Shown here: positions 1 to 64,000 of the stretch, one piece after another
Layout: each line of letters starts with the position of its first letter
Position numbering within the stretch: the first letter of the stretch is position 1
DNA from: Fibrobacter sp.
GTDB taxonomy: Bacteria; Fibrobacterota; Fibrobacteria; Fibrobacterales; Fibrobacteraceae
DNA length: 64,000 nt
Reading direction: 5' to 3'
Assembly (NCBI GenBank): GCA_024398815.1
Contig: JAKSIL010000017.1
Location: 1-64,000, forward strand
Made by a program: the position numbers and the translations under genes
Notes under the pieces: generated by a model
Seen by the model: only the letters and a program-made list of their open reading frames with translations
Database searches by the model: none
Told to the model about the DNA's origin: nothing

Positions 1-440
1 TTCTGTTCTTCAGCGGCCTTCTTCTTTGCTTCTTCAGCTTCGGCCTTCTTCTTGGCTTCTTCAGCCTTCTTGGCTTCGGCGGCAGCCTTCTTTTCTTCGG
101 CAGCCTTCTTCTTAGCTTCTGCAGCTTCAGCCTTCTTCTTGGCTTCCTCAGCCTTCTTGGCTTCGGCGGCAGCCTTCTTTTCTTCAGCGGCCTTCTTCTT
201 TGCTTCAGCGGCTTCGGCCTTCTTCTTGGCTTCTTCGGCCTTCTTGGCTTCGAGAGCGGCCTTCTTTTCTTCGGCAGCCTTCTTCTTGGCTTCTTCAGCT
301 TCAGCCTTCAAGCGAGCCTGTTCAGCCTTCTTGGCTTCGAGAGCGGCCTTCTTTTCTTCGGCAGCCTTCTTCTTGGCTTCTTCAGCTTCAGCCTTCAAGC
401 GAGCCTGTTCAGCCTTCTTGGCTTCAAGAGCGGCCTGCTT
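1..440 (-). repeat. 87-bp (29-codon) tandem repeats encoding the coiled-coil tail
   Basis: Near-identical blocks recur at an exact spacing of 87 bases: CTTCGGCGGCAGCC at 74 and 161, and TCGGCAGCCTTCTTCTTGGC at 271 and 358. About five copies fill 1-440. The unit encodes AEEKKAALEAKKAEQARLKA-like sequence. The array continues past the left edge, so copy number cannot be counted. Confidence 0.85.
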
Positions 441-2327
441 TTCAGCAGCAGCCTTGGCCTTGGCTTCGGCAAGTTCGTTCTGCTTCACAGCGGCTTCAGC
501 AAGCTTGGCTTCAGCTTCGGCCTTCTTGGCCTCAGCATTGGCAAGCTTGGCGGCAGCAACAGCAATCAAAGCTTCCTTTTCAATCTGCTTCATGTCCTTG
601 GGAGCAGCAGCTTCGGCAGCAGGAGCTTCCTCAACGGCAGCAGGTGCAGCTTCAACAGCAGCCGGAGCGGCAGTTTCAGCAGCAGGAGTTTCAACAGCAG
701 CGGCAGGTGCGGCACTATCAGCAGCAGGAGCAACAGCACTGTCAGCAACCGGAGCTGCAGCAGAATCAACAACAGCGGCAGTATCAACAACGGCGGAATC
801 AACCGGCACAGCAACAGGAGCAGCCTCAGGAGCCGGAGCAGGAGCTTCGACAACCTTTTCAACAGCAGCAGGAGCAGCAATCACTTCAGCCGGATCTTCA
901 AAGAAGTTCACCTTGGAAAGACCGAACATCATAAGCCAGCTGAGCACAAGACCACCAATACCCATCACAATACCCGTAATAGCCATACCGCGCGTATCGG
1001 TGTAACCCGTAGCGTGAGCCAAAGCGTTAGGAGGCGTAGAAATCGGGAGGCACATACCAAGAGAGCTAGCAAATGCAACAGCAACCATCAAGGAGGTCAC
1101 GCCACCGAGAGGAGCAAGGTTGTCCTTACAAGAAACAGCGACGACAATGAAAATAGGAACAAGCAAACTGGCAGTGGAGGTGTGGCTCATGAAGTTCGCC
1201 ATGAAGAGGCAGATGAAACCGCAACCCACCATGAGAACGAACGGAGACCAGCTGTTGAACGGAATAGCGTTGATGAGGTCCTTGGCAAGACCGGTCTGCT
1301 GCAAACCGAGACCGAGAGCAAAGCCACCAGCCACGAGCCAGAGCACGTCCCAGCTCATTGCATTCAAGTCCTTCTTCGTAATAACACCAGTCAAGGCAAA
1401 CACAGCCATAGGAATCATGGCAATCACGTTATCGTTAAGACCGTGAACCTTGCTACCCGTCACCCAGAGGAGAACGCAGACAGCGAACGTCACATAAACG
1501 ATGATAGCGCGCGGGCTCTTATCAAAACCATCTGCACCTTCAATGTTCAAGTTCATTTCCTTCATCTTGATCGGATAGAGCTTGAGGAGGAGGAGCCATG
1601 CAATGACCATCAAAATAATCACATAAGGAACACCGAATTCCATCCACTGGCCAAAGGAGATATTGAAACCGTTGGCCTGGAGGGCGCCGAGAGCGATGGC
1701 GTTAGGAGGCGTACCGATCGGGGTACCCATACCACCGATGTTGGCGCCAAGAGGAATGGCGAGAGCGAAAGCGGCTTTACCGCGGTCACTTTCATCGAAC
1801 AACTTGAGCACCGGTCCCAAGATGGCGAGCATCATGGCGGCGGTAGCGGTGTTGCTCATGAACATGGAGAACACGGCCGTAATAATCATGAGGCCGAGAA
1901 GCACCCACTTCGGGTTCTTGCCGAACGGCTTCAGGAGCACGCGGGCAAGGTTCTTGTCCATGTTGTACTTGCAAGCTGCGGAGGCAAGGAAGAAGCCACC
2001 CAGGAAGAGCATGATGACAGGATCCGCGAAGGTTGCCATGATGGCCTTGAACTTGATGGGTTCAACACCTTCGACGCGGAACGGCATGAGGGCAGAGTTC
2101 GACAGCGTGAAAATCATCAGCACGATGACGAACATGGAGGTGGACCAAATCGGGAACGGTTGGAGAATCCAGAAAAGAGCGGCCATCACGAAAATGGCGA
2201 TGACGCGGATTTCAAGAGGGTTCAACGCTGTATCACCGACGAATCCGAGAGCTTCGTACGGGACGAAAAGAGCTGCGATGGCGAGCACCGAAGCAATGAT
2301 GAGTTTGATGAATTTTGCTTTTGTCAT
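1..2327 (-). CDS. DASS/SLC13-family anion (dicarboxylate) transporter with coiled-coil C-terminal tail, partial (3' end outside window)
   Basis: This gene reads leftwards from an ATG at 2327 and is still open at base 1, so at least 775 residues are encoded. The first ~475 residues are a polytopic membrane protein of the divalent anion:Na+ symporter family. Visible family motifs are MSNTATA (~residue 155) with GGMGTPIGTPPN (~197-208), and the inverted-repeat counterpart SHTSTA (~380) with PISTPPNA (~426-433); these SNT/TPPN pairs form the substrate and Na+ sites in known members. Probable substrates are C4-dicarboxylates such as succinate, a main Fibrobacter fermentation product; this is inference. 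After the last membrane segment comes a Pro/Ala/Val-rich linker (~490-575), then a charged Ala/Glu/Lys coiled coil (~580 onward) encoded by 87-bp repeats. Such a tail is not usual in the family. AAAGGAAC upstream of the ATG serves as ribosome binding site. Confidence 0.9.
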   Translation of the reverse strand, partial: MTKAKFIKLIIASVLAIAALFVPYEALGFVGDTALNPLEIRVIAIFVMAALFWILQPFPIWSTSMFVIVLMIFTLSNSALMPFRVEGVEPIKFKAIMATFADPVIMLFLGGFFLASAACKYNMDKNLARVLLKPFGKNPKWVLLGLMIITAVFSMFMSNTATAAMMLAILGPVLKLFDESDRGKAAFALAIPLGANIGGMGTPIGTPPNAIALGALQANGFNISFGQWMEFGVPYVIILMVIAWLLLLKLYPIKMKEMNLNIEGADGFDKSPRAIIVYVTFAVCVLLWVTGSKVHGLNDNVIAMIPMAVFALTGVITKKDLNAMSWDVLWLVAGGFALGLGLQQTGLAKDLINAIPFNSWSPFVLMVGCGFICLFMANFMSHTSTASLLVPIFIVVAVSCKDNLAPLGGVTSLMVAVAFASSLGMCLPISTPPNALAHATGYTDTRGMAITGIVMGIGGLVLSWLMMFGLSKVNFFEDPAEVIAAPAAVEKVVEAPAPAPEAAPVAVPVDSAVVDTAAVVDSAAAPVADSAVAPAADSAAPAAAVETPAAETAAPAAVEAAPAAVEEAPAAEAAAPKDMKQIEKEALIAVAAAKLANAEAKKAEAEAKLAEAAVKQNELAEAKAKAAAEKQAALEAKKAEQARLKAEAEEAKKKAAEEKKAALEAKKAEQARLKAEAEEAKKKAAEEKKAALEAKKAEEAKKKAEAAEAKKKAAEEKKAAAEAKKAEEAKKKAEAAEAKKKAAEEKKAAAEAKKAEEAKKKAEAEEAKKKAAEEQ

Positions 2328-2353
2328 ACTGTTCCTTTCATTCTGAACGCGCG

Positions 2354-2361
2354 CAAATTTA
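2354..2361 (-). promoter_or_regulatory. TAAATTTG, candidate -10 element of the DASS transporter gene
   Basis: TAAATTTG lies 27 bases upstream of the transporter ATG and fits the TAnnTTTG form seen before other genes here. No convincing -35 hexamer is seen at 17 bases. Confidence 0.4.
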
Positions 2362-2419
2362 GTAATTATAATCACATTCGGCTATCCCCCAAAAAAATAA
2401 CGGACCCCACCTTCTTCTC

Positions 2420-2455
2420 AAAAAAAAATAATCTACGCAAATCATGCGTAGATTA
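2420..2455 (-). terminator. Rho-independent terminator after the 3961-aa surface protein gene
   Basis: On the minus strand an 11-bp perfect stem (TAATCTACGCA / TGCGTAGATTA, 5-base loop) is followed by a run of T. It sits ~87 bases after the stop codon at 2542, inside the 214-bp gap before the transporter gene. Confidence 0.85.
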
Positions 2456-2541
2456 CATTTTGATTTATTTTGGCGATTTCGGCCAAACTAGGCTATTTCC
2501 AGCCAAATTTGACCATTTTCGCAAGTTTTGCCCGATTTTCG

Positions 2542-5500
2542 TTACTTGACCACGACCTTTCCGGCACTCATCTGACTACCAGCGCGTACACGGAGCATGT
2601 AGAGACCAGTCTTGGGAGCTTCGAAAGCAAGCTTGTTGGTTCCGGCGACGGCCTTCGCATTTACCGTGGCAATCACGTGGCCCTTCATGTCCATAAGGTC
2701 GACTCGGGTCTTAGCACCGGCCAGGGCCTTGTCGGCGATGAACGACACATTGAGTTCCCTACCCACCTTTGCAGCACGAAGGTTGCGGACCTCGCCCACG
2801 ACCACAGTATTGGCGGTAGGTGCAACACGCACGGTAGCATACTTGGCGCGCGTTGTCAAGGAAACATCCAGTTCCTCGTTTTCGCCAACTTCAGAGGTCT
2901 TGCCGTCGATAGTCACGAACACCTTGTAGCCGTACTGGCGGATTTCAGAAACGCCCTTGAACGAGAGGAACCCGCGACGGTTGCTTGTAGCACTCAAAGC
3001 GACCTTCCATTCATTTTCACTAGCCGGCGCCTTCACGGACTTGGCCAACGCACGGTTGCCGTCCATGATGGAGAGGCTTACGTGGTTACCCAGACTTGCA
3101 GGAGGTTCTTCAGCCGTAAACGGCTTATTGGAAACGCCAAGCATATTCCAGGCGTCGGTCCTTCCGGCACCATCCTTGAGCACCATTTGCAGCGACCAGC
3201 TGTCGGCACTAGCAGCCTTTGCCAAGGCTCTGGACTTTTCAAGAGCAGAACCACCGAGAGTATCGGTGCCAAGGGAATCCGTTCCGACAGAATCCGTCAA
3301 GACAACAGCATCGGCCTTAAAGATGGGCTTGGAAGGCACCGTCCATTCAGTCGGGCCGGAAACCTTCACCCACACAGCCTCGTAAGGACCGATAGTTTCA
3401 ACTTCCTTGTAGTCGGCAGACAAAGCATCGTACTTCCAGAACGAAATCGGAGCCTCTTCGTTACCGTCAGCCTTATCGGCAGGCTTGTCGCCAAACAAGT
3501 CCATAGCCCAGCCGTGGGGGTTCGCAACCAAATTCCAACCGCTATTCAAGCTGTCCAGTTTCCAGACCACGTCGGAATTGTCGTCTTCGTAATCGGTACG
3601 AAGCGGCACAGTCCTACCCTGGAGAGAGCTGTACCAGAAGCCGCGATCCTTTACAATTTCGTCACCGCGTTCAAATGCCCTGTACTGCCAGAATTCAGCG
3701 GCAACAGTCGATTCATCCCACCAGTAGAACTGGGCATCGTCATCCCAGACAAGGGCGCTTGTATCGATAGCGGCAAGCGAAATCATCTGCCAACCATCAG
3801 CCACCACCGCGGCAACCTCCGAAACAACCGTGAAGCTCGTGTCGAACGCAAAGCTTTCACGATCGTCAAAGATGGAGAATTCCACGCTGTACGAACCGAC
3901 GGCCACGGGGAACAAATCCCACGAGCTCTCGAACGACGACGGGATGGAATCCGCAAACACGGTATCGACAACGACCGTTCCAGCCGAATCGATAACCACT
4001 GCAGAGAGCGAAGCTCCGCGAGTCACTTCGAAATCACTCGTAGTAAAGCTAAACCTGACCGCATTTCCGCTCTGCACAAAGTCCGCCTTCACGAATTCCA
4101 GAGGCGTGTGGTTGGCCTTGCCAAAGTAAGCCTTGAATTCCGTATTGTAAAGCGTTCTCGGCAAGGAACCGTTTTCGAACGTCACATGGCGGAATTCGTC
4201 GTCGCCAATGCGGGTGACCACGAGAGAATCAAGCATGTAACTAGAGTCAGGAACCGAGCGCACAAAGAACTGCAAGCCATTTACAATCTTCGGCAAAAGA
4301 ATCGAGCCGTCTTCGGCAAACGGATGCACGACAGGTTCAGCATCGGCGGCTCCAGTAATTTCTTCCAAGAGAATAGAACCGTTTTCAGATGCCAACTGGA
4401 TGCGGTTATACGTTTCGCACTGTTCCGCGTCACCCCAAACGGCATACATCTTGAAATAGCCCTTGGAGCTGCGTTCACCGGATTCCTTGAATGCCGCCGC
4501 CAAATCGGAGTTGAACTGCGTAAACACAGGTTCTCCATTTTCAACAGCAGATTTCAAAGCCCAGCCCACAACGCAAGTCGTAGTGGAGTACACAAGCATC
4601 GGCAAGTCGAGCACGGTATTCTCGTCACCAAGCACGAACTTCGAAGAGTCCATCCAGTCGCTGCCATAGAACACCGGTTCAGCGGACGTGTTCGTATTGA
4701 ATACGATACCGTAAATTTCAGCCTCGGTAGGCACAGTAAGTTCAACATCCTTATCCACAAGCAAATCGCCATTGACAAGAGACGGTCCGACAAGTCCGTT
4801 TTCGTCCACGACGTACAAGGAATCGGCATCAATAGCGGAATAGCCGCCAATCAGCATGTAAGAAGCCTTGAACTTAAGGCCGCCCTCCACTATCGGAACA
4901 GGCAGGCCAGCCTGCGGAACTTCGTACTTCATAATTTCATCATCGGCGACCTGCGAAAGCGTAAGGCTACCGATTTCCGCTTCGGCGAAGGTCACCATGA
5001 AGGTTTCCACATTTGCCGTAGTGTCCCAAATAGCATAAAGGGTATTCTCTACCTTGCCTTCCTCGAATTCAGCCACAAGACCCAAGGTCAACTTATCGAA
5101 CGCTTCCGAGACATCGGCATCCTTTTTCGAAGACCAACCCACAAGCGTGGCATCAGCACGATAAATACCCTTGGGCAACACGACAACATCGTCATCAAGA
5201 GTCATTTCCGCAGTACGCTTCCAGCCGTCGCCGAAGTACACATACGAGTCACCACCATTCACGTCGTAAGTGAGCCTAAACTTGTCTGCACTCACCGTCG
5301 CACGCAAAGCAGTGTTAGCCGCGATAACCATCGAGGTTCCGTTTTCGGCAGAATCAATCACAGCATCGCCGACTTCCATGAACAGGGATTCGCCCTCCGT
5401 CAAAGTATATCCCGGGTTTTCGACGAACTTCACATTAAAGGTAAGTCCACTTGCCGAAACAGGAATCAAGGTTCCCTTGGAATCGACCTTCACTGCAGGC

Positions 5501-8500
5501 AGGTCAACACCATTGACAGTCTGGGTCAATTCAAAGACGCCGTTTTGACCATTCTTAGAAACCACCGTATAGTTGTCAGAGCAGTAGCCATCCCAAACGG
5601 CATACAACGTATTCGAAGGCAAACCAAGAGACTGGATCTGGTTCAAGGCCGCAGCAAATTCACTATCGAACTTCTTGTAGCCCTTGCTACTCGTTGCCGC
5701 CAAAGACCATCCCTTGAAGCAAGCGTCCGTACGATACAATTCGCTGGGGAACATCGGATTGGCGCTAGCCGAGAATGAACCGGAGCTCACCCAATCGTTT
5801 CCAAAGAACACATGCGCACTCCCCGCATTCGTATTCAAAGCAAACTCGTAGCCATCCGGAACAACCACGGCACCCACAGAGACAGACGACTTCACAGTAA
5901 GGCGACTGTTTTCAAGTTCAACATCACCATTGAAGGCATCCCTTGTAAACAACGGATTCAATCCGCTCGTGATATAGCCAGTCTTCGGAGTAAACGAAGC
6001 CGTAAAGTTGAGACCGCCATCGACAGCGGGCACCTTCAGACCGGCATCGCTCACCGCGAACCTGGCCGTATCACCACCGACAAACTGCAACAGCGAAAGA
6101 GTTCCCGACGTGGGAGTAATATTCGTTACGACATACGGACTCGTCGTATCGGCAGCCCACACAGCGAGCAACGAAACCGTATCGGCATCCGACGCAAAGA
6201 GTTCTCTGTGGAACTCGTCGATCAAGGTATCGTTGAACACGCGGTACACACGACCGCCGTCCTGCAATTCCCACCCGGCCAACTTGTAGCCGACACGGTA
6301 AATGTTCATTGGAAGTTCACGATCACCGTAATTCATGAGAACGTCAAACTCCGTCAAGCTTTTCCAACCGTTTCCATAGAACACGTCGTACGCATTCTGG
6401 TCAAAGTAGACCACATAAGTCTTAGCCTTGACAGGAGCCTTCACAATCGCATCGGAAACGACCTGCATTTCGCCATTCACCAAAGCCTTCAATTTATCGC
6501 CCCTGGCATTGACTTCATAGAAGTAGCTATCGTCATCCAAGGCGATGCCATCATTAGGCTTGAATTCTGCGACAAACTTCAAATCGCTCTTATAGGGCAC
6601 TTTCAGTGTATCTGCAGTAACAGCGTAAGCAAACTTTTCTCCGTCGATCGTTGTTGTCAAGTAGAGTTCGCCATCCGAAAGGCTTGCCGAAGTCACATTG
6701 AAAATCGTCTGATTGCAATTTTCAGTATTCCAAACTGCGTAAAGCACTAGGGCGCCATCAACGGAATCAGCAACAGACGTCTTGAGAGAGCCCACAAGGG
6801 CGGTATCAAACGTATCTATAGCTTCGTCAACCAAGGCATCCTTCTTCAAGGACCATCCGGCAAGGCACGCGTCAAGACGATATCCCGACATCGGGAAAGC
6901 TCTCTGCTGCAGCGGCATGTCAGCATAGTATTCTGCATTGATTTTCCAAGACGAGCCAAAGTAAACAACATCCTGAGTATTCACGTCAAAATGGAACATT
7001 GTCGCCACCGGGGAAACCGTTGCTTTCAATGTAACATTCGTCGCAGAGACTTCAAGAACGCCGTCATTCAATGCTACCGGGGAACCGTCGTCGGTATTGA
7101 CAACACTTACACCGGCGATCTCGTCGTACTCATACAAGCCGGCCTTGGGTACGAATCCCAAAGTAAAGGCAAAGCCGCCATCGACAGGCACCTTGGCGCC
7201 TTCGTCCGGCACAAGGTACACATTTCCATTCTGGCTCAACGTAAACGAGCCCTTGCCCGGTTCAGACGAAGCAATCGTCATGCTATTCAGTACGCATCCG
7301 TCCTCTTCGCTCTGCCATACGGCATACAGCACCGGAACGCCGTTCACGGAGTCCACAGAGGCAGCATTCACAAAGCCCGCGGCAAATGCGTCATTGAACA
7401 TTTCAAAGCCTTCGCCATAGGCCGCATCCTTATCCCAGGACCAGCCGGCAAAGCAACCCGCACCGGAAACAGGCGCAGGGAATGTCCTAGCAGCTTCGGC
7501 ATCGGACATCTTGAATGTCTTTTGATCGGTCCAATCGTTCAGGTGGAACACGCTCGTTCCATTGTCGTTAAAGGCGAACGTAAATGTTGACACATCGGCA
7601 GAGGCCGTCAGCACGACATTTTCAGAAATTTCAAGATATCCATTCACTGTAAGCGGCACAAAATCCGTACTGCCTTCGGAGGCATAGTAAATCTTGCTAT
7701 CGGTTTCGTTCAAAACGTACCCAGGATTAGCCTTAAGGCGAACACCCGTGAATATGACAGCGGAATCCGGTTCAACCCTTCCCGGCACGGGGATTAGCAA
7801 ATCCTGGTTGCTCAAACGAGCCGTCACGGAATCCACGCCATCCACATTCTGGAGGAATTCAATAGTAACCTTGCCCTTGAGAGTGTCGGGGAGGCTAACG
7901 ACATACGAATCGCCAGATACAAACAACGGGCAGTTTCCGTCAGACCACACGGCATAAAGCGTGTCAGCCTCAAGATTCGATGCCTTACGAGATTCATAGT
8001 CGAGAATGAACTGCGGCGTCACATATTTGTACACAGGCGTATTTGCATCGACAGTCTTTTCGAAGGACCACTCACGATCACTGCAATACCCGAACTTGAT
8101 AAGGAATCCTGCATCCAAGGCGCTGTAGCCGTAATCCTCGGACACCGCATTCGAAATCACGCCGTATTCGCCCGCTTTTCCATTGACCTTCCATGCTGGA
8201 GCGTAGAGCGCATTTTCGGCATTGGCGTTAAATACGAACTTGTAATCCTTTTTCTTGGATTGCACATAAGGCTTACGAAGCTCAACCTTTTCCAATCCGT
8301 TGAAATCTACAACCGTATTGGCGTCAACGTTTGTGAGAGAGTATTGTCCCACAACCTGCACCGTGTCATTTCCTGCGACTTCGGGATCGAATTCAAAATA
8401 TTCATCGAAATCGGTTCCCGGAGCGAACTTCACATAGGCTTTAATCACCTCAGGGATGTCAATCGGAGCGTCGCCGGACACCGTGAAAATTTTCGTCTCT

Positions 8501-11500
8501 TCGCCATTGACCCGCTGAATCAATTCAAACGTACCGAAGTTTTCTGGGTAACCGGTTTGCACACTAATCATGTCCTCAAACTCAGGGCAAGGTGCAATCG
8601 GATTTTCATCCCATATAGCATAGAGTTTCCTGTAATCAACTCCGTCCTGAGTTTCAATCATGGCGTTCTTGAGTTCAGCAATCAAAGCCTCGTTGTCAGA
8701 AAGATTTCCTGTGTAGCCAACAACTCCATAAGGAGAAATGCTCCACCCGACAAAGCAAGCGCCGTCCATACGGACTAGGCTGCCCAAGTCATCTTCTTCA
8801 CCATAGGCGAAGCTACGGAAGGATTCCCAGTCAGACTCGCTGCGAATAACCGGTTTATCCGTATTATCGACAAAGGCGAAGTTGTACTTGTTTTGAGAAC
8901 TGCTCCAGGTGACGCCATACGTGAACTCAGCCTCTTCATGTCCAAGCTTATAGGAGCCGTCCGTTTCGGCACTTACGATATTAGAGCTCTCCTTGACGAC
9001 GGGTTCCGTCGTAGAATACCCAGTCTTGCTCCGGGGAAGCAGGAAGATGTTATACTTCTTGACACCGAGTTTGATATGCACTCCGTCAACCGAAATGGTA
9101 TCGTGCCACAAGGTATCGGAGCCCAGCACCTGATAGGCGGAAAGCCAGGAATTTTCATCCTGTGTCAAAGCCTTCAACGTAAATGTATATTGCGGTTCAA
9201 CACAACCGGCGCCGCGTTCTCTCCATTCAGCGACAAGACCGGTAGGATAGTTGGGGTCAAGGCTCAGGTTAGCCAAGTCTTCATACGTGACAGACGTGAA
9301 CACTCCCTCGTTGCCATCCTTGTCAATCATGCGCCAGCCCATAAAGCACTTGTCGGTATGGTAGGGACTCCACAAATTACCATTGAAATCCTCACGAGCA
9401 AAGGTCTGCTCTGCGACCGCGGTTTCCGGAATAAAGACTTTACCGCTGTCACCTTCGAGAAGTCCAAGATCATACTTCACGTAGTAAGGGCCATCTAGCC
9501 TAAATTTCGCATGAAGGACCTTATTGTCGTCAACAATCACGGTATCGCCTTCGAACATGACCGTAGTACGGACACCGTTCATCACAGGCTCTTCGTACCA
9601 AACCTTGTCTAGGCGATAGCCATCTTCAGGAGCAGCCTCTACAACAAATACAAACGGGATTTCCACCTTCGGCACATTAAGAACATACGGATATTGAGAA
9701 TTTTCTCCGCCGCTAATATCCTCAAAACTATGTTCTATGCGTTCGGCGAAAGCATCATCCGTCGTGTCTATGGAGCCTAGGTATTGAACAAGCTTGATGG
9801 TTCCATGCCCGGCGCCATTATCCAAGTAAACATGCATAAAAACATCTATCGGGAAACAATCCCGATCATTGAAAACGGGATACAGCGTATTTACGTCATC
9901 CTCGTCTCCCGTATAATCTTTCAAGAAAATGTAATCCCAGCCTTTGGACTTTGCACTATCAATTAACTCATCAAGATCATGTACGCCAACAAAGTCACCA
10001 ACCGGCAAATCGGATTCACTGTTCAAGTTCCCTTGGGGAGTCCAGGTGGCGCACCCTCGGCTAGAATAAACCTTGGGGAAATTTCTTTCGGTGTCATCCG
10101 CGGAAACGACAAACTGTTTTTCCCACGGTATTTCTCCCCATTCCGGAGTTGTATTGGCATCATACGCAATAAACACATCGTTTGTTTTTGTGAGTGACAA
10201 AGCCTTTTGCAGCGAAGCGAACTTGAATGCAAAATTTTTAGGCGTATACCTTGGCACAAGGTAAATGCTGTCACCCATGCACAGCGGGTTCAAGCGAAGA
10301 ACGTCTCTTTTATTGCCGTCCTTGTCTACAACATCCCTTAGCAGGCCCCATTCTGAGTCCGGACCCTGGACACGGCTTCCGCAGACAATGGTGGCAAAAT
10401 CACCATTAACTTGGGTTTCAAAATTTTCCCTTGCATACGAATTCCCTTTATATGTAAACAACGCACTTCCATTCGTCAAATCCGGAGCAAATTCAAGCAA
10501 TTCCATATCGTAACCGAAATCAGGCTTCAGTTCAATGTCAAATGTCAAGGTATCGTTTGTCCTGGGCAACGGCATAAAGAACGAACGCGAGTCACTACTA
10601 TAGTAAGGACTTACCTTATCAACCCTCTCTTCAAGATAGTTGACAGAAAGAGTGTCTCCAGTCGTTTTGTCGCGCTGGGTCAGCTGAACCGCACCATGAT
10701 AGTTGTTTGCGTAATCCGGATTAACATTACTACCATCATAACTTGATATCGCACACATGTCATCAATCGATTCTGCGAACGCACACTCAGGAATCAATCG
10801 CAAATGAACTGTAGGGCGAGAAGCATCGTTTTCTCGATTCCATTCAACTGCCGCAGGCAGCGCCTCGTTCTCCTCAAGTCCATGTTCCGAGATAATCTCT
10901 GCGGTCACGCTATTGACGCTTTTACCGTCCCATATCCAAGCGCCACCATTCATTTCTGTTGGAACTTCATTGCTGACAAAGTGGAAGACTTTAGCCACAT
11001 CGTTTGCACTCACTGTTGAATCCGCCTTGTACAAGCCGTACACGTACGGCAGGCCCTCGTCAACATGAATCTGCATATCGGCGTCGTGACCATACACAAG
11101 CATATAAGCCGACTCGTTTTTCCCCATTTCGTCGTCATCGTTCTGGTAAATATGTTTTGGATATCCATTACTTTCAATCTTAGACTGAAGTTCATCGAGT
11201 TTCAAATCGTAATCCAGATAGTAGTTCAGCTTCCTTCCGTCCGGAGTAACGAAAACATACTGAGTGTAATCGGCATTATTCCACGCTCCAGCTTTCACTA
11301 AAGCCTTGTATAGGGAGTCAATGTACACGGTATCGGCGGAAGATTCTTCTACCAGGGGAATTTCTATAACCTTGCCATTACCGGGATTACGGAGGATGTT
11401 TTTCAGGGCTACCGCCAAAGCATCCGCATTTTCATATTCACTTACAGGTGAAAGATTGATGTTGTCTGTACCAGAAGGATTTCCACATATTAAATAATAG

Positions 11501-14427
11501 CTCACGAAATACGAATTCATGACATATCCAGGCATTGTCGAAACAACATAGCGAGCAGTTGCAAACACATCCTTTGGCGACACACTTCCCACGCTAATCA
11601 AGTCAGGATACTTACTACGATCCAACACCTCTAATTCATAATTACCAGGCAACACAGTAGCTTTGCCATTGGCGTCGTCATAAACAGGCTTCATAACAAC
11701 AGTCATCGGCAATTTACCATCCTTGATTTCGCTATACATATTCAAATATTCTGAGGCCAGGCTAGTAAAATAATTACCCAAGCCATTCTTATAGTCTATG
11801 TATCTCAAGACAACCGTACCCGAAGTTTCCTGGCTCGAAAGCCACCTGTCAAAATTGATCTTCGGCGTAGTCGACCGAGACAAAGTGTCATATATTTCCT
11901 CTCCACTAAAGGGTTCGTTACATACAACTTCGCCACTTGTCGTCCCAAAACAACGACTATGATACACAAGTCTTCTATATCCAGGCTCTTCCGCGGCATT
12001 ATACGCATAAACAACATTGAAAAGAGAATCATCGGCACTAAAATTTTCATAAGAAGTTTTCACACGCCACGGGAACAAAAGCTTCGGCGCAGACAAAGTC
12101 TTGGCATTTGAAAAGCCTCCAAAGAAATCAACAGAATACGGAAAAATAGACCTTTGTTGGTAAACTTGATATTCATACTCGACATCGTAATCGCGCACCA
12201 CGTAAGCCGTATATCTTTGATAACCAGTCAGGCTTACAGCGCCATCCACTTCAGAGCCAAACAGGCTTCTGTCAACAAATCCACCATACGGTTCCTGATT
12301 ATTGCGAGCAGCCCTGTCCATGTATATATTCTTTACGTCAAGCTCGCTTTTCAAGCCTACAATGCTATCAAGAGCGGTGTTCGACACGACTCCATTTTCG
12401 TCAGAAGCGAATACGGCAAAGCCCATGCGGCCATCCTTCGAAACGCAATAATTGTTGCGGAAGGCCACCCCCGGATAATCAACCATATTGTACACTTCCG
12501 GAACCATGGTAAAGTCAACCGTAAACAAGATGTTTCCGCGTCCTCCATCCTCTGCAAAAGCGGGCAAATTTTCGTTAACACCCGACTTGAACACCCACGG
12601 CGACGAAAATCCCAACGAATCGCTCGCATAGTTCAAATACGCAGCAAACATCTTCGACTTCATGAAATCGCCACTTATATAGCCATTCTGACTGAAAGTT
12701 CCCGCACCATCAGAGACGGCGCCTTTCGACAAATCGAACGAACCCTGACTGCCGGATGCCGTCACATTGAAGAAATTGAACAAGAACACATCTTCATCGT
12801 CAAATTCGGCACCTACAATTGAACCGACCTCGGATGTCGGACGTCCACTCAATTCATCTACGGTCTTTTCATCGGGATCATAGAAATAGTTTGCAGCAAC
12901 GAGAACGTCTCCGTAATTGGCAATTGTAGCCGCCAGGTACCCAGATACGTTATTGCCTGAGCCCGCAATGGAGACATTCCCGTAGCCATAGTTACTATTT
13001 ATAGTTAAACTAGCTATATAAACAGAGCCAAGCATTCCTCCAACTTTTACAGATTTATTCCCGCAATCCGGAACAGAGATACTTCCATAAAAAGACGATT
13101 TTTCCAAAGTAAAGCCATCAATGCATTCATTACCAACAAGCCCGGCAAAACCACCTATGGTCGCACCAAGCACAGGACATTCATCACCATCTACAGCGTT
13201 GATTGCAATTGCATCAGAAGATTCTAGGCTTCCAACCGAAATATTTCTCATTGTCAGCTGAGATTCTTGATTACAGACTCCTTCAAGACTTTCGCTTCCA
13301 GAGACAATACCCATCACAGCACCCATTCTATAACCATTCAATATTTTGTTGTTTTTCGCAACAACTCCATCAAGAACTGTAGCCGGACCCGCCACAAAGT
13401 TGCCAACAACACCACCCAACGAAACATCTGCCGGCAAGTCGCCAGGTTCTTCACTATCTTCATCTATGAATTTGAATATTTTATTTTCAACCAAGTTGTT
13501 CTGCGAGACTATGCCGCCTATCGTAAAATTGGGAACACCACTATAATCCAATATTCCAGCAAAGCTGCCCAGGCTCCCTCTCATTGTGCGCTCGCTATCT
13601 GCGCCGCCCGACAGCATTTCTTCTAAACACAAAGCGTCGTTTTCCGTAAACCGCACCGTATCATTCGAAACAGTATCGTTTACAAAAATCGCATTCACGG
13701 CACTCCCAACAAAAGCTCCAGCAAAGGCTCCGCTCACCACGGAATTTTCTACGACTACATTGGTAAACGTAGATGATTCACTGTACCCCACAACTACACC
13801 CACTTGAGTTCTGAAATTCTGAAGCTGATTTTTTATTGAACCAGCAACATAGGCGTTCTCAAATTTCAAATTGGAAACGGACACATCACTAAGTTCAGCA
13901 AAGAACCCCATATTTATGTGACGGTCAGATGCGACAATGGATCGTCCGCTACCACTAGGAACGGAATATGGCGTAGGCATCCAAACATAATATCCATCAT
14001 TTTCCGTAAGCCGTTCAGCATAGCACAAGCCAGTCACCTTATGGTTATTGCCATTCACAGTCGTAATAGAACTTGCGCGACCAAGCGCACCGAAATAGAT
14101 TGGACTGAACACCATGTTGCAGGCACCATTCTCCGCTCGGCCACCCAAATCGAGATTCGAACCTAATTCAAATACCGTAGCGGCCGAAGATACCACAGTA
14201 GACACGACAAGCTGCACAACATTATCACATTCGGACGCGCCTCCGGGACACTCGTCATCCGGACTCCAAATCGGAGCTTGGCTCATACCACCTGCACAAG
14301 ATTCGTTTTCAGCAACCTGCGACAAGGTCACCGTATTACCGCTTAGGCCTACGCAGAAATCCGCGAACGAGAACTGGACCGACACCAGCAGTGCGAGTAC
14401 GAACGAAAACAATGAGATCTTTTTCAT
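2542..14427 (-). CDS. Giant secreted surface protein (~3961 aa) with Listeria-Bacteroides-type repeats and type IX-like C-terminal sorting domain
   Basis: Start: ATG at 14427, preceded by AGGAAT; an in-frame TTG 12 bases upstream overlaps that ribosome binding site and is less likely. MKKISLFSFVLALLVSVQ begins a signal peptide cleaved near SFA. Residues ~30-650 look like a beta-helix/GLUG-type region with recurring Gly-rich turns (for example GGFAGLVG). Residues ~1700-3330 hold about nine units of ~165-175 aa, each closing with a motif like TLYAVWD, resembling InlB/Listeria-Bacteroides repeats. Around 3540-3720 is a Trp-rich module (WQMISLAAID, FYWWDE, FWQYR, RGFWYSS, GWNLVANPHGW) shared with the next two genes. 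The last ~90 residues (GLYMLRVRAG...KVVVK) resemble a Por/T9SS type A sorting domain. Likely exported to the cell surface or medium, with an adhesin-type role; no enzyme domain was recognised. Strong paralogy with the two following genes suggests tandem duplication and divergence. Confidence 0.88.
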   Translation of the reverse strand: MKKISLFSFVLALLVSVQFSFADFCVGLSGNTVTLSQVAENESCAGGMSQAPIWSPDDECPGGASECDNVVQLVVSTVVSSAATVFELGSNLDLGGRAENGACNMVFSPIYFGALGRASSITTVNGNNHKVTGLCYAERLTENDGYYVWMPTPYSVPSGSGRSIVASDRHINMGFFAELSDVSVSNLKFENAYVAGSIKNQLQNFRTQVGVVVGYSESSTFTNVVVENSVVSGAFAGAFVGSAVNAIFVNDTVSNDTVRFTENDALCLEEMLSGGADSERTMRGSLGSFAGILDYSGVPNFTIGGIVSQNNLVENKIFKFIDEDSEEPGDLPADVSLGGVVGNFVAGPATVLDGVVAKNNKILNGYRMGAVMGIVSGSESLEGVCNQESQLTMRNISVGSLESSDAIAINAVDGDECPVLGATIGGFAGLVGNECIDGFTLEKSSFYGSISVPDCGNKSVKVGGMLGSVYIASLTINSNYGYGNVSIAGSGNNVSGYLAATIANYGDVLVAANYFYDPDEKTVDELSGRPTSEVGSIVGAEFDDEDVFLFNFFNVTASGSQGSFDLSKGAVSDGAGTFSQNGYISGDFMKSKMFAAYLNYASDSLGFSSPWVFKSGVNENLPAFAEDGGRGNILFTVDFTMVPEVYNMVDYPGVAFRNNYCVSKDGRMGFAVFASDENGVVSNTALDSIVGLKSELDVKNIYMDRAARNNQEPYGGFVDRSLFGSEVDGAVSLTGYQRYTAYVVRDYDVEYEYQVYQQRSIFPYSVDFFGGFSNAKTLSAPKLLFPWRVKTSYENFSADDSLFNVVYAYNAAEEPGYRRLVYHSRCFGTTSGEVVCNEPFSGEEIYDTLSRSTTPKINFDRWLSSQETSGTVVLRYIDYKNGLGNYFTSLASEYLNMYSEIKDGKLPMTVVMKPVYDDANGKATVLPGNYELEVLDRSKYPDLISVGSVSPKDVFATARYVVSTMPGYVMNSYFVSYYLICGNPSGTDNINLSPVSEYENADALAVALKNILRNPGNGKVIEIPLVEESSADTVYIDSLYKALVKAGAWNNADYTQYVFVTPDGRKLNYYLDYDLKLDELQSKIESNGYPKHIYQNDDDEMGKNESAYMLVYGHDADMQIHVDEGLPYVYGLYKADSTVSANDVAKVFHFVSNEVPTEMNGGAWIWDGKSVNSVTAEIISEHGLEENEALPAAVEWNRENDASRPTVHLRLIPECAFAESIDDMCAISSYDGSNVNPDYANNYHGAVQLTQRDKTTGDTLSVNYLEERVDKVSPYYSSDSRSFFMPLPRTNDTLTFDIELKPDFGYDMELLEFAPDLTNGSALFTYKGNSYARENFETQVNGDFATIVCGSRVQGPDSEWGLLRDVVDKDGNKRDVLRLNPLCMGDSIYLVPRYTPKNFAFKFASLQKALSLTKTNDVFIAYDANTTPEWGEIPWEKQFVVSADDTERNFPKVYSSRGCATWTPQGNLNSESDLPVGDFVGVHDLDELIDSAKSKGWDYIFLKDYTGDEDDVNTLYPVFNDRDCFPIDVFMHVYLDNGAGHGTIKLVQYLGSIDTTDDAFAERIEHSFEDISGGENSQYPYVLNVPKVEIPFVFVVEAAPEDGYRLDKVWYEEPVMNGVRTTVMFEGDTVIVDDNKVLHAKFRLDGPYYVKYDLGLLEGDSGKVFIPETAVAEQTFAREDFNGNLWSPYHTDKCFMGWRMIDKDGNEGVFTSVTYEDLANLSLDPNYPTGLVAEWRERGAGCVEPQYTFTLKALTQDENSWLSAYQVLGSDTLWHDTISVDGVHIKLGVKKYNIFLLPRSKTGYSTTEPVVKESSNIVSAETDGSYKLGHEEAEFTYGVTWSSSQNKYNFAFVDNTDKPVIRSESDWESFRSFAYGEEDDLGSLVRMDGACFVGWSISPYGVVGYTGNLSDNEALIAELKNAMIETQDGVDYRKLYAIWDENPIAPCPEFEDMISVQTGYPENFGTFELIQRVNGEETKIFTVSGDAPIDIPEVIKAYVKFAPGTDFDEYFEFDPEVAGNDTVQVVGQYSLTNVDANTVVDFNGLEKVELRKPYVQSKKKDYKFVFNANAENALYAPAWKVNGKAGEYGVISNAVSEDYGYSALDAGFLIKFGYCSDREWSFEKTVDANTPVYKYVTPQFILDYESRKASNLEADTLYAVWSDGNCPLFVSGDSYVVSLPDTLKGKVTIEFLQNVDGVDSVTARLSNQDLLIPVPGRVEPDSAVIFTGVRLKANPGYVLNETDSKIYYASEGSTDFVPLTVNGYLEISENVVLTASADVSTFTFAFNDNGTSVFHLNDWTDQKTFKMSDAEAARTFPAPVSGAGCFAGWSWDKDAAYGEGFEMFNDAFAAGFVNAASVDSVNGVPVLYAVWQSEEDGCVLNSMTIASSEPGKGSFTLSQNGNVYLVPDEGAKVPVDGGFAFTLGFVPKAGLYEYDEIAGVSVVNTDDGSPVALNDGVLEVSATNVTLKATVSPVATMFHFDVNTQDVVYFGSSWKINAEYYADMPLQQRAFPMSGYRLDACLAGWSLKKDALVDEAIDTFDTALVGSLKTSVADSVDGALVLYAVWNTENCNQTIFNVTSASLSDGELYLTTTIDGEKFAYAVTADTLKVPYKSDLKFVAEFKPNDGIALDDDSYFYEVNARGDKLKALVNGEMQVVSDAIVKAPVKAKTYVVYFDQNAYDVFYGNGWKSLTEFDVLMNYGDRELPMNIYRVGYKLAGWELQDGGRVYRVFNDTLIDEFHRELFASDADTVSLLAVWAADTTSPYVVTNITPTSGTLSLLQFVGGDTARFAVSDAGLKVPAVDGGLNFTASFTPKTGYITSGLNPLFTRDAFNGDVELENSRLTVKSSVSVGAVVVPDGYEFALNTNAGSAHVFFGNDWVSSGSFSASANPMFPSELYRTDACFKGWSLAATSSKGYKKFDSEFAAALNQIQSLGLPSNTLYAVWDGYCSDNYTVVSKNGQNGVFELTQTVNGVDLPAVKVDSKGTLIPVSASGLTFNVKFVENPGYTLTEGESLFMEVGDAVIDSAENGTSMVIAANTALRATVSADKFRLTYDVNGGDSYVYFGDGWKRTAEMTLDDDVVVLPKGIYRADATLVGWSSKKDADVSEAFDKLTLGLVAEFEEGKVENTLYAIWDTTANVETFMVTFAEAEIGSLTLSQVADDEIMKYEVPQAGLPVPIVEGGLKFKASYMLIGGYSAIDADSLYVVDENGLVGPSLVNGDLLVDKDVELTVPTEAEIYGIVFNTNTSAEPVFYGSDWMDSSKFVLGDENTVLDLPMLVYSTTTCVVGWALKSAVENGEPVFTQFNSDLAAAFKESGERSSKGYFKMYAVWGDAEQCETYNRIQLASENGSILLEEITGAADAEPVVHPFAEDGSILLPKIVNGLQFFVRSVPDSSYMLDSLVVTRIGDDEFRHVTFENGSLPRTLYNTEFKAYFGKANHTPLEFVKADFVQSGNAVRFSFTTSDFEVTRGASLSAVVIDSAGTVVVDTVFADSIPSSFESSWDLFPVAVGSYSVEFSIFDDRESFAFDTSFTVVSEVAAVVADGWQMISLAAIDTSALVWDDDAQFYWWDESTVAAEFWQYRAFERGDEIVKDRGFWYSSLQGRTVPLRTDYEDDNSDVVWKLDSLNSGWNLVANPHGWAMDLFGDKPADKADGNEEAPISFWKYDALSADYKEVETIGPYEAVWVKVSGPTEWTVPSKPIFKADAVVLTDSVGTDSLGTDTLGGSALEKSRALAKAASADSWSLQMVLKDGAGRTDAWNMLGVSNKPFTAEEPPASLGNHVSLSIMDGNRALAKSVKAPASENEWKVALSATSNRRGFLSFKGVSEIRQYGYKVFVTIDGKTSEVGENEELDVSLTTRAKYATVRVAPTANTVVVGEVRNLRAAKVGRELNVSFIADKALAGAKTRVDLMDMKGHVIATVNAKAVAGTNKLAFEAPKTGLYMLRVRAGSQMSAGKVVVK

Positions 14428-14545
14428 AAGATTCCTCAATACTAGACTTTACCCAAGAAAAGATAGTTATTTGGGGAATTCTTATAAGATGCTTACAAAA
14501 AAGGACTCTTCATTGCAACGCAACAATTATTCATTACAACACGGC

Positions 14546-14576
14546 GCTAATTAACGCAAAATTTGCGTTAATTAGC
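14546..14576. repeat. 31-bp perfect palindrome upstream of the 3961-aa gene
   Basis: GCTAATTAACGCAAA is followed by a single A and its exact reverse complement TTTGCGTTAATTAGC. It lies ~120 bases upstream of the 14427 start and 49 bases after the stop of the next gene at 14625. There is no T-run after it on either strand, so an ordinary terminator is not obvious; it may be an operator or an mRNA 3'-end hairpin. Confidence 0.8.
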
Positions 14577-14624
14577 AGAACGCGGAGGACGCCCGCAGGC
14601 GTACCGCACACAACCCGTTGAACA

Positions 14625-17600
14625 TCAACGAGTTACGATTTTCGCGAACGATGTCGCATTGCCCACACGAACGCGGACCATGTAGAGTCCGGGCTTCGGG
14701 AGGCTCATTGACAGGCGGTTGGTTCCCGCCACGGTCTTGAACGATGCACTCGAAACGACCTCGCCGCGAATGGAGACCAGGTCCACCTGAGCCATCGCCC
14801 CATTCGTCAACTCAAATGCGTCGAAATTGACGACAAGGGTGCCGCCCGCCTGCATGGCGCGGACATTCGCAATGTTCGGCAAAGCGATAGCCTTGGGAGC
14901 TTCGCCCACATAGAGCCCGACTTTCTTAGAAACCTGCGAAAGCGGAATCGTCAGCGACTCACCCTCGTGCATTTCTACCGTTTTGCCATCGACCGTCGCA
15001 TAAACGGCAAGGCCCATGCTATTCAGCTGCTTTACGCCAGCAAAGCTTAAGTAGCCAAGACGATTGCTGGTCGCACTCGCCTCCAGCGTCCATTCGTACG
15101 AACCGGAGCGTTCCGCCTTTCGATAGCACTTGGTCAAAGCGCGATTGTTTTCGGCAATGGAAAGCATCACTCGGCTACCCATACCGGCAGGAGGTTCCTC
15201 CACGTTTTTATCGTTGTCCGCGACGCCCACAAAGTTCCAGCTATCCATTTTGCCATTCTTATCCGTCAAAACGGCCTGCAGAGTCCAGCCAAATTCGTTC
15301 GCTGATTTCTTCAGGGCATCACCGGAAGCGGAGGGGGCCACGAACTGCTTTTTACCCACGGAATCCAGCTTATACGCAAAAGTCGGCGTCTTGGGCAAGC
15401 GCCATTCCGTTTCCTTGGACACATGAGCCCAAACAGATTCGTTAGCGCCTATGACAGAAGTTTCCTCGTATTGTCCCGTCTTTGAATTCCAGCGGTAGAA
15501 GACAACGTCGCGATTGTCATTTTCACCGTACAAGTCCACATCCCAGCTATACGGATTCGACACCATGTTCCAGCCGGAATAGACGCTATCCATCGTCCAT
15601 ACCACGGGCTCGACATTCTGGTTGTCGATTTGCGCTCCCGATTCGCCCCGTTCACGAAGCACCAGCGGACGACCTTCGATGGAACTGTACCAGTAACCGC
15701 GTCCGTTTTCGACAGCACTATTCTTGTAAAAGCGATGGTACTGCCAGAACCAGCCGTAATTCACGGACTCGTTCCACCAATATATCTGTGCATCGTCATC
15801 GTCAAAATCCAATTTTTCGAAATCGACATTGTCGAGCGCAACCATGTGCCAGCAATCTTCACAGTCAGCGGCAATCTCGTTCGACACCGCAAACTTCTGT
15901 TCAAACACCGACTTTCTTTCGCCATCGACGAAAGCCAATGCATTCAAGCGGTAATTGCCGGCAGGCAACGGTCCAAAGATTTTTTCATCGTCCCCGCCAT
16001 CCTGCAAGAATACATACCGTTCAGCAACGACTTCCGAATCGTTCTCGAGAGTCACAAAAACATCCTGGAATTCGTCCTTAATGGAATCCGGGACTGCAAA
16101 ATCCACAAAGAGCACATTGCCCGACAGCCAGACATCGTGTTTTGCAAGAACAAAGGGCTTGTTGTCGGGGGTTGTTTTGCTATAGACGACAACCTTGTAT
16201 CTGCCCTCTTCAAAACCTTCCAGCAAGTCTCCTTCTTCAAAGATATAGGTCTGGTTATTCCTATCCGTAAATTCGGCACTGATGAATGCAGAATCCCCAT
16301 GGAACGAGAACCTGTCTTGAATCCGGGACGGGAAAAGAATGGTCCCATCTTTACCGAAGGGATGGTCAACCGTATCTTTCGTCCCCCCTTCAAGAGGCTT
16401 CAGCTCGCGTAAAACTACAGTCGTCGACGCTTCCTTCAATTCTAGCTGGACAAAACCGTAGCGAGCCTCCGTACATTGTTCTGCACTACCCCAAACAGCC
16501 TCAAGTTCGTATTTTCCGCTTTGCTGAACAGCTTCATAGATTTCAGCATTTCCTGCCTCGATAAAGAACAAATCGTCATAAGAGGCAAAATTATCCGAGG
16601 CGCTCCAGCCCAAAACACATGAATGTGTCGTGTACACAAATTCCGGGAGCCTTAACCTATCCGTAGAATTTTGAGATTCAACAATTTCTATGAAACCTTT
16701 CCAGTTTTCACTAAAAAATACAGAATCTTCATCAACATCGCCTAGAGAAAGCTCAACATTTTTTGTCGGCGCAAACTCCGCCGCCACTGTCACACCCGAA
16801 CTCAAGAATTCGCGATCCAGGCTAATAATGTCCGTGTAAAAACACGACCTACGTACACCTTCACCATTGGTAAAAACAACATCGCCAACATTACCATAGC
16901 CATCATCGGGAACCGCCATCATAAGGAATGTATAGGCCGCACTAGCTTCAATCAAACCAATTCCTTGCTCTGTGACCTCATGCGCAATAGTATCGCCATT
17001 TACCACTTGCATTAGTAAAATCTTCCCGTGCTCCGTATTTCCAGACACTTTGCTAGAAGGCCAATCCCCTGACGAGACGTCTTCCCATTTCGGCATCAAC
17101 TTATTTGTATTCAACTTGTTTAACGATTCATACAAATCTAAATCGTACGAACTTCGCGAAAAACTTTCATCGCCTTCAGCATGCCAGTTGCCGGTTATAA
17201 ACTGTTCAGTGCTATAAACAAAAGGCAAATCATCATACAAAGTCATTTCAGCATTGAAGTCAAACTCAAAGCTTCCATTCTCAGACGCAAAGAAAAGCGA
17301 ATTCTTATTCTTGGGAGCGCCGGACTCGTCTAATTGCAAATCAAAAACAACTTGGTGGCCCTTCTCGGCAACAAAAGACGAATTTAGTTTCAACACTTCA
17401 CCCGAAGTGTAAGTCAAGGCATCATACTGATAACGAAAACTCTCATATTCTCCCGTCGCATCATTCAACTTTTCAAATTTATGCACAACATACTCGTTAT
17501 CAGGAACAACATTCACATTAAAATCAAACTTGACCGCTCCGCCTTTCGCATCCAAAGCGTTGGGCAATTTTACCACATACTCACCTTGTGAATTTTGTTC

Positions 17601-20492
17601 AAAGTAGTGTTTCTCCGTCGGCAATCCGCCAACGGACTGAGACAACTCCACAGCCCCCGCTCCACTCAAATCCAAAGTCACTTCAACTCCGCCACAATCA
17701 TCATTCTGAGTCCATTGCGCATAGAGTACATTTTCTTCAGTAGCATCCAAATTCTCTATGAGATTTATGTCAACAGTTGTAGAGGGAGTTCCTTTCTTTT
17801 CTGTAGACCAGCCGTCAAAGCAATAACCGTCGGCACGATACAATGTCGGCAATTCATAATCAATTGTAGGAGACAAAGGTGCACTGCCCGTCATATTATC
17901 GTAAAATATTTCAGCGGTCGTATTCTTGTCATACGCAACTTGGTAATTTATCTTTTGAAGAGAAGGTTCTATTCTAAGCTGCCAAGATACGCGCGTTGTT
18001 TTATTTTGGTCTCCAGGTTCGTATTTATCGCCAAAAACGTCCATGAGCGTCGAAAGATCAAAATACCCGTCATCATCAACATTCACATTAAAATAAACGG
18101 CACCTGTACGCGTTTCCCAACCTGCAATCACATCGTTCGGGTCAGTAACCAGTTCCGCATCGTCCCAGTCGAACTTACCGCAGCCAAGGCACACTTGCAC
18201 GGTCCAGTAAAAAATCTCGTAGCCCGGATGATTAATTTTCACACGCATCTTCTCTGCGATTGGAATTTCTGGAGGATCAGACACATCGATATTAGAAAAG
18301 GACATGGACCCCATCAAGACTTCGTCCCGCTCCGAATTTTTTCCATAGGCATCGACAATCAGCTCAACCGCAGATCCACGATTATCAAGAATTGTTTCCG
18401 CATTTCCCAATGTACATGTATAGGGGTCTTCACTAATCGGAGCCATCAACACAACAATCGAATTCGTTTGCGCAGTGTCAAGAGAAAGAACATTTGAAAA
18501 ACGAAGACCCTTAAGCGTTAGGAGGCCTGCAGCATCGCCATCCTGAGTCAAATACATGGGTCCGTTCCCCGTGTTTTTATACACTCGGGAAATATCTTCC
18601 CCATAAAAGAACCTATACGCTTCCATAACATTTTCTTCAACGACATCGCCATTTACATCCAGGGTCCTCTCAACCACATAGGGAATTAACGCATCCTTAT
18701 CCGCCCACGTTGTCGTAGAAACTGGATTCGTGAAGAATACATAGGAATATTTATCACTATCCGTATTTTTTATCAGCTCATAACTGGAATTGCCAGCAGC
18801 ATCTTTTTGCTCTACAAGGTAAGTGACATGGTATTCGGTATAGTTCAAAAAGACTGAATCAGAGACAAAAGTCTGTGAAAAATCAACAACATCTTTATAA
18901 CCGTTGTCCTTAACATACCACTTTAAACTTTCACCATAACTTTTTTCTTTATCCAAGTCCTTAAAAAAATTATACAAGTCGCCATCTATCATGCCCTCCG
19001 AATTCGTATATACCTCAAGCTCGTAGCTATAATTTTTAACCAAGGCGCCAAACGCCTTCAACGCTTCATCAATACCAAGCCGTTCAGCAATCAATTGTTT
19101 CATGCCAACAAAAATCACTTTTACAGGTTCCATCGTAGTACTCGACAAAACGGGATAGCCTCCTTCAGAAAAACTCCATTTTTGGTCAGCATCAAGATTA
19201 AAACTTAATTTAAAAGCGAATTCACCCGTTTTCATGTCTTCAACAGGCAAACATCCATTGACATAGCGGCTCTCAGCTACCGAGCATCCGTCAAAAGAAG
19301 ACCTGTAGTTAGCCAATTTAAATCTCGCAAAATATCCACCTACATCAACACTTCCATAAGCTTCATCATAGCTATCATCCAAAGTTCCATCGACAAACAA
19401 CTGTCCGACAGCCCTGTCAACTTTATCCTTTCCCACATAATAGTTCGAATACACACTCTCTTCCGCAGAGCTATTCCATTCAAATTGGCCAACAATGTAA
19501 CCTAGGTAAACAACATCAGGAGTGGTCGTATATGAGTAAATGCTGTCAATGCCGTTCACGCCACAACTATAGATTTTTCCAGAAGACATGCTTCCGACAA
19601 TTCCACCCAAATATCCAGAAGCCCACGGAGCACCCATAGCTTGTTCTATTTCGCCAATGCTATCAACAACGCTCAAGTTAGAAATAAGCACACGAGAAAT
19701 TCCACTATAACTAGCCTCGCCAGCAACTCCACCAAGTGCATAATGATCCGCTAAATAAGGATTACTGTACGACAGAACAAGCCTACTGATAATCACTCTG
19801 ACATCGTTCATGACAATATTACCAATGGTAGACTGGTTCACTTTTCCCGCAAGAGTTCCAGCCCTCACGCCCTGTACCCGCGCCCCGTCAATCTTAACCG
19901 ACTGCACAGTAGTTCCCATAAGGGAACCCGCCAAGACACCATCATAGACCTGCGAAAAGAGCGAGACGTCATTATCTTGAGCGAGAACCGAAGCATTTTC
20001 AAAAACAATGTCGTGAACATTAGAGCTGGTCAAACTATTGAAAAATCCGTAATAACTTTCCGAGCCATCGTCATGGGCATAACAAAAATTTTTTATAACA
20101 TAGGGATTACCCGTCGTCGGGTTAATTTCCGCAAAAAATTCCAAGGCCACAGCGCTACCGAGAGGAACAAAGTCTTGATCACAAACGGTAAAAGTACTTG
20201 AACTTGAAAAACTATTTATTCCGCCAAAATCAATGTCGGAACCGACAACCAATTTCTTTTGCTCTCTGTTACTCAAAGCCGAACTTAATAAACCGGGAAC
20301 ACCTCCATCAGTAGTGTTGTACCAGCCCAAAAAGCACTGCAAATCAGGATCGTCGCTGTCGGCCTGAGTCAATGTATAAGTGTGGATTCCATCAACATCG
20401 ATAGCGTCATCCACACAATAATACGCACCTTGCGCAAAAGCGAATGTCGCCCCAAACAGGGCTAAAATCAAAAATCTCAATGTGTTTTTCAT
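14625..20492 (-). CDS. Large secreted surface protein (~1955 aa), paralogue of the 3961-aa protein
   Basis: ATG at 20492 with AGGTG upstream gives MKNTLRFLILALFGATFAFAQ, a clear signal peptide; the longer open frame to 20534 adds 14 residues and would hide the signal sequence. The N-terminal ~400 residues have Gly-rich beta-helix/GLUG-like turns (GGVAGEASY, GGIVGSMSS). Listeria-Bacteroides-like units end at VLYAQW (~922), KLMPKW and ELEAVW. The Trp-rich module (WHMVALDNVD ~1547, IYWWNES, FWQYHRF, RGYWYSS, GWNMVSNPYSW ~1639) and the C-terminal sorting-type domain (GLYMVRVRVG...AKIVTR) match the neighbours. Role probably surface attachment or matrix; no catalytic domain recognised. It lies between genes of the same kind, but the terminator after the upstream gene suggests a separate transcript. 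Confidence 0.87.
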   Translation of the reverse strand: MKNTLRFLILALFGATFAFAQGAYYCVDDAIDVDGIHTYTLTQADSDDPDLQCFLGWYNTTDGGVPGLLSSALSNREQKKLVVGSDIDFGGINSFSSSSTFTVCDQDFVPLGSAVALEFFAEINPTTGNPYVIKNFCYAHDDGSESYYGFFNSLTSSNVHDIVFENASVLAQDNDVSLFSQVYDGVLAGSLMGTTVQSVKIDGARVQGVRAGTLAGKVNQSTIGNIVMNDVRVIISRLVLSYSNPYLADHYALGGVAGEASYSGISRVLISNLSVVDSIGEIEQAMGAPWASGYLGGIVGSMSSGKIYSCGVNGIDSIYSYTTTPDVVYLGYIVGQFEWNSSAEESVYSNYYVGKDKVDRAVGQLFVDGTLDDSYDEAYGSVDVGGYFARFKLANYRSSFDGCSVAESRYVNGCLPVEDMKTGEFAFKLSFNLDADQKWSFSEGGYPVLSSTTMEPVKVIFVGMKQLIAERLGIDEALKAFGALVKNYSYELEVYTNSEGMIDGDLYNFFKDLDKEKSYGESLKWYVKDNGYKDVVDFSQTFVSDSVFLNYTEYHVTYLVEQKDAAGNSSYELIKNTDSDKYSYVFFTNPVSTTTWADKDALIPYVVERTLDVNGDVVEENVMEAYRFFYGEDISRVYKNTGNGPMYLTQDGDAAGLLTLKGLRFSNVLSLDTAQTNSIVVLMAPISEDPYTCTLGNAETILDNRGSAVELIVDAYGKNSERDEVLMGSMSFSNIDVSDPPEIPIAEKMRVKINHPGYEIFYWTVQVCLGCGKFDWDDAELVTDPNDVIAGWETRTGAVYFNVNVDDDGYFDLSTLMDVFGDKYEPGDQNKTTRVSWQLRIEPSLQKINYQVAYDKNTTAEIFYDNMTGSAPLSPTIDYELPTLYRADGYCFDGWSTEKKGTPSTTVDINLIENLDATEENVLYAQWTQNDDCGGVEVTLDLSGAGAVELSQSVGGLPTEKHYFEQNSQGEYVVKLPNALDAKGGAVKFDFNVNVVPDNEYVVHKFEKLNDATGEYESFRYQYDALTYTSGEVLKLNSSFVAEKGHQVVFDLQLDESGAPKNKNSLFFASENGSFEFDFNAEMTLYDDLPFVYSTEQFITGNWHAEGDESFSRSSYDLDLYESLNKLNTNKLMPKWEDVSSGDWPSSKVSGNTEHGKILLMQVVNGDTIAHEVTEQGIGLIEASAAYTFLMMAVPDDGYGNVGDVVFTNGEGVRRSCFYTDIISLDREFLSSGVTVAAEFAPTKNVELSLGDVDEDSVFFSENWKGFIEIVESQNSTDRLRLPEFVYTTHSCVLGWSASDNFASYDDLFFIEAGNAEIYEAVQQSGKYELEAVWGSAEQCTEARYGFVQLELKEASTTVVLRELKPLEGGTKDTVDHPFGKDGTILFPSRIQDRFSFHGDSAFISAEFTDRNNQTYIFEEGDLLEGFEEGRYKVVVYSKTTPDNKPFVLAKHDVWLSGNVLFVDFAVPDSIKDEFQDVFVTLENDSEVVAERYVFLQDGGDDEKIFGPLPAGNYRLNALAFVDGERKSVFEQKFAVSNEIAADCEDCWHMVALDNVDFEKLDFDDDDAQIYWWNESVNYGWFWQYHRFYKNSAVENGRGYWYSSIEGRPLVLRERGESGAQIDNQNVEPVVWTMDSVYSGWNMVSNPYSWDVDLYGENDNRDVVFYRWNSKTGQYEETSVIGANESVWAHVSKETEWRLPKTPTFAYKLDSVGKKQFVAPSASGDALKKSANEFGWTLQAVLTDKNGKMDSWNFVGVADNDKNVEEPPAGMGSRVMLSIAENNRALTKCYRKAERSGSYEWTLEASATSNRLGYLSFAGVKQLNSMGLAVYATVDGKTVEMHEGESLTIPLSQVSKKVGLYVGEAPKAIALPNIANVRAMQAGGTLVVNFDAFELTNGAMAQVDLVSIRGEVVSSASFKTVAGTNRLSMSLPKPGLYMVRVRVGNATSFAKIVTR

Positions 20493-20590
20493 AAGCACCT
20501 TGATTAAAAAATACCTCAAAAACGTGAATTGCACGGCAATTCATTTTCCTCATTTAAAATAACAAAAAAATACGATTTGCGGGTGAAGTA

Positions 20591-20619
20591 TAAAAAAAGA
20601 GCCCGCAAAATGCGAGCTC
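20591..20619 (-). terminator. Rho-independent terminator after the 1875-aa surface protein gene
   Basis: Minus strand: GAGCTCGCA, TTT loop, TGCGGGCTC (one G-T pair) and then a run of T. It lies just after the stop codon at 20627. Confidence 0.85.
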
Positions 20620-20626
20620 CTTCACA

Positions 20627-23600
20627 CTATTTTACCAGAACCTTGCCGCCAAGGCTTTGACTGCCTATTTTCAGGCGGACAAAGTACACGCCGCGCTTCG
20701 GAGCCTTGAGAGAAGTGCTGTTGGCTCCGTATGAGGCCGTGAAGTTGCTGGTTGACACGACCTTTCCGTCAAGAGACACCAGCTGCACAACGGCACGGGC
20801 TCCGGAGAGGTTCTTGCCGGCATCGAAGCTCACCTGCAGATTTCCGTTGCCACTTACGGCCTTGAAGCCGCCCAGATTGCTGTTCGAAACGACCAGGGCG
20901 CCCTTAGCCACGCGGACATTCACTTCCGTAGGTTCTGCACCGAGCGAGATTTGCACGGATTCACCACCGCTGACATTCTGAGTGCGGCCGTTTACGGTCA
21001 CATACAGGGAGAGACCTTCTACAGCGAGAGCTTCGGCACCTTCGAACGAGAGCGTCGCTTCGCGGGCACTCGTAGCAGAGGCCATAAGCTTCCAGCTGAA
21101 TTCATCGGTGCCAGTCTTGAGGCTCTTGGCCAAGTAAGACTTGCCTTCGACAATCGAGAGCGTCACATGGTCACCCATGCCGGCAGGCGGTTCTGCGATA
21201 TTTTCAGAAGCGTCTCCTGCGCCGAGGAAGTTCCAACTGTCCTTCTTGCCGAATTCATCAGAGAGCACAGCGCGCAGGCTCCAGCCAGATTTAGCACCGG
21301 CCTTGGCCAAAGACTTTGCATCGGTGGTCTTGATATCAAATACCGGCTGCGACGAGATTTCCCATGTGGTAGGTTTGCTCACGTGTGCCCACACCGCTTC
21401 GTAGGGGCCGAGAGTCGAGGGAATTTCGTATTCGCTGGTTTCTGCGTTCCAACGCCAGAATTTCACATCGCCGCCCTTGCCCTTCGCGAGGTCCACATAC
21501 CATCCGTGCGGATTTGCGACGAGGTTCCATCCACTGTAAAGACTATCGAGTTTCCAGACAATCTTGGAATCCTTCGTCGGAGACTCAGCCTTGAGCACAA
21601 GCGGAGTTCCATTGCTGGTGCCGTACCAGAAGCCGCGGGTGTTTTCGTACTTCGTACGGGAATCGTAGCTGCGGTACTGCCAGTAATCGCCAATGGGGTT
21701 CGTTTCGTCCCACCAGTAGTAGGCAGCATCTTCGGTAGCCTTCAAAGATTCACTGTCGAGAGCTGCAATGGAAACCATTCGCCAGGAGCGGGGCTGCACA
21801 AGGATTTCGCCAGAAACATCGAACGAAGAAGTTTTCGTAACCGTATCGGAAGTATTAGCTACCGTGAGAACCACATCGTACTTTCCGATGGGAGCCGGAG
21901 CCAGCTGCCATTCGCCCTTGACAATCTTCGTCGCCAAAGAATCGTACAGCAAGGTATCCAGGTAAACACCTTCGTCGCCAACGACTTCGATGCGCACGCT
22001 AGTCTTCTTGCCGACTTCAGCAACAATGGCTCCGTAACCGAGCTTGATGGCATTGCCAGAGAGTTCGATATCCGCCTTGGAAATCGTCACTTCCGGGCCC
22101 TTGCTACTGCTGGAACCAAGAGAAGAACTGCTGGGGATTTCAGAACTGCTGGAGTAATCGGAGCTGCTGGATGTAGGAGTCGAACTACTGGAGTAATCGG
22201 AGCTGCTGGATGCAGGAGTCGAACTGCTGGAGTAATCGGAGCTGCTGGACGCAGGAGTCGAACTGCTGGAGTAATCGGAGCTGCTGGACGCAGGAGTCGA
22301 ACTACTGGATTGCGGAATATCCTGGACAATGGCGAGCACGATAAGATTGGATGTCACATTGTCGAAATCCTTGCTCCAACGCACAAACTTCTGGTTCTTT
22401 CCGAGAGGCACCTCGGGAGCCTTGGCCGCATCGCCATAGGCAACAGTCTGCTCGTCCAAAATGTCGCCTTCGCTCGAAAGGAACACCACGGAGAATTTAT
22501 TCACAATGGAATCAAATACGGCAGTGTAAACCGCAGCACCAGTCACAGATACGACATCGGGATTCCAACCCTGGAACTTGTAGGTGTACTTGGCCGTGGC
22601 AGCCTTCGTCGGAATGCTGCCATCGTACTTCGGCATCGTCCCGTAAACAAGGCTCTGCTTTTGGAGTTGTACATCGCCATTTACGAAGGAAACTTCATAC
22701 TTGTTGAGCGTGGAATCGAATTTGGCTTCGTACAAAGCGTCACCCGTCACAGCAACAACCTTCGGATTCCATTCCTTGAATGTATAGGTGTATGCGGCGG
22801 TAGCAGCCTTTTCAGGAGTCTTGCCGTTGTACTTGGGCATGGTTCCGTATTCCACAGAAGATTTCTGCAGTTCTACACCGCCATTTGCGAACGTTACATT
22901 GTACTTGTTCACAGTAGAGGTAAACACTGCTTCGTAAACGGCATTGCCCGTTACAGCGACAACTTCCGGATTCCAACGCGAGAAAGAGTAAGTAAATTCA
23001 GCCGTAGAGGGCTTTACAGGAGTCTTGCCGCTGTACTTGGGCGTAGTCCCGTAATCGACCTTGGTATTTTGAAGCTCCTCGGCACCGTTCATGAATTTTA
23101 CAGCGTACTGGTTCACTGTGGTGTCGAATACAGCCTGGTATACGGCAGCGCCTGCAACGGGAACAACCACAGGATCCCATTCTGCAAAGGCGAAGGTGTA
23201 CTGTGCGGTGGCTTCACGAGTCGGCGTTTTTTCGCAAACCGGAGTTGCGCCAAAGTCAAAGTCCTTTTCCTGAATCGTCTTGTCACCATCGACGAACGAA
23301 ATCTTGTACTGGTTAATCGTAGAGTCGAATACGGCTTCGTAAACGGCATCGGCAGTTACAGAGACAATCTTCGGTTTCCATTCCTTGAATGTATAGGTAT
23401 ATGCGGCGGTAGCAGCCTTTTCAGGAGTTTTGCCGTTGTACTTGGGCATAGTTCCGTAATCGACCTTGGTATTCTGCAATTCAACATCGCCATTCATGAA
23501 TACCACATCGAAGCTCTTGACAGAGTAAACGGCATTAACAGTCATGTCTTCAATGACGTTATCGAAATCCGCATCCCAGCCGTCAAACTTATAGCCGGTA

Positions 23601-26254
23601 CGGTCTTCGACATCCGGGGCCTCTGCGGCTTCACCATCAAGAACCTTGCGCTTCGACGTCGTCTTGACGAAATCTTCGGCAACGGAGTCCCACTTATAGT
23701 ACACGAACGAAACCACGTGCGGACCGATGGCAGGATTGTTCTTGTCGGCAAAGAACGGCAAATCATCGTTTGCACCTTTTTTGAAGGTCCATACAGCAGG
23801 GTCCTGCATTATGTTGAGCTTTACGGCAAAGTCCTTGTTCTGCATGTCGGCAGCAAGCAAAGTTCCGTTGCCGATGGTGGAATCGGCGGTCTTCGAAAGA
23901 TTGCTCACAGAACCGTTTCTGACGTTGTAACCCAAAAGCCAGCGATTGCCGCTATTGAAAGACTGACCCACGGGATTTTTCCAGTTTGCGGTAATGTCAG
24001 CCCCGTTGCTCAAAGAACCGAATGCATCGATATATTCCACATCGGCAGCGCTAAAGTGGTAGTTCGAAACGATTTCACGAACCACGTCGCCCTGCAGCAA
24101 AGCACGGCCAAACAGATAGCCCGCCTTGACGCCAGCCTTTTCAAGGGATCCTTCCGGCATGATTATGGAGCCTATGGAATAAGTATTGGCAATTTTCACT
24201 TCGGCATTGTCGTAAACAGAACCGAAAAGCCCGCCCACAAGCAGGGAGTCGCCCCTAAACGAAGCGTCATCCACATCGATATCGCCCAAGACAGACACGA
24301 AAGAGGCGGAGTCCAAAGAAGCACACACGCCGCAAAGGCCGCCCATGTAAGCCTTGCCGCCCGCAGCACTAGAGCCTTCACTCAGCAATTTGAGAAGCGG
24401 CGCATCGCCATTTTCAAGAGCAACGGAAGTAAAAGAAACGGAACGGCCTCCATTCTGCGCATTCATAAAGGCACCAATGATACCACCCGCCTTGACGTTG
24501 TCGGTACTGTCGGCTACAATGACACTTCCGCCAAAATGAAGATTACTGAACTCAAGTTCCTTTTCGCGATAGATATCGGCAGAGCCCACAAAGCCACCGA
24601 CAAATACACTGTCAGAACCCACCTTTACAGCGGATTCTACCGTCATGTTCGAAGTTCCACCCGTCAAGCCTTCACCATTTGCAGCAAAACAGGCCGAACC
24701 GGCAAAACCGCCAAGCAAAGCCTTGACTGCAAGATCCGGAACTTCTACGGCACTGGCGGCAATGCGCAAGTTACCCGTCACGGTCGAACCCACCATGGAA
24801 ACAAACGCCGCGTCATTATCGTTGGCAATATTGTCCATAGAACACGGAGAACCCATGCCCAGCATACCGCCGGCATAATAGCGATAGGTTCCGGCCTCGG
24901 TCAAGGAGTCCGCAATGTTCACATTCACATTGTTGTCCGTAAACTTGATGCTGAAACCGCGAGCGAGGTTGGAACGCCCCACAAGGCCACCCACAAAAAC
25001 GCTTTCACCTTTAGCCCCCTTGATTTCCAGGGAATCCACGACGTTTTCGGCGATATTCAGCGTAAAGGCCTTATCTACATCAGTTCTATTTATAACTTCA
25101 CCGATGAGGCCACCCATGGCCGTACCGCCGGAAATTTTCGTGAAGTACTCCTTGTCACCGGACATGTCCAAAGTATTGCGTCCAATGAAGTAGTTTATCC
25201 AAGTCGAATAGGCGTAAACACCGAACAAGCCACCCAAGGCCGAAGGCGTTTCCGCACCGCTTTCGTCAACAATTTGCACCCTTACATTGTTGTCGTAAAC
25301 GGAATCCTGAATGGCCATACCGGCAATACCCCCCAAGAAAACGGTGTACTGCGAAGGCAGGGTCGGATAGTCATTAGTTCCCGCATCCTTGGTCCATTTA
25401 GAACCGGCAAAGTTGCCGTCTGCCGAAGTAATGCTCAAATTGTTACGAATGACGATATCATCTGTAGCCTGGATGCCCTTGATTGAAGTTTCCGTGATGT
25501 AACCGGCAACACCGCCAGCCATCGGAGCCACAACTTCGACATCCTGCAAGGTAATGTTGAAAATTGCAGACTGGAAAACAGTACCGGCAAGGACTCCCGC
25601 CGGATAGTAATCGGCACCCGCCTTGGACGCGTCTCTCTTAACGCGGCTATCCTTGACAACAATGCGAACGTCCTTAAACGCAAAATCATCCACGCGGCTC
25701 TGACGAATGTTCTTGATAAAGCCGACAGGGGAATCCATCGAGACATCGTCGGTAATTTCCTTTTCAATGCAAAGGTTTCTTACTTTGTATCCACTGGTGT
25801 CTGCCCCGCCCAGGAACGCGGTTTCATAAGGCATGTCTAGTGGTTCAAAACTGGCAAGGCAGCCTTCATCATCGGACTTCGGATCAAAGCCCATCAAGTC
25901 AATGCTTGAAGCAAGTCTCATGATGTAGCCACGATGTTTACTCTTCCAAGTATTGACGTAGGAGTTAAAGACCTCGGAAACCGTATTACCATCCACAAGT
26001 TCACCGGAAGTCATGTAGCAATTATATTTGCCGTAGGTTTCATGGATTTTGGAGGCGCCGACAGTACAGGGAGTGTCGTCCTGGGATACAAACAACGTAG
26101 AACCGCCACTTACCGTAGCAGTCTTACCCAAGCCCGTCGGGGCAGTGACCGTACCATCGGTCCACAAATTCAAATAGGTTTCACCGACAGCCAAAGCACT
26201 GCCGGCACCCAGAAGGACAGCAACCACACCAACGAAAGAACGCATTTTAGTCAT
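20627..26254 (-). CDS. Large secreted surface protein (1875 aa) with GLUG-like region, InlB-type repeats, Ser-rich linker and C-terminal sorting domain
   Basis: Start ATG at 26254 with GGGAG upstream; MTKMRSFVGVVAVLLGAGSALA is a signal peptide. Residues ~200-800 contain many GLUG-type turns (GGLVGRSN, GGFVGSAD, GGLFGSVY). Residues ~860-1310 are seven or eight InlB-type units of ~60-68 aa, each with motifs such as YTFKEW and AVYEAVFDST. A Ser-rich linker (TPASSSSDYSSSS repeated) follows at ~1320-1385. The Trp-rich module begins at WRMVSIAALD (~1488) and includes AYYWWDE, RGFWYGTS and GWNLVANPHGW (~1575). The last ~90 residues (GVYFVRLKIG...KVLVK) look like a type IX-type sorting domain. Surface adhesion or matrix role inferred; no enzyme domain seen. 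Confidence 0.88.
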   Translation of the reverse strand: MTKMRSFVGVVAVLLGAGSALAVGETYLNLWTDGTVTAPTGLGKTATVSGGSTLFVSQDDTPCTVGASKIHETYGKYNCYMTSGELVDGNTVSEVFNSYVNTWKSKHRGYIMRLASSIDLMGFDPKSDDEGCLASFEPLDMPYETAFLGGADTSGYKVRNLCIEKEITDDVSMDSPVGFIKNIRQSRVDDFAFKDVRIVVKDSRVKRDASKAGADYYPAGVLAGTVFQSAIFNITLQDVEVVAPMAGGVAGYITETSIKGIQATDDIVIRNNLSITSADGNFAGSKWTKDAGTNDYPTLPSQYTVFLGGIAGMAIQDSVYDNNVRVQIVDESGAETPSALGGLFGVYAYSTWINYFIGRNTLDMSGDKEYFTKISGGTAMGGLIGEVINRTDVDKAFTLNIAENVVDSLEIKGAKGESVFVGGLVGRSNLARGFSIKFTDNNVNVNIADSLTEAGTYRYYAGGMLGMGSPCSMDNIANDNDAAFVSMVGSTVTGNLRIAASAVEVPDLAVKALLGGFAGSACFAANGEGLTGGTSNMTVESAVKVGSDSVFVGGFVGSADIYREKELEFSNLHFGGSVIVADSTDNVKAGGIIGAFMNAQNGGRSVSFTSVALENGDAPLLKLLSEGSSAAGGKAYMGGLCGVCASLDSASFVSVLGDIDVDDASFRGDSLLVGGLFGSVYDNAEVKIANTYSIGSIIMPEGSLEKAGVKAGYLFGRALLQGDVVREIVSNYHFSAADVEYIDAFGSLSNGADITANWKNPVGQSFNSGNRWLLGYNVRNGSVSNLSKTADSTIGNGTLLAADMQNKDFAVKLNIMQDPAVWTFKKGANDDLPFFADKNNPAIGPHVVSFVYYKWDSVAEDFVKTTSKRKVLDGEAAEAPDVEDRTGYKFDGWDADFDNVIEDMTVNAVYSVKSFDVVFMNGDVELQNTKVDYGTMPKYNGKTPEKAATAAYTYTFKEWKPKIVSVTADAVYEAVFDSTINQYKISFVDGDKTIQEKDFDFGATPVCEKTPTREATAQYTFAFAEWDPVVVPVAGAAVYQAVFDTTVNQYAVKFMNGAEELQNTKVDYGTTPKYSGKTPVKPSTAEFTYSFSRWNPEVVAVTGNAVYEAVFTSTVNKYNVTFANGGVELQKSSVEYGTMPKYNGKTPEKAATAAYTYTFKEWNPKVVAVTGDALYEAKFDSTLNKYEVSFVNGDVQLQKQSLVYGTMPKYDGSIPTKAATAKYTYKFQGWNPDVVSVTGAAVYTAVFDSIVNKFSVVFLSSEGDILDEQTVAYGDAAKAPEVPLGKNQKFVRWSKDFDNVTSNLIVLAIVQDIPQSSSSTPASSSSDYSSSSTPASSSSDYSSSSTPASSSSDYSSSSTPTSSSSDYSSSSEIPSSSSLGSSSSKGPEVTISKADIELSGNAIKLGYGAIVAEVGKKTSVRIEVVGDEGVYLDTLLYDSLATKIVKGEWQLAPAPIGKYDVVLTVANTSDTVTKTSSFDVSGEILVQPRSWRMVSIAALDSESLKATEDAAYYWWDETNPIGDYWQYRSYDSRTKYENTRGFWYGTSNGTPLVLKAESPTKDSKIVWKLDSLYSGWNLVANPHGWYVDLAKGKGGDVKFWRWNAETSEYEIPSTLGPYEAVWAHVSKPTTWEISSQPVFDIKTTDAKSLAKAGAKSGWSLRAVLSDEFGKKDSWNFLGAGDASENIAEPPAGMGDHVTLSIVEGKSYLAKSLKTGTDEFSWKLMASATSAREATLSFEGAEALAVEGLSLYVTVNGRTQNVSGGESVQISLGAEPTEVNVRVAKGALVVSNSNLGGFKAVSGNGNLQVSFDAGKNLSGARAVVQLVSLDGKVVSTSNFTASYGANSTSLKAPKRGVYFVRLKIGSQSLGGKVLVK
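22143..22298 (-). repeat. Four 39-bp tandem repeats encoding the Ser-rich linker
   Basis: Copies start at 22143, 22182, 22221 and 22260, exactly 39 bases apart, each encoding the 13-residue unit TPASSSSDYSSSS (one variant TPTS). Poly-Ser linkers of this kind commonly separate modules in Fibrobacter secreted proteins. Confidence 0.9.
22330..23640 (-). repeat. InlB-type repeat-coding block with near-identical DNA segments
   Basis: Units recur about every 200 bases within the 1875-aa gene. Segments of ~90 bases beginning at 22761 and 23370 differ at only a few positions although they lie three units (609 bases) apart, which points to recent duplication or gene conversion. Confidence 0.75.
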
Positions 26255-26566
26255 AGCTCCCTCAACTTGTTTCTGTTCAGAGTAAAAATATGTAGATATC
26301 GGACATTTTAAAAGTGATTTGGAGCAAATCAGGCCTTATTGTGACAAGACGCACTCAAAAAAACACCTTAAAACTGATTTACGCGCCATTTCTCGGCTTC
26401 TTTTTGTAAAGTTTTATTTACACAACTATTGATTTTGAACAAAAATTACAAAAAACGATACTTTTTTTCACATTTTTAAATTTTCGGCTTTCAAAAGGCA
26501 GAAAATTATAATTATATTTCAACACAGATATTTTCTTAACTATTATCACTAACAAGGAGTAAATAA
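26255..26566. other. 312-bp AT-rich divergent intergenic region
   Basis: No gene is seen. It holds the promoters of the leftward 1875-aa surface protein gene and the rightward outer-membrane protein gene at 26567, and several A/T runs. No hairpin terminator or RNA gene was recognised. Confidence 0.6.
26490..26520 (+). promoter_or_regulatory. Candidate promoter of the 251-aa outer-membrane protein gene
   Basis: TTCAAA (26490-26495), 17-base spacer, TATATTTC (26513-26520). Transcription would begin near 26525, giving a leader of ~40 bases that contains the ribosome binding site AAGGAG before the ATG. An overlapping TATAAT at 26507 is an alternative -10. Confidence 0.45.
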
Positions 26567-27322
26567 ATGTTAAAGAAAATCCTCCTCGCAACAGCTCTCG
26601 TTGCAACAGCCTCTTTTGCAACATGGGACAAATTCCCCGTCAAGGAAGCCGGCAAGGGCCAGGCCAAGGTCGGTCTCGACTATCAGATGCAGGGCGAAGC
26701 TAGCGGCATGGAACTCGCTGCTGGCGCTCGTTTCTCTCCCATCGCCAACTTGGAAATCGGTACCGTTTTCGGCTATGTCCTGTTTACTGATTACGATGGC
26801 ATCGACGGTCCGGACGGCATCGAAAACCTTCCTATCATGGTGCGTTACCAGTTCATGCCGACCATGAACGCTTTCTTGGACGTAACCCTCCCGATTGGCG
26901 AAGAAGAACTCTCCGGTGACGGTCTCGGCCTCCACTTCGGTGTCCAGTACTCTCAGGGCTTCGGCATGGTTACCCTCGGTAGCGAACTCGGTTTAGAGAT
27001 TACCACCGAAGGCGACGATGAAGTTTCTCCTCCGTACCTTCTCAACGTCGGTGCTGAAGGCGACTTCGCTGTCAACGAAATGATTACCCCGTATGTCGGT
27101 GCAGACTTGTACATGATGCTCGGCGAATACACCCATGACGGTGACGAAATTCCGGGTTCCGACGCTAGCGGCACCATCGGTATTCATCCGTACGTCGGTG
27201 TTGGCATTGCCTTCAACCCGATGTTCACCCTCGACCTCTTCGCTGGCTTCGGCATCGGCGAAGACTTCTATGGCGAAGACACCCTCATCGATATCGCTGC
27301 TACCCTTTTCATCAACTTCTAA
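26567..27322 (+). CDS. Probable outer-membrane beta-barrel protein (251 aa)
   Basis: MLKKILLATALVATASFA is a signal peptide. The mature part alternates short hydrophobic and polar stretches rich in Gly and aromatic residues, such as LEIGTVFGYVLF, GLHFGVQYSQGFG and PYVGVGIAFNPMF, which reads as a small beta-barrel of roughly 8-10 strands. The last residue is Phe (TLFINF), the usual end of an outer-membrane protein recognised by the BAM machinery. The strong ribosome binding site AAGGAG, biased codon use and a strong terminator suggest high expression. The specific substrate or role is not known; a porin-like or structural function is inferred. It is transcribed alone. Confidence 0.8.
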   Translation: MLKKILLATALVATASFATWDKFPVKEAGKGQAKVGLDYQMQGEASGMELAAGARFSPIANLEIGTVFGYVLFTDYDGIDGPDGIENLPIMVRYQFMPTMNAFLDVTLPIGEEELSGDGLGLHFGVQYSQGFGMVTLGSELGLEITTEGDDEVSPPYLLNVGAEGDFAVNEMITPYVGADLYMMLGEYTHDGDEIPGSDASGTIGIHPYVGVGIAFNPMFTLDLFAGFGIGEDFYGEDTLIDIAATLFINF

Positions 27323-27359
27323 TGAAAAGGCTTGCGTAATCGCAGGTTAAAATTTGAAG

Positions 27360-27390
27360 CCCCGGCCTTTGGCCGGGGTTTCTTTTTTTT
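27360..27390 (+). terminator. Strong rho-independent terminator after the 251-aa OMP gene
   Basis: Perfect 8-bp stem CCCCGGCC / GGCCGGGG with TTT loop (27360-27378) followed by TTTCTTTTTTTT. Confidence 0.95.
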
Positions 27391-27417
27391 GGCAAATAAA
27401 TTTTATTTGCTTATATT
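27389..27417 (+). promoter_or_regulatory. Promoter of the 543-aa gene, overlapping the upstream terminator; probable leaderless start
   Basis: TTGGCA (27389-27394), exactly 17 bases, TATATT (27412-27417). The GTG start at 27424 begins 6 bases after the -10 element, where transcription would normally begin. The -35 box uses the end of the preceding terminator's T-run. Confidence 0.6.
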
Positions 27418-27423
27418 TACAAA

Positions 27424-29055
27424 GTGAATCTGTCCAAGTTCCATAAACCGCTGCTAAATGCATTCATTATAGCAGTCTCCGCCGTTTCAGCGTTCGCAAG
27501 TCCACAGCTTGTAGTTTCATCGATGTCGCCAGACGAAATCAACGAACGCATCGAGCAGTTGAAAACATTCCGTCAGAGCAGTGACCTTTCCGAATCGCAA
27601 AAAGTTCAAATTGACGAACTTTGGAGACAAGCCTCCGACATCCAGGCCATGAACGACAGGTGCGCCAGCATCGATTTGACAGAAACTCTCGACGAAGACT
27701 GCGGATACTTCTACCAGACGACCCTTCCCGTATTCGAGACCCAGTTCTTCAAGGTGACCGGAGAAATTCGGCTCAACCCGAACAAACTTTCATCGACCAT
27801 GGAAAACAAGCGCATGGCCATCGAGCGTTGCTACGAAGCTCTGCAAATTGAAGCCTTCCACCCGTCGCACACCATGGAACTCGAGGGAACCTACTCTCCG
27901 GAGCCCTTGAGTCAAGGCTTCGAGGTCAGCTACGATTTCAGGCTCCAATACAAGCAAGACATCATCAACGACCTTGAAAACAGGCTGAACATTTGGAACG
28001 AAATCTGCGGGAAATACATAAAGCACAGCGACGGTAGCGGAAAGCTCGCCCCCCTGTTCGTTGAAAAATTGGAGAACAGCTACAATGAAGCCGACAACGT
28101 CCGCGGAGGGCTCTACTTCGCCGCCAACTCCAACGACGAAATTGTCATCAAGACGAAACACGGAATCCACGCCAAGTACTTTTTGAACCGCAAGGAACTA
28201 TTCGAATACAGTCTAGCTCCTGACGACAACGTCATCAAAATAAGCCTAAGAAACTACAACTACTACAGCAACGGCAACGAAGTCCAGTTAATCATATATT
28301 CCGCGACGCGCTGGCACGACACCAAGCGCTTCATGGACGAAGACGAACGGAACGGGCTCGTCGGAAAATTCATTTGGGCAACGCCCAAAAAGAAGAAGAG
28401 CATATTCAAGCACAAATTCGTCAAAGGCAGCAAAGCCGGCAACGCCACCTATACAGAAGCAGAAGACGATGACGAAAGCGAGAACACCGCCAAACGAGAC
28501 GGCGGAGAATTTTTCTTCCAAATCGTGGGTGGTGCCAACATCGGTCTTGGCAGCGGTGGAAGCATAAACAGCAAACTCAAGCACGATTACCCGGAAGCCT
28601 GGGAGATAAACCCGGACTGGGCCGATACCAGCGTCACCCTTATTTCGGGCTATGTGGCGGCAATGATTTCGTACGAGTTCATGCGCAACTTCGCCATCGG
28701 TTTTGGCGCAGGCATGGCCTGCATGAATGCAGAAATCGCGGAACCCGACGAGTACTACAACTATTACAGCAAAAAACCGGAAAGCATTGACCTGGGGCAA
28801 TCCTACGCACCCTTGGTACAAGCGGAAATATCCTTCGGTGAAGAATGGAACTTTGGCGTTCGCGAGACCTTCATATTTGATTCAAAATGGAAAACCAACT
28901 ATCTGGGAGGATTCGTCGAACTAGGAAACCTCCTAGGTCTCGAAATCGGTTGGAACCACAGCGACGGTTTCTGGGACGCCCTTTACTTAGGGCTTTATTT
29001 GAAGATTCCGCCGAGGCACTTCAGCGAATTTGTCGAAAAGAAGTTGAAAAAGTAG
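27424..29055 (+). CDS. Secreted envelope protein with C-terminal beta-barrel-like region (543 aa)
   Basis: GTG start at 27424 without Shine-Dalgarno sequence; MNLSKFHKPLLNAFIIAVSAV begins a signal peptide ending near AFAS. Residues ~30-240 are mostly helical and charged (DEINERIEQLKTF, LENRLNIWNEICGK), probably periplasmic. After a Lys/Asp/Glu-rich stretch (~315-355), residues ~358-530 alternate in the manner of beta-strands (QIVGGANIGLGSGGS, FAIGFGAGMACM, LGLEIGWN), consistent with a small outer-membrane barrel. The exact family was not recognised. The gene follows the 251-aa OMP gene in the same direction but has its own promoter. A barrel with a periplasmic helical domain is an inference from sequence pattern alone. 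Confidence 0.7.
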   Translation: MNLSKFHKPLLNAFIIAVSAVSAFASPQLVVSSMSPDEINERIEQLKTFRQSSDLSESQKVQIDELWRQASDIQAMNDRCASIDLTETLDEDCGYFYQTTLPVFETQFFKVTGEIRLNPNKLSSTMENKRMAIERCYEALQIEAFHPSHTMELEGTYSPEPLSQGFEVSYDFRLQYKQDIINDLENRLNIWNEICGKYIKHSDGSGKLAPLFVEKLENSYNEADNVRGGLYFAANSNDEIVIKTKHGIHAKYFLNRKELFEYSLAPDDNVIKISLRNYNYYSNGNEVQLIIYSATRWHDTKRFMDEDERNGLVGKFIWATPKKKKSIFKHKFVKGSKAGNATYTEAEDDDESENTAKRDGGEFFFQIVGGANIGLGSGGSINSKLKHDYPEAWEINPDWADTSVTLISGYVAAMISYEFMRNFAIGFGAGMACMNAEIAEPDEYYNYYSKKPESIDLGQSYAPLVQAEISFGEEWNFGVRETFIFDSKWKTNYLGGFVELGNLLGLEIGWNHSDGFWDALYLGLYLKIPPRHFSEFVEKKLKK

Positions 29056-29155
29056 CGACACTGGAGGATGGATCCCGTTCGCCTTCGGCTCCAGGATGAC
29101 GCTACTTGTTCTGTCACCCTGGAGGCGAGAAACGCCGAACGGGGTCCAGGATGAC
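29051..29155. repeat. Two REP-like palindromic units
   Basis: Unit 1: AGTAGCG...CTGGAG (29051-29066) pairs with CTCCAG...CGCTACT (29089-29106) and includes the stop codon of the 543-aa gene. Unit 2: GTCACCCTGGA (29113-29123) pairs with TCCAGGATGAC (29145-29155), one mismatch. Both carry the GTCATCCTGGA-type end found in interspersed intergenic repeats of many bacterial genomes. They lie between convergent genes and may also act as transcript ends. Confidence 0.65.
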
Positions 29156-29183
29156 TGTAATGTAATGACGCACAAAGTGCGGC

Positions 29184-30989
29184 TTATTTCACGTCGAATG
29201 CGGGTATCGGGAGGCTTTCGCCCGCCTTCATCGCCTTGTCAAGCGCAGCGGACTTTGCAGGATCCACCCACCAATAAACCGGGATGGCGTCTTCGCGGTT
29301 GAAGTTGTCCAAAACCTTCTCGGGGAATCCGTAGCGGTTCCAGTAGAGAATGCGGTGATGGTCGCACTGCCACATCAAAACGTACGGCACGATTTCAGAA
29401 AGGCGGTTATCCAAGGCCATGAGAATTTCGTTGCGCTTGGCAAGGTCGAATTCCGTCTTCTGCAGGTCGATGAGGCTATCCACCACAGGGTCCTGAAGGC
29501 CGCTTAAGTTGTTCGTACCCTTCTGCATGGCGGTCGTAGAATACCAACTCGCTTCGGGGTCGCGAAGGCGCCCTGCACCCCAGTTCACCCAGTAGAGGTC
29601 AAAGTCGGCATCGTCGAGGCGCTTGCGGAGCGTGCTCTGGCTCATCTGTTCGATGGCGGCCACAACACCCACCTTTTTCAAGTCTTCCTGGAAAAGCGTC
29701 AGGTGGCGCAGGTCTTCCTGGCTAGTGATGAAGTTGATGACGAACGGCTTGCCGTCCTTTTCCAATTGCCCCTGGGCATTCACCGTATAACCGGCTTCAG
29801 CAAAAAGCGCACGGGCGCTGTCCGGATTGAATTTGTACAAAGTAGCGGTCGGGTTCTGGTTCCCTTCCCACAAGTCCGGATAGTAACTGTTCAAAAGGAA
29901 GTACTGGCCGAACATGTACTTTTCGTTCATGGCTTCGCGATTCAGGAGGAAGTTCAATGCGCGACGCACGCGGACGTCCTGGAACTGCGGCTTGCGCAGG
30001 TTGATGGCCATGCCCTGGAAACCGATAGGTTCCTTGTTGAAGATGCGCTGCTTTACGGCCCAGCCCTTTTGAACGGCGTCAAAGTCAGTCTGCTTCATCC
30101 AGATGCTGCTCGTATAGATGGCATACGCGTTGAAGTCCTGTTTCTTGAAGGCTTCCAAGGCCTTCGTCTGGTCGTTCATAAAACGGTAACGAATCTTCTG
30201 GAAGTTGTACTTGCCGTGGTTCCAGTTCTTCTTGAAGCCCCACCAGTCGCTACGGCGAGCAAGTTCCACGAAGCGGTCTTCGCGGAAGGTCTTGATTTTG
30301 TACGGGCCAGACACCACGGGGAATTCGTAGCGAATCTGGTTGAAGTCCTTGCCTTGCCAGGCATGTTTCGGGAATGCGAGCATGCCGGCCGCCTCCCAGA
30401 AGTTACCCCAGTGGGATTCCTTCGCAATCATCTTGATGGTAAGGCTATCGACAATTTCCGGGCGGTCAAAGCGGGAAAGCCCCACCTTGAAAATCGGTGT
30501 CAGGTTCTTTTCGTCCATGATGACGTCGTAGTAGAACTGAACGTCTTCGGCGGTCACGGGCTTACCGTCGCTCCACTTCGCACGGCTATCCACATGGAAC
30601 GTGAACGTCTTGCCGTCTTCGGAAACGCTCCAGGAGTCGGCGAGGATGCCAACTTCGCGGTCTTCGGTGCTGTGGAGGCTCACGAGAGGCTCGAACATCA
30701 TGCCCATGAGTTCGGCAGAGAAACTGTTGTAGTCTTCCCACATGTTGAAGGACTTCGGCATGGCGGAGCCCCACAGTGTAATCGAACCGCAGGCGCGGGC
30801 GTCCTTGCCCGCCACCGGGTCAAACTCGCCCGTCGCGGAACTATCCACCGGGATGACCGGGCAGTCGGCTTCGGATACAGCGGTGGCCTTTGCGCTGGCG
30901 CCCTTGCCAGAATTTTCGTTGCAACCGACCATCATTGCGCTAATGGCGAACGGGACTAACACACATGTCGCAAGTCTTTTCATGTTCAT
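29184..30989 (-). CDS. Family 5 extracellular solute-binding lipoprotein (peptide/nickel ABC type)
   Basis: ATG at 30989 is preceded by GAGAG; the frame is open further upstream into rnc but that part lacks signal features. MNMKRLATCVLVPFAISAMMVGC gives a lipoprotein signal, with Cys ~23 as the lipidated residue. The ~600-aa length and motifs fit SBP_bac_5 proteins (OppA/DppA type): VSEDGKTFTFHVDSRAKWSDGKPV near residue 110, and RRALNFLLNREAMN in the second lobe. Such proteins bind oligopeptides or similar ligands in the periplasm and deliver them to an ABC permease. No permease or ATPase gene is adjacent, so it is an orphan here. It lies 46 bases downstream of rnc in the same direction and may be read through from it. 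Confidence 0.88.
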   Translation of the reverse strand: MNMKRLATCVLVPFAISAMMVGCNENSGKGASAKATAVSEADCPVIPVDSSATGEFDPVAGKDARACGSITLWGSAMPKSFNMWEDYNSFSAELMGMMFEPLVSLHSTEDREVGILADSWSVSEDGKTFTFHVDSRAKWSDGKPVTAEDVQFYYDVIMDEKNLTPIFKVGLSRFDRPEIVDSLTIKMIAKESHWGNFWEAAGMLAFPKHAWQGKDFNQIRYEFPVVSGPYKIKTFREDRFVELARRSDWWGFKKNWNHGKYNFQKIRYRFMNDQTKALEAFKKQDFNAYAIYTSSIWMKQTDFDAVQKGWAVKQRIFNKEPIGFQGMAINLRKPQFQDVRVRRALNFLLNREAMNEKYMFGQYFLLNSYYPDLWEGNQNPTATLYKFNPDSARALFAEAGYTVNAQGQLEKDGKPFVINFITSQEDLRHLTLFQEDLKKVGVVAAIEQMSQSTLRKRLDDADFDLYWVNWGAGRLRDPEASWYSTTAMQKGTNNLSGLQDPVVDSLIDLQKTEFDLAKRNEILMALDNRLSEIVPYVLMWQCDHHRILYWNRYGFPEKVLDNFNREDAIPVYWWVDPAKSAALDKAMKAGESLPIPAFDVK

Positions 30990-31007
30990 TTTCACTCTCT
31001 CGTCTGT

Positions 31008-31023
31008 AGGCGCCATGGCGCCT
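31008..31023. repeat. 16-bp perfect palindrome between rnc and the binding-protein gene
   Basis: AGGCGCCATGGCGCCT is self-complementary and sits in the 46-base gap. On the plus strand it is followed by TTTTT; on the coding (minus) strand the T-run becomes an A-run before the hairpin, so it is not a normal terminator for rnc. It could be an operator or a stabilising hairpin. Confidence 0.7.
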
Positions 31024-31035
31024 TTTTCAAAACTG

Positions 31036-31851
31036 TTACGGGCGCCCCAGGTAGCGGGCTGGCTTCTTCGTCTTGTTGCCAGCCGGATTCCCCGCAGCAT
31101 TATCCGCAGGCTCCTCGGCTTTGAGCATTTCAAGCGTCACGCGGGCAGCATCCTGCTCGGCCTTCTTCTTGTTAGGGCCCTTGCCGCAGCCATAAACTTT
31201 GCCGTTCAGATGCACCTGGGCGGTAAACACCTTCTGGTGTTCCGGACCGTCTTCACCCACGATTTCATATTCCGGAGCCGTATGGAGCTTGCCCTGGGCG
31301 TACTCCAGAAGGGCGCTCTTGAAGTTCACGAAATCTTCGGCCACGATGATTTCCTTGATTCGCGGGAAGTGGAACCTGTTCAGAATGGCGCGGACTTCTT
31401 CCAACCCGCCATCGAGGTACACGGCCCCGAGAACGGCCTCGTAGGCATCGGCCAGGATGCTTTCCTTGCCGCGCCCGCCCATTTTCGCTTCGGACTTGCC
31501 AATCTTCACATACTCGCCCAAATCCCATTCCTTGGAGGACTGGGCACAGGCATGGCCCGAAACGATGGCGCTCTTGCGCTTGGAGAGGTCGCCTTCGGAG
31601 TCGTCGGGAAACATCTTATAAAGGTACTCGGTAGTGAGCATGTTCAAAACGGAATCGCCCAGGAACTCCAGGCGTTCGTTATTGCTCTCGTAAGGTAAAT
31701 CCGTGCCCGTCAAAAAAGAGCGGTGAACCAGGGCGTGAGCCAGGAGTTCCGGATCCCTGAACCTATACCCGAGCTTCGCCTCAAGCCCGTCACCGGACTT
31801 CTGGCGAAACCAGAGTTTAAGCAGCTTATGCAGCATGTTTTTCTCTTCCAA
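31036..31851 (-). CDS. rnc: Ribonuclease III
   Basis: Cuts double-stranded RNA, maturing rRNA precursors and some mRNAs. The RNase III signature NERLEFLGDSVLN lies at ~residues 55-67, with second-site acidic residues in DAYEAVLGAVYLDGG (~135-150). A double-stranded RNA-binding domain follows (EYEIVGEDGPEH, KKKAEQDAARVTLEML, ~195-250). The last ~20 residues are a Lys/Pro/Asn-rich tail. Start: a perfect AGGAGG (31857-31862) is 5 bases before TTG at 31851, whereas the first ATG is 15 bases further in, so TTG is the better start. acpP lies upstream but a terminator stands between them. Confidence 0.95.
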   Translation of the reverse strand: MEEKNMLHKLLKLWFRQKSGDGLEAKLGYRFRDPELLAHALVHRSFLTGTDLPYESNNERLEFLGDSVLNMLTTEYLYKMFPDDSEGDLSKRKSAIVSGHACAQSSKEWDLGEYVKIGKSEAKMGGRGKESILADAYEAVLGAVYLDGGLEEVRAILNRFHFPRIKEIIVAEDFVNFKSALLEYAQGKLHTAPEYEIVGEDGPEHQKVFTAQVHLNGKVYGCGKGPNKKKAEQDAARVTLEMLKAEEPADNAAGNPAGNKTKKPARYLGRP

Positions 31852-31885
31852 AAGAACCTCCTATGATTCTATGGCTAGAAGATAA

Positions 31886-31912
31886 CAAAAAACCCGGCAG
31901 AAAAAACCGGGT
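31886..31912 (-). terminator. Rho-independent terminator after acpP
   Basis: Minus strand: ACCCGG (31912-31907), 9-base loop, CCGGGT followed by TTTTTG. It is in the 118-bp acpP-rnc gap. Confidence 0.75.
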
Positions 31913-31924
31913 CTAGAAAGCTCG

Positions 31925-31951
31925 CTTGGCCCAACCAAAGCGCGGGCCAAG
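31925..31951. other. Second hairpin in the acpP-rnc gap
   Basis: CTTGGCCC (31925-31932) and GGGCCAAG (31944-31951) form a perfect 8-bp stem with an 11-base loop, just after the acpP stop. No T-run follows it directly; it may protect the acpP mRNA 3' end. Confidence 0.6.
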
Positions 31952-31969
31952 AAACATAGCATACAGCAA

Positions 31970-32215
31970 TTAGCCGTTCTTCTTGGCTTCCAGGAAGGCA
32001 ACCACGTCGGATACCTTGAGGAACTTTTCAGCGTCGGAATCGAGGATTTCAACTTCGAATTCGTCTTCGAGAGCCATCACCAGTTCGACGCGGTCCAGAG
32101 AGTCAGCACCGAGGTCGTTGCCGAATTCAGATTCAGGCTTCACATTTTCAGCCTTGACTTCGAGCTTAGCAACGATAACGTCGGTAACCTTCTTGAAAAT
32201 TTCTTCTTGTGTCAT
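31970..32215 (-). CDS. acpP: Acyl carrier protein
   Basis: An 81-aa acidic helical protein that carries growing acyl chains on a phosphopantetheine arm. The attachment motif GADSLDRVELVM has the modified Ser at ~residue 40 (DSL). Length and charge are typical of AcpP. GGAG lies upstream of the ATG. The neighbours fabG and plsX belong to the same pathway, but a promoter inside the end of fabG and a terminator behind acpP suggest it is mainly made from its own short, probably abundant mRNA. Confidence 0.97.
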   Translation of the reverse strand: MTQEEIFKKVTDVIVAKLEVKAENVKPESEFGNDLGADSLDRVELVMALEDEFEVEILDSDAEKFLKVSDVVAFLEAKKNG

Positions 32216-32243
32216 TGTTTACTCCATTTGGAATTGTTTGCGT

Positions 32244-32274
32244 GCAAATTTAGAAAATATTCCTAGGCATTCAA
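32244..32274 (-). promoter_or_regulatory. acpP promoter
   Basis: Minus strand: TTGAAT (32274-32269), exactly 17 bases, TAAATTTG (32251-32244). It overlaps the 3' end of fabG. Transcription would begin near 32238, 23 bases before the acpP ATG. Confidence 0.6.
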
Positions 32275-32994
32275 CCCCCCATCCACCCCAATTACTTGCC
32301 CTGTTATATACTTGGCATCGTCCGATGCCAAAAAAACGGCCAATTTCGCAATATCTTCGGGTTTTCCCATACAACCTAGAGGGATTTGTGAAGAATATTT
32401 TGCATGGACCTCGGCATTCAGTGCGGCCGTCATGTCGGTTTCTATGAAACCGGGAGCGATGGCATTCACGGTAACTCCACGACTTGCGAACTCCATGGCG
32501 TTGGACTTGGTGAGCCCGATGACGCCAGCCTTGGCCGCGGCATAGTTGGCTTGCCCTGCTTGGCAACGAATGCCGTTGATGCTTGCGATGTTCACAATTC
32601 GACCGTAGCGAGCCGACAGCATGGTCTTCGCGACCGCCCTCGTGCAAAGGAACGCCGACCGGAGGTCCGTCGCGACCACGTCGTCGAAATCTTCGTCCTT
32701 CATACGCAGTACGAGCCTGTCACGGGTAATGCCCGCATTGTTCACGAGCACGTCCACCCCGCCAAGGTCTTCGATGGCCTTCGCAAATGTCGCCTGGACC
32801 TGGGCCGAGTCGCCCACGTCGCAGGCGTACGCAAACGCTCTCACGCCAAATTCTTTTGCAATGGACTCCGCCTGGGAGTCGCAACCGCCACGCGAAATCA
32901 AAGCCACGTCGGAGCCCCGCGCAGCAAGTTCGCGGGCCACCGCAAGGCCAATGCCCCTGCTGGCACCTGTCACAATGGATTTCTTGTTCTTCAT
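32263..32994 (-). CDS. fabG: 3-oxoacyl-[acyl-carrier-protein] reductase
   Basis: NADPH-dependent SDR enzyme that reduces 3-oxoacyl-ACP in fatty acid elongation. The 243 residues from ATG 32994 match the family length. TGASRGIG (~8-15) is the cofactor-binding loop; NNAG (~86-89) is the structural motif; Ser in NIASINGI, and YAAAK (~151-155), are the catalytic Ser-Tyr-Lys; APGFIETDMT is the substrate loop. The frame stays open 38 codons further upstream, but that stretch runs through the plsX terminator, so ATG 32994 is preferred. TATATTTG stands 7 bases before the ATG and there is no Shine-Dalgarno sequence, so the mRNA may be leaderless. Confidence 0.95.
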   Translation of the reverse strand: MKNKKSIVTGASRGIGLAVARELAARGSDVALISRGGCDSQAESIAKEFGVRAFAYACDVGDSAQVQATFAKAIEDLGGVDVLVNNAGITRDRLVLRMKDEDFDDVVATDLRSAFLCTRAVAKTMLSARYGRIVNIASINGIRCQAGQANYAAAKAGVIGLTKSNAMEFASRGVTVNAIAPGFIETDMTAALNAEVHAKYSSQIPLGCMGKPEDIAKLAVFLASDDAKYITGQVIGVDGGLNA

Positions 32995-33001
32995 GCTTTC
33001 A

Positions 33002-33007
33002 AATATA
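33002..33007 (-). promoter_or_regulatory. fabG -10 element (probable leaderless mRNA)
   Basis: TATATT, followed by TG to give TATATTTG, 7 bases before the ATG at 32994. No clear -35 at 17 bases. Confidence 0.45.
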
Positions 33008-33061
33008 GACAATGAGCCGCAAAGCGCTCCTGTTAATTTATTCAAAAAAAGCGGCGTCGAC

Positions 33062-33094
33062 AAAAAAAACACCCCGCAGTCATAAACTGCGGGG
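33062..33094 (-). terminator. Rho-independent terminator after plsX
   Basis: Minus strand: CCCCGCAGT, 5-base loop, ACTGCGGGG, then TGTTTTTTTT. The 9-bp perfect stem separates plsX from fabG. Confidence 0.93.
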
Positions 33095-33136
33095 CGTTTT
33101 AAAGCCATACAGGCAGTGGAGGTTCAACCTTTCGAG

Positions 33137-34132
33137 TTAAGCCTCGGCAGCCGGTTCAGCGGGAGCTTCGTCCTTGATGGCAGCAAGGCGTTCATTCACC
33201 TTGGCTGCCACACCGGATTCGGCGTACTTGGCGGCGACCTCGACAGCCTTCTCGATAGCAAGGGCGTCGGAGCGACCATGAGCGATGATGCCCGTGCCGT
33301 TGAGGCCAAGGAGCAAGGCGCCACCGGTCATGCGGTAGTCCCACATGGCATCGAACTTGCGACCTGCTTCGGTATCAATGGAACCGAACATCTTGTGGTG
33401 CATTTCAAAGAAGCCTTCGAGCATCTTGAGGACCACGTTGCCGGTAAAGCCGGAGGAGACAATCACATCGGCCTTGCCCATGATCAAGTCTTCGCCTTCG
33501 ATGTTACCGATAAAGTTCACCGGAGCGGACTTGAGAAGCTGGTACGCTTCCTGAAGCACGGCCGGGCCCTTGTGTTCTTCTTCGCCCATGTTGAGAAGTC
33601 CAACCTTGGGCTGCGGATAGCCGAAGTAGGTTTCCGCAAAGGCGGAACCAGCAATGGCGAAGTCCACCAAGGTCGAAGCACGTTCATCAACGTTGGCGCC
33701 AGCATCCACCAGGATAACCGGATGATCTGCCGTAGGAATCACGCAACCAATAGGCGGACGAGCGAACTTGTCGTTAGACTTGCCGAGGAGGAGCAGGCAA
33801 CTGGCCATCATGGCACCGGAGTTACCGGCGCTCACGGAAGCGTCTACCATTCCCTTCTTCTGCAAGGCAACGCATGTCACCAGACCCGAATGCTGTTTCT
33901 TCTTAACAACCATCACGGGGTGTTCGTCCATGGCCACGGGATCGGGGGCGTCGACAACGGTAATGCCGTTTCCGGTATAACCGAGCTTGGCGAGGCCTTC
34001 CTTGACCTGGGCTTCCGGTCCGCACAGGACCACGTGAATATTGGCATTCTTATTGACGGCGTTTACGGCGCCTTCAATAACAACATCGGGGGCAAAATCG
34101 CCACCAAGGGCATCCAGTGCAACTTTGATCAC
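33137..34132 (-). CDS. plsX: Phosphate acyltransferase PlsX
   Basis: Converts acyl-ACP and phosphate to acyl-phosphate, the acyl donor for PlsY in phospholipid synthesis; membrane-associated. The N-terminal KVALDALGGDFAP and central GVVIPTAD-like CVIPTADHPVILVDAGANVD, GFTGNVVLKMLEG and GVNGTGIIAHG-type LGLNGTGIIAHGRSD segments are characteristic. The 331-aa length is usual, apart from a short Ala/Glu/Pro tail (APAEPAAEA). Start is GTG at 34132 with AGGAGG 6 bases upstream. It follows rpmF by 19 bases, the classic yceD-rpmF-plsX order, but fabH and fabD, which often follow, are absent; a terminator follows instead. Confidence 0.96.
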   Translation of the reverse strand: MIKVALDALGGDFAPDVVIEGAVNAVNKNANIHVVLCGPEAQVKEGLAKLGYTGNGITVVDAPDPVAMDEHPVMVVKKKQHSGLVTCVALQKKGMVDASVSAGNSGAMMASCLLLLGKSNDKFARPPIGCVIPTADHPVILVDAGANVDERASTLVDFAIAGSAFAETYFGYPQPKVGLLNMGEEEHKGPAVLQEAYQLLKSAPVNFIGNIEGEDLIMGKADVIVSSGFTGNVVLKMLEGFFEMHHKMFGSIDTEAGRKFDAMWDYRMTGGALLLGLNGTGIIAHGRSDALAIEKAVEVAAKYAESGVAAKVNERLAAIKDEAPAEPAAEA

Positions 34133-34151
34133 GGATTCCTCCTAGAATAAA

Positions 34152-34340
34152 TTAGGCTTCGGCACCCTTCATGTCGACAACTTCCACACCATTGTAGAAG
34201 CCGCAAACCGGGCACACGCGGTGCGGACGCTTGGTAGCGCCACAGTGGTCGCAAGTAGCCATAGCCGGCACATCCATCTTCCAGTGGGTACGACGCTTGT
34301 CACGACGAGCGGTGGAGGTTTTTCTTTTAGGTACTGCCAT
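34152..34340 (-). CDS. rpmF: 50S ribosomal protein L32
   Basis: 62-aa basic protein of the large ribosomal subunit. [19 protein letters not shown] is the typical start; CDHCG and CPVCG form a four-Cys zinc site. The ribosome binding site AGGAG lies inside the last codons of yceD, 2 bases separate the genes, and translation is probably coupled. Confidence 0.97.
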
Positions 34341-34342
34341 TT

Positions 34343-34864
34343 TTAACTCCTATTTTCCATTTTGCTCTTAAGAGCTTTGAGTTTTTCCCAACGAGGGTCC
34401 ACTTTATCTTCGGGATTCTCGTCAGAAGGTTTGTTTGTTACAAAGATAAAATCTTCGTCAGGATTTTTCACGGGTGCGAATGGTTCTTGTAGTATAACCA
34501 GCTGTCGGATGCACTCGGAAACGTCCACGAAGAGCTGCCCCTGGGGAATTTTATAGGCGAAAACGTCTACGTCGTCTTCGTCCAGTTCCTGATTTGCCAC
34601 AGAAGTCCGTTCGACCTCCAAAACCATTTCGGTTTCAAAGGGGCGATCGAAGAGTTCCAAGGTACGGGAGCAGGTCAGAGTTTGCACTCCAGAGAGAACA
34701 CCGGATATAAGCCACTTGCTTTCGCCTTCGGGGCTAACCAGCACCTGGGCTACCAGATCGCCATTTAGGTGCAGTTCGTCGAAGATCTCGGGAGCGTCGG
34801 CATGGGACCAGACCACTCGGCGGTCTTCGGATTCAGTAAGTTTCTGTGCTATATCGATTCTCAA
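34343..34864 (-). CDS. YceD/DUF177 family protein
   Basis: 173-aa cytoplasmic protein of the family encoded just before rpmF in many bacteria, implicated in 23S rRNA accumulation in E. coli and plants. The [14 protein letters not shown] and [22 protein letters not shown] segments fit the family; the C-terminal Cys pair seen in some members is missing. Start is TTG at 34864, chosen because a TTGACT-17-TACATTTG promoter places transcription start about 4 bases before it and no ATG is near. First gene of the yceD-rpmF-plsX operon. Confidence 0.85.
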
Positions 34865-34874
34865 AGTGGCACCA

Positions 34875-34903
34875 AATGTAGTAAAATCAACTTTTCAAGT
34901 CAA
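34875..34903 (-). promoter_or_regulatory. Promoter of yceD-rpmF-plsX
   Basis: Minus strand: TTGACT (34903-34898), exactly 17 bases, TACATT (34880-34875), continuing as TACATTTG. Predicted transcription start ~34868, only about 4 bases before the TTG start codon. Confidence 0.7.
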
Positions 34904-34922
34904 TATTGAGCACTCATGCAAA

Positions 34923-34952
34923 CAAGAAAAGCCCCCGCCTTATAGCGGGAGC
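34923..34952 (-). terminator. Rho-independent terminator after the Fn3-repeat lipoprotein gene
   Basis: Minus strand: GCTCCCGC, 6-base loop, GCGGGGGC (one G-T pair), then TTTTCTTG. Confidence 0.85.
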
Positions 34953-34981
34953 TTCACGTTAAAGATTCTTTTTACCCAGGA

Positions 34982-37900
34982 TTACGGTTCAGAACCAGCG
35001 GGTGCCTTGTCGCAACCAGTAACCTGATCGCCCAAGCGTACCAGGTTGCTCCATTCGGTATAGGCGACACCGCCTAGCGTTTTTCCTTCCAAAGTTGCAG
35101 CTTCCGTCCACTTACCACGCACCTGCACATAGGTGTCTTGGGATGTAAAGCAAGCATCTTCATAACCTTCAAATTTCTTACTCATAACGGCATAACCATG
35201 ATCCGCATCCGTGTACGGTTTAATGTGAGTTGTACTTTCATCACCAGAACCATCGTCCGTCCGATTCGACACTACAATACGGAACTCGTACTCCACCTTT
35301 TCGGTATACGGAAGTGCCGAAATACTCTTGGCAATCTGGTCGTCTGTCACAGCAACGAAGACTTCCGCCCTTTGAACGACATCACCGGCCTTTTCTGTAA
35401 CACCCTTCACATTGAGCGCCGGAGCCGTGCTGAAGTTCAAGTCTTCGCGATACGGCGTAGATTCCGTAATCTGAATCGTGCCGGAGTAATCCGAGAATTT
35501 ACAGCCATCGCTCCATTTAGATTCGGCTGTAATGTAAGAACACTTCGTGCCGGCATTTTCGCCATCAAAGGCCGCAACGCGGTAGAAGTTCTCTCGATTT
35601 TCCTGGCCGAGCACGTAGTACTGCAATACATTCGGCTCCACTTGAGCGGTTTCACTCCAAGCTCCATCAGCTGTTTCAGAGACTTTGGACTGCTGCAAAC
35701 GGAAGCCGAGTTCCGGACGCTTGGGTTCAGATGTGTATTCCCACTGCAGCACCCACACGCTCGGAGAAAGACGGAAGGCCGTAAGTCCGGACGGAGCGGG
35801 AAGCGACAAGTCAACCGTGTAACCGCTGATGTAAATGGCGTTGGAAACCTTCTTCGAATCGCCGTTCACAGCTTCGACGCGATAGTACATGCCATCGTCC
35901 GGAGCGTCGAACACATAGGTCGTCACGCTCGGGTCAAGCGTTGCCACAGCGGCAGAAGACCAATTATTGCCATCGTCGCTTGTACGGATTTCGAAGCTCA
36001 AGGCATTGAGGGTGCCCTGTTCATAAGTCCAGGTGATAGCGTACTTGCCGTCGGCACGGCTCATATCGACAACGGTATTCAGCACAGGAGCGTTCAGAAT
36101 CTTTTCATCTTCGTTCGAAGCGATGTAGATGGCTTCGGAATTCGCATTGTCGTAATCCGTAGCAACGGCAACCACACGGTAATAGAGGGCTTCCGTCGGA
36201 GCGGCAAATACAAATGTACGCAAGCTGATATCGAGGCCGGACTGGAACACGTTCTTGTTCGAACCGAACTTGCCATCCGTGCAGGTTTCAATGCTGAAGC
36301 TTTCTGCGCTGACGGTGCCCTGTTCGTAGTTCCAAGAAATTTCGAACTTTCCATCATCACGAGCCGCATAAGAAACTCCAGTCGGAGCGGTAAGATTGAA
36401 GTCCACATTGTACATGCTGATGTAGATGGCTTCGGAAGCCGCGGAATCTTCATTGGCCGTATTGACAGCCCACAGGCTATAGTAACCAGCCAAAGGCCTG
36501 TCGTCGAACACGTAAGACCTCATGTTCATGCCCAGCACGACAGCCTTGCTGGAAGCCGTCTTGAACTGTTCCCAGTTATTTCCGTCCGTGCTCTTCATCA
36601 AGACGAACTTGTCTGCCTGGTATTCTTCGTTCTGTGCATAGCCCCAGGAGACGACGTACTTTTCTTCGTCCACGGTGTATGCGAATTCGGTCGGAGCCGC
36701 AAGCTTCGATACTGCATTTTCGATACCCGCCACAAGGACTTCGCTCGAGAAGCTCTCGTTGTCATCCTTGTCAACAGCAGAAACACGGAAATAGTAATCC
36801 ACAGTTTCTGCGCTTGTCACAAAGATTCTAGTCTTCGCATCGGTTTCGGTAACCTTCGTCCAGACGAAATCACCGGCGCTTTCTTCGAACCTATAGACGA
36901 TGAACTTCACAGCCGGACGGCTGACCTCTTCAGTGTATTCCCACTTGATGGAAACCCTGTTGTTCGAAATGTTTTCGCTAGTCACGTTAGTGGGTGCCGG
37001 CAAATCGTAGCGGACCTTTTCGAATGCAACCTTTATGGCATCCGATTCACGTTCCTGGTCACCGTCCATTGCAACGACGCGATAGTACATGTAGCCGTTC
37101 TTTTCGAAGGAAGCATCCATTTCCTTGAACTCATAGGTGCGGAAATTCTTGCCGACAACTTCCACATCCGTGAATGCGCCAGAGATGTAATTCTGGATGG
37201 CAAATTCCGTTGCAGGGCACTTGTCGTTGGCGACATAGCTCCAAGAAACTTCAACATTGCCATTAGCAAGCATTTTGCCGCTCAATCCCGTCGGGGTAGC
37301 CATTTCGCAAGTGATATTCACAACGCCCTCGATGCGGACATCGTTTGAGTACGCTTCGCCATTGGCATCGACAGCCACGATGCGGTAAAAGCGATCCTTT
37401 TCACCGGACTTTGCCACAGAAATGCGCCTTGCATCCTTTGCAATGTTGGCAACTTCCGGCATCCAGGTATTGGCATCGGAAAGCTTCTGCAATTCGAAGT
37501 GGTCCACCGGACGAGACTTGTTGTCCGTGAAGCTCCAAGTGAGGGTGTAGGTGCTGTCAGAAAGCATCGTGGCAGAAAGGTTCGAAGGTACCGGCAGATC
37601 GACAGAGACGTCGGCATAATCAACATAAATAGCCACAGAATAATTCTTCTCACCCTTCGTTCCTTCTGCGGCGACACGGTAGTACAAACCACCCTGAGCC
37701 TTTGTCGGACCTACGACAACCGCTGTACGGACTGTTGAATCCAGCTTTGTCGTCGAAGAATTCCAGTCAACGGAGTTTTCGGACCATTCAGGAATGAATT
37801 TCGCCACCGGGAGTTTGGAATTGCCGGAATAGCTCCAGTTCAAGCGAACCTTGCCGTTTGCAAGGACGGAGCCGGAAACTCCAGAAGGAGCCGGAAGAAT

Positions 37901-40597
37901 TCCCGCAGCGGGCACAGTGGCTTCGACAAGGAACCCTTCCGTCGCGGCCTCATCCTTCGAATCGACAGCGACAATTCTATAATACAGAGCTTGATCGCTT
38001 GCCGAAATGGACTGGTAATGGACATCCACGGGAACCTTAGCCACCTTGGTCGTCCAAGCCTGGTTTACAAAGTCAATCACGTCGATGCGGAAATAATCCG
38101 CCGGGCGATTCTTGCTCATCGTGTAATTCCAAGTAAGAACGACACTGCCATTGTCCTGAACCCTGTACGAAGGATTCGTCGGAGCCGGAAGTTCATAGAC
38201 AATGCCAGCCACCATGAAGTCGACAGAGAATACCGTATCGGAAGCGTCGTAGGCGCCCACTCGCCAATAGCTGACATCTTCGCCAACACCGATGGTAAAG
38301 CGGCGGATATCCTTGGAAACGCTGCCTTCCTGAACCCACTTGTTATTCGTCATGTCCAAAGACTGGATTACAAAGCCTTCGGCAATGCGTTCGCCGTTCG
38401 CCGTATAGTTCCAAGCCAAGGAACGGGATTCCATAGAAATTTCAGACACGCCCGTCACGACAGGTGCGCTCAACTGGGCGCCAACGCTTGCGGACTTTGC
38501 AGCAACGAGAACGTCGTTAGAGAAGCTAGAGTCCTTGGAATCGTAAGCGACCACACGGTAGTAACGGTCATAGTCGACGGCATCTACAGTATAGCGACTG
38601 GTATTCAAGCCGACCGTCTTGACCTTGCTCCAAGCACCATCGCTAAAGAGCTGCAAGTCCATGCTCTTTGCCGGGCGTGCCGGAGAATCTTCGTAAGTCC
38701 AAGAAAGTGAAATCTTTCCGGACGAGAGAATTGTCGGCTGCGCCATGGAAGGCGTTGCAAGCAACGCTTCGGATGCGTCTCTCGTATTGGCAGGCACGAA
38801 CAGATAGTCGGAATACAGCGTGTCCGTTGCGTCGTAGGCGCCAACGCGGTAGTAGCGGGCGTCATCGGCAGTTTTCACCTTGAACACCTTCACGGCGCTG
38901 GAGACCTTTCCAACATTGTTCCAAGTATCCTTGTCCAAATCAAGAAGTTCAATCACAAATCCCTTGGCCGGACGCTTGTCATTTGCTTCGTAGCTCCAAG
39001 TCAAGGAGAGCTCGGTGCCGGACAGTTCCTTGTAGGCAAGGTTCGTCGGGCTCGGCAGCAGAAGCACGCTTGTCGCATTTGCCGGGATGACCATGTCGGC
39101 CGAAGCGGACTTGGCCTTAGCATCGTAAGCCACCACGCGAACATAGCGGACGGTCGAAGCGACGTCAATCAAGAACTTGTTCACTTCCGGGCCGACCGTA
39201 TCTACAGCGGTCCACTTGTTCGTCTTCAAGTTCAATGTTTCGATGATGAAGCCCTTGATGGGACGGTTCACATTATCTTCAAAGGTCCAAGCCAGGGCCA
39301 TCTTCGTGTCGGAATATTCCGTAGCACCAGTCATGGCAGGGACAGCAAGAGCACTTTCTGCATTGGAAACGGTAATCAGCACGTCTGCCGAATAAGAAGA
39401 ACGCTCCTTCTTGTCGTCGATGGCTGCCACACGGTAATAACTATATTCGTCCGTCGGAAGGCCAACGCTATAGCGAGTCACGCCCTTGCCAGTCTTGCCG
39501 ACATCTTCCCACTTGCTATCCTTCAGATTCAGTTTCTGCACAATGAATCCGGCAGCCGGGTGATCCGTAAATTCAGTATAGCTCCATTCGAGCATCCAGA
39601 CGCTGGAAACCTGGACGGCCTTCACGTCGGTCGGCACGGCAAATCCATTTTCCACGACGGCAACTTCACCGCAGCGGGCATTGATATCACCCTTCAAGCC
39701 GTCGGTCGTACCCGTCTTGGTTCCGATAGGAGAAGTCCAGTCGCCATAGTCCTTAGAGCCGTTTTTGTCTTTCCACACGACACGCACCTGTCCAAAGGCA
39801 TTGCACTGGTCGTCTAGGCTCTTGAACTTCTTGCTTACAGCGCCCTGGTCCATGGAGAACTTGACCGTATCGATGCTGTAGCTGGAACCATAGACAAAGC
39901 GGGCTTCGTAGTAAACGTCGCCCTTCTTGGTGCCGGCAGAATCATAGTTGTAAATGGAATGTTCCACCGCCTGGGACGGATAGTTGCCCGTGAGGACGAA
40001 TTCCAAGAGGCTGTCCCTGTCGATATTTGCGACGACACTCGGTACAACGGGGAATTCCAAATCCGCCTGGTATGCAGTCCCTCTGGAAACGAGGACTTCG
40101 TCCGTATAGGCAGAGCGGCTTTCACCATAATAAGAGGCGATTCTATAATAATAGTCGATATTATTAGAGCCATCTATAATAAGGTGCGTTACCGTAGAGG
40201 ACAGGGCCCCCACATTTTCCCATTCCGTCGAAGACGGAGCAAGGCGCTGCACCACAAAACCCGTCAAGGCGTTCGCAGAGCCTTCTACGCGCCAACTCAG
40301 CTGGAACACGCTCGGGGCAAGGCGGGTCATCCCTACATTTGTCGGAGCAGAAAGAGAAATCGATTCCAACAAGTTTTCCTGGTCGACATCCGTCAAGATA
40401 TCCGAAAGTTCAGGCACAGAAGAACTTTGAGGCTTGGCAGAGCTGCTCGACTTACCGGAAGCACTCAGTTCGATAACGTCGGATTCGTCGTCTTCATCAT
40501 CCACGGCGGATTTGTCTGAGCAGGCATTAAAGTAGAGCAATGCCGCCAAAGCAGTCGTACCTACGAGGGCTTTTTTCAGGAAAGGGTATTTTTTCAT
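34982..40597 (-). CDS. Giant lipoprotein made of ~15 fibronectin type III-like repeats (~1871 aa)
   Basis: ATG at 40597, with GGAGA 7 bases upstream, gives MKKYPFLKKALVGTTALAALLYFNAC, a lipoprotein signal with Cys ~26 as likely lipidation site; the upstream extension of the frame to 40642 lacks a signal. A Ser-rich spacer follows (SGKSSSSAKPQSSS). About 15 units of ~90-120 aa then recur, each opening with LPAPTNL-like sequence and a LTWSY-type strand and ending with a strand such as YYRVAAYD; this is the fibronectin III / immunoglobulin-like pattern. The unit sequences have diverged considerably. The C-terminal ~180 residues differ and contain EYRLRIV-type strands and Cys pairs. No catalytic domain recognised; role likely in the cell envelope or binding of surface polymers. 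Single-gene transcript. Confidence 0.85.
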   Translation of the reverse strand: MKKYPFLKKALVGTTALAALLYFNACSDKSAVDDEDDESDVIELSASGKSSSSAKPQSSSVPELSDILTDVDQENLLESISLSAPTNVGMTRLAPSVFQLSWRVEGSANALTGFVVQRLAPSSTEWENVGALSSTVTHLIIDGSNNIDYYYRIASYYGESRSAYTDEVLVSRGTAYQADLEFPVVPSVVANIDRDSLLEFVLTGNYPSQAVEHSIYNYDSAGTKKGDVYYEARFVYGSSYSIDTVKFSMDQGAVSKKFKSLDDQCNAFGQVRVVWKDKNGSKDYGDWTSPIGTKTGTTDGLKGDINARCGEVAVVENGFAVPTDVKAVQVSSVWMLEWSYTEFTDHPAAGFIVQKLNLKDSKWEDVGKTGKGVTRYSVGLPTDEYSYYRVAAIDDKKERSSYSADVLITVSNAESALAVPAMTGATEYSDTKMALAWTFEDNVNRPIKGFIIETLNLKTNKWTAVDTVGPEVNKFLIDVASTVRYVRVVAYDAKAKSASADMVIPANATSVLLLPSPTNLAYKELSGTELSLTWSYEANDKRPAKGFVIELLDLDKDTWNNVGKVSSAVKVFKVKTADDARYYRVGAYDATDTLYSDYLFVPANTRDASEALLATPSMAQPTILSSGKISLSWTYEDSPARPAKSMDLQLFSDGAWSKVKTVGLNTSRYTVDAVDYDRYYRVVAYDSKDSSFSNDVLVAAKSASVGAQLSAPVVTGVSEISMESRSLAWNYTANGERIAEGFVIQSLDMTNNKWVQEGSVSKDIRRFTIGVGEDVSYWRVGAYDASDTVFSVDFMVAGIVYELPAPTNPSYRVQDNGSVVLTWNYTMSKNRPADYFRIDVIDFVNQAWTTKVAKVPVDVHYQSISASDQALYYRIVAVDSKDEAATEGFLVEATVPAAGILPAPSGVSGSVLANGKVRLNWSYSGNSKLPVAKFIPEWSENSVDWNSSTTKLDSTVRTAVVVGPTKAQGGLYYRVAAEGTKGEKNYSVAIYVDYADVSVDLPVPSNLSATMLSDSTYTLTWSFTDNKSRPVDHFELQKLSDANTWMPEVANIAKDARRISVAKSGEKDRFYRIVAVDANGEAYSNDVRIEGVVNITCEMATPTGLSGKMLANGNVEVSWSYVANDKCPATEFAIQNYISGAFTDVEVVGKNFRTYEFKEMDASFEKNGYMYYRVVAMDGDQERESDAIKVAFEKVRYDLPAPTNVTSENISNNRVSIKWEYTEEVSRPAVKFIVYRFEESAGDFVWTKVTETDAKTRIFVTSAETVDYYFRVSAVDKDDNESFSSEVLVAGIENAVSKLAAPTEFAYTVDEEKYVVSWGYAQNEEYQADKFVLMKSTDGNNWEQFKTASSKAVVLGMNMRSYVFDDRPLAGYYSLWAVNTANEDSAASEAIYISMYNVDFNLTAPTGVSYAARDDGKFEISWNYEQGTVSAESFSIETCTDGKFGSNKNVFQSGLDISLRTFVFAAPTEALYYRVVAVATDYDNANSEAIYIASNEDEKILNAPVLNTVVDMSRADGKYAITWTYEQGTLNALSFEIRTSDDGNNWSSAAVATLDPSVTTYVFDAPDDGMYYRVEAVNGDSKKVSNAIYISGYTVDLSLPAPSGLTAFRLSPSVWVLQWEYTSEPKRPELGFRLQQSKVSETADGAWSETAQVEPNVLQYYVLGQENRENFYRVAAFDGENAGTKCSYITAESKWSDGCKFSDYSGTIQITESTPYREDLNFSTAPALNVKGVTEKAGDVVQRAEVFVAVTDDQIAKSISALPYTEKVEYEFRIVVSNRTDDGSGDESTTHIKPYTDADHGYAVMSKKFEGYEDACFTSQDTYVQVRGKWTEAATLEGKTLGGVAYTEWSNLVRLGDQVTGCDKAPAGSEP

Positions 40598-40829
40598 TCT
40601 ATAATCTCCGAAATCAGCAAGGCGAAATCTACACCCAGCCATGATAAACGTACTCTAAATCTATATCAAATGAAAACTTATGTAAACAAAAAGTGTGTTT
40701 TTTTTCATACTTTTTTGAATTTTACCGCTCATTTTCCGTTATTTTTCGTTTTTTTCCTAAAAAAATTTTTTTCATAAGCTACATTTTGCGCCAAATCACC
40801 CCGTGTCAATCTGTTTTTGGCGAGGGAAA

Positions 40830-41966
40830 ATGCTCTTCTCGGTAATTACATATATAGCCATAGCCCTGCTGGCTATCTTCTGTATCTTCTACCTATGGCT
40901 AGAAGTTCGTTTTTACCGAGCACTCGGAACGGTCCGCGTCGGCGAGTCCGACGTTGAACCAAAACCCAAGGTCAGTATTTTAATTGCCGCCCGAAACGAG
41001 TCCGAAGGCATCCGCGCCACCCTGGACTCGGTTTTAGCCCAGGACTACACCGGGGAATGGGAACTATGGGTGGCAGACGACCGGAGTACCGACGACACAC
41101 CCAAAATTTTAGCGGAATATGCGGTCAACCACCCAGAAAAGCTACATGTACTGACCATAACGGACCTTCCAGAGGGCGTCAGTCCCAAAAAACAGGCCAT
41201 CAGCAAGATGATTGCCGCATGCAACGGCGAAATTCTATGCCTTACCGACGCCGACTGCATCGTGCAGCCCGCCTGGATTTCGGGCATCGTCCGTGAATTT
41301 GAGCCGGGAATCGAGCTCGTAGCCGGGCATTCCTACATCCCGACAGTCCCGGGCAAGTCCAAGGTCATCATCTGCATGCAGGCTATCGAGACTCTTATAT
41401 ATAGAGTCGCAGGTACAGCAGGCCTCGCCATGCACCTTCCGCTCACCAGCACCGGAAACAACCTCGCCTACCGCAAAAGTTTCTTCAACAGCGTGAACGG
41501 GTTCGACAACGTCATCAAGATTCAAAGCGGCGACGACGACCTCTTGATGCAAAAATTGGCAAGCGACCGCCCCTGGGCCATGCGCTACTGCATCGAACCC
41601 ACCACATTCGTCACTACAAACGGAAAGGAAACCCTCAAGGAACTTTGGGAACAGCGCAAACGCTGGGCCTCCAAGACCATCTACTACACGCCAAAAATCG
41701 TGGCGGTGCTCAGCATGGTGTTCCTGTTCCTTCTCTGGATTTGCGTAACAGCCATCCTTTCCATTTTCAGTACAGAAGTTTTAATTGCAACAGCCATAGC
41801 CTTCGCGCTCAAGTGCGTGGGCGACCTGGTCTTAATTCTCCGCGGGCTCAAAGTATTCAAGCAGGAACACCTTATCAAGTGGTGCATTCCCGTAGAAATA
41901 ATTCACGCCCCCTTTACCGTGCTAGCCGTACTTTTCGGCTTGTTCGGACGTTTCAAGTGGAAGTAA
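40830..41966 (+). CDS. Membrane-bound family 2 glycosyltransferase
   Basis: Inverting GT-A glycosyltransferase using a nucleotide sugar. An N-terminal membrane helix (FSVITYIAIALLAIFCIFYLW) precedes the catalytic domain: VSILIAARNES (~45), the DDRSTDDT loop (~80), DAD at ~133 (metal-binding), SGDDD (~235) for the acceptor region and QRKRW (~273), the QxxRW motif of processive-type GT2 enzymes. Three or so membrane helices close the protein. ATG 40830 has GAGGG upstream; GTG 40803 would add 9 residues. Donor and acceptor are not known. The topoisomerase gene begins 1 base after the stop codon, so these two genes are co-transcribed. Confidence 0.88.
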   Translation: MLFSVITYIAIALLAIFCIFYLWLEVRFYRALGTVRVGESDVEPKPKVSILIAARNESEGIRATLDSVLAQDYTGEWELWVADDRSTDDTPKILAEYAVNHPEKLHVLTITDLPEGVSPKKQAISKMIAACNGEILCLTDADCIVQPAWISGIVREFEPGIELVAGHSYIPTVPGKSKVIICMQAIETLIYRVAGTAGLAMHLPLTSTGNNLAYRKSFFNSVNGFDNVIKIQSGDDDLLMQKLASDRPWAMRYCIEPTTFVTTNGKETLKELWEQRKRWASKTIYYTPKIVAVLSMVFLFLLWICVTAILSIFSTEVLIATAIAFALKCVGDLVLILRGLKVFKQEHLIKWCIPVEIIHAPFTVLAVLFGLFGRFKWK

Positions 41967-41967
41967 A

Positions 41968-44478
41968 ATGACAACAGCTAAAGCGACAAAGACAACCAAG
42001 ACCACTGCAGAAAAAAGCACAGCCGTCAAGAAGACGAAATCAGCCAAGGCTCCCGTCGAAGGCAAGACCCTGATTATCGCGGAAAAGCCGAGCGTTGCCG
42101 CTGATTTGGTAAAGGTTCTTGGAGCTAAGACATTCAAAAAAGGCACCGGCGTCTACGAAAGCGACACGACCATCGTGAGCCACGCCATAGGCCACCTGGT
42201 GACCATCGCCGATCCCAAAGACATCGACGAACGCTACAAGGCCTGGGACATGAAAACGCTCCCTATGCTCCCCGAAAAGTTTCCTCTGGTCGCAAGCCCC
42301 ACTACAAAGTCGCAACTTTCCATCTTGAGCAAGCTCATCAAGCGCAAAGACGTGACGACCATCGTGAATGCGTGCGATGCGGGTCGCGAAGGTGAACTGA
42401 TATTCTTCTACATTCTCGATTACGTACTCAAGGGCAACTTCAAGAACAAAACACTGAAGCGCCTGTGGATGCAGAGCATGACGCCCACTGCCATCAAGGA
42501 GGCTTTCGAAAACCTCCGCAGCGCCGAGGACATGGAAAACTTGAAAAATGCCGCCCTCTGCCGCAGCGAAGCCGACTGGCTCGTGGGCATGAACGGCAGC
42601 CGAGGCCTTACCGCCTACAATAGCAGTATGGGCGGCTTCCAGATTACACCGTGCGGCCGAGTGCAGACTCCGACGCTTGCCATTATCGTAAAACGCGAAG
42701 AAGAACGCATGCGGTTTACGCCACAAAAGTTCTGGAGCATTACCGCCGATTTCGACAACAAGGGCGTCGCCTACCAGGGCAAGTGGTTCACGGGCGACAG
42801 CAAGGAACGCCAAAAACAGGTTTTCGACGAAAAGAAAGCCAAGGAAATCCTCGCCAAGTGCAAGGGCAAAACCGGTACGATTGAAGAATCTACCGCCCCG
42901 AGCCAGCAGAAATGCGGACAACTTTACGACCTCACCACACTCCAGCGCGAAGCGAACAATCGCTTCGGGTTCAGCGCCAAGACGACGCTTTCCATTGCGC
43001 AGAGTTTGTACGAACATTACAAGGCTACGACCTACCCGCGTACCGATAGCCGTTGTCTGCCCGAAGACTACGTGGCAACCGTAAAGGCCACCCTCGGGAA
43101 AATTACCGGTCCGCTTTCCAAGTTCGCCCAGGAAGCCCTGGACAAGAACTACGTGAAAAAGACGCCGAAAGTTTTCGACAACACGAAAATTTCGGACCAC
43201 TTCGCCATTATCCCCACGGGCGTTGCCCCCAAGGGACTTTCGGAAGCCGAAGAAAAGATCTACAACATGATCTGCCAGCGATTCATCGCCGTGTTCTTCC
43301 CGCCCGCCCAGTACTTGAACACCACCCGTATCACGACGGTCGAAAACGAGACCTTCATTACCGAAGGCAAGATTCTCGTGGATCCCGGTTTCAAGGCGGT
43401 TTACGGCAAGGATAGCGACGACGATTCCAACATCCCGAAGCTCAACGGAAATTCCGCAAAGACCGTTTCCATCGAAGCCGAAGAAGACTTCACCAAGCCT
43501 CCTGCCCACTACACCGAAAGCACGCTCCTTTCGATGATGGAAAGCGCCGGTAAGCTGGTGGAAGACGACGAACTCCGCGACGCCATGAAGGAACGCGGCC
43601 TCGGAACGCCAGCCACCCGTGCAGCCATTATTGAAAAGCTCGTGAGCGACAAGTACATCGTTCGCGACGGCAAGGAAATGATTCCGACCGCCAAGGCCTT
43701 TGACCTCATCAAGGTGCTCAGCGCCATGAACATCGAGGCCCTCACGAGTCCGGAACTCACCGGCGAATGGGAATACAAGATGGACCTCATTTCCAAGGGC
43801 CGCGAATCCCGCGAAAACTTTATGCAGGGCATTGTCGAAATGACCCGCAACATGGTGAAAAACATCAAGGGATTCAAGGAAGAAAGCACTACCGGCGAAG
43901 CCTCGTTCAGCCCCGTGAACGGCAAGAAGGTTTTTGAAACCGTCAGCCGCTACACCACCGAAGACGGCATTGTCATCCGAAAGATTATCGGCGGCAAGCA
44001 CTTGAGCGAATCTGAAATCGTGGAACTCTTGACCAAGCGCAAAATCGGCCCGCTCATGGGCTTCCGCAGCAAAAAGGGTGCAGAGTTCTCGGCAGTCGTC
44101 ATCATCAACGACGAAAACAAAATTGAATTCGTCTTTGAAGAAAAGCCCGAGGAAATCGAAATCGGTGCAAAGATTGGCAAATCCCCGGTTGACGGAACCG
44201 ACGTATTCGAAACCATGACCGGCTACGTCTCGCAGAGCTTCATCGACAAACAGCCCTCCGGCATCACTCTCCCCAAGATTCTCCTCGGCAAGGAAATTCC
44301 GCTGGAAGAAATCAAGAAGATGCTCGCCGGCGAAAAGACCGCCTTGATCAAGGGTTTCCGCAGCAACAAGAGCCATCGCCTTTTCGACGCTTTCCTTAAG
44401 CTTGAAAAGGGCAAACTCAAGTTCGAATTTCCTCCGCGCGACTTCAGCAGAGGTCGCAAATTCGTGAAAAAGGGATAA
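41968..44478 (+). CDS. topB: Type IA DNA topoisomerase (topoisomerase III-like)
   Basis: Relaxes or decatenates DNA by single-strand passage. The first ~30 residues are a Lys/Thr/Ala-rich tail. The Toprim domain starts LIIAEKPSVA (~35), with DAGREGE (~136) holding the metal-binding acids. The active-site Tyr lies in YPRTDSR (~356). GRVQTPTLAI (~230) and GLGTPATRAAIIEKL (~545) are family motifs. The C-terminus has two copies of the topoisomerase C-terminal repeat (each with KK/GTDVFET... and GFRSKK / GFRSNK), not zinc fingers. 836 aa total, typical for the TopB group. Gene symbol by similarity to topoisomerase III. Starts 1 base after the GT2 stop and overlaps the GH3 start by 1 base. Confidence 0.93.
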   Translation: MTTAKATKTTKTTAEKSTAVKKTKSAKAPVEGKTLIIAEKPSVAADLVKVLGAKTFKKGTGVYESDTTIVSHAIGHLVTIADPKDIDERYKAWDMKTLPMLPEKFPLVASPTTKSQLSILSKLIKRKDVTTIVNACDAGREGELIFFYILDYVLKGNFKNKTLKRLWMQSMTPTAIKEAFENLRSAEDMENLKNAALCRSEADWLVGMNGSRGLTAYNSSMGGFQITPCGRVQTPTLAIIVKREEERMRFTPQKFWSITADFDNKGVAYQGKWFTGDSKERQKQVFDEKKAKEILAKCKGKTGTIEESTAPSQQKCGQLYDLTTLQREANNRFGFSAKTTLSIAQSLYEHYKATTYPRTDSRCLPEDYVATVKATLGKITGPLSKFAQEALDKNYVKKTPKVFDNTKISDHFAIIPTGVAPKGLSEAEEKIYNMICQRFIAVFFPPAQYLNTTRITTVENETFITEGKILVDPGFKAVYGKDSDDDSNIPKLNGNSAKTVSIEAEEDFTKPPAHYTESTLLSMMESAGKLVEDDELRDAMKERGLGTPATRAAIIEKLVSDKYIVRDGKEMIPTAKAFDLIKVLSAMNIEALTSPELTGEWEYKMDLISKGRESRENFMQGIVEMTRNMVKNIKGFKEESTTGEASFSPVNGKKVFETVSRYTTEDGIVIRKIIGGKHLSESEIVELLTKRKIGPLMGFRSKKGAEFSAVVIINDENKIEFVFEEKPEEIEIGAKIGKSPVDGTDVFETMTGYVSQSFIDKQPSGITLPKILLGKEIPLEEIKKMLAGEKTALIKGFRSNKSHRLFDAFLKLEKGKLKFEFPPRDFSRGRKFVKKG

Positions 44479-45755
44479 TGACAAAAAGCCGTTGTTTAAT
44501 CACCTTCGTAATTGCGCTCGCCTGCGCGGTTTTCGCAGAACCCGATTCCACTCGGACTGTTGTTCAACCAGCAGCAGTAGCGGTGCAAACTGCAACGGTT
44601 CCAGCGGCCGACACCACTGCACATTCAACCGCGCTTACCGCGGCAGACTCTACAGCGCAGCCCGCAACGGACACTGTCGCGAAGCCCAATCCCTACGACC
44701 TTCCCGACGAACTCATGCCCCTGTGGAATTCCATGAGCATCAAACAAAAGGCTGCGCAAATGGTGATGGTCTATCTCACCACCGCCGACTTCCTCATCGA
44801 AAATGAAATCGGCGCTGTCCTTGTGATGAAAGGACACTTAAAGGATACAGCCTCATTCAAAAGGAAAATATCCGAAGCTAACGAGAAACTCAACATTCCT
44901 CTTTTGGTCGCAAGCGACCAGGAAGGCGGAAAAGTCAACCGTCTCGGAGGTATTTCGGAAACCTGGAAGCACGCCCCAAGCGCAAAGGAAATGCGCTTGA
45001 TGCCGACGGATTCCGTGGAACAAATTGCACAAAGTATCGGCACGGAACTCGCCCAGCTTGGAATCAATCTGAATTTGGCGCCCGTGCTGGACCCGGCCTA
45101 CGACAGTCGTGGCAAAAAATCATTCATGGAAGAAAGCCACAGGTCATGGGCTTTCGACTCCACCAGTGAAGACAAAGTACGCGCATTCGTGCGAGGCATG
45201 AAAAAAGCCGGAATCTCCTGCGTTTCCAAGCATTTCCCCGGTTACGACAGCTGGACCAACAGCGACCATCAAATAGCAGTCAGCTCGACGCCCAAGAAGA
45301 AGATGTCCGAAAATTACAAGTTCTTTTTGAACCTCGCGAACGACATTCCCGTCACGATGATGAGCAGTGTGCGATTCGTGCGCGTATCGAGCCGCCCGGC
45401 CGTTTTCGAGCCCAAAATCATCCGCATGGCGCGAAAGATGGGAAAGGACATCGTCATCCTCACAGACGACCTCTGGGGAGTTTCCCTCCGCGCCTGGATT
45501 AGCGGAAAAGAACGCGTAGAACACAAGAATTATCCGCGCAAGGATTTTCAAAAGCTAGTCGTCACGGCACTCAACGCGGGCAACGACATGTTTATGATTA
45601 CCTACCCCGCCAAGGCCGTAGAAATGATCAACTATCTGGAGAAGCTTTCCAAGAACAACAAAAAAATTAAAAACCGCATCGAAGAATCCAGCGCTCGCAT
45701 TCTAAAGATGAAGTTCCGCGAAGGAATTTTGAAGGTCAAAAATCCGCAGCCCTAA
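44478..45755 (+). CDS. Secreted glycoside hydrolase family 3 protein, NagZ-like
   Basis: MTKSRCLITFVIALACAVFAEP is a signal peptide, followed by a Thr/Ala/Val-rich linker to ~residue 70. The catalytic (beta/alpha)8 domain has LLVASDQEGGKVNRL (~145) and KHFPG (~251), typical of beta-N-acetylglucosaminidases that remove GlcNAc from peptidoglycan fragments. The nucleophile Asp is in LTDDLWG (~328). In NagZ the KHFPG loop ends in DSH, whose Asp-His pair is the acid/base dyad; here the same position reads SDH after an equally long loop, so the dyad Asp is apparently Ser. Activity may therefore be changed. Export differs from cytosolic NagZ. Last gene of the GT2-topoisomerase-GH3 operon; overlaps topB by 1 base. 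Confidence 0.82.
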   Translation: MTKSRCLITFVIALACAVFAEPDSTRTVVQPAAVAVQTATVPAADTTAHSTALTAADSTAQPATDTVAKPNPYDLPDELMPLWNSMSIKQKAAQMVMVYLTTADFLIENEIGAVLVMKGHLKDTASFKRKISEANEKLNIPLLVASDQEGGKVNRLGGISETWKHAPSAKEMRLMPTDSVEQIAQSIGTELAQLGINLNLAPVLDPAYDSRGKKSFMEESHRSWAFDSTSEDKVRAFVRGMKKAGISCVSKHFPGYDSWTNSDHQIAVSSTPKKKMSENYKFFLNLANDIPVTMMSSVRFVRVSSRPAVFEPKIIRMARKMGKDIVILTDDLWGVSLRAWISGKERVEHKNYPRKDFQKLVVTALNAGNDMFMITYPAKAVEMINYLEKLSKNNKKIKNRIEESSARILKMKFREGILKVKNPQP

Positions 45756-45775
45756 TTATCGCTTTGCTGCCGTAA

Positions 45776-46330
45776 TTATCGCTTCGAAGTCGTTTTCAAA
45801 TTTCGGACTTCTTTCATCACACCGGCTTCACCGACCTTGTTCAACGCCATTTTTAGGATTTCTGCAGCAGCCATGGTATCGTCCAAAGCCCTATGGTGAT
45901 TGAAATCGGGAAGTCCTAAGGATTCCGTCAAATTATGCAGGCTGTAGCTCGGAAGCCCAGGAAACACACGCCTTGCAAGCTTTACCGTACACAGTCTCGG
46001 AACATCCAACCTAATGCAGCAACGCTTCAATTCGGCGGCTGTAAACTTATAATCGAACTGCACATTGTGGGCCACAAAAATACGGTCCTTGACAAGTTCA
46101 TAGACTTCATCGGCAATAGCCGAAAATTGCGGCTGTCCGGAAACCATTTCATCGCTTATGCCGGTCAAACCACGAATAAATGGTGGAATCGGTTGCCCAG
46201 GATCGACGAGTTTATGATACGAGTTGACGACCTCCACGCCATCCATCAAGACGATACCCACTTCGATGACTCGATTATTTTCAGCTTTTCCACCTGTAGT
46301 TTCCAGGTCGACTATGGCAAAACGCAGCAC
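45776..46330 (-). CDS. DnaQ-like 3'-5' exonuclease (DEDDh family)
   Basis: All five residues of the DEDDh exonuclease site are visible: DLETTG (Asp, Glu, ~6-8), HNVQFD (Asp ~97) and HRALDD (His ~152, Asp ~157). At ~184 aa it is the bare exonuclease domain, as in DNA polymerase III epsilon or the related RNase T/oligoribonuclease-like proteins; the exact substrate cannot be read from sequence. GTG at 46330 has AGGG 7 bases upstream, better than the TTG at 46336. It starts 9 bases after the stop of the gene at 46340 and is co-transcribed with it. Confidence 0.9.
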   Translation of the reverse strand: MLRFAIVDLETTGGKAENNRVIEVGIVLMDGVEVVNSYHKLVDPGQPIPPFIRGLTGISDEMVSGQPQFSAIADEVYELVKDRIFVAHNVQFDYKFTAAELKRCCIRLDVPRLCTVKLARRVFPGLPSYSLHNLTESLGLPDFNHHRALDDTMAAAEILKMALNKVGEAGVMKEVRNLKTTSKR

Positions 46331-46339
46331 TGGCAAGCC

Positions 46340-46930
46340 CTACTTTACCGGAATTTCGAAATCAAGGGTCTGGTTTCCTTTTGCGCTCGTGATGCGTGCT
46401 TTGAGCACCTTCGCCTTGGGCTTTGCATAAATAGGCACAACCATCAAGTTGCTGACACCGTGGTCTTCACTCAAAGTGGCTTCGGTATCGGCAGACGTTT
46501 TCGAGAATATCGGCTTTTTTCCCTTGTCGTAAATGGAATAGTTCAATTCACGGACAAAGCCTTTTTTGATTTGAGTTGTCGGCACCTGGAAATAAACGAT
46601 GCCGCCCTTGGGAACTTTCCGCAAGCTGTCCTTGATTTCTTCTTCAGTGGCAAAATCGGCCTCCATGGCCATGCGCACATCTTTTTTCAACTTGTCGCAA
46701 GATTCGTAAACTACCGAGATATTGTACTTGGCGTCTTCCGGAATGGCATCAGGACGAATGTCGCGAATTTTCGAATTGTTCTGGTAATACTCCCAGCGAC
46801 CATTGTCGTGCAAGATGACCGTCGCTCCATTGGACGCCGTAGCAATCAAATCTTCTGCAAAAGAAAGCGTTGCAAGAAAGAGCAAGCAAAGCAAGACAAA
46901 CTTTGAAACGCCATTAAATTTATACACCAT
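46340..46930 (-). CDS. Secreted protein of unknown function (196 aa)
   Basis: ATG at 46930 with CAGGAG upstream. Residues ~10-25 (FVLLCLLFLATLSFAED) form a signal peptide. The mature part starts with ATASNGATVILHDNGRWEY, a motif seen in small periplasmic proteins of several Gram-negative phyla, and goes on to a mainly beta region of ~100 residues (IVYFQVPTTQIKKGF, LMVVPIYAKPKAK). The family was not identified with certainty and no enzyme motif is visible. It precedes the exonuclease gene in the same transcript and diverges from gluQ. Confidence 0.7.
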   Translation of the reverse strand: MVYKFNGVSKFVLLCLLFLATLSFAEDLIATASNGATVILHDNGRWEYYQNNSKIRDIRPDAIPEDAKYNISVVYESCDKLKKDVRMAMEADFATEEEIKDSLRKVPKGGIVYFQVPTTQIKKGFVRELNYSIYDKGKKPIFSKTSADTEATLSEDHGVSNLMVVPIYAKPKAKVLKARITSAKGNQTLDFEIPVK

Positions 46931-46995
46931 CGGTACTCCTGAAATAATCCCAATAACCTACTTAAATATAAACAAAAAATACGGATTGAAATTAC

Positions 46996-47001
46996 TATAT
47001 T
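46996..47001 (+). promoter_or_regulatory. gluQ -10 element (probable leaderless mRNA)
   Basis: TATATT ends 6 bases before the ATG at 47008; the intervening six bases are all T. No Shine-Dalgarno sequence. Confidence 0.45.
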
Positions 47002-47007
47002 TTTTTT

Positions 47008-47874
47008 ATGGCGGGAATTATTCGATTTGCACCTAGCCCGACGGGCTACCTTCATGAAGGGCATCTGCTTTCGGCCCTTTACGTGTGGGCCGCCGCAAAA
47101 AAGTGGAACTTAAAGATCCACCTGCGAATCGAAGACCATGACCAAGGACGAGCACGCCCAGAATACATCCAGAGCATTTTTGAAGACCTCTCGTGGTTCG
47201 GCTTCAAGTGGGATTCCCAAAGCATCCAAAGCGCTCGCAACGACATCTACACTGCAGCCTTGGAAAAACTCAAACGACAAAATTTAGTTTATCCGTGCTA
47301 TTGCAGCCGCAGACAACTCGAAGAGGAAAATCCCAAAAGCGAAACAGGAGAAATTGTCTACCAAGGGAAATGCCGCACTTTAAACGAAATCGCTTCTGAC
47401 GTTCCTCACAACTTGAGAGTCGTCGTTCCAGACAAAATCATTCATTGGCACGACCTTCGAATGGGCGATTTCGACGAGAATCCAAAAATACAATGCGGGG
47501 ATTTCCCTATCAAGGATAGGGACGGCCAATGGACCTACCAGTTCGCCGTATGCGTGGACGATATCGAAGACGGCATCACCCATGTAGTTCGCGGAGAGGA
47601 CATTAGAAGCTCAACTGCCAGGCAGGTTGCCCTGATGCAGATTTTAGGAAGGCGAGAACCGCCAATATACCTGCACCACGCACTTATCGTCGATGCCTCC
47701 GGCAAAAAGCTCTCCAAGCGCGAAAAAGCGCACAGTTTGCGACAGGATATCGATGCAGGGATTTCTCCCGAAGAAATTCTTGGAAAGTTATGCCAAAAGG
47801 CCGGTTTACAAGACTCTTTTGTTCAGATTTCTTTACAAAACGCTATAAACCTAGTCGCAGCCAGCATTCCGTAA
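47008..47874 (+). CDS. gluQ: Glutamyl-Q tRNA(Asp) synthetase
   Basis: Attaches glutamate to queuosine at position 34 of tRNA(Asp). The 288-aa protein is a GluRS catalytic domain without the anticodon-binding part: FAPSPTGYLHEGH (the HIGH region, ~8-20), RIEDHDQGR (~42), and KKLSKREKAH (KMSKS-type loop, ~232). CYCSRRQL with YQGKC supplies the Cys-Cys-Tyr-Cys zinc ligands that mark GluQ enzymes. Start ATG 47008 directly follows a TATATT-6 promoter. Q-modification is thus expected in this organism. Followed by the pseudo-helicase gene 32 bases later, which has its own -10. Confidence 0.93.
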   Translation: MAGIIRFAPSPTGYLHEGHLLSALYVWAAAKKWNLKIHLRIEDHDQGRARPEYIQSIFEDLSWFGFKWDSQSIQSARNDIYTAALEKLKRQNLVYPCYCSRRQLEEENPKSETGEIVYQGKCRTLNEIASDVPHNLRVVVPDKIIHWHDLRMGDFDENPKIQCGDFPIKDRDGQWTYQFAVCVDDIEDGITHVVRGEDIRSSTARQVALMQILGRREPPIYLHHALIVDASGKKLSKREKAHSLRQDIDAGISPEEILGKLCQKAGLQDSFVQISLQNAINLVAASIP

Positions 47875-47900
47875 ACAAATGATGCAAAATAAGTTATATT
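47872..47900 (+). promoter_or_regulatory. Candidate promoter of the 1365-aa gene (probable leaderless mRNA)
   Basis: TAAACA (47872-47877), 17 bases, TATATT (47895-47900), 6 bases, ATG at 47907. The -35 overlaps the gluQ stop codon. Confidence 0.5.
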
Positions 47901-47906
47901 CAGAAC

Positions 47907-50900
47907 ATGCAGCACGCATCAGTTTCATCGTCCATTCTTAAGATTTGCCAAGAAGCCGCTCTTTTTGATTCCAAAGACCGTCTTCTCAACTTCCAGACGA
48001 AAAGCGAATACCAAACGCCTTTAATGCTGGAACCCGGAGACCAGTTCTACGAAAAGTGGCGACTGAACAACAGTCCCATTTCATTTGACCATTTCTTATC
48101 GGATGCAAAGACCTTATCGGCAACTCAAAAAGAAGAAGTGAGGACTCGCTTCTTCAAGGTTATCGAAGAAAAGAACGACGATTTTGGAAAAACTGACCTT
48201 TACCTGGTGCTAGGCTTTTTAAAATGGGAAGGGAACGCGCTTGCGCCGATACTTTTTGTACCGCTCGATTTTGACCCCAAGACAAAATCCCTGACGCTTT
48301 CAAACCGCACCCCCATCGAAAACATCATCCTTCGTGAAAGACTCAAGGATTCTTACACGCTGCCGACTGTCGAAGAAGCGACAATCAACGGGGAATTCAG
48401 CATACTCCTCTATTTTTCGCTTTTTGAAAAAGCCATCGTGCAAGAGCGCAGCTGGAAATTTACAAGGCACGGACTGTGCCTCGCCTTCTTCAACACCGAT
48501 AGACTGCGACTGAAAAAATCGTTGGAACGAGGAATCGACGAAAAGAAACTGGAGAATTCCTCGTTCTTCAACTCCCTCTTAGGGCCTGACGGATTCCAGA
48601 TAAGGGAATCGGCATTTGAAGATGCCGACGTCGACCAGGTGTTCAATCCTATTGACCATCATTTTTTGTACACGACTGATTCCCACACTACGAAAGTGAC
48701 CGTGGACGCTTTGGACGACGAAGTCCATGCCTACGCCGTCCAAGCATTGCCCGGCACTCAAAAGATGAAGCTCACGGCAAACATTGTCGCCGAATCCGTC
48801 GCAAACAAGAAAAGTACTTTGGTCGTTGCCAGAAGAGCCGTTTCGAAAAGTTCCTTCTGCAATCACTGGAGCCCGATGTTCCGATCGTTCAACGGCCCCG
48901 AACGGGCTGAGCTGGAACCCGAGCTTCGCAGCATGCGAGATTCGCTCAGCAAATACTACCACATGGTCAACTCCAAGGTAAAGCCGGCAAACGTCAGACT
49001 GTCGACCATCCTTTCGGAAATGTCCTTGTTTGCATCCACGAAAACAAGATTCCCAGAAAAAATCTTCCGCGAAGCTGCTGAATTCGACTTCAATTCCTAT
49101 CAAAAAGCAAGCCAGCTAATTAACGAAATTCTTCACATATTCTTTGAAGAACAAGGAGCCGAGGCTCGCCAGATTTTTTCAAAAATCAAAGTAGCCTCAT
49201 TAGATAAGGAACTGCGCCAGGAAATCGAAAATCATTTGCAGTATGCTGCAAAGACTGTCGAACAAATAAAGCCCCTTATCGATACCTTTTCCAAGGCAGG
49301 GCTTTTTCCGACAGGCGTGTATATTTCGGGTCTCGACGAAATCATGGAGCGTATACAGGAGAACTTTGACGAGAACACTCCTACCTACGACCAGTGGGAA
49401 CTCAAGTCCAACAACTGGCAAGCCTACCGCGACTCCCTAAAGGCTTTGCCCGAAGCCGGGGACAAGTGGGTCCGTTACCGTAGACAGACATCCGACATCT
49501 ACACCGATGCTGCCGTCGACGAAAACATCATGTCGATTCGCGAGGAATTCGCAGAGAGCCTGAAGGCAACCCTCAAGGGCTTGTCTGACCATTACAGGAC
49601 CTCGCGTAAGCAATTGCTCAAGTTGTTCAAGAATCCTAAATCCATCAAAACGGATGCAGAACTTCTGGACCTGGTCGACACTCTCATTGAGCTTCAAGAA
49701 AACAAGCGCGCCTACAAGGACACGTCGGTCCTCGGAAACCACCTCCTAGGCAGAGACTGGCTTTTCGAAAGGTCCAATTGGGTCGAGTTGAACGCCAAGA
49801 TAACCTACTTGTTCGACTTCCGCGAAGCCCACAAGCGCGACCCGCAGTTGGACCTCCTTCTGCAAATTCTTGAAAACTGGCACGACATAAGAGAGCTTCA
49901 ACCGCAATTCAAGGATTTTGTCAAGGCAATCAAGAACCTGTCGGAATCCATCCAGTTCCTGTCCAAGGAACTGTGCATAGAAACGCCGCTTGAAAGTTTA
50001 AGCATAGACAAATGGTCCGACGAGCTCCAGCAATGGAACGACAAGTGGAGTTTGTTCGACAAGCACCTCACCATAAACGGCAAATGCAACAAGCTTGCAG
50101 AAATGGGATGCATCGAATTAGCGGCAAACCTTAAGGAAACCAACATTGCGAACAACGAACTGGGCAAGGCATTCTCGCACTACTGGTGCGCTTCGCAAAT
50201 TCAGGTCGTTACAAAAACATGTCCGGACATGTTCGCCATTTCTGCAAAGGACCGCGCCAAGAAAAGCAAGGACTACCGAAACCTCTTGGACCAATTCTGC
50301 AACGCGAACTTCCGCGATGTTCATGAACTCGTCAAGAGCGATCCAAGTCTACTTACAGTGAAGTTCGCCAACGAAGTTTACGACTTCAGCAAAGACGAAC
50401 ACTTTGACTTAGCCATCATTCTGGACGCCGACTGCATTACTGTCGCCGAAGCCATCCCGCTAATTTGCACGGCAGATAAAGTCATTTTCATTGGCGACCC
50501 GCACATGCCAGCCCTTGAACCTTTGACCAGGGATGCCAATGCCAACGTCATTCCAAGGCACACGACGTTCTACTTGGAAAACATTCTTGCGGCATGCCTA
50601 CGCACAGGCATCCCCACACGCGAACTGAGGTTTACCGACAATTACAACGACAACAACCTTGTCTATTTCGCCAACAATAAATTCTACAACAATAGTCTAA
50701 AGCAGTTCCCTCGTCCAAACAGAGACAAGTCCCACAGCGAATCGCTCAAGATTTCTGCAGACAAGGTTGCCGCTGTAGCCCAAGCCGCGATACACCACGC
50801 GGAACGCCGCCCCGGCCAAACACTAGGCATTGTTGTATTCAACGAAGCCTGTATTCCGCAAATTGAATCCTCCATAAGAAGTCTGGTCATCGAAAATCCG

Positions 50901-52004
50901 AATTTGGGACGTTTCTTTGAACAAAGTAACCCCCTCACGAAATTCTTCATCAAGACGCCCGAAAGGGCTGTCGACAGATTCCGCGATGTCATTTTCGTCT
51001 GCGCCGAACCTGAAAGCGGCATAAGCGGAGAACGCAAACTGGCAGTTTGTTCAACGCTCGCCAAGCAAGAACTGCAGGTATTCATTTCGGAAGCCGAAAT
51101 CAACAAACAAAAGACATCCAAGGCGAACCTGTTCTGGGATTGGCTTTTACACTTGCAAAAGCACGACAACATCAGCACACTCGACTCCCACACTTCGGAA
51201 AGTCCTTTGCGCGAACCCATCATGGACGCCTTGCTTGCGCAAAACATCATCTTGGAAACATGCTACGGTCCCAACGGCATTTCCGTTGGTCCTGTAGTCG
51301 TCGACGCCAACAACTCGAAACGATTCCTTGCCGTCATTGAAGACGACTGCACTACGGATAAGTTTAGGGAATCCATAGAAGACCGCGAATACATACGCCC
51401 CGTACACATGAAACAGCTGGGCTGGAAAATTCTCAATATCTGGACTCCGATTTGGTTTACCGCCAACGAGGATGAAGTAAGCCATCTTCAAACAACTATT
51501 TCCATCGAACAGAGCGTCGCTCCTCCGCCACCAGACGAAAGCGAAGAAGAAAAGGAAAACATCTTCGACGAACCTCAGTTCAAGGTTACGCCGTATGTCG
51601 TCACCCATCCGAAAATCGAAGGGACATCTCACGACAAGCCCATCATGGAGCTTTCTGCGGCCTCCATCATCGTACAGCTCAAGTTCTACGTCGACAAGGA
51701 ATCCCCCATCCACGAAGAACTCCTGCTGCAGAGAATTCTGGAACTGCACCATGTAGACAGAGCAGGCCCCATGCTGATGAAAGTCTTGAGCGAAGCTGTA
51801 AAGCAAGGTTTCCAAAGCCAAAAATTCATAAAGACAGGCAAGTTCTTCTACTCGACAAAGAATACGCCCGCAGTACTTAGGGACCGCAGCCAAAGGCCTC
51901 AAAGCGAACGAAAGCTCATGTATGTTTCGCCCGAAGAACGAGCCCTTATACCGTCTAAAACAGACGAGCACACCATAAGGCAGATTCTCGGACTCCTAGA
52001 ATAA
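47907..52004 (+). CDS. DUF4011 / SF1 helicase / Vsr-like nuclease / DUF3320 family protein with degenerate catalytic motifs (pseudo-helicase, 1365 aa)
   Basis: Architecture matches the large helicase-nucleases often found in defence islands. Residues ~10-230 fit DUF4011 (DRLLNFQ, LYLVLGFLKWEG, APILFVPLD). The helicase core starts near 270, with an ~550-aa insertion. However: Walker A (normally GPPGTGKS) reads ALPGTQKMK (~279); motif II (normally DEAS) reads LDADCIT (~838); motif III (normally GDPKQLPP) reads GDPHMPALEP (~862); motif VI (normally NVAVTRAR) reads AVCSTLAK (~1045). The Vsr-like nuclease segment (~1102-1165) keeps IEDD (normally IECD) and LGWKILNIW but loses the IDL aspartate (VGPVV). 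DUF3320 follows (~1250-1325), then MYVSPEERALI. The 4.1-kb frame is intact, so it is not a decayed pseudogene. Likely a non-catalytic scaffold, nucleic-acid binder or regulator; function is inference. Leaderless-type start; terminator follows. Confidence 0.8.
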   Translation: MQHASVSSSILKICQEAALFDSKDRLLNFQTKSEYQTPLMLEPGDQFYEKWRLNNSPISFDHFLSDAKTLSATQKEEVRTRFFKVIEEKNDDFGKTDLYLVLGFLKWEGNALAPILFVPLDFDPKTKSLTLSNRTPIENIILRERLKDSYTLPTVEEATINGEFSILLYFSLFEKAIVQERSWKFTRHGLCLAFFNTDRLRLKKSLERGIDEKKLENSSFFNSLLGPDGFQIRESAFEDADVDQVFNPIDHHFLYTTDSHTTKVTVDALDDEVHAYAVQALPGTQKMKLTANIVAESVANKKSTLVVARRAVSKSSFCNHWSPMFRSFNGPERAELEPELRSMRDSLSKYYHMVNSKVKPANVRLSTILSEMSLFASTKTRFPEKIFREAAEFDFNSYQKASQLINEILHIFFEEQGAEARQIFSKIKVASLDKELRQEIENHLQYAAKTVEQIKPLIDTFSKAGLFPTGVYISGLDEIMERIQENFDENTPTYDQWELKSNNWQAYRDSLKALPEAGDKWVRYRRQTSDIYTDAAVDENIMSIREEFAESLKATLKGLSDHYRTSRKQLLKLFKNPKSIKTDAELLDLVDTLIELQENKRAYKDTSVLGNHLLGRDWLFERSNWVELNAKITYLFDFREAHKRDPQLDLLLQILENWHDIRELQPQFKDFVKAIKNLSESIQFLSKELCIETPLESLSIDKWSDELQQWNDKWSLFDKHLTINGKCNKLAEMGCIELAANLKETNIANNELGKAFSHYWCASQIQVVTKTCPDMFAISAKDRAKKSKDYRNLLDQFCNANFRDVHELVKSDPSLLTVKFANEVYDFSKDEHFDLAIILDADCITVAEAIPLICTADKVIFIGDPHMPALEPLTRDANANVIPRHTTFYLENILAACLRTGIPTRELRFTDNYNDNNLVYFANNKFYNNSLKQFPRPNRDKSHSESLKISADKVAAVAQAAIHHAERRPGQTLGIVVFNEACIPQIESSIRSLVIENPNLGRFFEQSNPLTKFFIKTPERAVDRFRDVIFVCAEPESGISGERKLAVCSTLAKQELQVFISEAEINKQKTSKANLFWDWLLHLQKHDNISTLDSHTSESPLREPIMDALLAQNIILETCYGPNGISVGPVVVDANNSKRFLAVIEDDCTTDKFRESIEDREYIRPVHMKQLGWKILNIWTPIWFTANEDEVSHLQTTISIEQSVAPPPPDESEEEKENIFDEPQFKVTPYVVTHPKIEGTSHDKPIMELSAASIIVQLKFYVDKESPIHEELLLQRILELHHVDRAGPMLMKVLSEAVKQGFQSQKFIKTGKFFYSTKNTPAVLRDRSQRPQSERKLMYVSPEERALIPSKTDEHTIRQILGLLE

Positions 52005-52020
52005 GCTTCATAAACAAAAA

Positions 52021-52053
52021 GCCAAACCTTCAAACGAGGTTTGGCTTTTTTTT
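52021..52053. terminator. Bidirectional rho-independent terminator
   Basis: GCCAAACC (52021-52028), 9-base loop, GGTTTGGC (52038-52045) then eight T; on the other strand TTTTTG follows. It lies between the convergent 1365-aa and SPOR genes and can serve both. Confidence 0.92.
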
Positions 52054-52068
52054 AAAGATATATACAAA

Positions 52069-52476
52069 CTAGCGAATTTTCACGACAAAAGCGTTAATGT
52101 TGTATGCAGAGAGTTCACGAGCCTTGTCGTCGGCAGCCTTCTTGGTAGTCCATCCACCGCCGCGCAACTTGTAGAAGGGAGCGTCGAACACCACCTGTAT
52201 GGCGAATCCAGTACTTGCCGCAATCTGGGCTCTACGGCGCTGGGCGGCATCGAAGTCAGCCACGGCTTCGAACTGAAGCATATAGTAGCCGTCGGAGGCT
52301 TTGCCTTTCGAAGCATTCTTGGCGACAGCCGCGTCATTCACTTTGGAAGTGTCGCGCAAGGAAGAATTGAGTTCAGGCTTATATTCCTTGCCACGGAAAA
52401 GGCTGTCGAGATCGGTTGGCTCACCCGCCCAAGTCAGGGCGCACAATAAAGCAGCTATAGTCAAAATCTTTTGCAT
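52069..52476 (-). CDS. Secreted SPOR-domain protein (135 aa)
   Basis: MQKILTIAALLCALTWAGE is a signal peptide. Residues ~62-135 (YYMLQFEAVADFDAAQRRRA, FYKLRGGGWTTKKAADDKA, NINAFVVKIR) have the strand-helix-strand repeat of SPOR domains, which bind denuded peptidoglycan glycan strands, often at the division site. The protein therefore probably resides in the periplasm at the cell wall. There is no Shine-Dalgarno sequence; TAAATT lies 6 bases before the ATG, the leaderless arrangement seen elsewhere here. It stands alone between two terminators. Confidence 0.85.
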   Translation of the reverse strand: MQKILTIAALLCALTWAGEPTDLDSLFRGKEYKPELNSSLRDTSKVNDAAVAKNASKGKASDGYYMLQFEAVADFDAAQRRRAQIAASTGFAIQVVFDAPFYKLRGGGWTTKKAADDKARELSAYNINAFVVKIR

Positions 52477-52487
52477 GTCTAAAATTT

Positions 52488-52516
52488 AAAAAAAAGAGTT
52501 CCCTTTGCGGGAACTC
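52488..52516 (-). terminator. Rho-independent terminator after the fibro-slime gene
   Basis: Minus strand: GAGTTCCC, 5-base loop, GGGAACTC (perfect 8 bp), then eight T. Confidence 0.93.
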
Positions 52517-52543
52517 TTTTAAAAGTTTTAAGCGTTAAGTCAA

Positions 52544-55500
52544 TTACTTGATTCGGCCATGGCCACGGCGAACACCCCAGACTTCGGTCAAGGACTTCTT
52601 CTTCTGCTTGCCATGCTTGTCTAGCTTGACGTAGGACTCGTACTTGGTGATGTAGGCTCCAGAGGCGACCAAGCGGCCCTTATCAGAAAGGAGGTTCCAA
52701 GCCACGTAGAAGTTCTTCGGATTCTTGACGCAGTCTTCGCCGCCAAAGAATTCCTGGCCGAATTCATCCTTGTTGTACTTGTCAACGCAATAGACCTTGC
52801 CAGAGACATGGGCGACGCCATTGCCAAGGTTGGTGAAGTAGTCAACCGTGTAATGGAATTCAACCTTGTCCTTGTCTACATAATCCGGAGAGTTCGGGTC
52901 GGTGTATTCGACCTGGGAGTTGATAAGAGCACCCATGTCGCATTCCACGAAGTGACCCAAGGTGTACGGATACTTGGTCTTGACATGACCAATATCCCTC
53001 GTGGTGGAAACAGGATAAACCTGAACGACCGGAGTATTGGCAGGAATCGGATCGGGGTTGGTTTCGGTGAAGTTGATGGTGTTCACGTCGACCTTAGCTT
53101 CACCCACAACCGGCACCCACGGGCTGGGCAGACGATCAGTGGAGCTGTAATCCGTCGGAGAGTTCCAGTTAGGACCAGCACCGACACGGATGGTATCCTT
53201 GCCCATGCTGTTGATTTCAGCAGTATCGGACCACACGAGGGCATCGGCACGGAAGCGGACATAGTCACCCACGTGCGGAGTCGGATTGTTCTTGGAAGTA
53301 TTGTTGTAGCGCAAGCTTATGGTATCCTGCTTGTCCTGCGGCTTACCGGGAGAATTGGAGTTCCTGTAGCGAGCGGCACCTTCCTCGGCAGTCGTTGCAG
53401 AGTTCAGATAGTAGCTGAAAGCTTCCTGAGCGACATCGGATGCAAGCACCTTAGCCGGTTCGGAGAGGATGATAGTCACCTTGTCGATGGTACCGTCTTC
53501 GTTATCGGCTTCAGAACGAGCGGAGAGGATGATCGGAGCGATACGGTCGGTGATATCACCTTCGAAGCTCTTCGCCACAGACTTGCCCTTATCCACATAG
53601 CTGGCCCAGGAGCTAACGATACCGGCACCTACGGTCTTGACTTCCTTGGAAAGGGCAAGTCCGCCAATTCCAAGGTACGGCTGGCAACGAGTTTCACCCT
53701 TTTCATCGGTGATGTCGCAAACAGCGGCTTCCCTAATCTGGTCCTTATAAATAGGAATAGAATCGCATTCCTTAAACTTGATTGTACCGTCATCCGTACA
53801 AGATTCGGTATCCCACTTCACGAAGACGGAGTCAGGCAACGAGTCCTTATGGAACGGACGGTTGTAGTAGATAGTCAGGGAGTCGCCAATACCGTCAAGA
53901 TATTCCTGGTTTTCGTTGAAGTACGGAGACGGAATATTGTAAGTTCCGGAGGGCTTAGCACCCCTTACGTCAAAGATATCGGTAAGGACCGGATAAGGTA
54001 CAGGCGGTTCCTTGAAATGGAGCGGAGTGTAGGTTGCCGAGGTGAGCTTCGGGTTATCGCCCACGACATGGAGGATTGCCGTACTGTCGGCAGAGGTACC
54101 CGGAGCATATCGATAAGATCTGATGGAGCGAATCGTCACAGAAGCACGTCCGTTGATGAACTGCGTCACTGTACCTTCCTGCAACTGGATGCCCTGGGAA
54201 GTCTGGCTACCGAGGGAGAAGTTGAAGTTGCAGCTATCACACGGAGAGAACGAAGTCCCGTCGGAATTGGGAGACAAGGCCAACAGGTAATAGGTGTAGA
54301 AACTACCCACCCAGAGTTCGTTGGTATCGGCATCGCCAGTCACCTGCTTCGTAGAAGTGGAGTCCTCGACAAAGACAATCTGCGGTGCGTAGAAGCGAAT
54401 CTTCGCCACTCTTGTACGGCCTTCGACGGTCACGTTGTATTCCTGGACAGAATTTTCCATGGCGATGTTCGGGACAGTCACAAAGACCGTATCGACGCCG
54501 GATGCAGGAATGGTACGGGAAGTTCCCGGAACAAGCTGTTCATAGACTTCACTGCCCGTAGTCGGGTCAATGGTCTTGGTATACATGGTAAGACCACCGG
54601 CATTAAGAATATACGTCTGACCGACAGCGGTAGATGCATCTATATCGCAAGGGGTACCATCGGTAGTTTCTTCACCGATAGCAGAAACGTAGATAGGAAC
54701 AAGCTGTTCTGCCATAGCTGCGGCAACGAACTTGTATGTACCGCCAGGAATGGCAACACCGTTGGAGTCGACCGCAATACCGTCCTGGGTAAGCACTTCG
54801 AGGTTACCGCTCACCTTGAACGAAATCTTCACAGGCTTGCCACCGGCACCTTCAACAGAAGCCACCAAGTTGTAACGTCCAGGTCCAAGGCCAGAGAGTT
54901 TGCTCTTGTCAATAACAGGGGTAGACTTATGAGTCAGGTCAATGCCACCATAGTAAACGCTGGTCGGCTGACCAGAAACGAGGTTTTCAGCAATGGTAAC
55001 ACCCTTGGCCGTCTGGATGGTGTAGATAATGTTCTTCGGAATGTCGTCTCCGCACCAGGTCTGCGTTTCGGCACCACCGGCAGCCACTGCTGCGCAGGAA
55101 CCGTCACCGGATTCCGTGTAGCACAGTTCGTATTCAGTCTTGGCACCCTTCTTTGTCGGAATGGATTCCAAGCCGCTGGTCTGCTGGATGTACATGTTCG
55201 TCTTGATACGCACGTTACTCATGTCGGTACGGCGGTCGCAGAAGAAGATGTCGATATCATAGGACTTGCCGGTCACCAAAGCACCGTTTTCACCAGTGAA
55301 CTTGTCGAGGTTCACGGCAGCAGGTGCGGCAAGGTGGGTACCACCCAAGTCCACGGCCAGCACGTTGTCAATGAACACCCAAATATCGTCGTCACCACGG
55401 AAATAGAACATCATGCCCGGACGGAACACGAAGTTGGCGTGGGATTCGAAGCAGTACATCTGATTGTTGTTGCCCTTGATACGGGTGTCCCAAGTAGTAT

Positions 55501-57022
55501 TGTCATAAACGTCGGGATTCGTACCGGAATCGAATTCACCAGCGGATACCGGATAGGAATCGATGTACGGAAGACCTGTGTTCGGGTTCTTGGCGCCCCA
55601 GTTGGCCACGTTACCGAGAGCCTGCTTTGCGGCAGTAGAAATAGAAGTCGCGGTACCGGCGCCATAACTCACGTTGCCGAGCCCGGAGCGAAGGGTTGCA
55701 GCAGTAGCGCAATCGCCTGTGCAGAGGCCGGCCTTGATAGAGTCGGTAAGGTCGTTAAGCGGAGTAAAGGCGCCAGTGGGTTCATTGAAACTGTCGTATT
55801 CCCACAGGCCGTCCTTGGCCAAAGTGAAGGGCACGTCACGGCAATGCTGGAAGTTCACGCCCGGAGTTTCCTTGAACATGGCGTCGAAAGCTTCCTCGCT
55901 AGCAAAGCAACCGCTGGCAGCATTGTACATCGGCTTCTTATAATGGGCGTCAGTCTTATCGGCATGCAGAAGAGTTTTCTTCACAATGCCCGGAGTAACA
56001 CCAATGCAGGGCACGGTGTTCGCCGCACCATTGCCCGGATAGTTGTACTTAGCCGTAGCCACATAGCAACCATTCGAAGCAACCTGAGGATAAGCATCGC
56101 AAGTAAAGGCGCCATGGAGAGATGCGTCGGTATCGTAGAGCAAGGCGGCCAAGGAATAAGCACAAAGGCTCGGATCGGCGACACCGGGGTCGTGGTCATA
56201 AAAGCCCATGTTCAGTTCACCTTCATCGTCCCAAAGGTCAACATCGGGCACAAAATAAAGTTTGTCGGAACCATAAAGGGAGAACATCGTCGGCATATCG
56301 AGAGGCGTAACGTCATCGGCGTTCCAACCGCCGGCACCAATCGCATTTTCAAGATCCGTATCGGTATCCATGAAGACAATCATGTTGCTCGGAGGTTCTT
56401 CGTCGAGCCACATGGCGTAGTACCATCCGCACATTTCGGGGTCAACCGTAAGAGCCTTGCCACTGGCAAACGTTCCATCTGGAGAATACATGGGAACGGA
56501 AGACTTCCAGGCCTTGTCGTTAGGAATGAGCAAATAGAACTTCTTTGCGTTAGGAGGCTCCTTGCCAACAAGGGGTACGGTCGCCTTGTCCGGATTCGGA
56601 GAAATCCAAAGTTCGCCCGTGGCGCGGTTGAAGTCGGCACAGCTGAAGCCGCCCACATCTGTACGCATATTGGCCACGTTCATCTGGGTAGAGCTAATGC
56701 ACTGGTGACCGTTACTGCAATCGTTCGCCGGCGAATCGCCGATGATGAAATCAAGAGCCTGATTCGTACCGCCAATCATGGCAGTACTGATTTCGTACCA
56801 GCCCGCAAATTTCTTGCTAGCCGTAAAGGCCACCTGGTTGCCCCCGGCAACAGCGTATGCACGATTCCAGCCAGTAGGTAGCTTGAGGTAGACAGTACCT
56901 TCGCTGAATGCAGAACAAGTCATAGCGGCGAACGCACCCTGCACCCCTGCAAGGAGCATCGCAAAACCAATTACAAACCCAAACAGGTTAGTCTTTCTTT
57001 TTTTCATAGTGTCTTTATCCAT
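52544..57022 (-). CDS. Fibro-slime domain surface protein (~1492 aa)
   Basis: ATG at 57022 is preceded by GGAG with 7 bases spacing; MDKDTMKKRKTNLFGFVIGF begins the signal peptide, cleaved near AFA. The fibro-slime domain lies at ~480-640: FESHANFVFRPGMMFYF, GDDDIWVFIDNVLAVDLGGTH and YDIDIFFCDRR are its characteristic PA14-like features. Fibro-slime proteins of F. succinogenes have been linked to cellulose binding and the outer membrane. N-terminal to it are domains with many Cys pairs; C-terminal are Ig-like domains (PIILSARSEA...VTIILSEPAKV near 1170) and a final FlgD/Ig-like element (VAWNLLSDKGRLVASGAYI) resembling a type IX sorting domain. The last residues are basic. Single-gene transcript with terminator. 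Confidence 0.92.
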   Translation of the reverse strand: MDKDTMKKRKTNLFGFVIGFAMLLAGVQGAFAAMTCSAFSEGTVYLKLPTGWNRAYAVAGGNQVAFTASKKFAGWYEISTAMIGGTNQALDFIIGDSPANDCSNGHQCISSTQMNVANMRTDVGGFSCADFNRATGELWISPNPDKATVPLVGKEPPNAKKFYLLIPNDKAWKSSVPMYSPDGTFASGKALTVDPEMCGWYYAMWLDEEPPSNMIVFMDTDTDLENAIGAGGWNADDVTPLDMPTMFSLYGSDKLYFVPDVDLWDDEGELNMGFYDHDPGVADPSLCAYSLAALLYDTDASLHGAFTCDAYPQVASNGCYVATAKYNYPGNGAANTVPCIGVTPGIVKKTLLHADKTDAHYKKPMYNAASGCFASEEAFDAMFKETPGVNFQHCRDVPFTLAKDGLWEYDSFNEPTGAFTPLNDLTDSIKAGLCTGDCATAATLRSGLGNVSYGAGTATSISTAAKQALGNVANWGAKNPNTGLPYIDSYPVSAGEFDSGTNPDVYDNTTWDTRIKGNNNQMYCFESHANFVFRPGMMFYFRGDDDIWVFIDNVLAVDLGGTHLAAPAAVNLDKFTGENGALVTGKSYDIDIFFCDRRTDMSNVRIKTNMYIQQTSGLESIPTKKGAKTEYELCYTESGDGSCAAVAAGGAETQTWCGDDIPKNIIYTIQTAKGVTIAENLVSGQPTSVYYGGIDLTHKSTPVIDKSKLSGLGPGRYNLVASVEGAGGKPVKISFKVSGNLEVLTQDGIAVDSNGVAIPGGTYKFVAAAMAEQLVPIYVSAIGEETTDGTPCDIDASTAVGQTYILNAGGLTMYTKTIDPTTGSEVYEQLVPGTSRTIPASGVDTVFVTVPNIAMENSVQEYNVTVEGRTRVAKIRFYAPQIVFVEDSTSTKQVTGDADTNELWVGSFYTYYLLALSPNSDGTSFSPCDSCNFNFSLGSQTSQGIQLQEGTVTQFINGRASVTIRSIRSYRYAPGTSADSTAILHVVGDNPKLTSATYTPLHFKEPPVPYPVLTDIFDVRGAKPSGTYNIPSPYFNENQEYLDGIGDSLTIYYNRPFHKDSLPDSVFVKWDTESCTDDGTIKFKECDSIPIYKDQIREAAVCDITDEKGETRCQPYLGIGGLALSKEVKTVGAGIVSSWASYVDKGKSVAKSFEGDITDRIAPIILSARSEADNEDGTIDKVTIILSEPAKVLASDVAQEAFSYYLNSATTAEEGAARYRNSNSPGKPQDKQDTISLRYNNTSKNNPTPHVGDYVRFRADALVWSDTAEINSMGKDTIRVGAGPNWNSPTDYSSTDRLPSPWVPVVGEAKVDVNTINFTETNPDPIPANTPVVQVYPVSTTRDIGHVKTKYPYTLGHFVECDMGALINSQVEYTDPNSPDYVDKDKVEFHYTVDYFTNLGNGVAHVSGKVYCVDKYNKDEFGQEFFGGEDCVKNPKNFYVAWNLLSDKGRLVASGAYITKYESYVKLDKHGKQKKKSLTEVWGVRRGHGRIK

Positions 57023-57076
57023 TTTGGTTCTCCAGCCAATAGCATATCCAAAGGCACCGGCCCCTGGAGACGCCAC

Positions 57077-57321
57077 ACCGCCTTGAAATTTAGACTTTTC
57101 TTTGGGAAATAGTTCATTTTTTTTTCAAATAAACAAATAAAAAACATTTACAAACGGGGACAACCGGCACCCGAGGTCCGGCAAGATACCGACATCACAC
57201 ATTTTTGCAAAAAAAGCCCGCTCTCAGTAAACGATTATTTACAATTCCCGGTATTGACAACAAAGTACATGTCACATCCTTATAAAAAAAAGTTAGATTT
57301 TGAGAGTATCGGAGAGCATGC
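57077..57321. other. Divergent intergenic region between fibro-slime and FHA-GGDEF genes
   Basis: AT-rich with runs of T. On the minus strand TAAATTTC stands ~67 bases upstream of the fibro-slime ATG. On the plus strand TTGACA (57254-57259) and TATAAA (57281-57286) are 21 bases apart, too far for a standard promoter; TAGATTTTG near 57294 is another candidate. No gene seen. Confidence 0.5.
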
Positions 57322-58206
57322 ATGCCGGATTTTGACCAGACCATCGTGACGCCGGGAAAAACGGTCCCGTTCAAAAAAATCGAACTGAAGCCGCACTTGA
57401 TTGTGCTGTACCCGCAAGCGCAGTTCAAACAAATTGCGCTGGAACAGGGCTGCGCCGTTCTTGGCCGCGGCCAGGACGCCGACATCAAGTTCGACGACGA
57501 GCTCGTCAGCCGCAGGCACTGCTCCCTCAACTTTGACGGGAAAAACGTAACCGTCACGGACCTCGGCAGCACTAACGGAACCTACGTCGATGGCCAACCC
57601 GTGCAGACATTCGTGCTGGAGCCCGACAACCGCCTGCAAATCGGCAAGATGATTTTGAAAATAGACTTCAAATCGCAAAACGAAGAAGAGTTCGACAGGG
57701 AACTTTTTGAAGCGGCCACCATGGACCCGCTCACCAAGATTTCGAACCGTCGCACGTTCTTCGACCGCAGCCTCGGGGAACTCGCCCTCGCCCGCCGCAA
57801 CGGATACTACGTACACGCCATCATGGTGGACGCGGACCACTTCAAGCGCGTGAACGACACCTGGGGCCACCAGGCTGGCGACATGGTGCTCAAGGAAATC
57901 GCCCGACTCTTGAAAGAAGAAAAGCGCGAGTCCGATCTTTTGGCCCGCTACGGCGGCGAAGAGTTCGTCTTGCTTTTGGCGGGCATCGGCCCGGAAGATG
58001 CGAAAAAGAGCGCCGAACGTTTGCGCATGGCCGTGGAACGCCACCGCTTTTCGTGGAAGGACGTCGTGGTGCCCGTAACCATTTCGCTCGGACTAGCGAG
58101 CAAAATGGGCTCGGACATCCCAACCATCGAAGAAATGGTGGCGGAATGCGACAAACTATTATATATAGCGAAGGAAAGCGGCAGGAACCAAGTGGCCACC
58201 GCCTAA
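57322..58206 (+). CDS. FHA-GGDEF diguanylate cyclase
   Basis: Makes cyclic di-GMP. The N-terminal FHA domain (~25-110) reads phosphothreonine peptides: LGRGQDADI, SRRHC and GSTNGTYVDG are its signature. The GGDEF domain (~130-294) has the active site YGGEEF (~214) and, five residues before it, RESD, an intact RxxD inhibitory site for product feedback. SRRTFFDRS and DADHFKRVND match the nucleotide-binding part. FHA in place of a receiver domain suggests control by a Ser/Thr kinase. GGAGAG precedes the ATG. Divergent from the fibro-slime gene; c-di-GMP commonly governs attachment, so a functional link is plausible but not shown. Confidence 0.93.
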   Translation: MPDFDQTIVTPGKTVPFKKIELKPHLIVLYPQAQFKQIALEQGCAVLGRGQDADIKFDDELVSRRHCSLNFDGKNVTVTDLGSTNGTYVDGQPVQTFVLEPDNRLQIGKMILKIDFKSQNEEEFDRELFEAATMDPLTKISNRRTFFDRSLGELALARRNGYYVHAIMVDADHFKRVNDTWGHQAGDMVLKEIARLLKEEKRESDLLARYGGEEFVLLLAGIGPEDAKKSAERLRMAVERHRFSWKDVVVPVTISLGLASKMGSDIPTIEEMVAECDKLLYIAKESGRNQVATA

Positions 58207-58334
58207 AATTCCCATCTTATTAAAATTTAGGGAAAACCAAGCACTCTTGAGTCGGTTTTGAGCGTTTTTCGCGCGTTATCAATTTACGTTCGTCACGTTC
58301 TCAAAAATTTTCTCATATTTCTCAAAAAAAATGT

Positions 58335-58340
58335 TATATT
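58335..58340 (+). promoter_or_regulatory. -10 element of the TIGR02147 gene (probable leaderless mRNA)
   Basis: TATATT ends 6 bases before the GTG at 58347. No Shine-Dalgarno sequence. Confidence 0.45.
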
Positions 58341-58346
58341 GTAGAT

Positions 58347-59174
58347 GTGAACAACTATATCGACATCTATCAATTCACCCATTTTCGCAAGTACCTGGAC
58401 GAGTACCAAATTGCGCGCGTGCAAGCGGAGCCTAGTTTTACGCGCACAGAAATTTGCAACCTGCTAGGCCTCGAGAAGACCCGCAGTTACTTTGCCGATG
58501 TTCTCAGAGGCAAAAAAGTAAGCCCCCGCATGGTGGCGAAATTCATCGAAATTTTGGGCCTCGACAAAAAAGAAGCGAAGTACTTCGAGACGATGGTCAA
58601 GTTGGACCAGGCGAAGAACGACGCACTCCGCAAGGCCTACATGGACGAACTCCTGGCGCAGCACCCGAACCCGCAACACATCCTGAACACGGACGCCTAC
58701 GAATACTACAACCACTGGTACAACAGTGCGCTTTTCGCCATCCTAGACGCGATGGACGTTGCAGACGACATGGCGCCCGTGCAAAAGCGGATTTTCCCCA
58801 AGGTGACTTTGGGCAAACTGAAGGAATCCCTGGACTTGCTGCAGCGCCTCGGACTTGCGCGTAAAAACGAAGACGGATTCTGGAAGCCCACCAAGGAATC
58901 CATATCGAGCGGGCCATACAACAACGCGGAACTCGTAAAGCAGTACCAACTGCAGTGCTTTGAACTTTCCAAACAGGCGCTGATTACACCGCCTAAGGCT
59001 CCGGCCATCATGAGCACTTTGACCTTTAGCGCTTCTAGCAACGCCTACAAGGAGCTGGAAGCCGCCGTGCAGGAATTCAAGGCAAAGGCAAGGCGCATCA
59101 TCAGCGAAGATCGGAAAAAAGCCGATGGCGTGTACCAGCTTAATTTGCATCTGTTTCCGAATCTGGAGAAGTAG
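58347..59174 (+). CDS. TIGR02147 family protein (putative transcriptional regulator)
   Basis: 275-aa member of a family first defined from many paralogues in Fibrobacter succinogenes. The start NNYIDIYQFTHFRKYLDEY and the sequence ARVQAEPSFTRTEICNLLGL with RSYFADVLRGKKVSP are characteristic; the latter reads as a helix-turn-helix (~25-60). The C-terminal two thirds is helical (LGKLKESLDLLQRLGLARK resembles a winged-helix-like segment ~150-175). DNA binding is probable but unproven. Start GTG 58347 has no ribosome binding site. It lies directly upstream of a surface lipoprotein gene, which it may control. Confidence 0.88.
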   Translation: MNNYIDIYQFTHFRKYLDEYQIARVQAEPSFTRTEICNLLGLEKTRSYFADVLRGKKVSPRMVAKFIEILGLDKKEAKYFETMVKLDQAKNDALRKAYMDELLAQHPNPQHILNTDAYEYYNHWYNSALFAILDAMDVADDMAPVQKRIFPKVTLGKLKESLDLLQRLGLARKNEDGFWKPTKESISSGPYNNAELVKQYQLQCFELSKQALITPPKAPAIMSTLTFSASSNAYKELEAAVQEFKAKARRIISEDRKKADGVYQLNLHLFPNLEK

Positions 59175-59180
59175 ATTCTA

Positions 59181-59230
59181 GTTATGAGTTATGAGTTATG
59201 AATTATGAGTTGTGAGTTTATGAGTTGTGA
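59181..59230 (+). repeat. Heptanucleotide tandem repeat upstream of the LamG lipoprotein gene
   Basis: AGTTATG three times, then AATTATG, AGTTGTG, AGTTTATG, AGTTGTG: about seven 7-base units between the regulator stop (59174) and the lipoprotein start (59301). Confidence 0.85.
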
Positions 59231-59300
59231 GAAGATTGTATAGAATCGAGGGTTCCGCAGTTTAGCGCAGCATCATTTTCCACCACCAACTAACCGAAGA

Positions 59301-61007
59301 ATGAACATGAAACTTTTCAAGAACTTTATCACAAACCTTATCGCAGCGGCGTTTGTCGCAGGGATTGCAGCATGCTCCAACGACACGGGCACGGCTGGCG
59401 TTTTAACGGAAACTGAATCCGGGAAGACGGCGAACGCAGATACAAGCGACATTGCGGAATACACCGCCATGGACTTCAGCGATTACGTCACCACGGACCC
59501 CGAAAAACTCGTGTACGTCGGCGGAACCGTCAAGGACACCAAGGGAGTTCCACTTGCACTTGCCCGCGTCTTCCTCACGGCCCAGGACTCCAGCCACCAC
59601 ACCGTCGTGCGCGACTCCACCGAGACCGACGACGATGGCCGATTCACCTTCGGCAAAATTGACGACTGCCCCAGTTACAACAAGAGCGACAACTGTCAGC
59701 ACGTCAACCTGCTGGTCCGCGCGCGATCCGGCTCCGAAATCACGTTGCAGGGCGTCGGGCAAGTCTACAACGGATACAAACGCAAGGATTCGCTCGACAT
59801 CGAAATCGAGGTCGGAGAGCCCGCGAAGGTCGTGATATACCTCAACTACCTCGAACGCAGCTATGCGAAGGCGGATTCCATCTGCCTGGCCGGCACGTTC
59901 AACTGCATCCGCATATCCGAAGAGGACCGTAAAAAAGGATTCATCACCCTCGAGAACCTCCCCATCGGCGAAATCGAAAACTTGTACGTATGGGAGAAAA
60001 ACGGCGTAAGTAAACAGACATTCATCGGCGAGACAAAGGCTGGCGAGACCTTCTACATGAACTACAAAGTCGGCGGATACCCGCTGGACTCCCTCCAATT
60101 CGCGCTCCCCGCAAAAACAGTGAAATTGATGGATTCCCTCAAACTCGATGAACCTCTCGGCAGCCTCCCAGCACCCATCACCGTGCAAGACACCCACGCA
60201 TACTACAAGTTAGTCGACGAGTACGGCAACTTCATCCCCTACGTCGCCGCCGATAACGAGACCGAGGAGAGCAGATTCTGGGCGCTCTACCAGGAAGTCC
60301 GGGAAGATTCCACAAAGGCGCGCTGGCTTGCAAACGGCTGGGTCTCAAGTGACCACATGAACCACTGGACATTTCCCTACCATCTTTACGCCACTGCGGA
60401 AGCGGGCCTCGCATTTGACGACTCCCTGTTTGAGACGCGGCACTACACTTCGGTAAACTGCATCAACATCACCTACAGTTCGGATTCGCCCTATCCCAAT
60501 AGTTACGAATGCGACACCACAGGCACGTACACCGAATCCGACAGCACCATCGGTATCAGTTTCTGGATTGAAGCGGACGGCTCCGTAGTCGACGACTCCG
60601 GAAGCGGAACGACGCTCATCTCCGCAGGCAGCGAAGAAGCCGGCTTCAAGATTGCACAGTGCGAAGCGGACCCGCAGTTCATCTGCTCGCAGATTTTCAG
60701 CGGCGACGAAACCAAGGACGCGACACTCTACGGCAAGGCGAAAGCCATGGACGGCAAGCGACACCACGTCTCCTTCGTGATTTACGGCAAGCACCTCGCG
60801 ATTGCAGTCGATGGAGAAACCGTCCACAGCACAGACCTGAAACTCGCATCCAAGTTCTACGAAGGATTCGCGGGCATCACGGTCGGAGAATTCGCGTTAA
60901 GCGACCTGTTCATCTACGAGCCCAAAAACCTCGTCACGAAACCCGAAGAAAATGGCTGGAATCGACTTAAGGCCTGGCTGAACGCCTTCTACGAAATGCA
61001 GAAGTAA
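59301..61007 (+). CDS. Surface lipoprotein with carboxypeptidase-like regulatory and LamG-like domains (568 aa)
   Basis: MNMKLFKNFITNLIAAAFVAGIAAC carries a lipoprotein signal (lipobox GIAAC; Cys ~25). Residues ~72-190 form a carboxypeptidase-regulatory-like beta-sandwich (VYVGGTVKDTKGVPLALARVFL, DDDGRFTFG). Residues ~400-560 are LamG/concanavalin-like (ISFWIEADGSV, HHVSFVIYGKHLAIAVDGE, DLFIYEP), a fold that often binds carbohydrate. No catalytic residues recognised. Start ATG 59301 or 59307; ribosome binding site weak. The preceding gene is a TIGR02147 regulator. A role in contact with plant polysaccharide is inference. Confidence 0.85.
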   Translation: MNMKLFKNFITNLIAAAFVAGIAACSNDTGTAGVLTETESGKTANADTSDIAEYTAMDFSDYVTTDPEKLVYVGGTVKDTKGVPLALARVFLTAQDSSHHTVVRDSTETDDDGRFTFGKIDDCPSYNKSDNCQHVNLLVRARSGSEITLQGVGQVYNGYKRKDSLDIEIEVGEPAKVVIYLNYLERSYAKADSICLAGTFNCIRISEEDRKKGFITLENLPIGEIENLYVWEKNGVSKQTFIGETKAGETFYMNYKVGGYPLDSLQFALPAKTVKLMDSLKLDEPLGSLPAPITVQDTHAYYKLVDEYGNFIPYVAADNETEESRFWALYQEVREDSTKARWLANGWVSSDHMNHWTFPYHLYATAEAGLAFDDSLFETRHYTSVNCINITYSSDSPYPNSYECDTTGTYTESDSTIGISFWIEADGSVVDDSGSGTTLISAGSEEAGFKIAQCEADPQFICSQIFSGDETKDATLYGKAKAMDGKRHHVSFVIYGKHLAIAVDGETVHSTDLKLASKFYEGFAGITVGEFALSDLFIYEPKNLVTKPEENGWNRLKAWLNAFYEMQK

Positions 61008-61118
61008 GTGAGACCAGCAATTGCGCATATTTCATTTTTAGGGAAGCCTTAAAAACGCGAAAAAACGCTTTTGACAACTATTTGATGCAACAACTCGATT
61101 TTTTGGACCATAAGTTTT

Positions 61119-61124
61119 TATATT
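61119..61124 (+). promoter_or_regulatory. -10 element of the ferredoxin gene (probable leaderless mRNA)
   Basis: TATATT ends 7 bases before the ATG at 61132. A TTGACA occurs at 61071 but is too far upstream to pair with it. Confidence 0.4.
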
Positions 61125-61131
61125 GATTTGC

Positions 61132-61326
61132 ATGAAGAAACTGGTCCACGACAAGTCCAAATGTCTCAAGTGCGCAGGTTGCGTCGGTCTCTGCCCCCAG
61201 ATGGCCCTCGACATGTACGGCCTCGATTTGCAAATTGATCACGAAAAGTGCACCCGCTGCGGGCTTTGCACCCGAGGCTGCCCCGTGGGCGCCCTCCAGG
61301 TTGTGGAGGTGAACGATGCTCAGTAA
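61132..61326 (+). CDS. 2[4Fe-4S] ferredoxin
   Basis: 64-aa electron carrier. Two complete cluster-binding motifs of the form CxxCxxCxxxCP are visible: CLKCAGCVGLCP (~11-22) and CTRCGLCTRGCP (~40-51). ATG 61132 is preferred to the in-frame TTG at 61123. The stop codon overlaps the next start by 11 bases, so the two are translated together; it is probably the electron donor to the geranylgeranyl-reductase-like flavoprotein. Confidence 0.92.
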   Translation: MKKLVHDKSKCLKCAGCVGLCPQMALDMYGLDLQIDHEKCTRCGLCTRGCPVGALQVVEVNDAQ

Positions 61327-62521
61327 CACTTACGACGTTGTAGTGATTGGCGCAGGCCCCGGCGGCTGCGTGGCGGCAAGGAATCTCGCTCGTGAAGGCC
61401 ACAAAGTACTGCTTTTGGAAAAGCGCGAACGCGTGGGTTACCCCGTGCGCTGCGGCGAGGCGAGTACGACTCTCGAAGACTTGCAGACCTACGGTCCGAT
61501 TGACGAAAGTTGCATCGAGAGCATCATCAACGGCTTGTTTATTTACGGCCCCGACGGCGTGAACATCGAAGTTCCAAAACCGGGTACGGGCATCATGCTG
61601 AATCGCGAAAAGTTCGACCCGTGGCTCGCCAAGTTGGCAGTGGACGACGGAGCAGAACTCGTGACTGCGGCCCGTGCGGAATTCGTGAGCGACGTGCAGG
61701 GGGATTCCCGCATGGTCCGCGTGGTTCTCGGCAGGGGGAACGGCGACGGAAGCGTAACCGAAACCGGGACGCAGGAAATTTTTGCGAAGATGGTGATTGC
61801 CGCCGACGGCGTGGAAAGCCGCATCGGGCGCATGGTCGGGCTCAACTGCGTGCAGAAGCCCGGATGCACTTGTACCGGCGTAGATATCCAGGTCGAAGGC
61901 ATTTTGACGAAGCCGGATTACCTCACGTTCTGGCAGGGGCACGACTTTATCAACGACGGCTACATCTGGAGTTTCCCGAAGCAGAAGTCCAACGTGACGA
62001 ACTTCGGTGCTGGATTCCTCGTGCCGAAGGCAGGGCTACCGAACATTTACGACGTGACGATGGAATGGTTGAACAAATTGTTCCCGGGCGCAAAAGTCAA
62101 CAAGGTCGTCGGTGGGCTCGTGCCTGTTTCGAGTACGCTTGAAAACTATACGCTGGACCGCTTTGCCCTGGTGGGCGATGCCGCCCATCACACGAACCCG
62201 CTTACCGGCGGCGGCATCGCGGCGGCCATGAGGGCCGGACGGTTTTGTGCCGAAACCGTGCACCAGGGCCTCTGCTGCGGCGACCTGAGCCATAACTTCC
62301 TCAAGGCTTACGAGAAGCGTTGCTACAACTACTTCGGCAAGAATCACGATTTCCAACTCAAGTTCCGCAAGTTCCTGCTCGCATTGAGCAAGCCCGAACA
62401 AGTGGGTCTGTACCACGTGTTGCAAGCATTCGCCCTGAGCGGATACAAGAAGACCGCCTTCCTGAAGACACCGCTACAGACAGCGAAGTACTTGGTAAAA
62501 TTCGCCAAGTTCAAAGGCTAA
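61316..62521 (+). CDS. Geranylgeranyl reductase family FAD-dependent oxidoreductase
   Basis: FAD enzyme that saturates double bonds in isoprenoid chains. VVVIGAGPGGCVAA (~8-21) binds the FAD ADP part; EKRERVGYPVRCGE (~37-50) has the YPxxCG motif of GG reductases; FALVGDAAHHTNPLTGGGI (~282-300) is the second FAD motif. 401 aa is usual. In archaea such enzymes reduce membrane lipids; in some bacteria homologues reduce the menaquinone tail (MenJ). Here the linked ferredoxin gene implies a ferredoxin-driven reaction, possibly on menaquinone or a polyprenol; this is inference. Overlaps the ferredoxin gene by 11 bases. Confidence 0.9.
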   Translation: MLSNTYDVVVIGAGPGGCVAARNLAREGHKVLLLEKRERVGYPVRCGEASTTLEDLQTYGPIDESCIESIINGLFIYGPDGVNIEVPKPGTGIMLNREKFDPWLAKLAVDDGAELVTAARAEFVSDVQGDSRMVRVVLGRGNGDGSVTETGTQEIFAKMVIAADGVESRIGRMVGLNCVQKPGCTCTGVDIQVEGILTKPDYLTFWQGHDFINDGYIWSFPKQKSNVTNFGAGFLVPKAGLPNIYDVTMEWLNKLFPGAKVNKVVGGLVPVSSTLENYTLDRFALVGDAAHHTNPLTGGGIAAAMRAGRFCAETVHQGLCCGDLSHNFLKAYEKRCYNYFGKNHDFQLKFRKFLLALSKPEQVGLYHVLQAFALSGYKKTAFLKTPLQTAKYLVKFAKFKG

Positions 62522-62543
62522 GAGAAAACACAACGGAGCCTTC

Positions 62544-63263
62544 CTAGAAGTCCGTCAATTTCGTTTGCGCGAGCACTCGATTGTAAACGATGCGTTTGCC
62601 CTTGACACCGTCTGTTGCGCAAACGTGGTCTGTTGGCGGCTTCAAGAGTGAAGCGCAAAGATGCGCCGCCACGGTTTCTGCAGGAACAGGTCGCCAATGA
62701 GCAGGGACAAGCGCAGAACGGTTTCCAAAAATCTTTTGCATCAATTCTTCGCCAAAGCGTTTATCCTTGTGCTTTCCAAGCAAAAGAGACGGTCTTATAA
62801 GAGTCAGGCTTTCGAAATCCATCATTGTGAGGCCTTCTTCAAGCATTCCCTTTAAACGGTTGTAGAAGAACGGCGATTTGGAATTGGCGCCCATGGCACT
62901 GACACACAAAAAATGCTTTACGCCCTGTTTTTTGGCGATGGCCGCCAGCGAAAGCGGCAGACGCAAGTCCACTTTTTCTTGGGCTTTTTTGCTCCCCGCC
63001 TGTTTCAAGGTCGTGCCCAGACAACAAACTACGGCTTCACAGCCTTCGAAGCCATTACTCCCAGACACGCCCCAATTATTAATTTGTTCAAAATCAACTT
63101 TTTTAAATTCAAATTTTGAGGAGCCTTCCAAAATTCCAAGGGACGAAAGGTCCGGTTCGGTTCGAACAGGACAAAAGACCGCTGAAACTTGGTCCAGACG
63201 AGCCAAAATTTTCAATACGTTTTTTCCTACCAATCCGGTGGAGCCAAGAACAGCAACTTTCAT
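62544..63263 (-). CDS. NAD(P)-binding atypical SDR protein (NmrA/TIP30-like)
   Basis: ~239-aa Rossmann protein. VAVLGSTGLVGKNV (~3-16) is a GxxGxxG nucleotide-binding loop; AVVCCLGTTL (~80-90) and HFLCVSAMGAN (~115-125) match the conserved strands of the TIP30/HTATIP2-like group; FYNRLKGMLEEGL supplies the YxxxK-like NRLKG part. LTLIRPSLLLGKHKD is also conserved. Substrate is not known. Start ATG 63263 begins exactly at the Rossmann strand; a GTG at 63305 would add 14 residues with no clear sense. Convergent with the GG-reductase gene, 22 bases apart with no terminator seen. Confidence 0.8.
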   Translation of the reverse strand: MKVAVLGSTGLVGKNVLKILARLDQVSAVFCPVRTEPDLSSLGILEGSSKFEFKKVDFEQINNWGVSGSNGFEGCEAVVCCLGTTLKQAGSKKAQEKVDLRLPLSLAAIAKKQGVKHFLCVSAMGANSKSPFFYNRLKGMLEEGLTMMDFESLTLIRPSLLLGKHKDKRFGEELMQKIFGNRSALVPAHWRPVPAETVAAHLCASLLKPPTDHVCATDGVKGKRIVYNRVLAQTKLTDF

Positions 63264-63392
63264 GCGTAGAAAGGTAAAAAAAAGCGACTTCCATGTAGAA
63301 GCCACCTTTAGAAGCGATGTAAATTTTTCTAAATTTACGCCGTAAAATCGGGAAACCGAAATTTTTAAACTCTAACACGCAGGTGTAATTTC

Positions 63393-64000
63393 ATGGCAAA
63401 AGCAACCAAGAAAGCTCTTGAAGCCCCGGTACTCGGTACCGATGCTGAAGCATTCCGCAAAGCATTCACCGACCACATCAACCACACTCTCGCACGCAGC
63501 AAGGATACCGTCACTGACCACGAAAAGTTCCTCGCCGTCGCATACGCCGTGCGCGACCGTCTGGTGGACCGCTGGATCAAGACACAGAACACTTACTACG
63601 AAAAAGACGTAAAGCGCGTCTACTACCTCTCCCTTGAATTTTTGATTGGCCGTACTCTCGGAAACTCTGTTTTGAACCTTGACGTCGAAAGTGCCGTCAC
63701 AGAAGCCCTCGACGAAATCGGCATGACCCTGGAAGAACTCCGCGAACAGGAAGTCGACGCAGGACTTGGCAACGGCGGTCTCGGTCGCTTGGCAGCCTGC
63801 TTCCTCGACTCCATGGCCACCCTCGAACTCCCGGCCACCGGTATGGGCATCCGCTACGAATACGGCATGTTCAGCCAGAAGATTGTGAACGGTGAACAGG
63901 AAGAACAGCCGGACAACTGGCTGCGCCTCCCGAACCCCTGGGAAATCGCTCGCCCGGCCAACGCCATCAAGGTTCCGTTCTACGGCTACGTAGTGAGCTG
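63393..64000 (+). CDS. glgP: Glycogen phosphorylase, N-terminal part (3' end outside window)
   Basis: Releases glucose-1-phosphate from glycogen. Visible N-terminal hallmarks are YYLSLEFLIGRTLGNS (~80-95) and the family signature GNGGLGRLAACFLDS (~128-142), then GIRYEYGMFSQ and NWLRLPNPWEI. AGGTG precedes the ATG. About 202 of an expected ~820 residues are in the window, so the active site and the pyridoxal-phosphate Lys are not seen. Fibrobacter is known to store glycogen. Confidence 0.93.
   Translation, partial: MAKATKKALEAPVLGTDAEAFRKAFTDHINHTLARSKDTVTDHEKFLAVAYAVRDRLVDRWIKTQNTYYEKDVKRVYYLSLEFLIGRTLGNSVLNLDVESAVTEALDEIGMTLEELREQEVDAGLGNGGLGRLAACFLDSMATLELPATGMGIRYEYGMFSQKIVNGEQEEQPDNWLRLPNPWEIARPANAIKVPFYGYVVS

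What the first reader, a model, noticed from the sequence alone, without database searches (positions are those of the whole stretch)
2542..26254. Three tandem giant secreted paralogues covering 23.7 kb
Proteins of ~3961, 1955 and 1875 aa, all secreted, all with N-terminal GLUG/beta-helix-like regions, different InlB/Listeria-Bacteroides-type repeats in the middle, and the same C-terminal module and sorting domain. Shared ends with divergent middles suggest an expanding surface-protein family, possibly for attachment to different targets.
Basis: partly seen in the sequence, partly recalled or inferred. Interest (0 to 1): 0.55.

Follow-up and report, generated by a model that had tools for sequence, protein, structure and literature searches.

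The report
Swappable-tip giant surface proteins in Fibrobacter
Three huge neighbouring genes in a gut fibre-degrading bacterium encode surface-type proteins with one fixed anchor and a very variable outer end, and in related species that outer end is exchanged between species like a cassette, which suggests the cells keep changing what they show to the outside.

Summary
Three minus-strand genes (3961, 1955, 1875 aa) share a ~500-residue C-terminal module (35-40% identity) ending in a type IX secretion (T9SS) sorting domain. "Expanding" is not supported: the three fall in different old clades, and gene order is conserved in relatives, at a slot between a peptide-binding-protein gene with divergent beta-barrel genes and a DASS transporter. 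The module occurs in 59 of 61 genus genomes and 115 of 167 Fibrobacterota genomes examined.

The unexpected part is how the family varies. In relatives the mature N-terminus (predicted beta-helix plus part of the stalk) behaves as a swappable cassette: neighbouring genes are nearly identical while N-termini are often undetectable at DNA level, and other species pairs share nearly identical N-termini on diverged C-termini. Breakpoints lie just after the signal peptide. N-terminal parts have lower third-codon GC than the anchor (75 of 80 genes), also in the window's genes. Stalks carry one to twelve or more ~200-residue units with a co-varying cysteine pair.

Best reading: T9SS-anchored contact proteins whose exposed tip is diversified by recombination. 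Ligand and selective agent are unknown; exchange is shown in relatives, not in this genome. My literature searches found no description.

The parts
2542..14427 (-). P1, giant T9SS-type surface protein, 3961 aa from the ATG at 14427
14359..14427 (-). P1 putative signal peptide (by eye)
10840..14358 (-). P1 N-terminal region, weak GGxxG repeats, GC3 about 0.40-0.51
4240..10242 (-). P1 stalk: about 10 compound units of ~200 aa (InlB-like half plus a second part), Cys pair in most units
2545..4098 (-). P1 shared C-terminal module
2545..2721 (-). P1 T9SS sorting domain TIGR04183 (23.7 bits)
14625..20492 (-). P2, 1955 aa from the ATG at 20492
16467..17945 (-). P2 stalk: compound units (3 LYAVW-type motifs; 2 units found by the unit HMM)
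14628..16154 (-). P2 shared C-terminal module; GC3 rises from 0.41 to 0.57-0.67 near its start
14634..14816 (-). P2 T9SS sorting domain TIGR04183 (23.5 bits)
20627..26254 (-). P3, 1875 aa
23735..26185 (-). P3 N-terminal region, predicted right-handed beta-helix with 11 GGxxG repeats (GLUG-like)
22301..23722 (-). P3 Listeria-Bacteroides repeats PF09479 (~77 aa units, counted by eye)
22143..22309 (-). P3 Ser-rich linker coded by a 39-nt tandem repeat (4.3 copies)
20630..22084 (-). P3 shared C-terminal module: Ig-like domain, Trp-rich domain, beta-sandwich, sorting domain
20630..20815 (-). P3 T9SS sorting domain TIGR04183 (29.2 bits)
26567..27322 (+). divergent small outer-membrane beta-barrel gene; relatives lie upstream of the first giant gene in 20 of 20 fetched loci of this slot
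3..2375 (-). DASS transporter gene that closes the slot downstream (runs off the window; long Ala/Lys/Glu tail)
29184..31133 (-). SBP_bac_5 gene that bounds the slot upstream

Best explanation
The three genes encode long surface proteins exported by the type IX secretion system and held at the outer membrane through their conserved C-terminal end. The N-terminal beta-helix would be displayed furthest from the cell on a repeat stalk whose length is set by the number of repeat units, most units of the P1/P2 type being stabilised by a disulfide. Shown by computation: the architecture (sequence and models), the conserved slot, and, in relatives, exchange of the N-terminal cassette between species with breakpoints behind the signal peptide. 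Inferred: surface anchoring, distal display, the disulfide, and that the window's own genes evolve the same way. Most likely function: contact or recognition at the cell surface, with the tip diversified because something biological (phage, host antibody, protozoa, competitors) or varied plant surfaces select for rare variants.
For: TIGR04183 over cut-off in all three; 57 sorting-domain matches at E <= 0.001 in the genome; SprA over cut-off at 1122 bits. Module in 59 of 61 genus genomes and 115 of 167 phylum genomes. C-terminal model pLDDT 91.2; P3 N-terminal model is a beta-helix, best VIA match IgA1 protease 7uvk, Z 21.9 over 286 residues at 3.6 A. Cassette exchange: L083/L084 88-98% DNA identity in the blocks upstream, no aligned block from 6032 to 9278, then 94.9%; L041/L055 C-terminus 0.97, N-terminus 0.44, and L055/L038 C 0.83, N 0.96; L069/L071 first gene N 0.99, C 0.83, second gene N 0.36, C 0.86. 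Unnamed genus genomes: G050/G001 N 0.98, C 0.77, SBP 0.99; G013/G050 N 0.39, C 0.82, SBP 0.99; G003/G005 second gene N 0.95, C 0.78 while first gene N 0.52, C 0.85. N and C identities uncorrelated in four of seven sets tested (Mantel r 0.12-0.39, p 0.12-0.31). GC3 N 0.50, middle 0.51, C 0.64, DASS 0.72; N below C in 75 of 80. Cysteine pair: 119 both, 19 neither, 1 single of 139 units.
Against: The exchange is shown in relatives, not in the window's genome: its sampled relatives are at best 79-87% identical in the SBP/rnc stretch. In three of the seven sets N and C identities do go together (P3-type r 0.75, p < 0.001; two six-species sets r 0.85, p 0.065 and r 0.67, p 0.053), as expected with mostly vertical descent. 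The PorU match is below its cut-off (357 of 420 bits). Pfam's sorting-domain model is below cut-off. Two alleles searched in 80 genomes were found at >= 95% only in 3 and 2 genomes, sources included. No ligand evidence. P3's own GC3 drop is mild (0.52-0.59 before, 0.62-0.67 in the C-terminal part). Many of the named loci are metagenome assemblies, where chimeras are possible.
Confidence: 0.6

Rival explanations
1. Plant-fibre adhesins: each N-terminal type binds a different polysaccharide, and diversity reflects diet and plant surfaces rather than biological attack.
For: Fibrobacter is a plant-fibre degrader; PMC6851124 (passages read) proposes that T9SS anchors F. succinogenes cellulases. Below the IgA1 proteases the beta-helix matches include polysaccharide lyases, epimerases, polygalacturonases and tailspikes; beta-helices often carry sugar sites (general knowledge).
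Against: No carbohydrate-binding or glycosidase domain in 26 scanned relatives. Species with nearly identical neighbouring genes carry N-termini at 38-50% identity. Table 2 of PMC6851124 names no protein of this description.
Confidence: 0.35
2. Ordinary fast-evolving surface filaments: the N-terminus simply diverges quickly under weak constraint, without exchange.
For: N- and C-terminal identities go together in the broad P3-type set; low GC3 could reflect weak selection on codon use.
Against: Weak constraint cannot give N-termini at 95-99% identity on C-termini at 77-83%, nor loss of DNA similarity that starts right after the signal peptide inside well-conserved flanks.
Confidence: 0.1
3. The swaps are artefacts of metagenome assembly.
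For: Most named loci are metagenome-assembled (titles); conserved flanks around a variable core are hard to assemble.
Against: The same pattern appears in genomes of 9-30 contigs at 99-100% completeness (G004, G013, G044, G046, G050), with breakpoints again at the start of the gene. Even chimeras would require both alleles to exist behind nearly identical flanks.
Confidence: 0.05
4. Contact-dependent competition proteins whose variable end is a toxin.
For: Giant, secreted, modular proteins with a swapped end; polymorphic toxins are a known kind (PMC3482391, search listing only).
Against: The variable end is N-terminal and, in P3, a beta-helix with regular glycines; no toxin domain in the Pfam scan of 26 relatives; only 134 and 197 bp between the window's genes, no room for a small immunity-like gene.
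Confidence: 0.03

Closest known systems
T9SS type A cargo proteins (gingipains, recalled; Fibrobacter BTD/FPm-1 enzymes, PMC6851124)
   Same: C-terminal TIGR04183 sorting domain at the end of a large secreted-type protein
   Different: An additional ~400-residue module precedes the sorting domain, no catalytic domain is seen, and in relatives the N-terminus is an exchanged cassette
SprB-type giant gliding adhesins (recalled; type B proteins associate with PorP-like barrels, PMC9143113, abstract start in a search listing)
   Same: Giant T9SS surface repeat proteins near an outer-membrane beta-barrel gene
   Different: Type A sorting domain; the neighbouring barrel matches no PorP/SprF model
GLUG / IgA1-protease beta-helix domains (PDB 7uvk, 3n6z)
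   Same: Predicted fold (Z 21.9 and 20.2) and GGxxG repeats
   Different: No protease domain found; Pfam Glug not reached in the window proteins
Surface proteins with conserved anchor and exchanged hypervariable N-terminus, such as streptococcal M protein (recalled)
   Same: Conserved signal peptide and anchor, N-terminal alleles moved by recombination
   Different: T9SS-type C-terminus, cassette of 1.4-3.2 kb or more, different folds, exchange between species of a gut fibre degrader
Hypervariable Ig-domain protein module of Thermococcales (PMC8416519, abstract start in a search listing)
   Same: Large hypervariable protein at a defined locus, set in the context of self/non-self conflict
   Different: Archaeal; different domains and gene content

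Membership tests
T9SS type A cargo | C-terminal sorting domain over curated cut-off (TIGR04183) | tested here: met
   23.7, 23.5, 29.2 bits, cut-off 23
T9SS type A cargo | Pfam PF18962 over its gathering score (second model of the same domain) | tested here: inconclusive
   18.6, 18.2, 19.6 bits, cut-off 27: matched below cut-off; filing rests on TIGR04183
T9SS type A cargo | N-terminal Sec signal peptide | not testable with these tools
   Basic residues plus hydrophobic stretch seen by eye
T9SS type A cargo | Host encodes the T9SS translocon (SprA) | tested here: met
   1122 bits, cut-off 200
T9SS type A cargo | Host encodes the PorU sortase | tested here: inconclusive
   357 bits, below cut-off 420, E 1e-106
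GLUG-motif proteins | Pfam Glug PF07581 | tested here: not met
   None of the three at E <= 1; 1 of 26 relatives at 0.0062
GLUG-motif proteins | Right-handed beta-helix fold | tested here: met
   P3 only: model pLDDT 85.5, Z 21.9 to 7uvk; P1 and P2 not folded
Listeria-Bacteroides (InlB B-type) repeats | PF09479 or TIGR02543 over cut-off | tested here: met
   P3 only, 27.6 bits against 27; P2 below both; P1 no hit
Fibro-slime cellulose-adhesion proteins | Fibro-slime domain | tested here: not met
   No such match in the Pfam or NCBIfam scans at E <= 1
SprB/SprF-type adhesin pair | Neighbouring barrel is of the PorP/SprF family | tested here: not met
   Barrel 26567-27322 hits PF13557/PF13505 only, no NCBIfam model
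Exchanged-tip surface proteins (M-protein-like behaviour) | N-terminal alleles shared across diverged backbones, conserved signal peptide and anchor | tested here: met
   In relatives; not testable for the window's genes, which have no close relative

The most novel reading that the evidence does not exclude
A genus-wide system of allelic surface identity in Fibrobacter: a fixed slot holds one to three giant T9SS proteins and variable beta-barrel partners, whose exposed N-terminal cassettes are kept as discrete alleles and exchanged between species, independently for the first and second gene, under rare-allele selection by phage, host antibody or neighbouring cells. The cassettes would act as a surface serotype that decides who can bind, infect or recognise the cell.
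Probability: 0.3. Interest if true: 0.8.

Novelty: new variant of a known kind. Interest (0 to 1): 0.62.

Why it matters
Fibrobacter is a main cellulose degrader of herbivores, and what its surface shows to plant fibre, phages and the host is poorly known. A near-universal family of giant T9SS-type proteins with exchanged tips gives named loci and allele pairs that can be tested for fibre attachment, phage sensitivity and host recognition, and it extends cassette exchange of surface proteins to type IX cargo in this phylum.

Tried and rejected
Recent tandem duplication was rejected: the three genes sit in three different clades of the C-terminal tree. Relation to fibro-slime proteins was rejected. 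A PorP/SprF partner was looked for and not found. A solved structure for the whole C-terminal module was not found: the 50 Foldseek rows shown have TM-scores of 0.17 or less on the query, VIA rows match single Ig-like domains or spread over several at large rmsd, and a profile search of PDB sequences gave nothing below E 0.13, with gingipain C-terminal domains at 0.32-0.53. That absence is no proof of a new fold. Silent N-terminal copies: for the two alleles searched there was one >= 95% match per genome, so no sign of an in-genome reservoir, for two alleles only. Phage-borne relatives: 2 pattern matches in viral contigs, neither a relative. Whether the beta-barrel follows the N-terminus or the C-terminus gave opposite answers in two sets (set A: OMP~C r 0.42 p 0.016, OMP~N r 0.02 p 0.40; set B: OMP~N r 0.83 p 0.015, OMP~C r 0.13 p 0.17), so no claim is made. 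A first cysteine count with a crude regular expression (76 of 139 units usable: 56 both, 16 neither, 4 single) was replaced by an alignment-based count; units are related by descent, so its Fisher P value (1.7e-22) is not a probability of independent events. The regression of length on unit number (46 proteins, r 0.74, slope 290 aa) is loose because N-termini also vary in length. Promoter- and terminator-like sites were near shuffle level (22 against 14.8; 16 against 14.1), with one good terminator-like hairpin after P3 (20623-20595), so an operon is not established. Literature: nine searches of the held library listed no paper that by title, abstract start or passages read describes this family; most subscription journals are missing there. 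I read passages of PMC6851124 (and section 6 part 1), PMC3079729 and PMC8092306; other papers only as search listings.

The GC3 control ORFs are the longest non-overlapping open frames of 600 aa or more and may include false genes.

Full report
What is there. The window holds three minus-strand genes in tandem, 2542-14439, 14625-20534 and 20627-26254. The first plausible ATGs give 3961 (P1), 1955 (P2) and 1875 (P3) aa. They share a C-terminal module of about 485-520 residues (37% P1/P3, 35% P2/P3), and each ends in a T9SS type A sorting domain over the NCBIfam cut-off. P3 has a GGxxG-rich N-terminus, about six Listeria-Bacteroides-type repeats of ~77 residues (counted by eye) and a Ser-rich linker. 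P1 and P2 have longer compound units of about 190-220 residues: ten LYAVW-type motifs in P1, three in P2, against at most one in 200 shuffles. The genome has 57 sorting-domain matches at E <= 0.001, a clear SprA and a PorU-like protein below the family cut-off, so a T9SS is very likely present.

Where it lies and how old it is. The C-terminal module occurs in 59 of 61 genus genomes and in 115 of 167 Fibrobacterota genomes, 25 of 40 genera. In the 84,980-species collection all 65 named loci returned are Fibrobacter or other Fibrobacterota (the best 80 of 90 hits were kept). In a C-terminal tree of 90 rows P1, P2 and P3 fall in different clades with genes of other species; the forks that hold P1 and P2 most closely have support of only 83, while the fork that holds P3's 27-row clade has 98. 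Of the 65 named loci, 21 hold two or three family genes. In 21 of 21 the first gene has no compound unit, and in 19 of 21 a downstream gene has at least one: the order seen in the window (P3, then P2, then P1). Flanks are conserved: the DASS transporter was found in 44 of the 65 loci and the SBP_bac_5 gene in 25 of 65, the loci being cut at 10 kb or less on each side; divergent small beta-barrel genes lie between SBP and the array, and carB lies beyond DASS in L045. DASS also follows P2-like single genes at another slot, next to a GGDEF-FHA gene in L041. So this is an old arrangement and not a recent expansion. One more copy of the module lies elsewhere in the window's genome (C34).

Anatomy. 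The C-terminal model (P3, 79-row alignment, pLDDT 91.2) shows strands throughout: an Ig-like domain, a Trp-rich domain, a beta-sandwich and the sorting domain (domain limits are my reading). No solved structure matched the whole. The P3 N-terminal model (27-row alignment, pLDDT 85.5) is a right-handed beta-helix; the best second-look matches are helix domains of IgA1 proteases and a Bacteroides homologue (Z 21.9 and 20.2), with polysaccharide-acting enzymes, phage tailspikes and the adhesin PfbA further down. A shared fold shows no function. An HMM of the compound unit found 139 units in 50 of 90 family proteins, from 1 to 12 per protein (the proteins with 11 and 12 are cut at locus ends, and open frames reach 7225 aa). 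In these units a cysteine before the GW motif and one after the AVW motif are both present in 119, both absent in 19 and single in 1 of 139; the single case has a nearby cysteine that may be misaligned. I infer a disulfide in most units.

The unexpected part: cassette exchange. Among relatives with similar C-termini, the first ~500 residues do not follow the rest. L041 and L055: C 0.97, N 0.44. L055 and L038: C 0.83, N 0.96. L083 and L084: C 0.97, N 0.49. L069 and L071: first gene C 0.83, N 0.99; second gene C 0.86, N 0.36. At DNA level L083 and L084 are 88-98% identical in the upstream blocks, have no aligned block from 6032 to 9278, and resume at 94.9%. The 96.5% block of L041 and L055 stops at 5790, just after the conserved signal peptide. 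L038 is a mosaic: close to L055 at first and to L041 further on. In the P2-like group median identities are N 0.46, C 0.82 and DASS 0.99 (11 loci; Mantel N~C r 0.15, p 0.13). Against this, in the wider P3-like set N and C identities do go together (16 loci, r 0.75, p < 0.001), and two six-species sets lean the same way (r 0.85, p 0.065; r 0.67, p 0.053), so vertical descent still shows.

Control for assembly artefacts. I fetched 20 loci from other genus genomes, most of them highly complete with few contigs. The same pattern holds: G050/G001 N 0.98, C 0.77, SBP 0.99; G013/G004 N 0.94, C 0.80, SBP 0.99; G013/G050 N 0.39, C 0.82, SBP 0.99; G029/G126 N 0.51, C 0.92, SBP 0.96; G126/G003 N 0.95, C 0.91, SBP 0.93; second gene of G003/G005 N 0.95, C 0.78 while their first gene has N 0.52, C 0.85. 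So first and second genes need not move together. DNA profiles show the cassette of G050/G001 at 95-100% between neighbours at 71-90%, and no match across the cassette of G013/G050 although SBP and DASS lie at 91-97%. Mantel tests: set A r 0.12, p 0.18 (10 genomes); set B r 0.39, p 0.12 (6); set B second gene r 0.15, p 0.31 (5). Two alleles searched in 80 genomes were found at >= 95% identity in 3 and 2 genomes, the sources included, once per genome.

Composition. GC at third codon positions is 0.37-0.51 in P1 residues 1-1600 and P2 residues 1-1400, 0.54-0.59 in P1 residues 1601-3400 and 0.57-0.67 in the C-terminal modules; ten neighbouring genes have 0.60-0.74; P3 shows a milder drop (0.52-0.59 in residues 1-1200, 0.62-0.67 after). 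Across 80 complete relatives the first 500 codons average 0.50, the middle 0.51, the last 500 codons 0.64 and the adjacent DASS gene 0.72; N is below C in 75 of 80. In 75 long non-family open frames from the same loci and the window the first third averages 0.66 and the last third 0.64, with N below C in 29. The shift is thus not a general trend of long genes here; whether it reflects foreign origin or relaxed codon selection is open.

Possible partner. In 20 of 20 fetched loci one to three small divergent beta-barrel genes lie upstream of the first giant gene, and they too are variable (median identity 0.72 and 0.37 in two sets). The window has one at 26567-27322. A role as partner is a guess.

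Function. I favour a surface contact or recognition protein whose tip is diversified by recombination. The swap pattern, the rarity of each allele and the near-identical neighbouring genes look like rare-allele selection, but ligands and agents are unknown. The adhesin rival, that tips bind different plant polysaccharides, remains alive. No carbohydrate-binding, glycosidase or toxin domain was found among 26 relatives (Por_Secre_tail in 16, Flg_new 4, Flg_new_2 2, T6_Ig_like 1, Glug 1).

Relation to the literature. PMC6851124 (passages and section 6 part 1 read) proposes that the basic terminal domain of F. succinogenes enzymes is a T9SS signal and lists OmpA, TPR, fibro-slime and pilin proteins for adhesion. 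PMC3079729 (passages) treats fibro-slime proteins and the FPm-1 module. None of the passages I saw describes this family or cassette exchange. Nine searches listed nothing closer.

What is not shown. Exchange in the window's own genome (no close relative: 79-87% DNA identity in the SBP/rnc stretch at best); expression; surface location; the structure of the P1 and P2 N-termini; any ligand.

Noticed in passing
window 3-2375 (-): The DASS transporter gene carries a C-terminal tail of several hundred residues rich in Ala, Lys and Glu, coded in part by an 87-nt tandem repeat (1-467), running off the window.
   Followed up: no
window 20951-25486 (+), 2470-5778 (+), 52808-56881 (+): Very long open frames (1511, 1102, 1357 aa) lie antisense to giant genes; probably a by-product of codon composition.
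   Followed up: no
window 34982-40642 (-): A further giant protein, 1886 aa, with repeated segments that look like fibronectin type III and a lipoprotein-like start (by eye); it lacks this family's C-terminal module.
   Followed up: no
L072:16105-17595; G056:C1:11189-12685: Apparently broken family members: a 497-aa C-terminal remnant as second gene, and a copy whose frame holds an internal TAG.
   Followed up: no
L041:4411-5334: A P2-like single-gene locus lies next to a GGDEF-FHA (diguanylate cyclase) gene, which hints at c-di-GMP control of the surface protein.
   Followed up: partly
window 27424-29055 (+): 543-aa protein with only a sub-threshold outer-membrane barrel match (TDE2508 type); no relative at E 1e-8 in the 95 loci then held.
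   Followed up: partly
L074 and L032 (same contig JAEERM010000007.1): Two family arrays, each followed by its own DASS gene, lie on one 65.6-kb contig, suggesting that an array-DASS unit was duplicated.
   Followed up: no

What the first reader, a model, noticed from the sequence alone, without database searches (positions are those of the whole stretch)
47907..52004. Intact but apparently catalytically dead DUF4011-family helicase-nuclease
The gene keeps the order DUF4011, SF1 helicase, Vsr-like nuclease, DUF3320, yet Walker A (ALPGTQKMK), motif II (LDADCIT), motif III (GDPHMPALEP), motif VI (AVCSTLAK) and the nuclease Asp (VGPVV in place of IDL) are all changed. The frame is uninterrupted over 4.1 kb with normal codon use, so selection seems to keep it as a pseudo-enzyme. 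Active members occur in defence islands; a dead one standing alone beside gluQ in ordinary chromosome could be a sensor, decoy, scaffold or partner of an active paralogue.
Basis: partly seen in the sequence, partly recalled or inferred. Interest (0 to 1): 0.78.

Follow-up and report, generated by a model that had tools for sequence, protein, structure and literature searches.

The report
Core pseudo-helicase-nuclease of Fibrobacter
Nearly every Fibrobacter species carries, at the same chromosomal spot, a very large relative of anti-phage helicase-nucleases that has lost its ATP-burning and probably its DNA-cutting machinery yet is strictly maintained by selection, so it has apparently been turned from a weapon into a non-catalytic housekeeping protein of unknown task.

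Summary
The ORF (47907-52004, 1365 aa) is a diverged relative of the DUF4011/PDC-S37/Hhe helicase-nuclease family. Ten motif-intact relatives were used as yardstick. Against them it has lost SF1 helicase motifs I, II, III, IV, V and VI and the first nuclease Asp. The same losses occur in all 65 orthologues aligned. Orthologues occur in 93 of 111 genomes of the family (78 of 80 of its own genus) and in no other family of the phylum. They are essentially all open, sit in one place between gluQ and a SPOR gene, and diverge in step with their neighbours; dN/dS is 0.015-0.16 for 16 close pairs. It is therefore an ancient, vertically inherited core pseudoenzyme, not a decaying gene. It has no active paralogue to partner: full-length active copies exist in only 3 of 111 genomes. 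RecBCD is intact, so it does not replace RecC. Its most conserved stretch is a clade-specific peptide, TTIAIEQSVAPPP, just after the dead nuclease; this points to a binding function. Best mechanism (inferred): a RecC-like, ATP-independent nucleic-acid/protein-binding scaffold exapted from a defence enzyme. E1145, D1147 and D1159 of the nuclease are kept, so residual metal or DNA binding is possible.

The parts
47907..52004 (+). Pseudo-helicase-nuclease gene, 1365 aa
   Evidence: open frame; PDC-S37 E=2e-126; orthologues in 93/111 family genomes
47976..48344 (+). DUF4011 domain (residues 24-146)
   Evidence: Pfam PF13195 22.8 bits, cut-off 22.2
48744..48770 (+). Degenerate Walker A / motif I (residues 280-288, ALPGTQKMK; GPPGTGKSQ in active relatives)
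   Evidence: alignment with 10 active relatives and 65 orthologues
48942..50216 (+). Large mostly helical insertion (residues 346-770) between motifs I and II, with pseudoenzyme-specific conserved Trp (W497, W504, W521)
   Evidence: AlphaFold2 secondary structure; invariant columns
50421..50435 (+). Replaced motif II (residues 839-843, LDADC; active DEASQ); L839 in 64/65 and D840 in 65/65 orthologues
50493..50516 (+). Degenerate motif III (residues 863-870; GDxxQ Gln lost)
50625..50645 (+). Lost motif IV (residues 907-913; WHYRS absent, column variable)
50958..50987 (+). Degenerate motif V (residues 1018-1027; QGDE lost, R1026 and D1027 invariant)
51033..51065 (+). Degenerate motif VI (residues 1043-1053; Arg finger R to L/H at 1051)
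51219..51500 (+). Vsr-like MTES_1575 nuclease domain (residues 1105-1198); first catalytic Asp replaced (G1128); E1145, D1147, D1159 kept
   Evidence: Pfam 33.3 bits, E=5e-8
51489..51530 (+). Clade-specific motif QTTISIEQSVAPPP (residues 1195-1208), 99.9th percentile of conservation among windows of its length
51531..51584 (+). Variable acidic linker (residues 1209-1226), low model confidence
51588..51656 (+). Clade-specific motif YxVxHPKIEGTxHDKPI (residues 1228-1250)
51690..51770 (+). DUF3320 domain core (residues 1262-1288)
   Evidence: Pfam PF11784 23.7 bits, cut-off 25
52020..52053 (+). Intrinsic-terminator-like hairpin AGCCAAACC..GGTTTGGCT and T run after the stop codon
   Evidence: sequence read
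47008..47874 (+). gluQ, conserved upstream neighbour 32 bp away
   Evidence: PF00749; synteny

Best explanation
A DUF4011/PDC-S37-type helicase-nuclease entered the common ancestor of a Fibrobacteraceae clade, lost ATPase and probably nuclease catalysis, and was fixed beside gluQ as a core gene. It now works as a non-catalytic protein, comparable in anatomy to RecC (dead SF1 helicase plus dead nuclease domain). The retained two-RecA-domain and nuclease folds hold a nucleic-acid strand or a partner protein without ATP-driven movement, and the clade-specific segments after the nuclease (TTIAIEQSVAPPP; HPKIEGTxHDKPI) dock a partner. Shown: relationship, motif loss in all orthologues aligned, vertical inheritance, purifying selection, retained fold prediction, clade-specific conserved segments. 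Inferred: no ATP hydrolysis or cutting, nucleic-acid or partner binding, housekeeping rather than defence role.
For: The same lesions occur in motifs I, II, III, IV, V, VI and the nuclease Asp in 65 aligned orthologues, while 10 relatives keep the motifs. The gene is found in 93/111 family genomes, including 78/80 of its genus, nearly all as open frames. Synteny dnaQ-h196-gluQ-gene-SPOR holds across genera. dN/dS is 0.015-0.16 for 16 pairs with dS<0.75. Pairwise identity tracks dnaQ (r=0.95) and h196 (r=0.93), and in the gluQ tree carriers form one group with g2-g4 non-carriers outside. AlphaFold2 for residues 246-1365 has mean pLDDT 87, with Foldseek matches to AddAB (2.8e-8), Dna2, Upf1 and senataxin. 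ATP-contact columns are variable (81st and 90th entropy percentile for 285 and 287, 98th and 89th for motif IV columns 911 and 912), whereas motif II became a fixed LDA[DE]. The most conserved window is the clade-specific 1195-1208 segment, 99.9th percentile. RecC as precedent: PMC1185551.
Against: There is no direct evidence of nucleic-acid or partner binding. No partner gene is adjacent: a close gluQ match is absent from G103, which keeps this gene. Net charge of the domains is near neutral or negative, although active relatives are similar. E1145, D1147 and D1159 are kept, so some metal chemistry is possible. One genome in the carrier group, G108, lacks the gene, so it is dispensable at least there.
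Confidence: 0.55

Rival explanations
1. It is still part of immunity: a catalytically dead sensor, decoy or regulator that recognises phage proteins or aberrant DNA ends and signals to another effector.
For: Best-scoring families are phage-defence models PDC-S37, ProA and Hhe; pseudoenzymes with signalling and regulatory roles are known in general (review PMC10211241).
Against: Fixed in one housekeeping neighbourhood across genera, near-universal in the genus, strong purifying selection; defence genes are usually patchy and mobile. No effector gene adjacent. No relative on viral contigs by the patterns used.
Confidence: 0.22
2. It is not dead: a rewired active site, either the nuclease acids E1145/D1147/D1159 with a displaced ligand such as D1133, or the conserved LDA[DE] box, still catalyses a reaction that is not ATP-dependent unwinding.
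For: E1145 is listed invariant; D1147 is 65/65 and D1159 63/65; D840 is 65/65 with an acid at 842 in 64/65. D1133 is nearly invariant, N1135 and N1136 invariant.
Against: First nuclease Asp replaced by Gly, Gln, Ser, Cys or Glu; Tyr/His of the active IECDGxxYH gone; no conserved P-loop elsewhere in the protein.
Confidence: 0.15
3. It is a subunit for an active paralogue (heterodimer of dead and live family members).
For: Precedent of asymmetric RecBCD/AddAB pairs (PMC1185551).
Against: No second match in the own genome at E<=1 (86% complete genome); full-length active members in only 3 of 111 genomes, and those three group far from the pseudoenzyme clade.
Confidence: 0.03
4. It replaced RecC or AddB in DNA end processing.
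For: Same anatomy as RecC; top PDB fold match is AddAB.
Against: A complete operon with RecC-, RecB- and RecD-like products is present in the own genome (1191, 1250 and 688 aa, L156 2712-12082), and operons of the same size pattern occur in other carriers and non-carriers.
Confidence: 0.02
5. It is a decaying pseudogene.
For: Single lesions in two genome bins: one TAG in G031, one frame break in G032.
Against: Open frames of about 1,365 aa in nearly all other genomes and dN/dS of 0.015-0.16.
Confidence: 0.01

Closest known systems
PDC-S37 / ProA / Hhe DUF4011 anti-phage helicase-nucleases
   Same: Domain order DUF4011, SF1 helicase with large insertion, Vsr-like nuclease, DUF3320; significant profile matches
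   Different: All helicase motifs and the first nuclease Asp lost; 1365 aa against 1537-1986 aa for complete sampled active relatives; vertically inherited core gene instead of patchy occurrence; scores far below the ProA and Hhe cut-offs
RecC (RecBCD subunit)
   Same: Inactivated SF1 helicase-like domains and inactivated PD-(D/E)xK-type domain used for DNA binding and Chi recognition (PMC1185551)
   Different: Not homologous at subunit level, different nuclease subfamily, no RecB/RecD partner encoded next to it; the organism has its own recCBD-like operon
Utp25, yeast pseudohelicase (PMC9539457)
   Same: Helicase-like protein described as a pseudohelicase, a component of a core cellular machine
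   Different: Eukaryotic ribosome assembly; not related to the DUF4011 family (only the abstract start was seen here)
Core DUF4011 gene flanking defence hotspot cDHS1 of Pseudomonas aeruginosa (PMC10250203)
   Same: A DUF4011 protein that is a species-wide core chromosomal gene
   Different: Its catalytic motifs were not examined here; it borders a defence hotspot, which was not seen at this gene

Membership tests
DUF4011 / PDC-S37 family | Significant profile match over the domain order | tested here: met
   PDC-S37 E=2e-126 in three stretches; DUF4011 22.8 bits over cut-off 22.2
DUF4011 / PDC-S37 family | Nuclease (MTES_1575) and DUF3320 over the curated cut-offs | tested here: not met
   33.3 bits vs 38.2 and 23.7 vs 25
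Anti-phage ProA (NF058533) / Hhe (NF042953) | Equivalog score above cut-off | tested here: not met
   301 vs 1500 bits; 106 vs 2000 bits
SF1 helicase | Walker A GxxxxGK[ST], DE box, motifs III-VI | tested here: not met
   all degenerate in 65 orthologues
SF1 helicase | Two RecA-like domain fold | tested here: met
   AlphaFold2 pLDDT 87; Foldseek E 2.8e-8 to 1e-6 with AddAB, Dna2, Upf1, senataxin; TM-scores low (about 0.2) because of large insertions and extra domains
Vsr-like / MTES_1575 nuclease | ID[LIM] Asp and IECDG acids | tested here: not met
   first Asp lost; E1145, D1147 and D1159 kept
Defence-island gene | Patchy, mobile, next to defence genes | tested here: not met
   one syntenic housekeeping location across genera; 78/80 genomes of the genus
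RecC-like scaffold | Binds DNA and an active helicase-nuclease partner | not testable with these tools
   no biochemical data; no adjacent partner gene found
Functional gene (not pseudogene) | dN/dS well below 1, open frames | tested here: met
   omega 0.015-0.16 in 16 close pairs

The most novel reading that the evidence does not exclude
A phage-defence helicase-nuclease was domesticated once in the Fibrobacteraceae into an essential or near-essential non-catalytic core complex subunit, a bacterial counterpart of RecC that arose independently, docking its partner through the TTIAIEQSVAPPP/HPKIEGT segment.
Probability: 0.35. Interest if true: 0.8.

Novelty: new variant of a known kind. Interest (0 to 1): 0.62.

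Why it matters
It is a clean natural case of a defence-type enzyme losing catalysis and becoming a fixed chromosomal protein of a whole bacterial clade, with about 90 orthologues, one apparent point of origin on the family tree and specific residues to mutate. It also warns that profile-based defence surveys can count it as defence: PADLOC's PDC-S37 model matches it at E=2e-126, and a rumen survey based on PADLOC reports Fibrobacter among the genera richest in defence systems (PMC11834463). How much of that richness this gene accounts for was not tested.

Tried and rejected
RecC/AddB replacement: rejected, a complete recCBD-like operon is present. Active-paralogue partner: rejected by distribution. 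GluQ as functional partner: weak, since G103 keeps the gene without a close gluQ match, while g2, g3, g4 and G108 have gluQ without it. Displaced P-loop: none conserved. Phage-borne copies: none found with the two peptide patterns used. Structure search of residues 1-700 gave nothing significant, probably because the fragment cuts the RecA fold. An IQ-TREE run failed and FastTree was used instead.

Full report
What is there. The frame 47907-52004 (+) encodes 1365 aa without interruption. Its best library match is the phage-defence candidate PDC-S37 (E=2e-126), followed by ProA and Hhe, two anti-phage proteins, whose NCBI cut-offs it misses by a wide margin; Pfam finds DUF4011, the MTES_1575 (Vsr-like) nuclease and DUF3320 in that order along the protein, the last two just below their cut-offs.

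Motifs. Ten relatives were aligned: six from plasmids of Vibrio, Azospirillum, Rhizobium, Bacteroides, Hymenobacter and Pseudomonas, a Klebsiella Hhe, and three from Fibrobacter genomes. They keep GPPGTGKSQ (or GPPGSGKSQ), DEAS, GDxxQxPP, WHYRS, QGDERD, RRLNVxxxRA/S and an Asp in the ID[LIM] position followed by CDG. The window protein has ALPGTQKMK, LDADC, GDPHMPA, RFTDNY, AVDRFRD, RKLAVCSTLAK and VGPVV..IEDDC. In 65 orthologues the Walker A Gly285 and Ser287, the motif IV Arg and the motif III Gln are lost or rare and these columns vary; the motif VI Arg is Leu or His. The Walker A Lys is kept in 54 of 65. Motif II has been replaced by a fixed LDA[DE]: Leu839 in 64/65, Asp840 in 65/65, an acid at 842 in 64/65. 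In the nuclease the first Asp is lost (Gly in 52/65), but D1147 (65/65) and D1159 (63/65) stay, and E1145 is listed invariant. ATPase function is therefore very probably gone; nuclease function is probably gone but with less certainty.

Distribution and selection. 93 of 111 genomes of the family carry the gene (7 of 11 genera; 78 of 80 in its own genus, the two exceptions being 65% and 71% complete), and no genome of another family of the phylum has an orthologue (profile search: only one weak, helicase-region match outside the family). A scan of 84,980 species genomes returned only Fibrobacter-type records, and a scan of viral contigs none; both scans depend on short peptide patterns. One TAG (G031) and one split frame (G032) are the only lesions seen, apart from copies cut by contig ends. 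The order dnaQ(-), h196(-), gluQ(+), gene(+), SPOR(-) is kept across genera, with partial exceptions at contig ends and in g6, g7 and g11. Identity between orthologues follows that of dnaQ (r=0.95) and h196 (r=0.93); in the gluQ tree the carriers form one group, with g2, g3 and g4 outside and G108 inside as a likely secondary loss. Nei-Gojobori dN/dS for the 16 pairs with dS below 0.75 is 0.015-0.16, low in every domain. Pairs with higher dS give up to about 0.37, where saturation makes values unreliable.

Structure. AlphaFold2 of residues 246-1365 with 41 orthologues gives mean pLDDT 87; Foldseek finds AddAB (2.8e-8), Dna2, Upf1, senataxin and Ighmbp2, so the SF1 core fold is predicted to remain. 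TM-scores are low because of the large insertions and multi-domain layout, so the fold call rests on E-values. By sequence profile only the motif I region of SMUBP-2 is matched in the PDB.

New features. Relative to all windows of its length, residues 1195-1208 (clade consensus TTIAIEQSVAPPP) are at the 99.9th percentile of conservation, immediately after the dead nuclease core. They are followed by a variable acidic linker predicted with low confidence, then YxVxHPKIEGTxHDKPI (93rd percentile). Neither is seen in the active relatives. Residues 1306-1346 (99.7th percentile) and the dead nuclease domain (96th) are also highly conserved. This pattern fits binding rather than catalysis.

Context. 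The own genome has no second member of the family at E<=1, but the assembly is 86% complete. Full-length active members are present in only G035, G060 and G062 and are phylogenetically separate from the pseudoenzyme group (FastTree, midpoint rooted, so the root is not independently tested). The own genome holds an operon of RecC-, RecB- and RecD-like proteins, and other carriers and non-carriers have operons of the same size pattern, so this protein does not stand in for RecC.

Interpretation. Established by computation: relationship, loss of motifs, single syntenic origin, purifying selection. Inferred: absence of catalysis, a binding or scaffold role, and exaptation from defence. RecC is the closest functional precedent: dead helicase-like and dead nuclease-like domains reused for strand handling and sequence recognition (PMC1185551). 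A core DUF4011 gene is also known in P. aeruginosa (PMC10250203). The immune-sensor rival and a rewired active site remain open.

Limits. No expression or biochemical data were available; the partner is unknown; most genomes are metagenome bins; the dN/dS method is a simple counting method; the active yardstick is ten proteins.

Noticed in passing
52544-57076 (-): Very large PA14-domain protein (PF07691, E=2.7e-6), syntenic downstream of the gene in most carriers of the genus.
   Followed up: partly
52069-52476 (-): Small SPOR-domain protein (PF05036, E=3e-8), convergent neighbour in most of the genus.
   Followed up: partly
46340-46930 (-): 196-aa protein with no Pfam match that is conserved and syntenic across genera of the family.
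   Followed up: partly
L156:2712-12082: Complete operon of RecC-, RecB- and RecD-like proteins elsewhere in the same genome (identified from size, order and motif content).
   Followed up: partly
L036 (G103) and L071 (G108): G103 keeps the pseudoenzyme without a close gluQ match; G108 keeps gluQ but lacks the pseudoenzyme, so the two are not obligate partners.
   Followed up: yes
L152:1-7578: On a Bacteroides finegoldii plasmid a DUF3320 helicase-nuclease lies between a reverse transcriptase gene and an rpsA (ribosomal protein S1) gene.
   Followed up: no
L149:3617-11897: On a Vibrio parahaemolyticus plasmid the active relative lies next to two DUF262 genes, a possible defence cluster.
   Followed up: no
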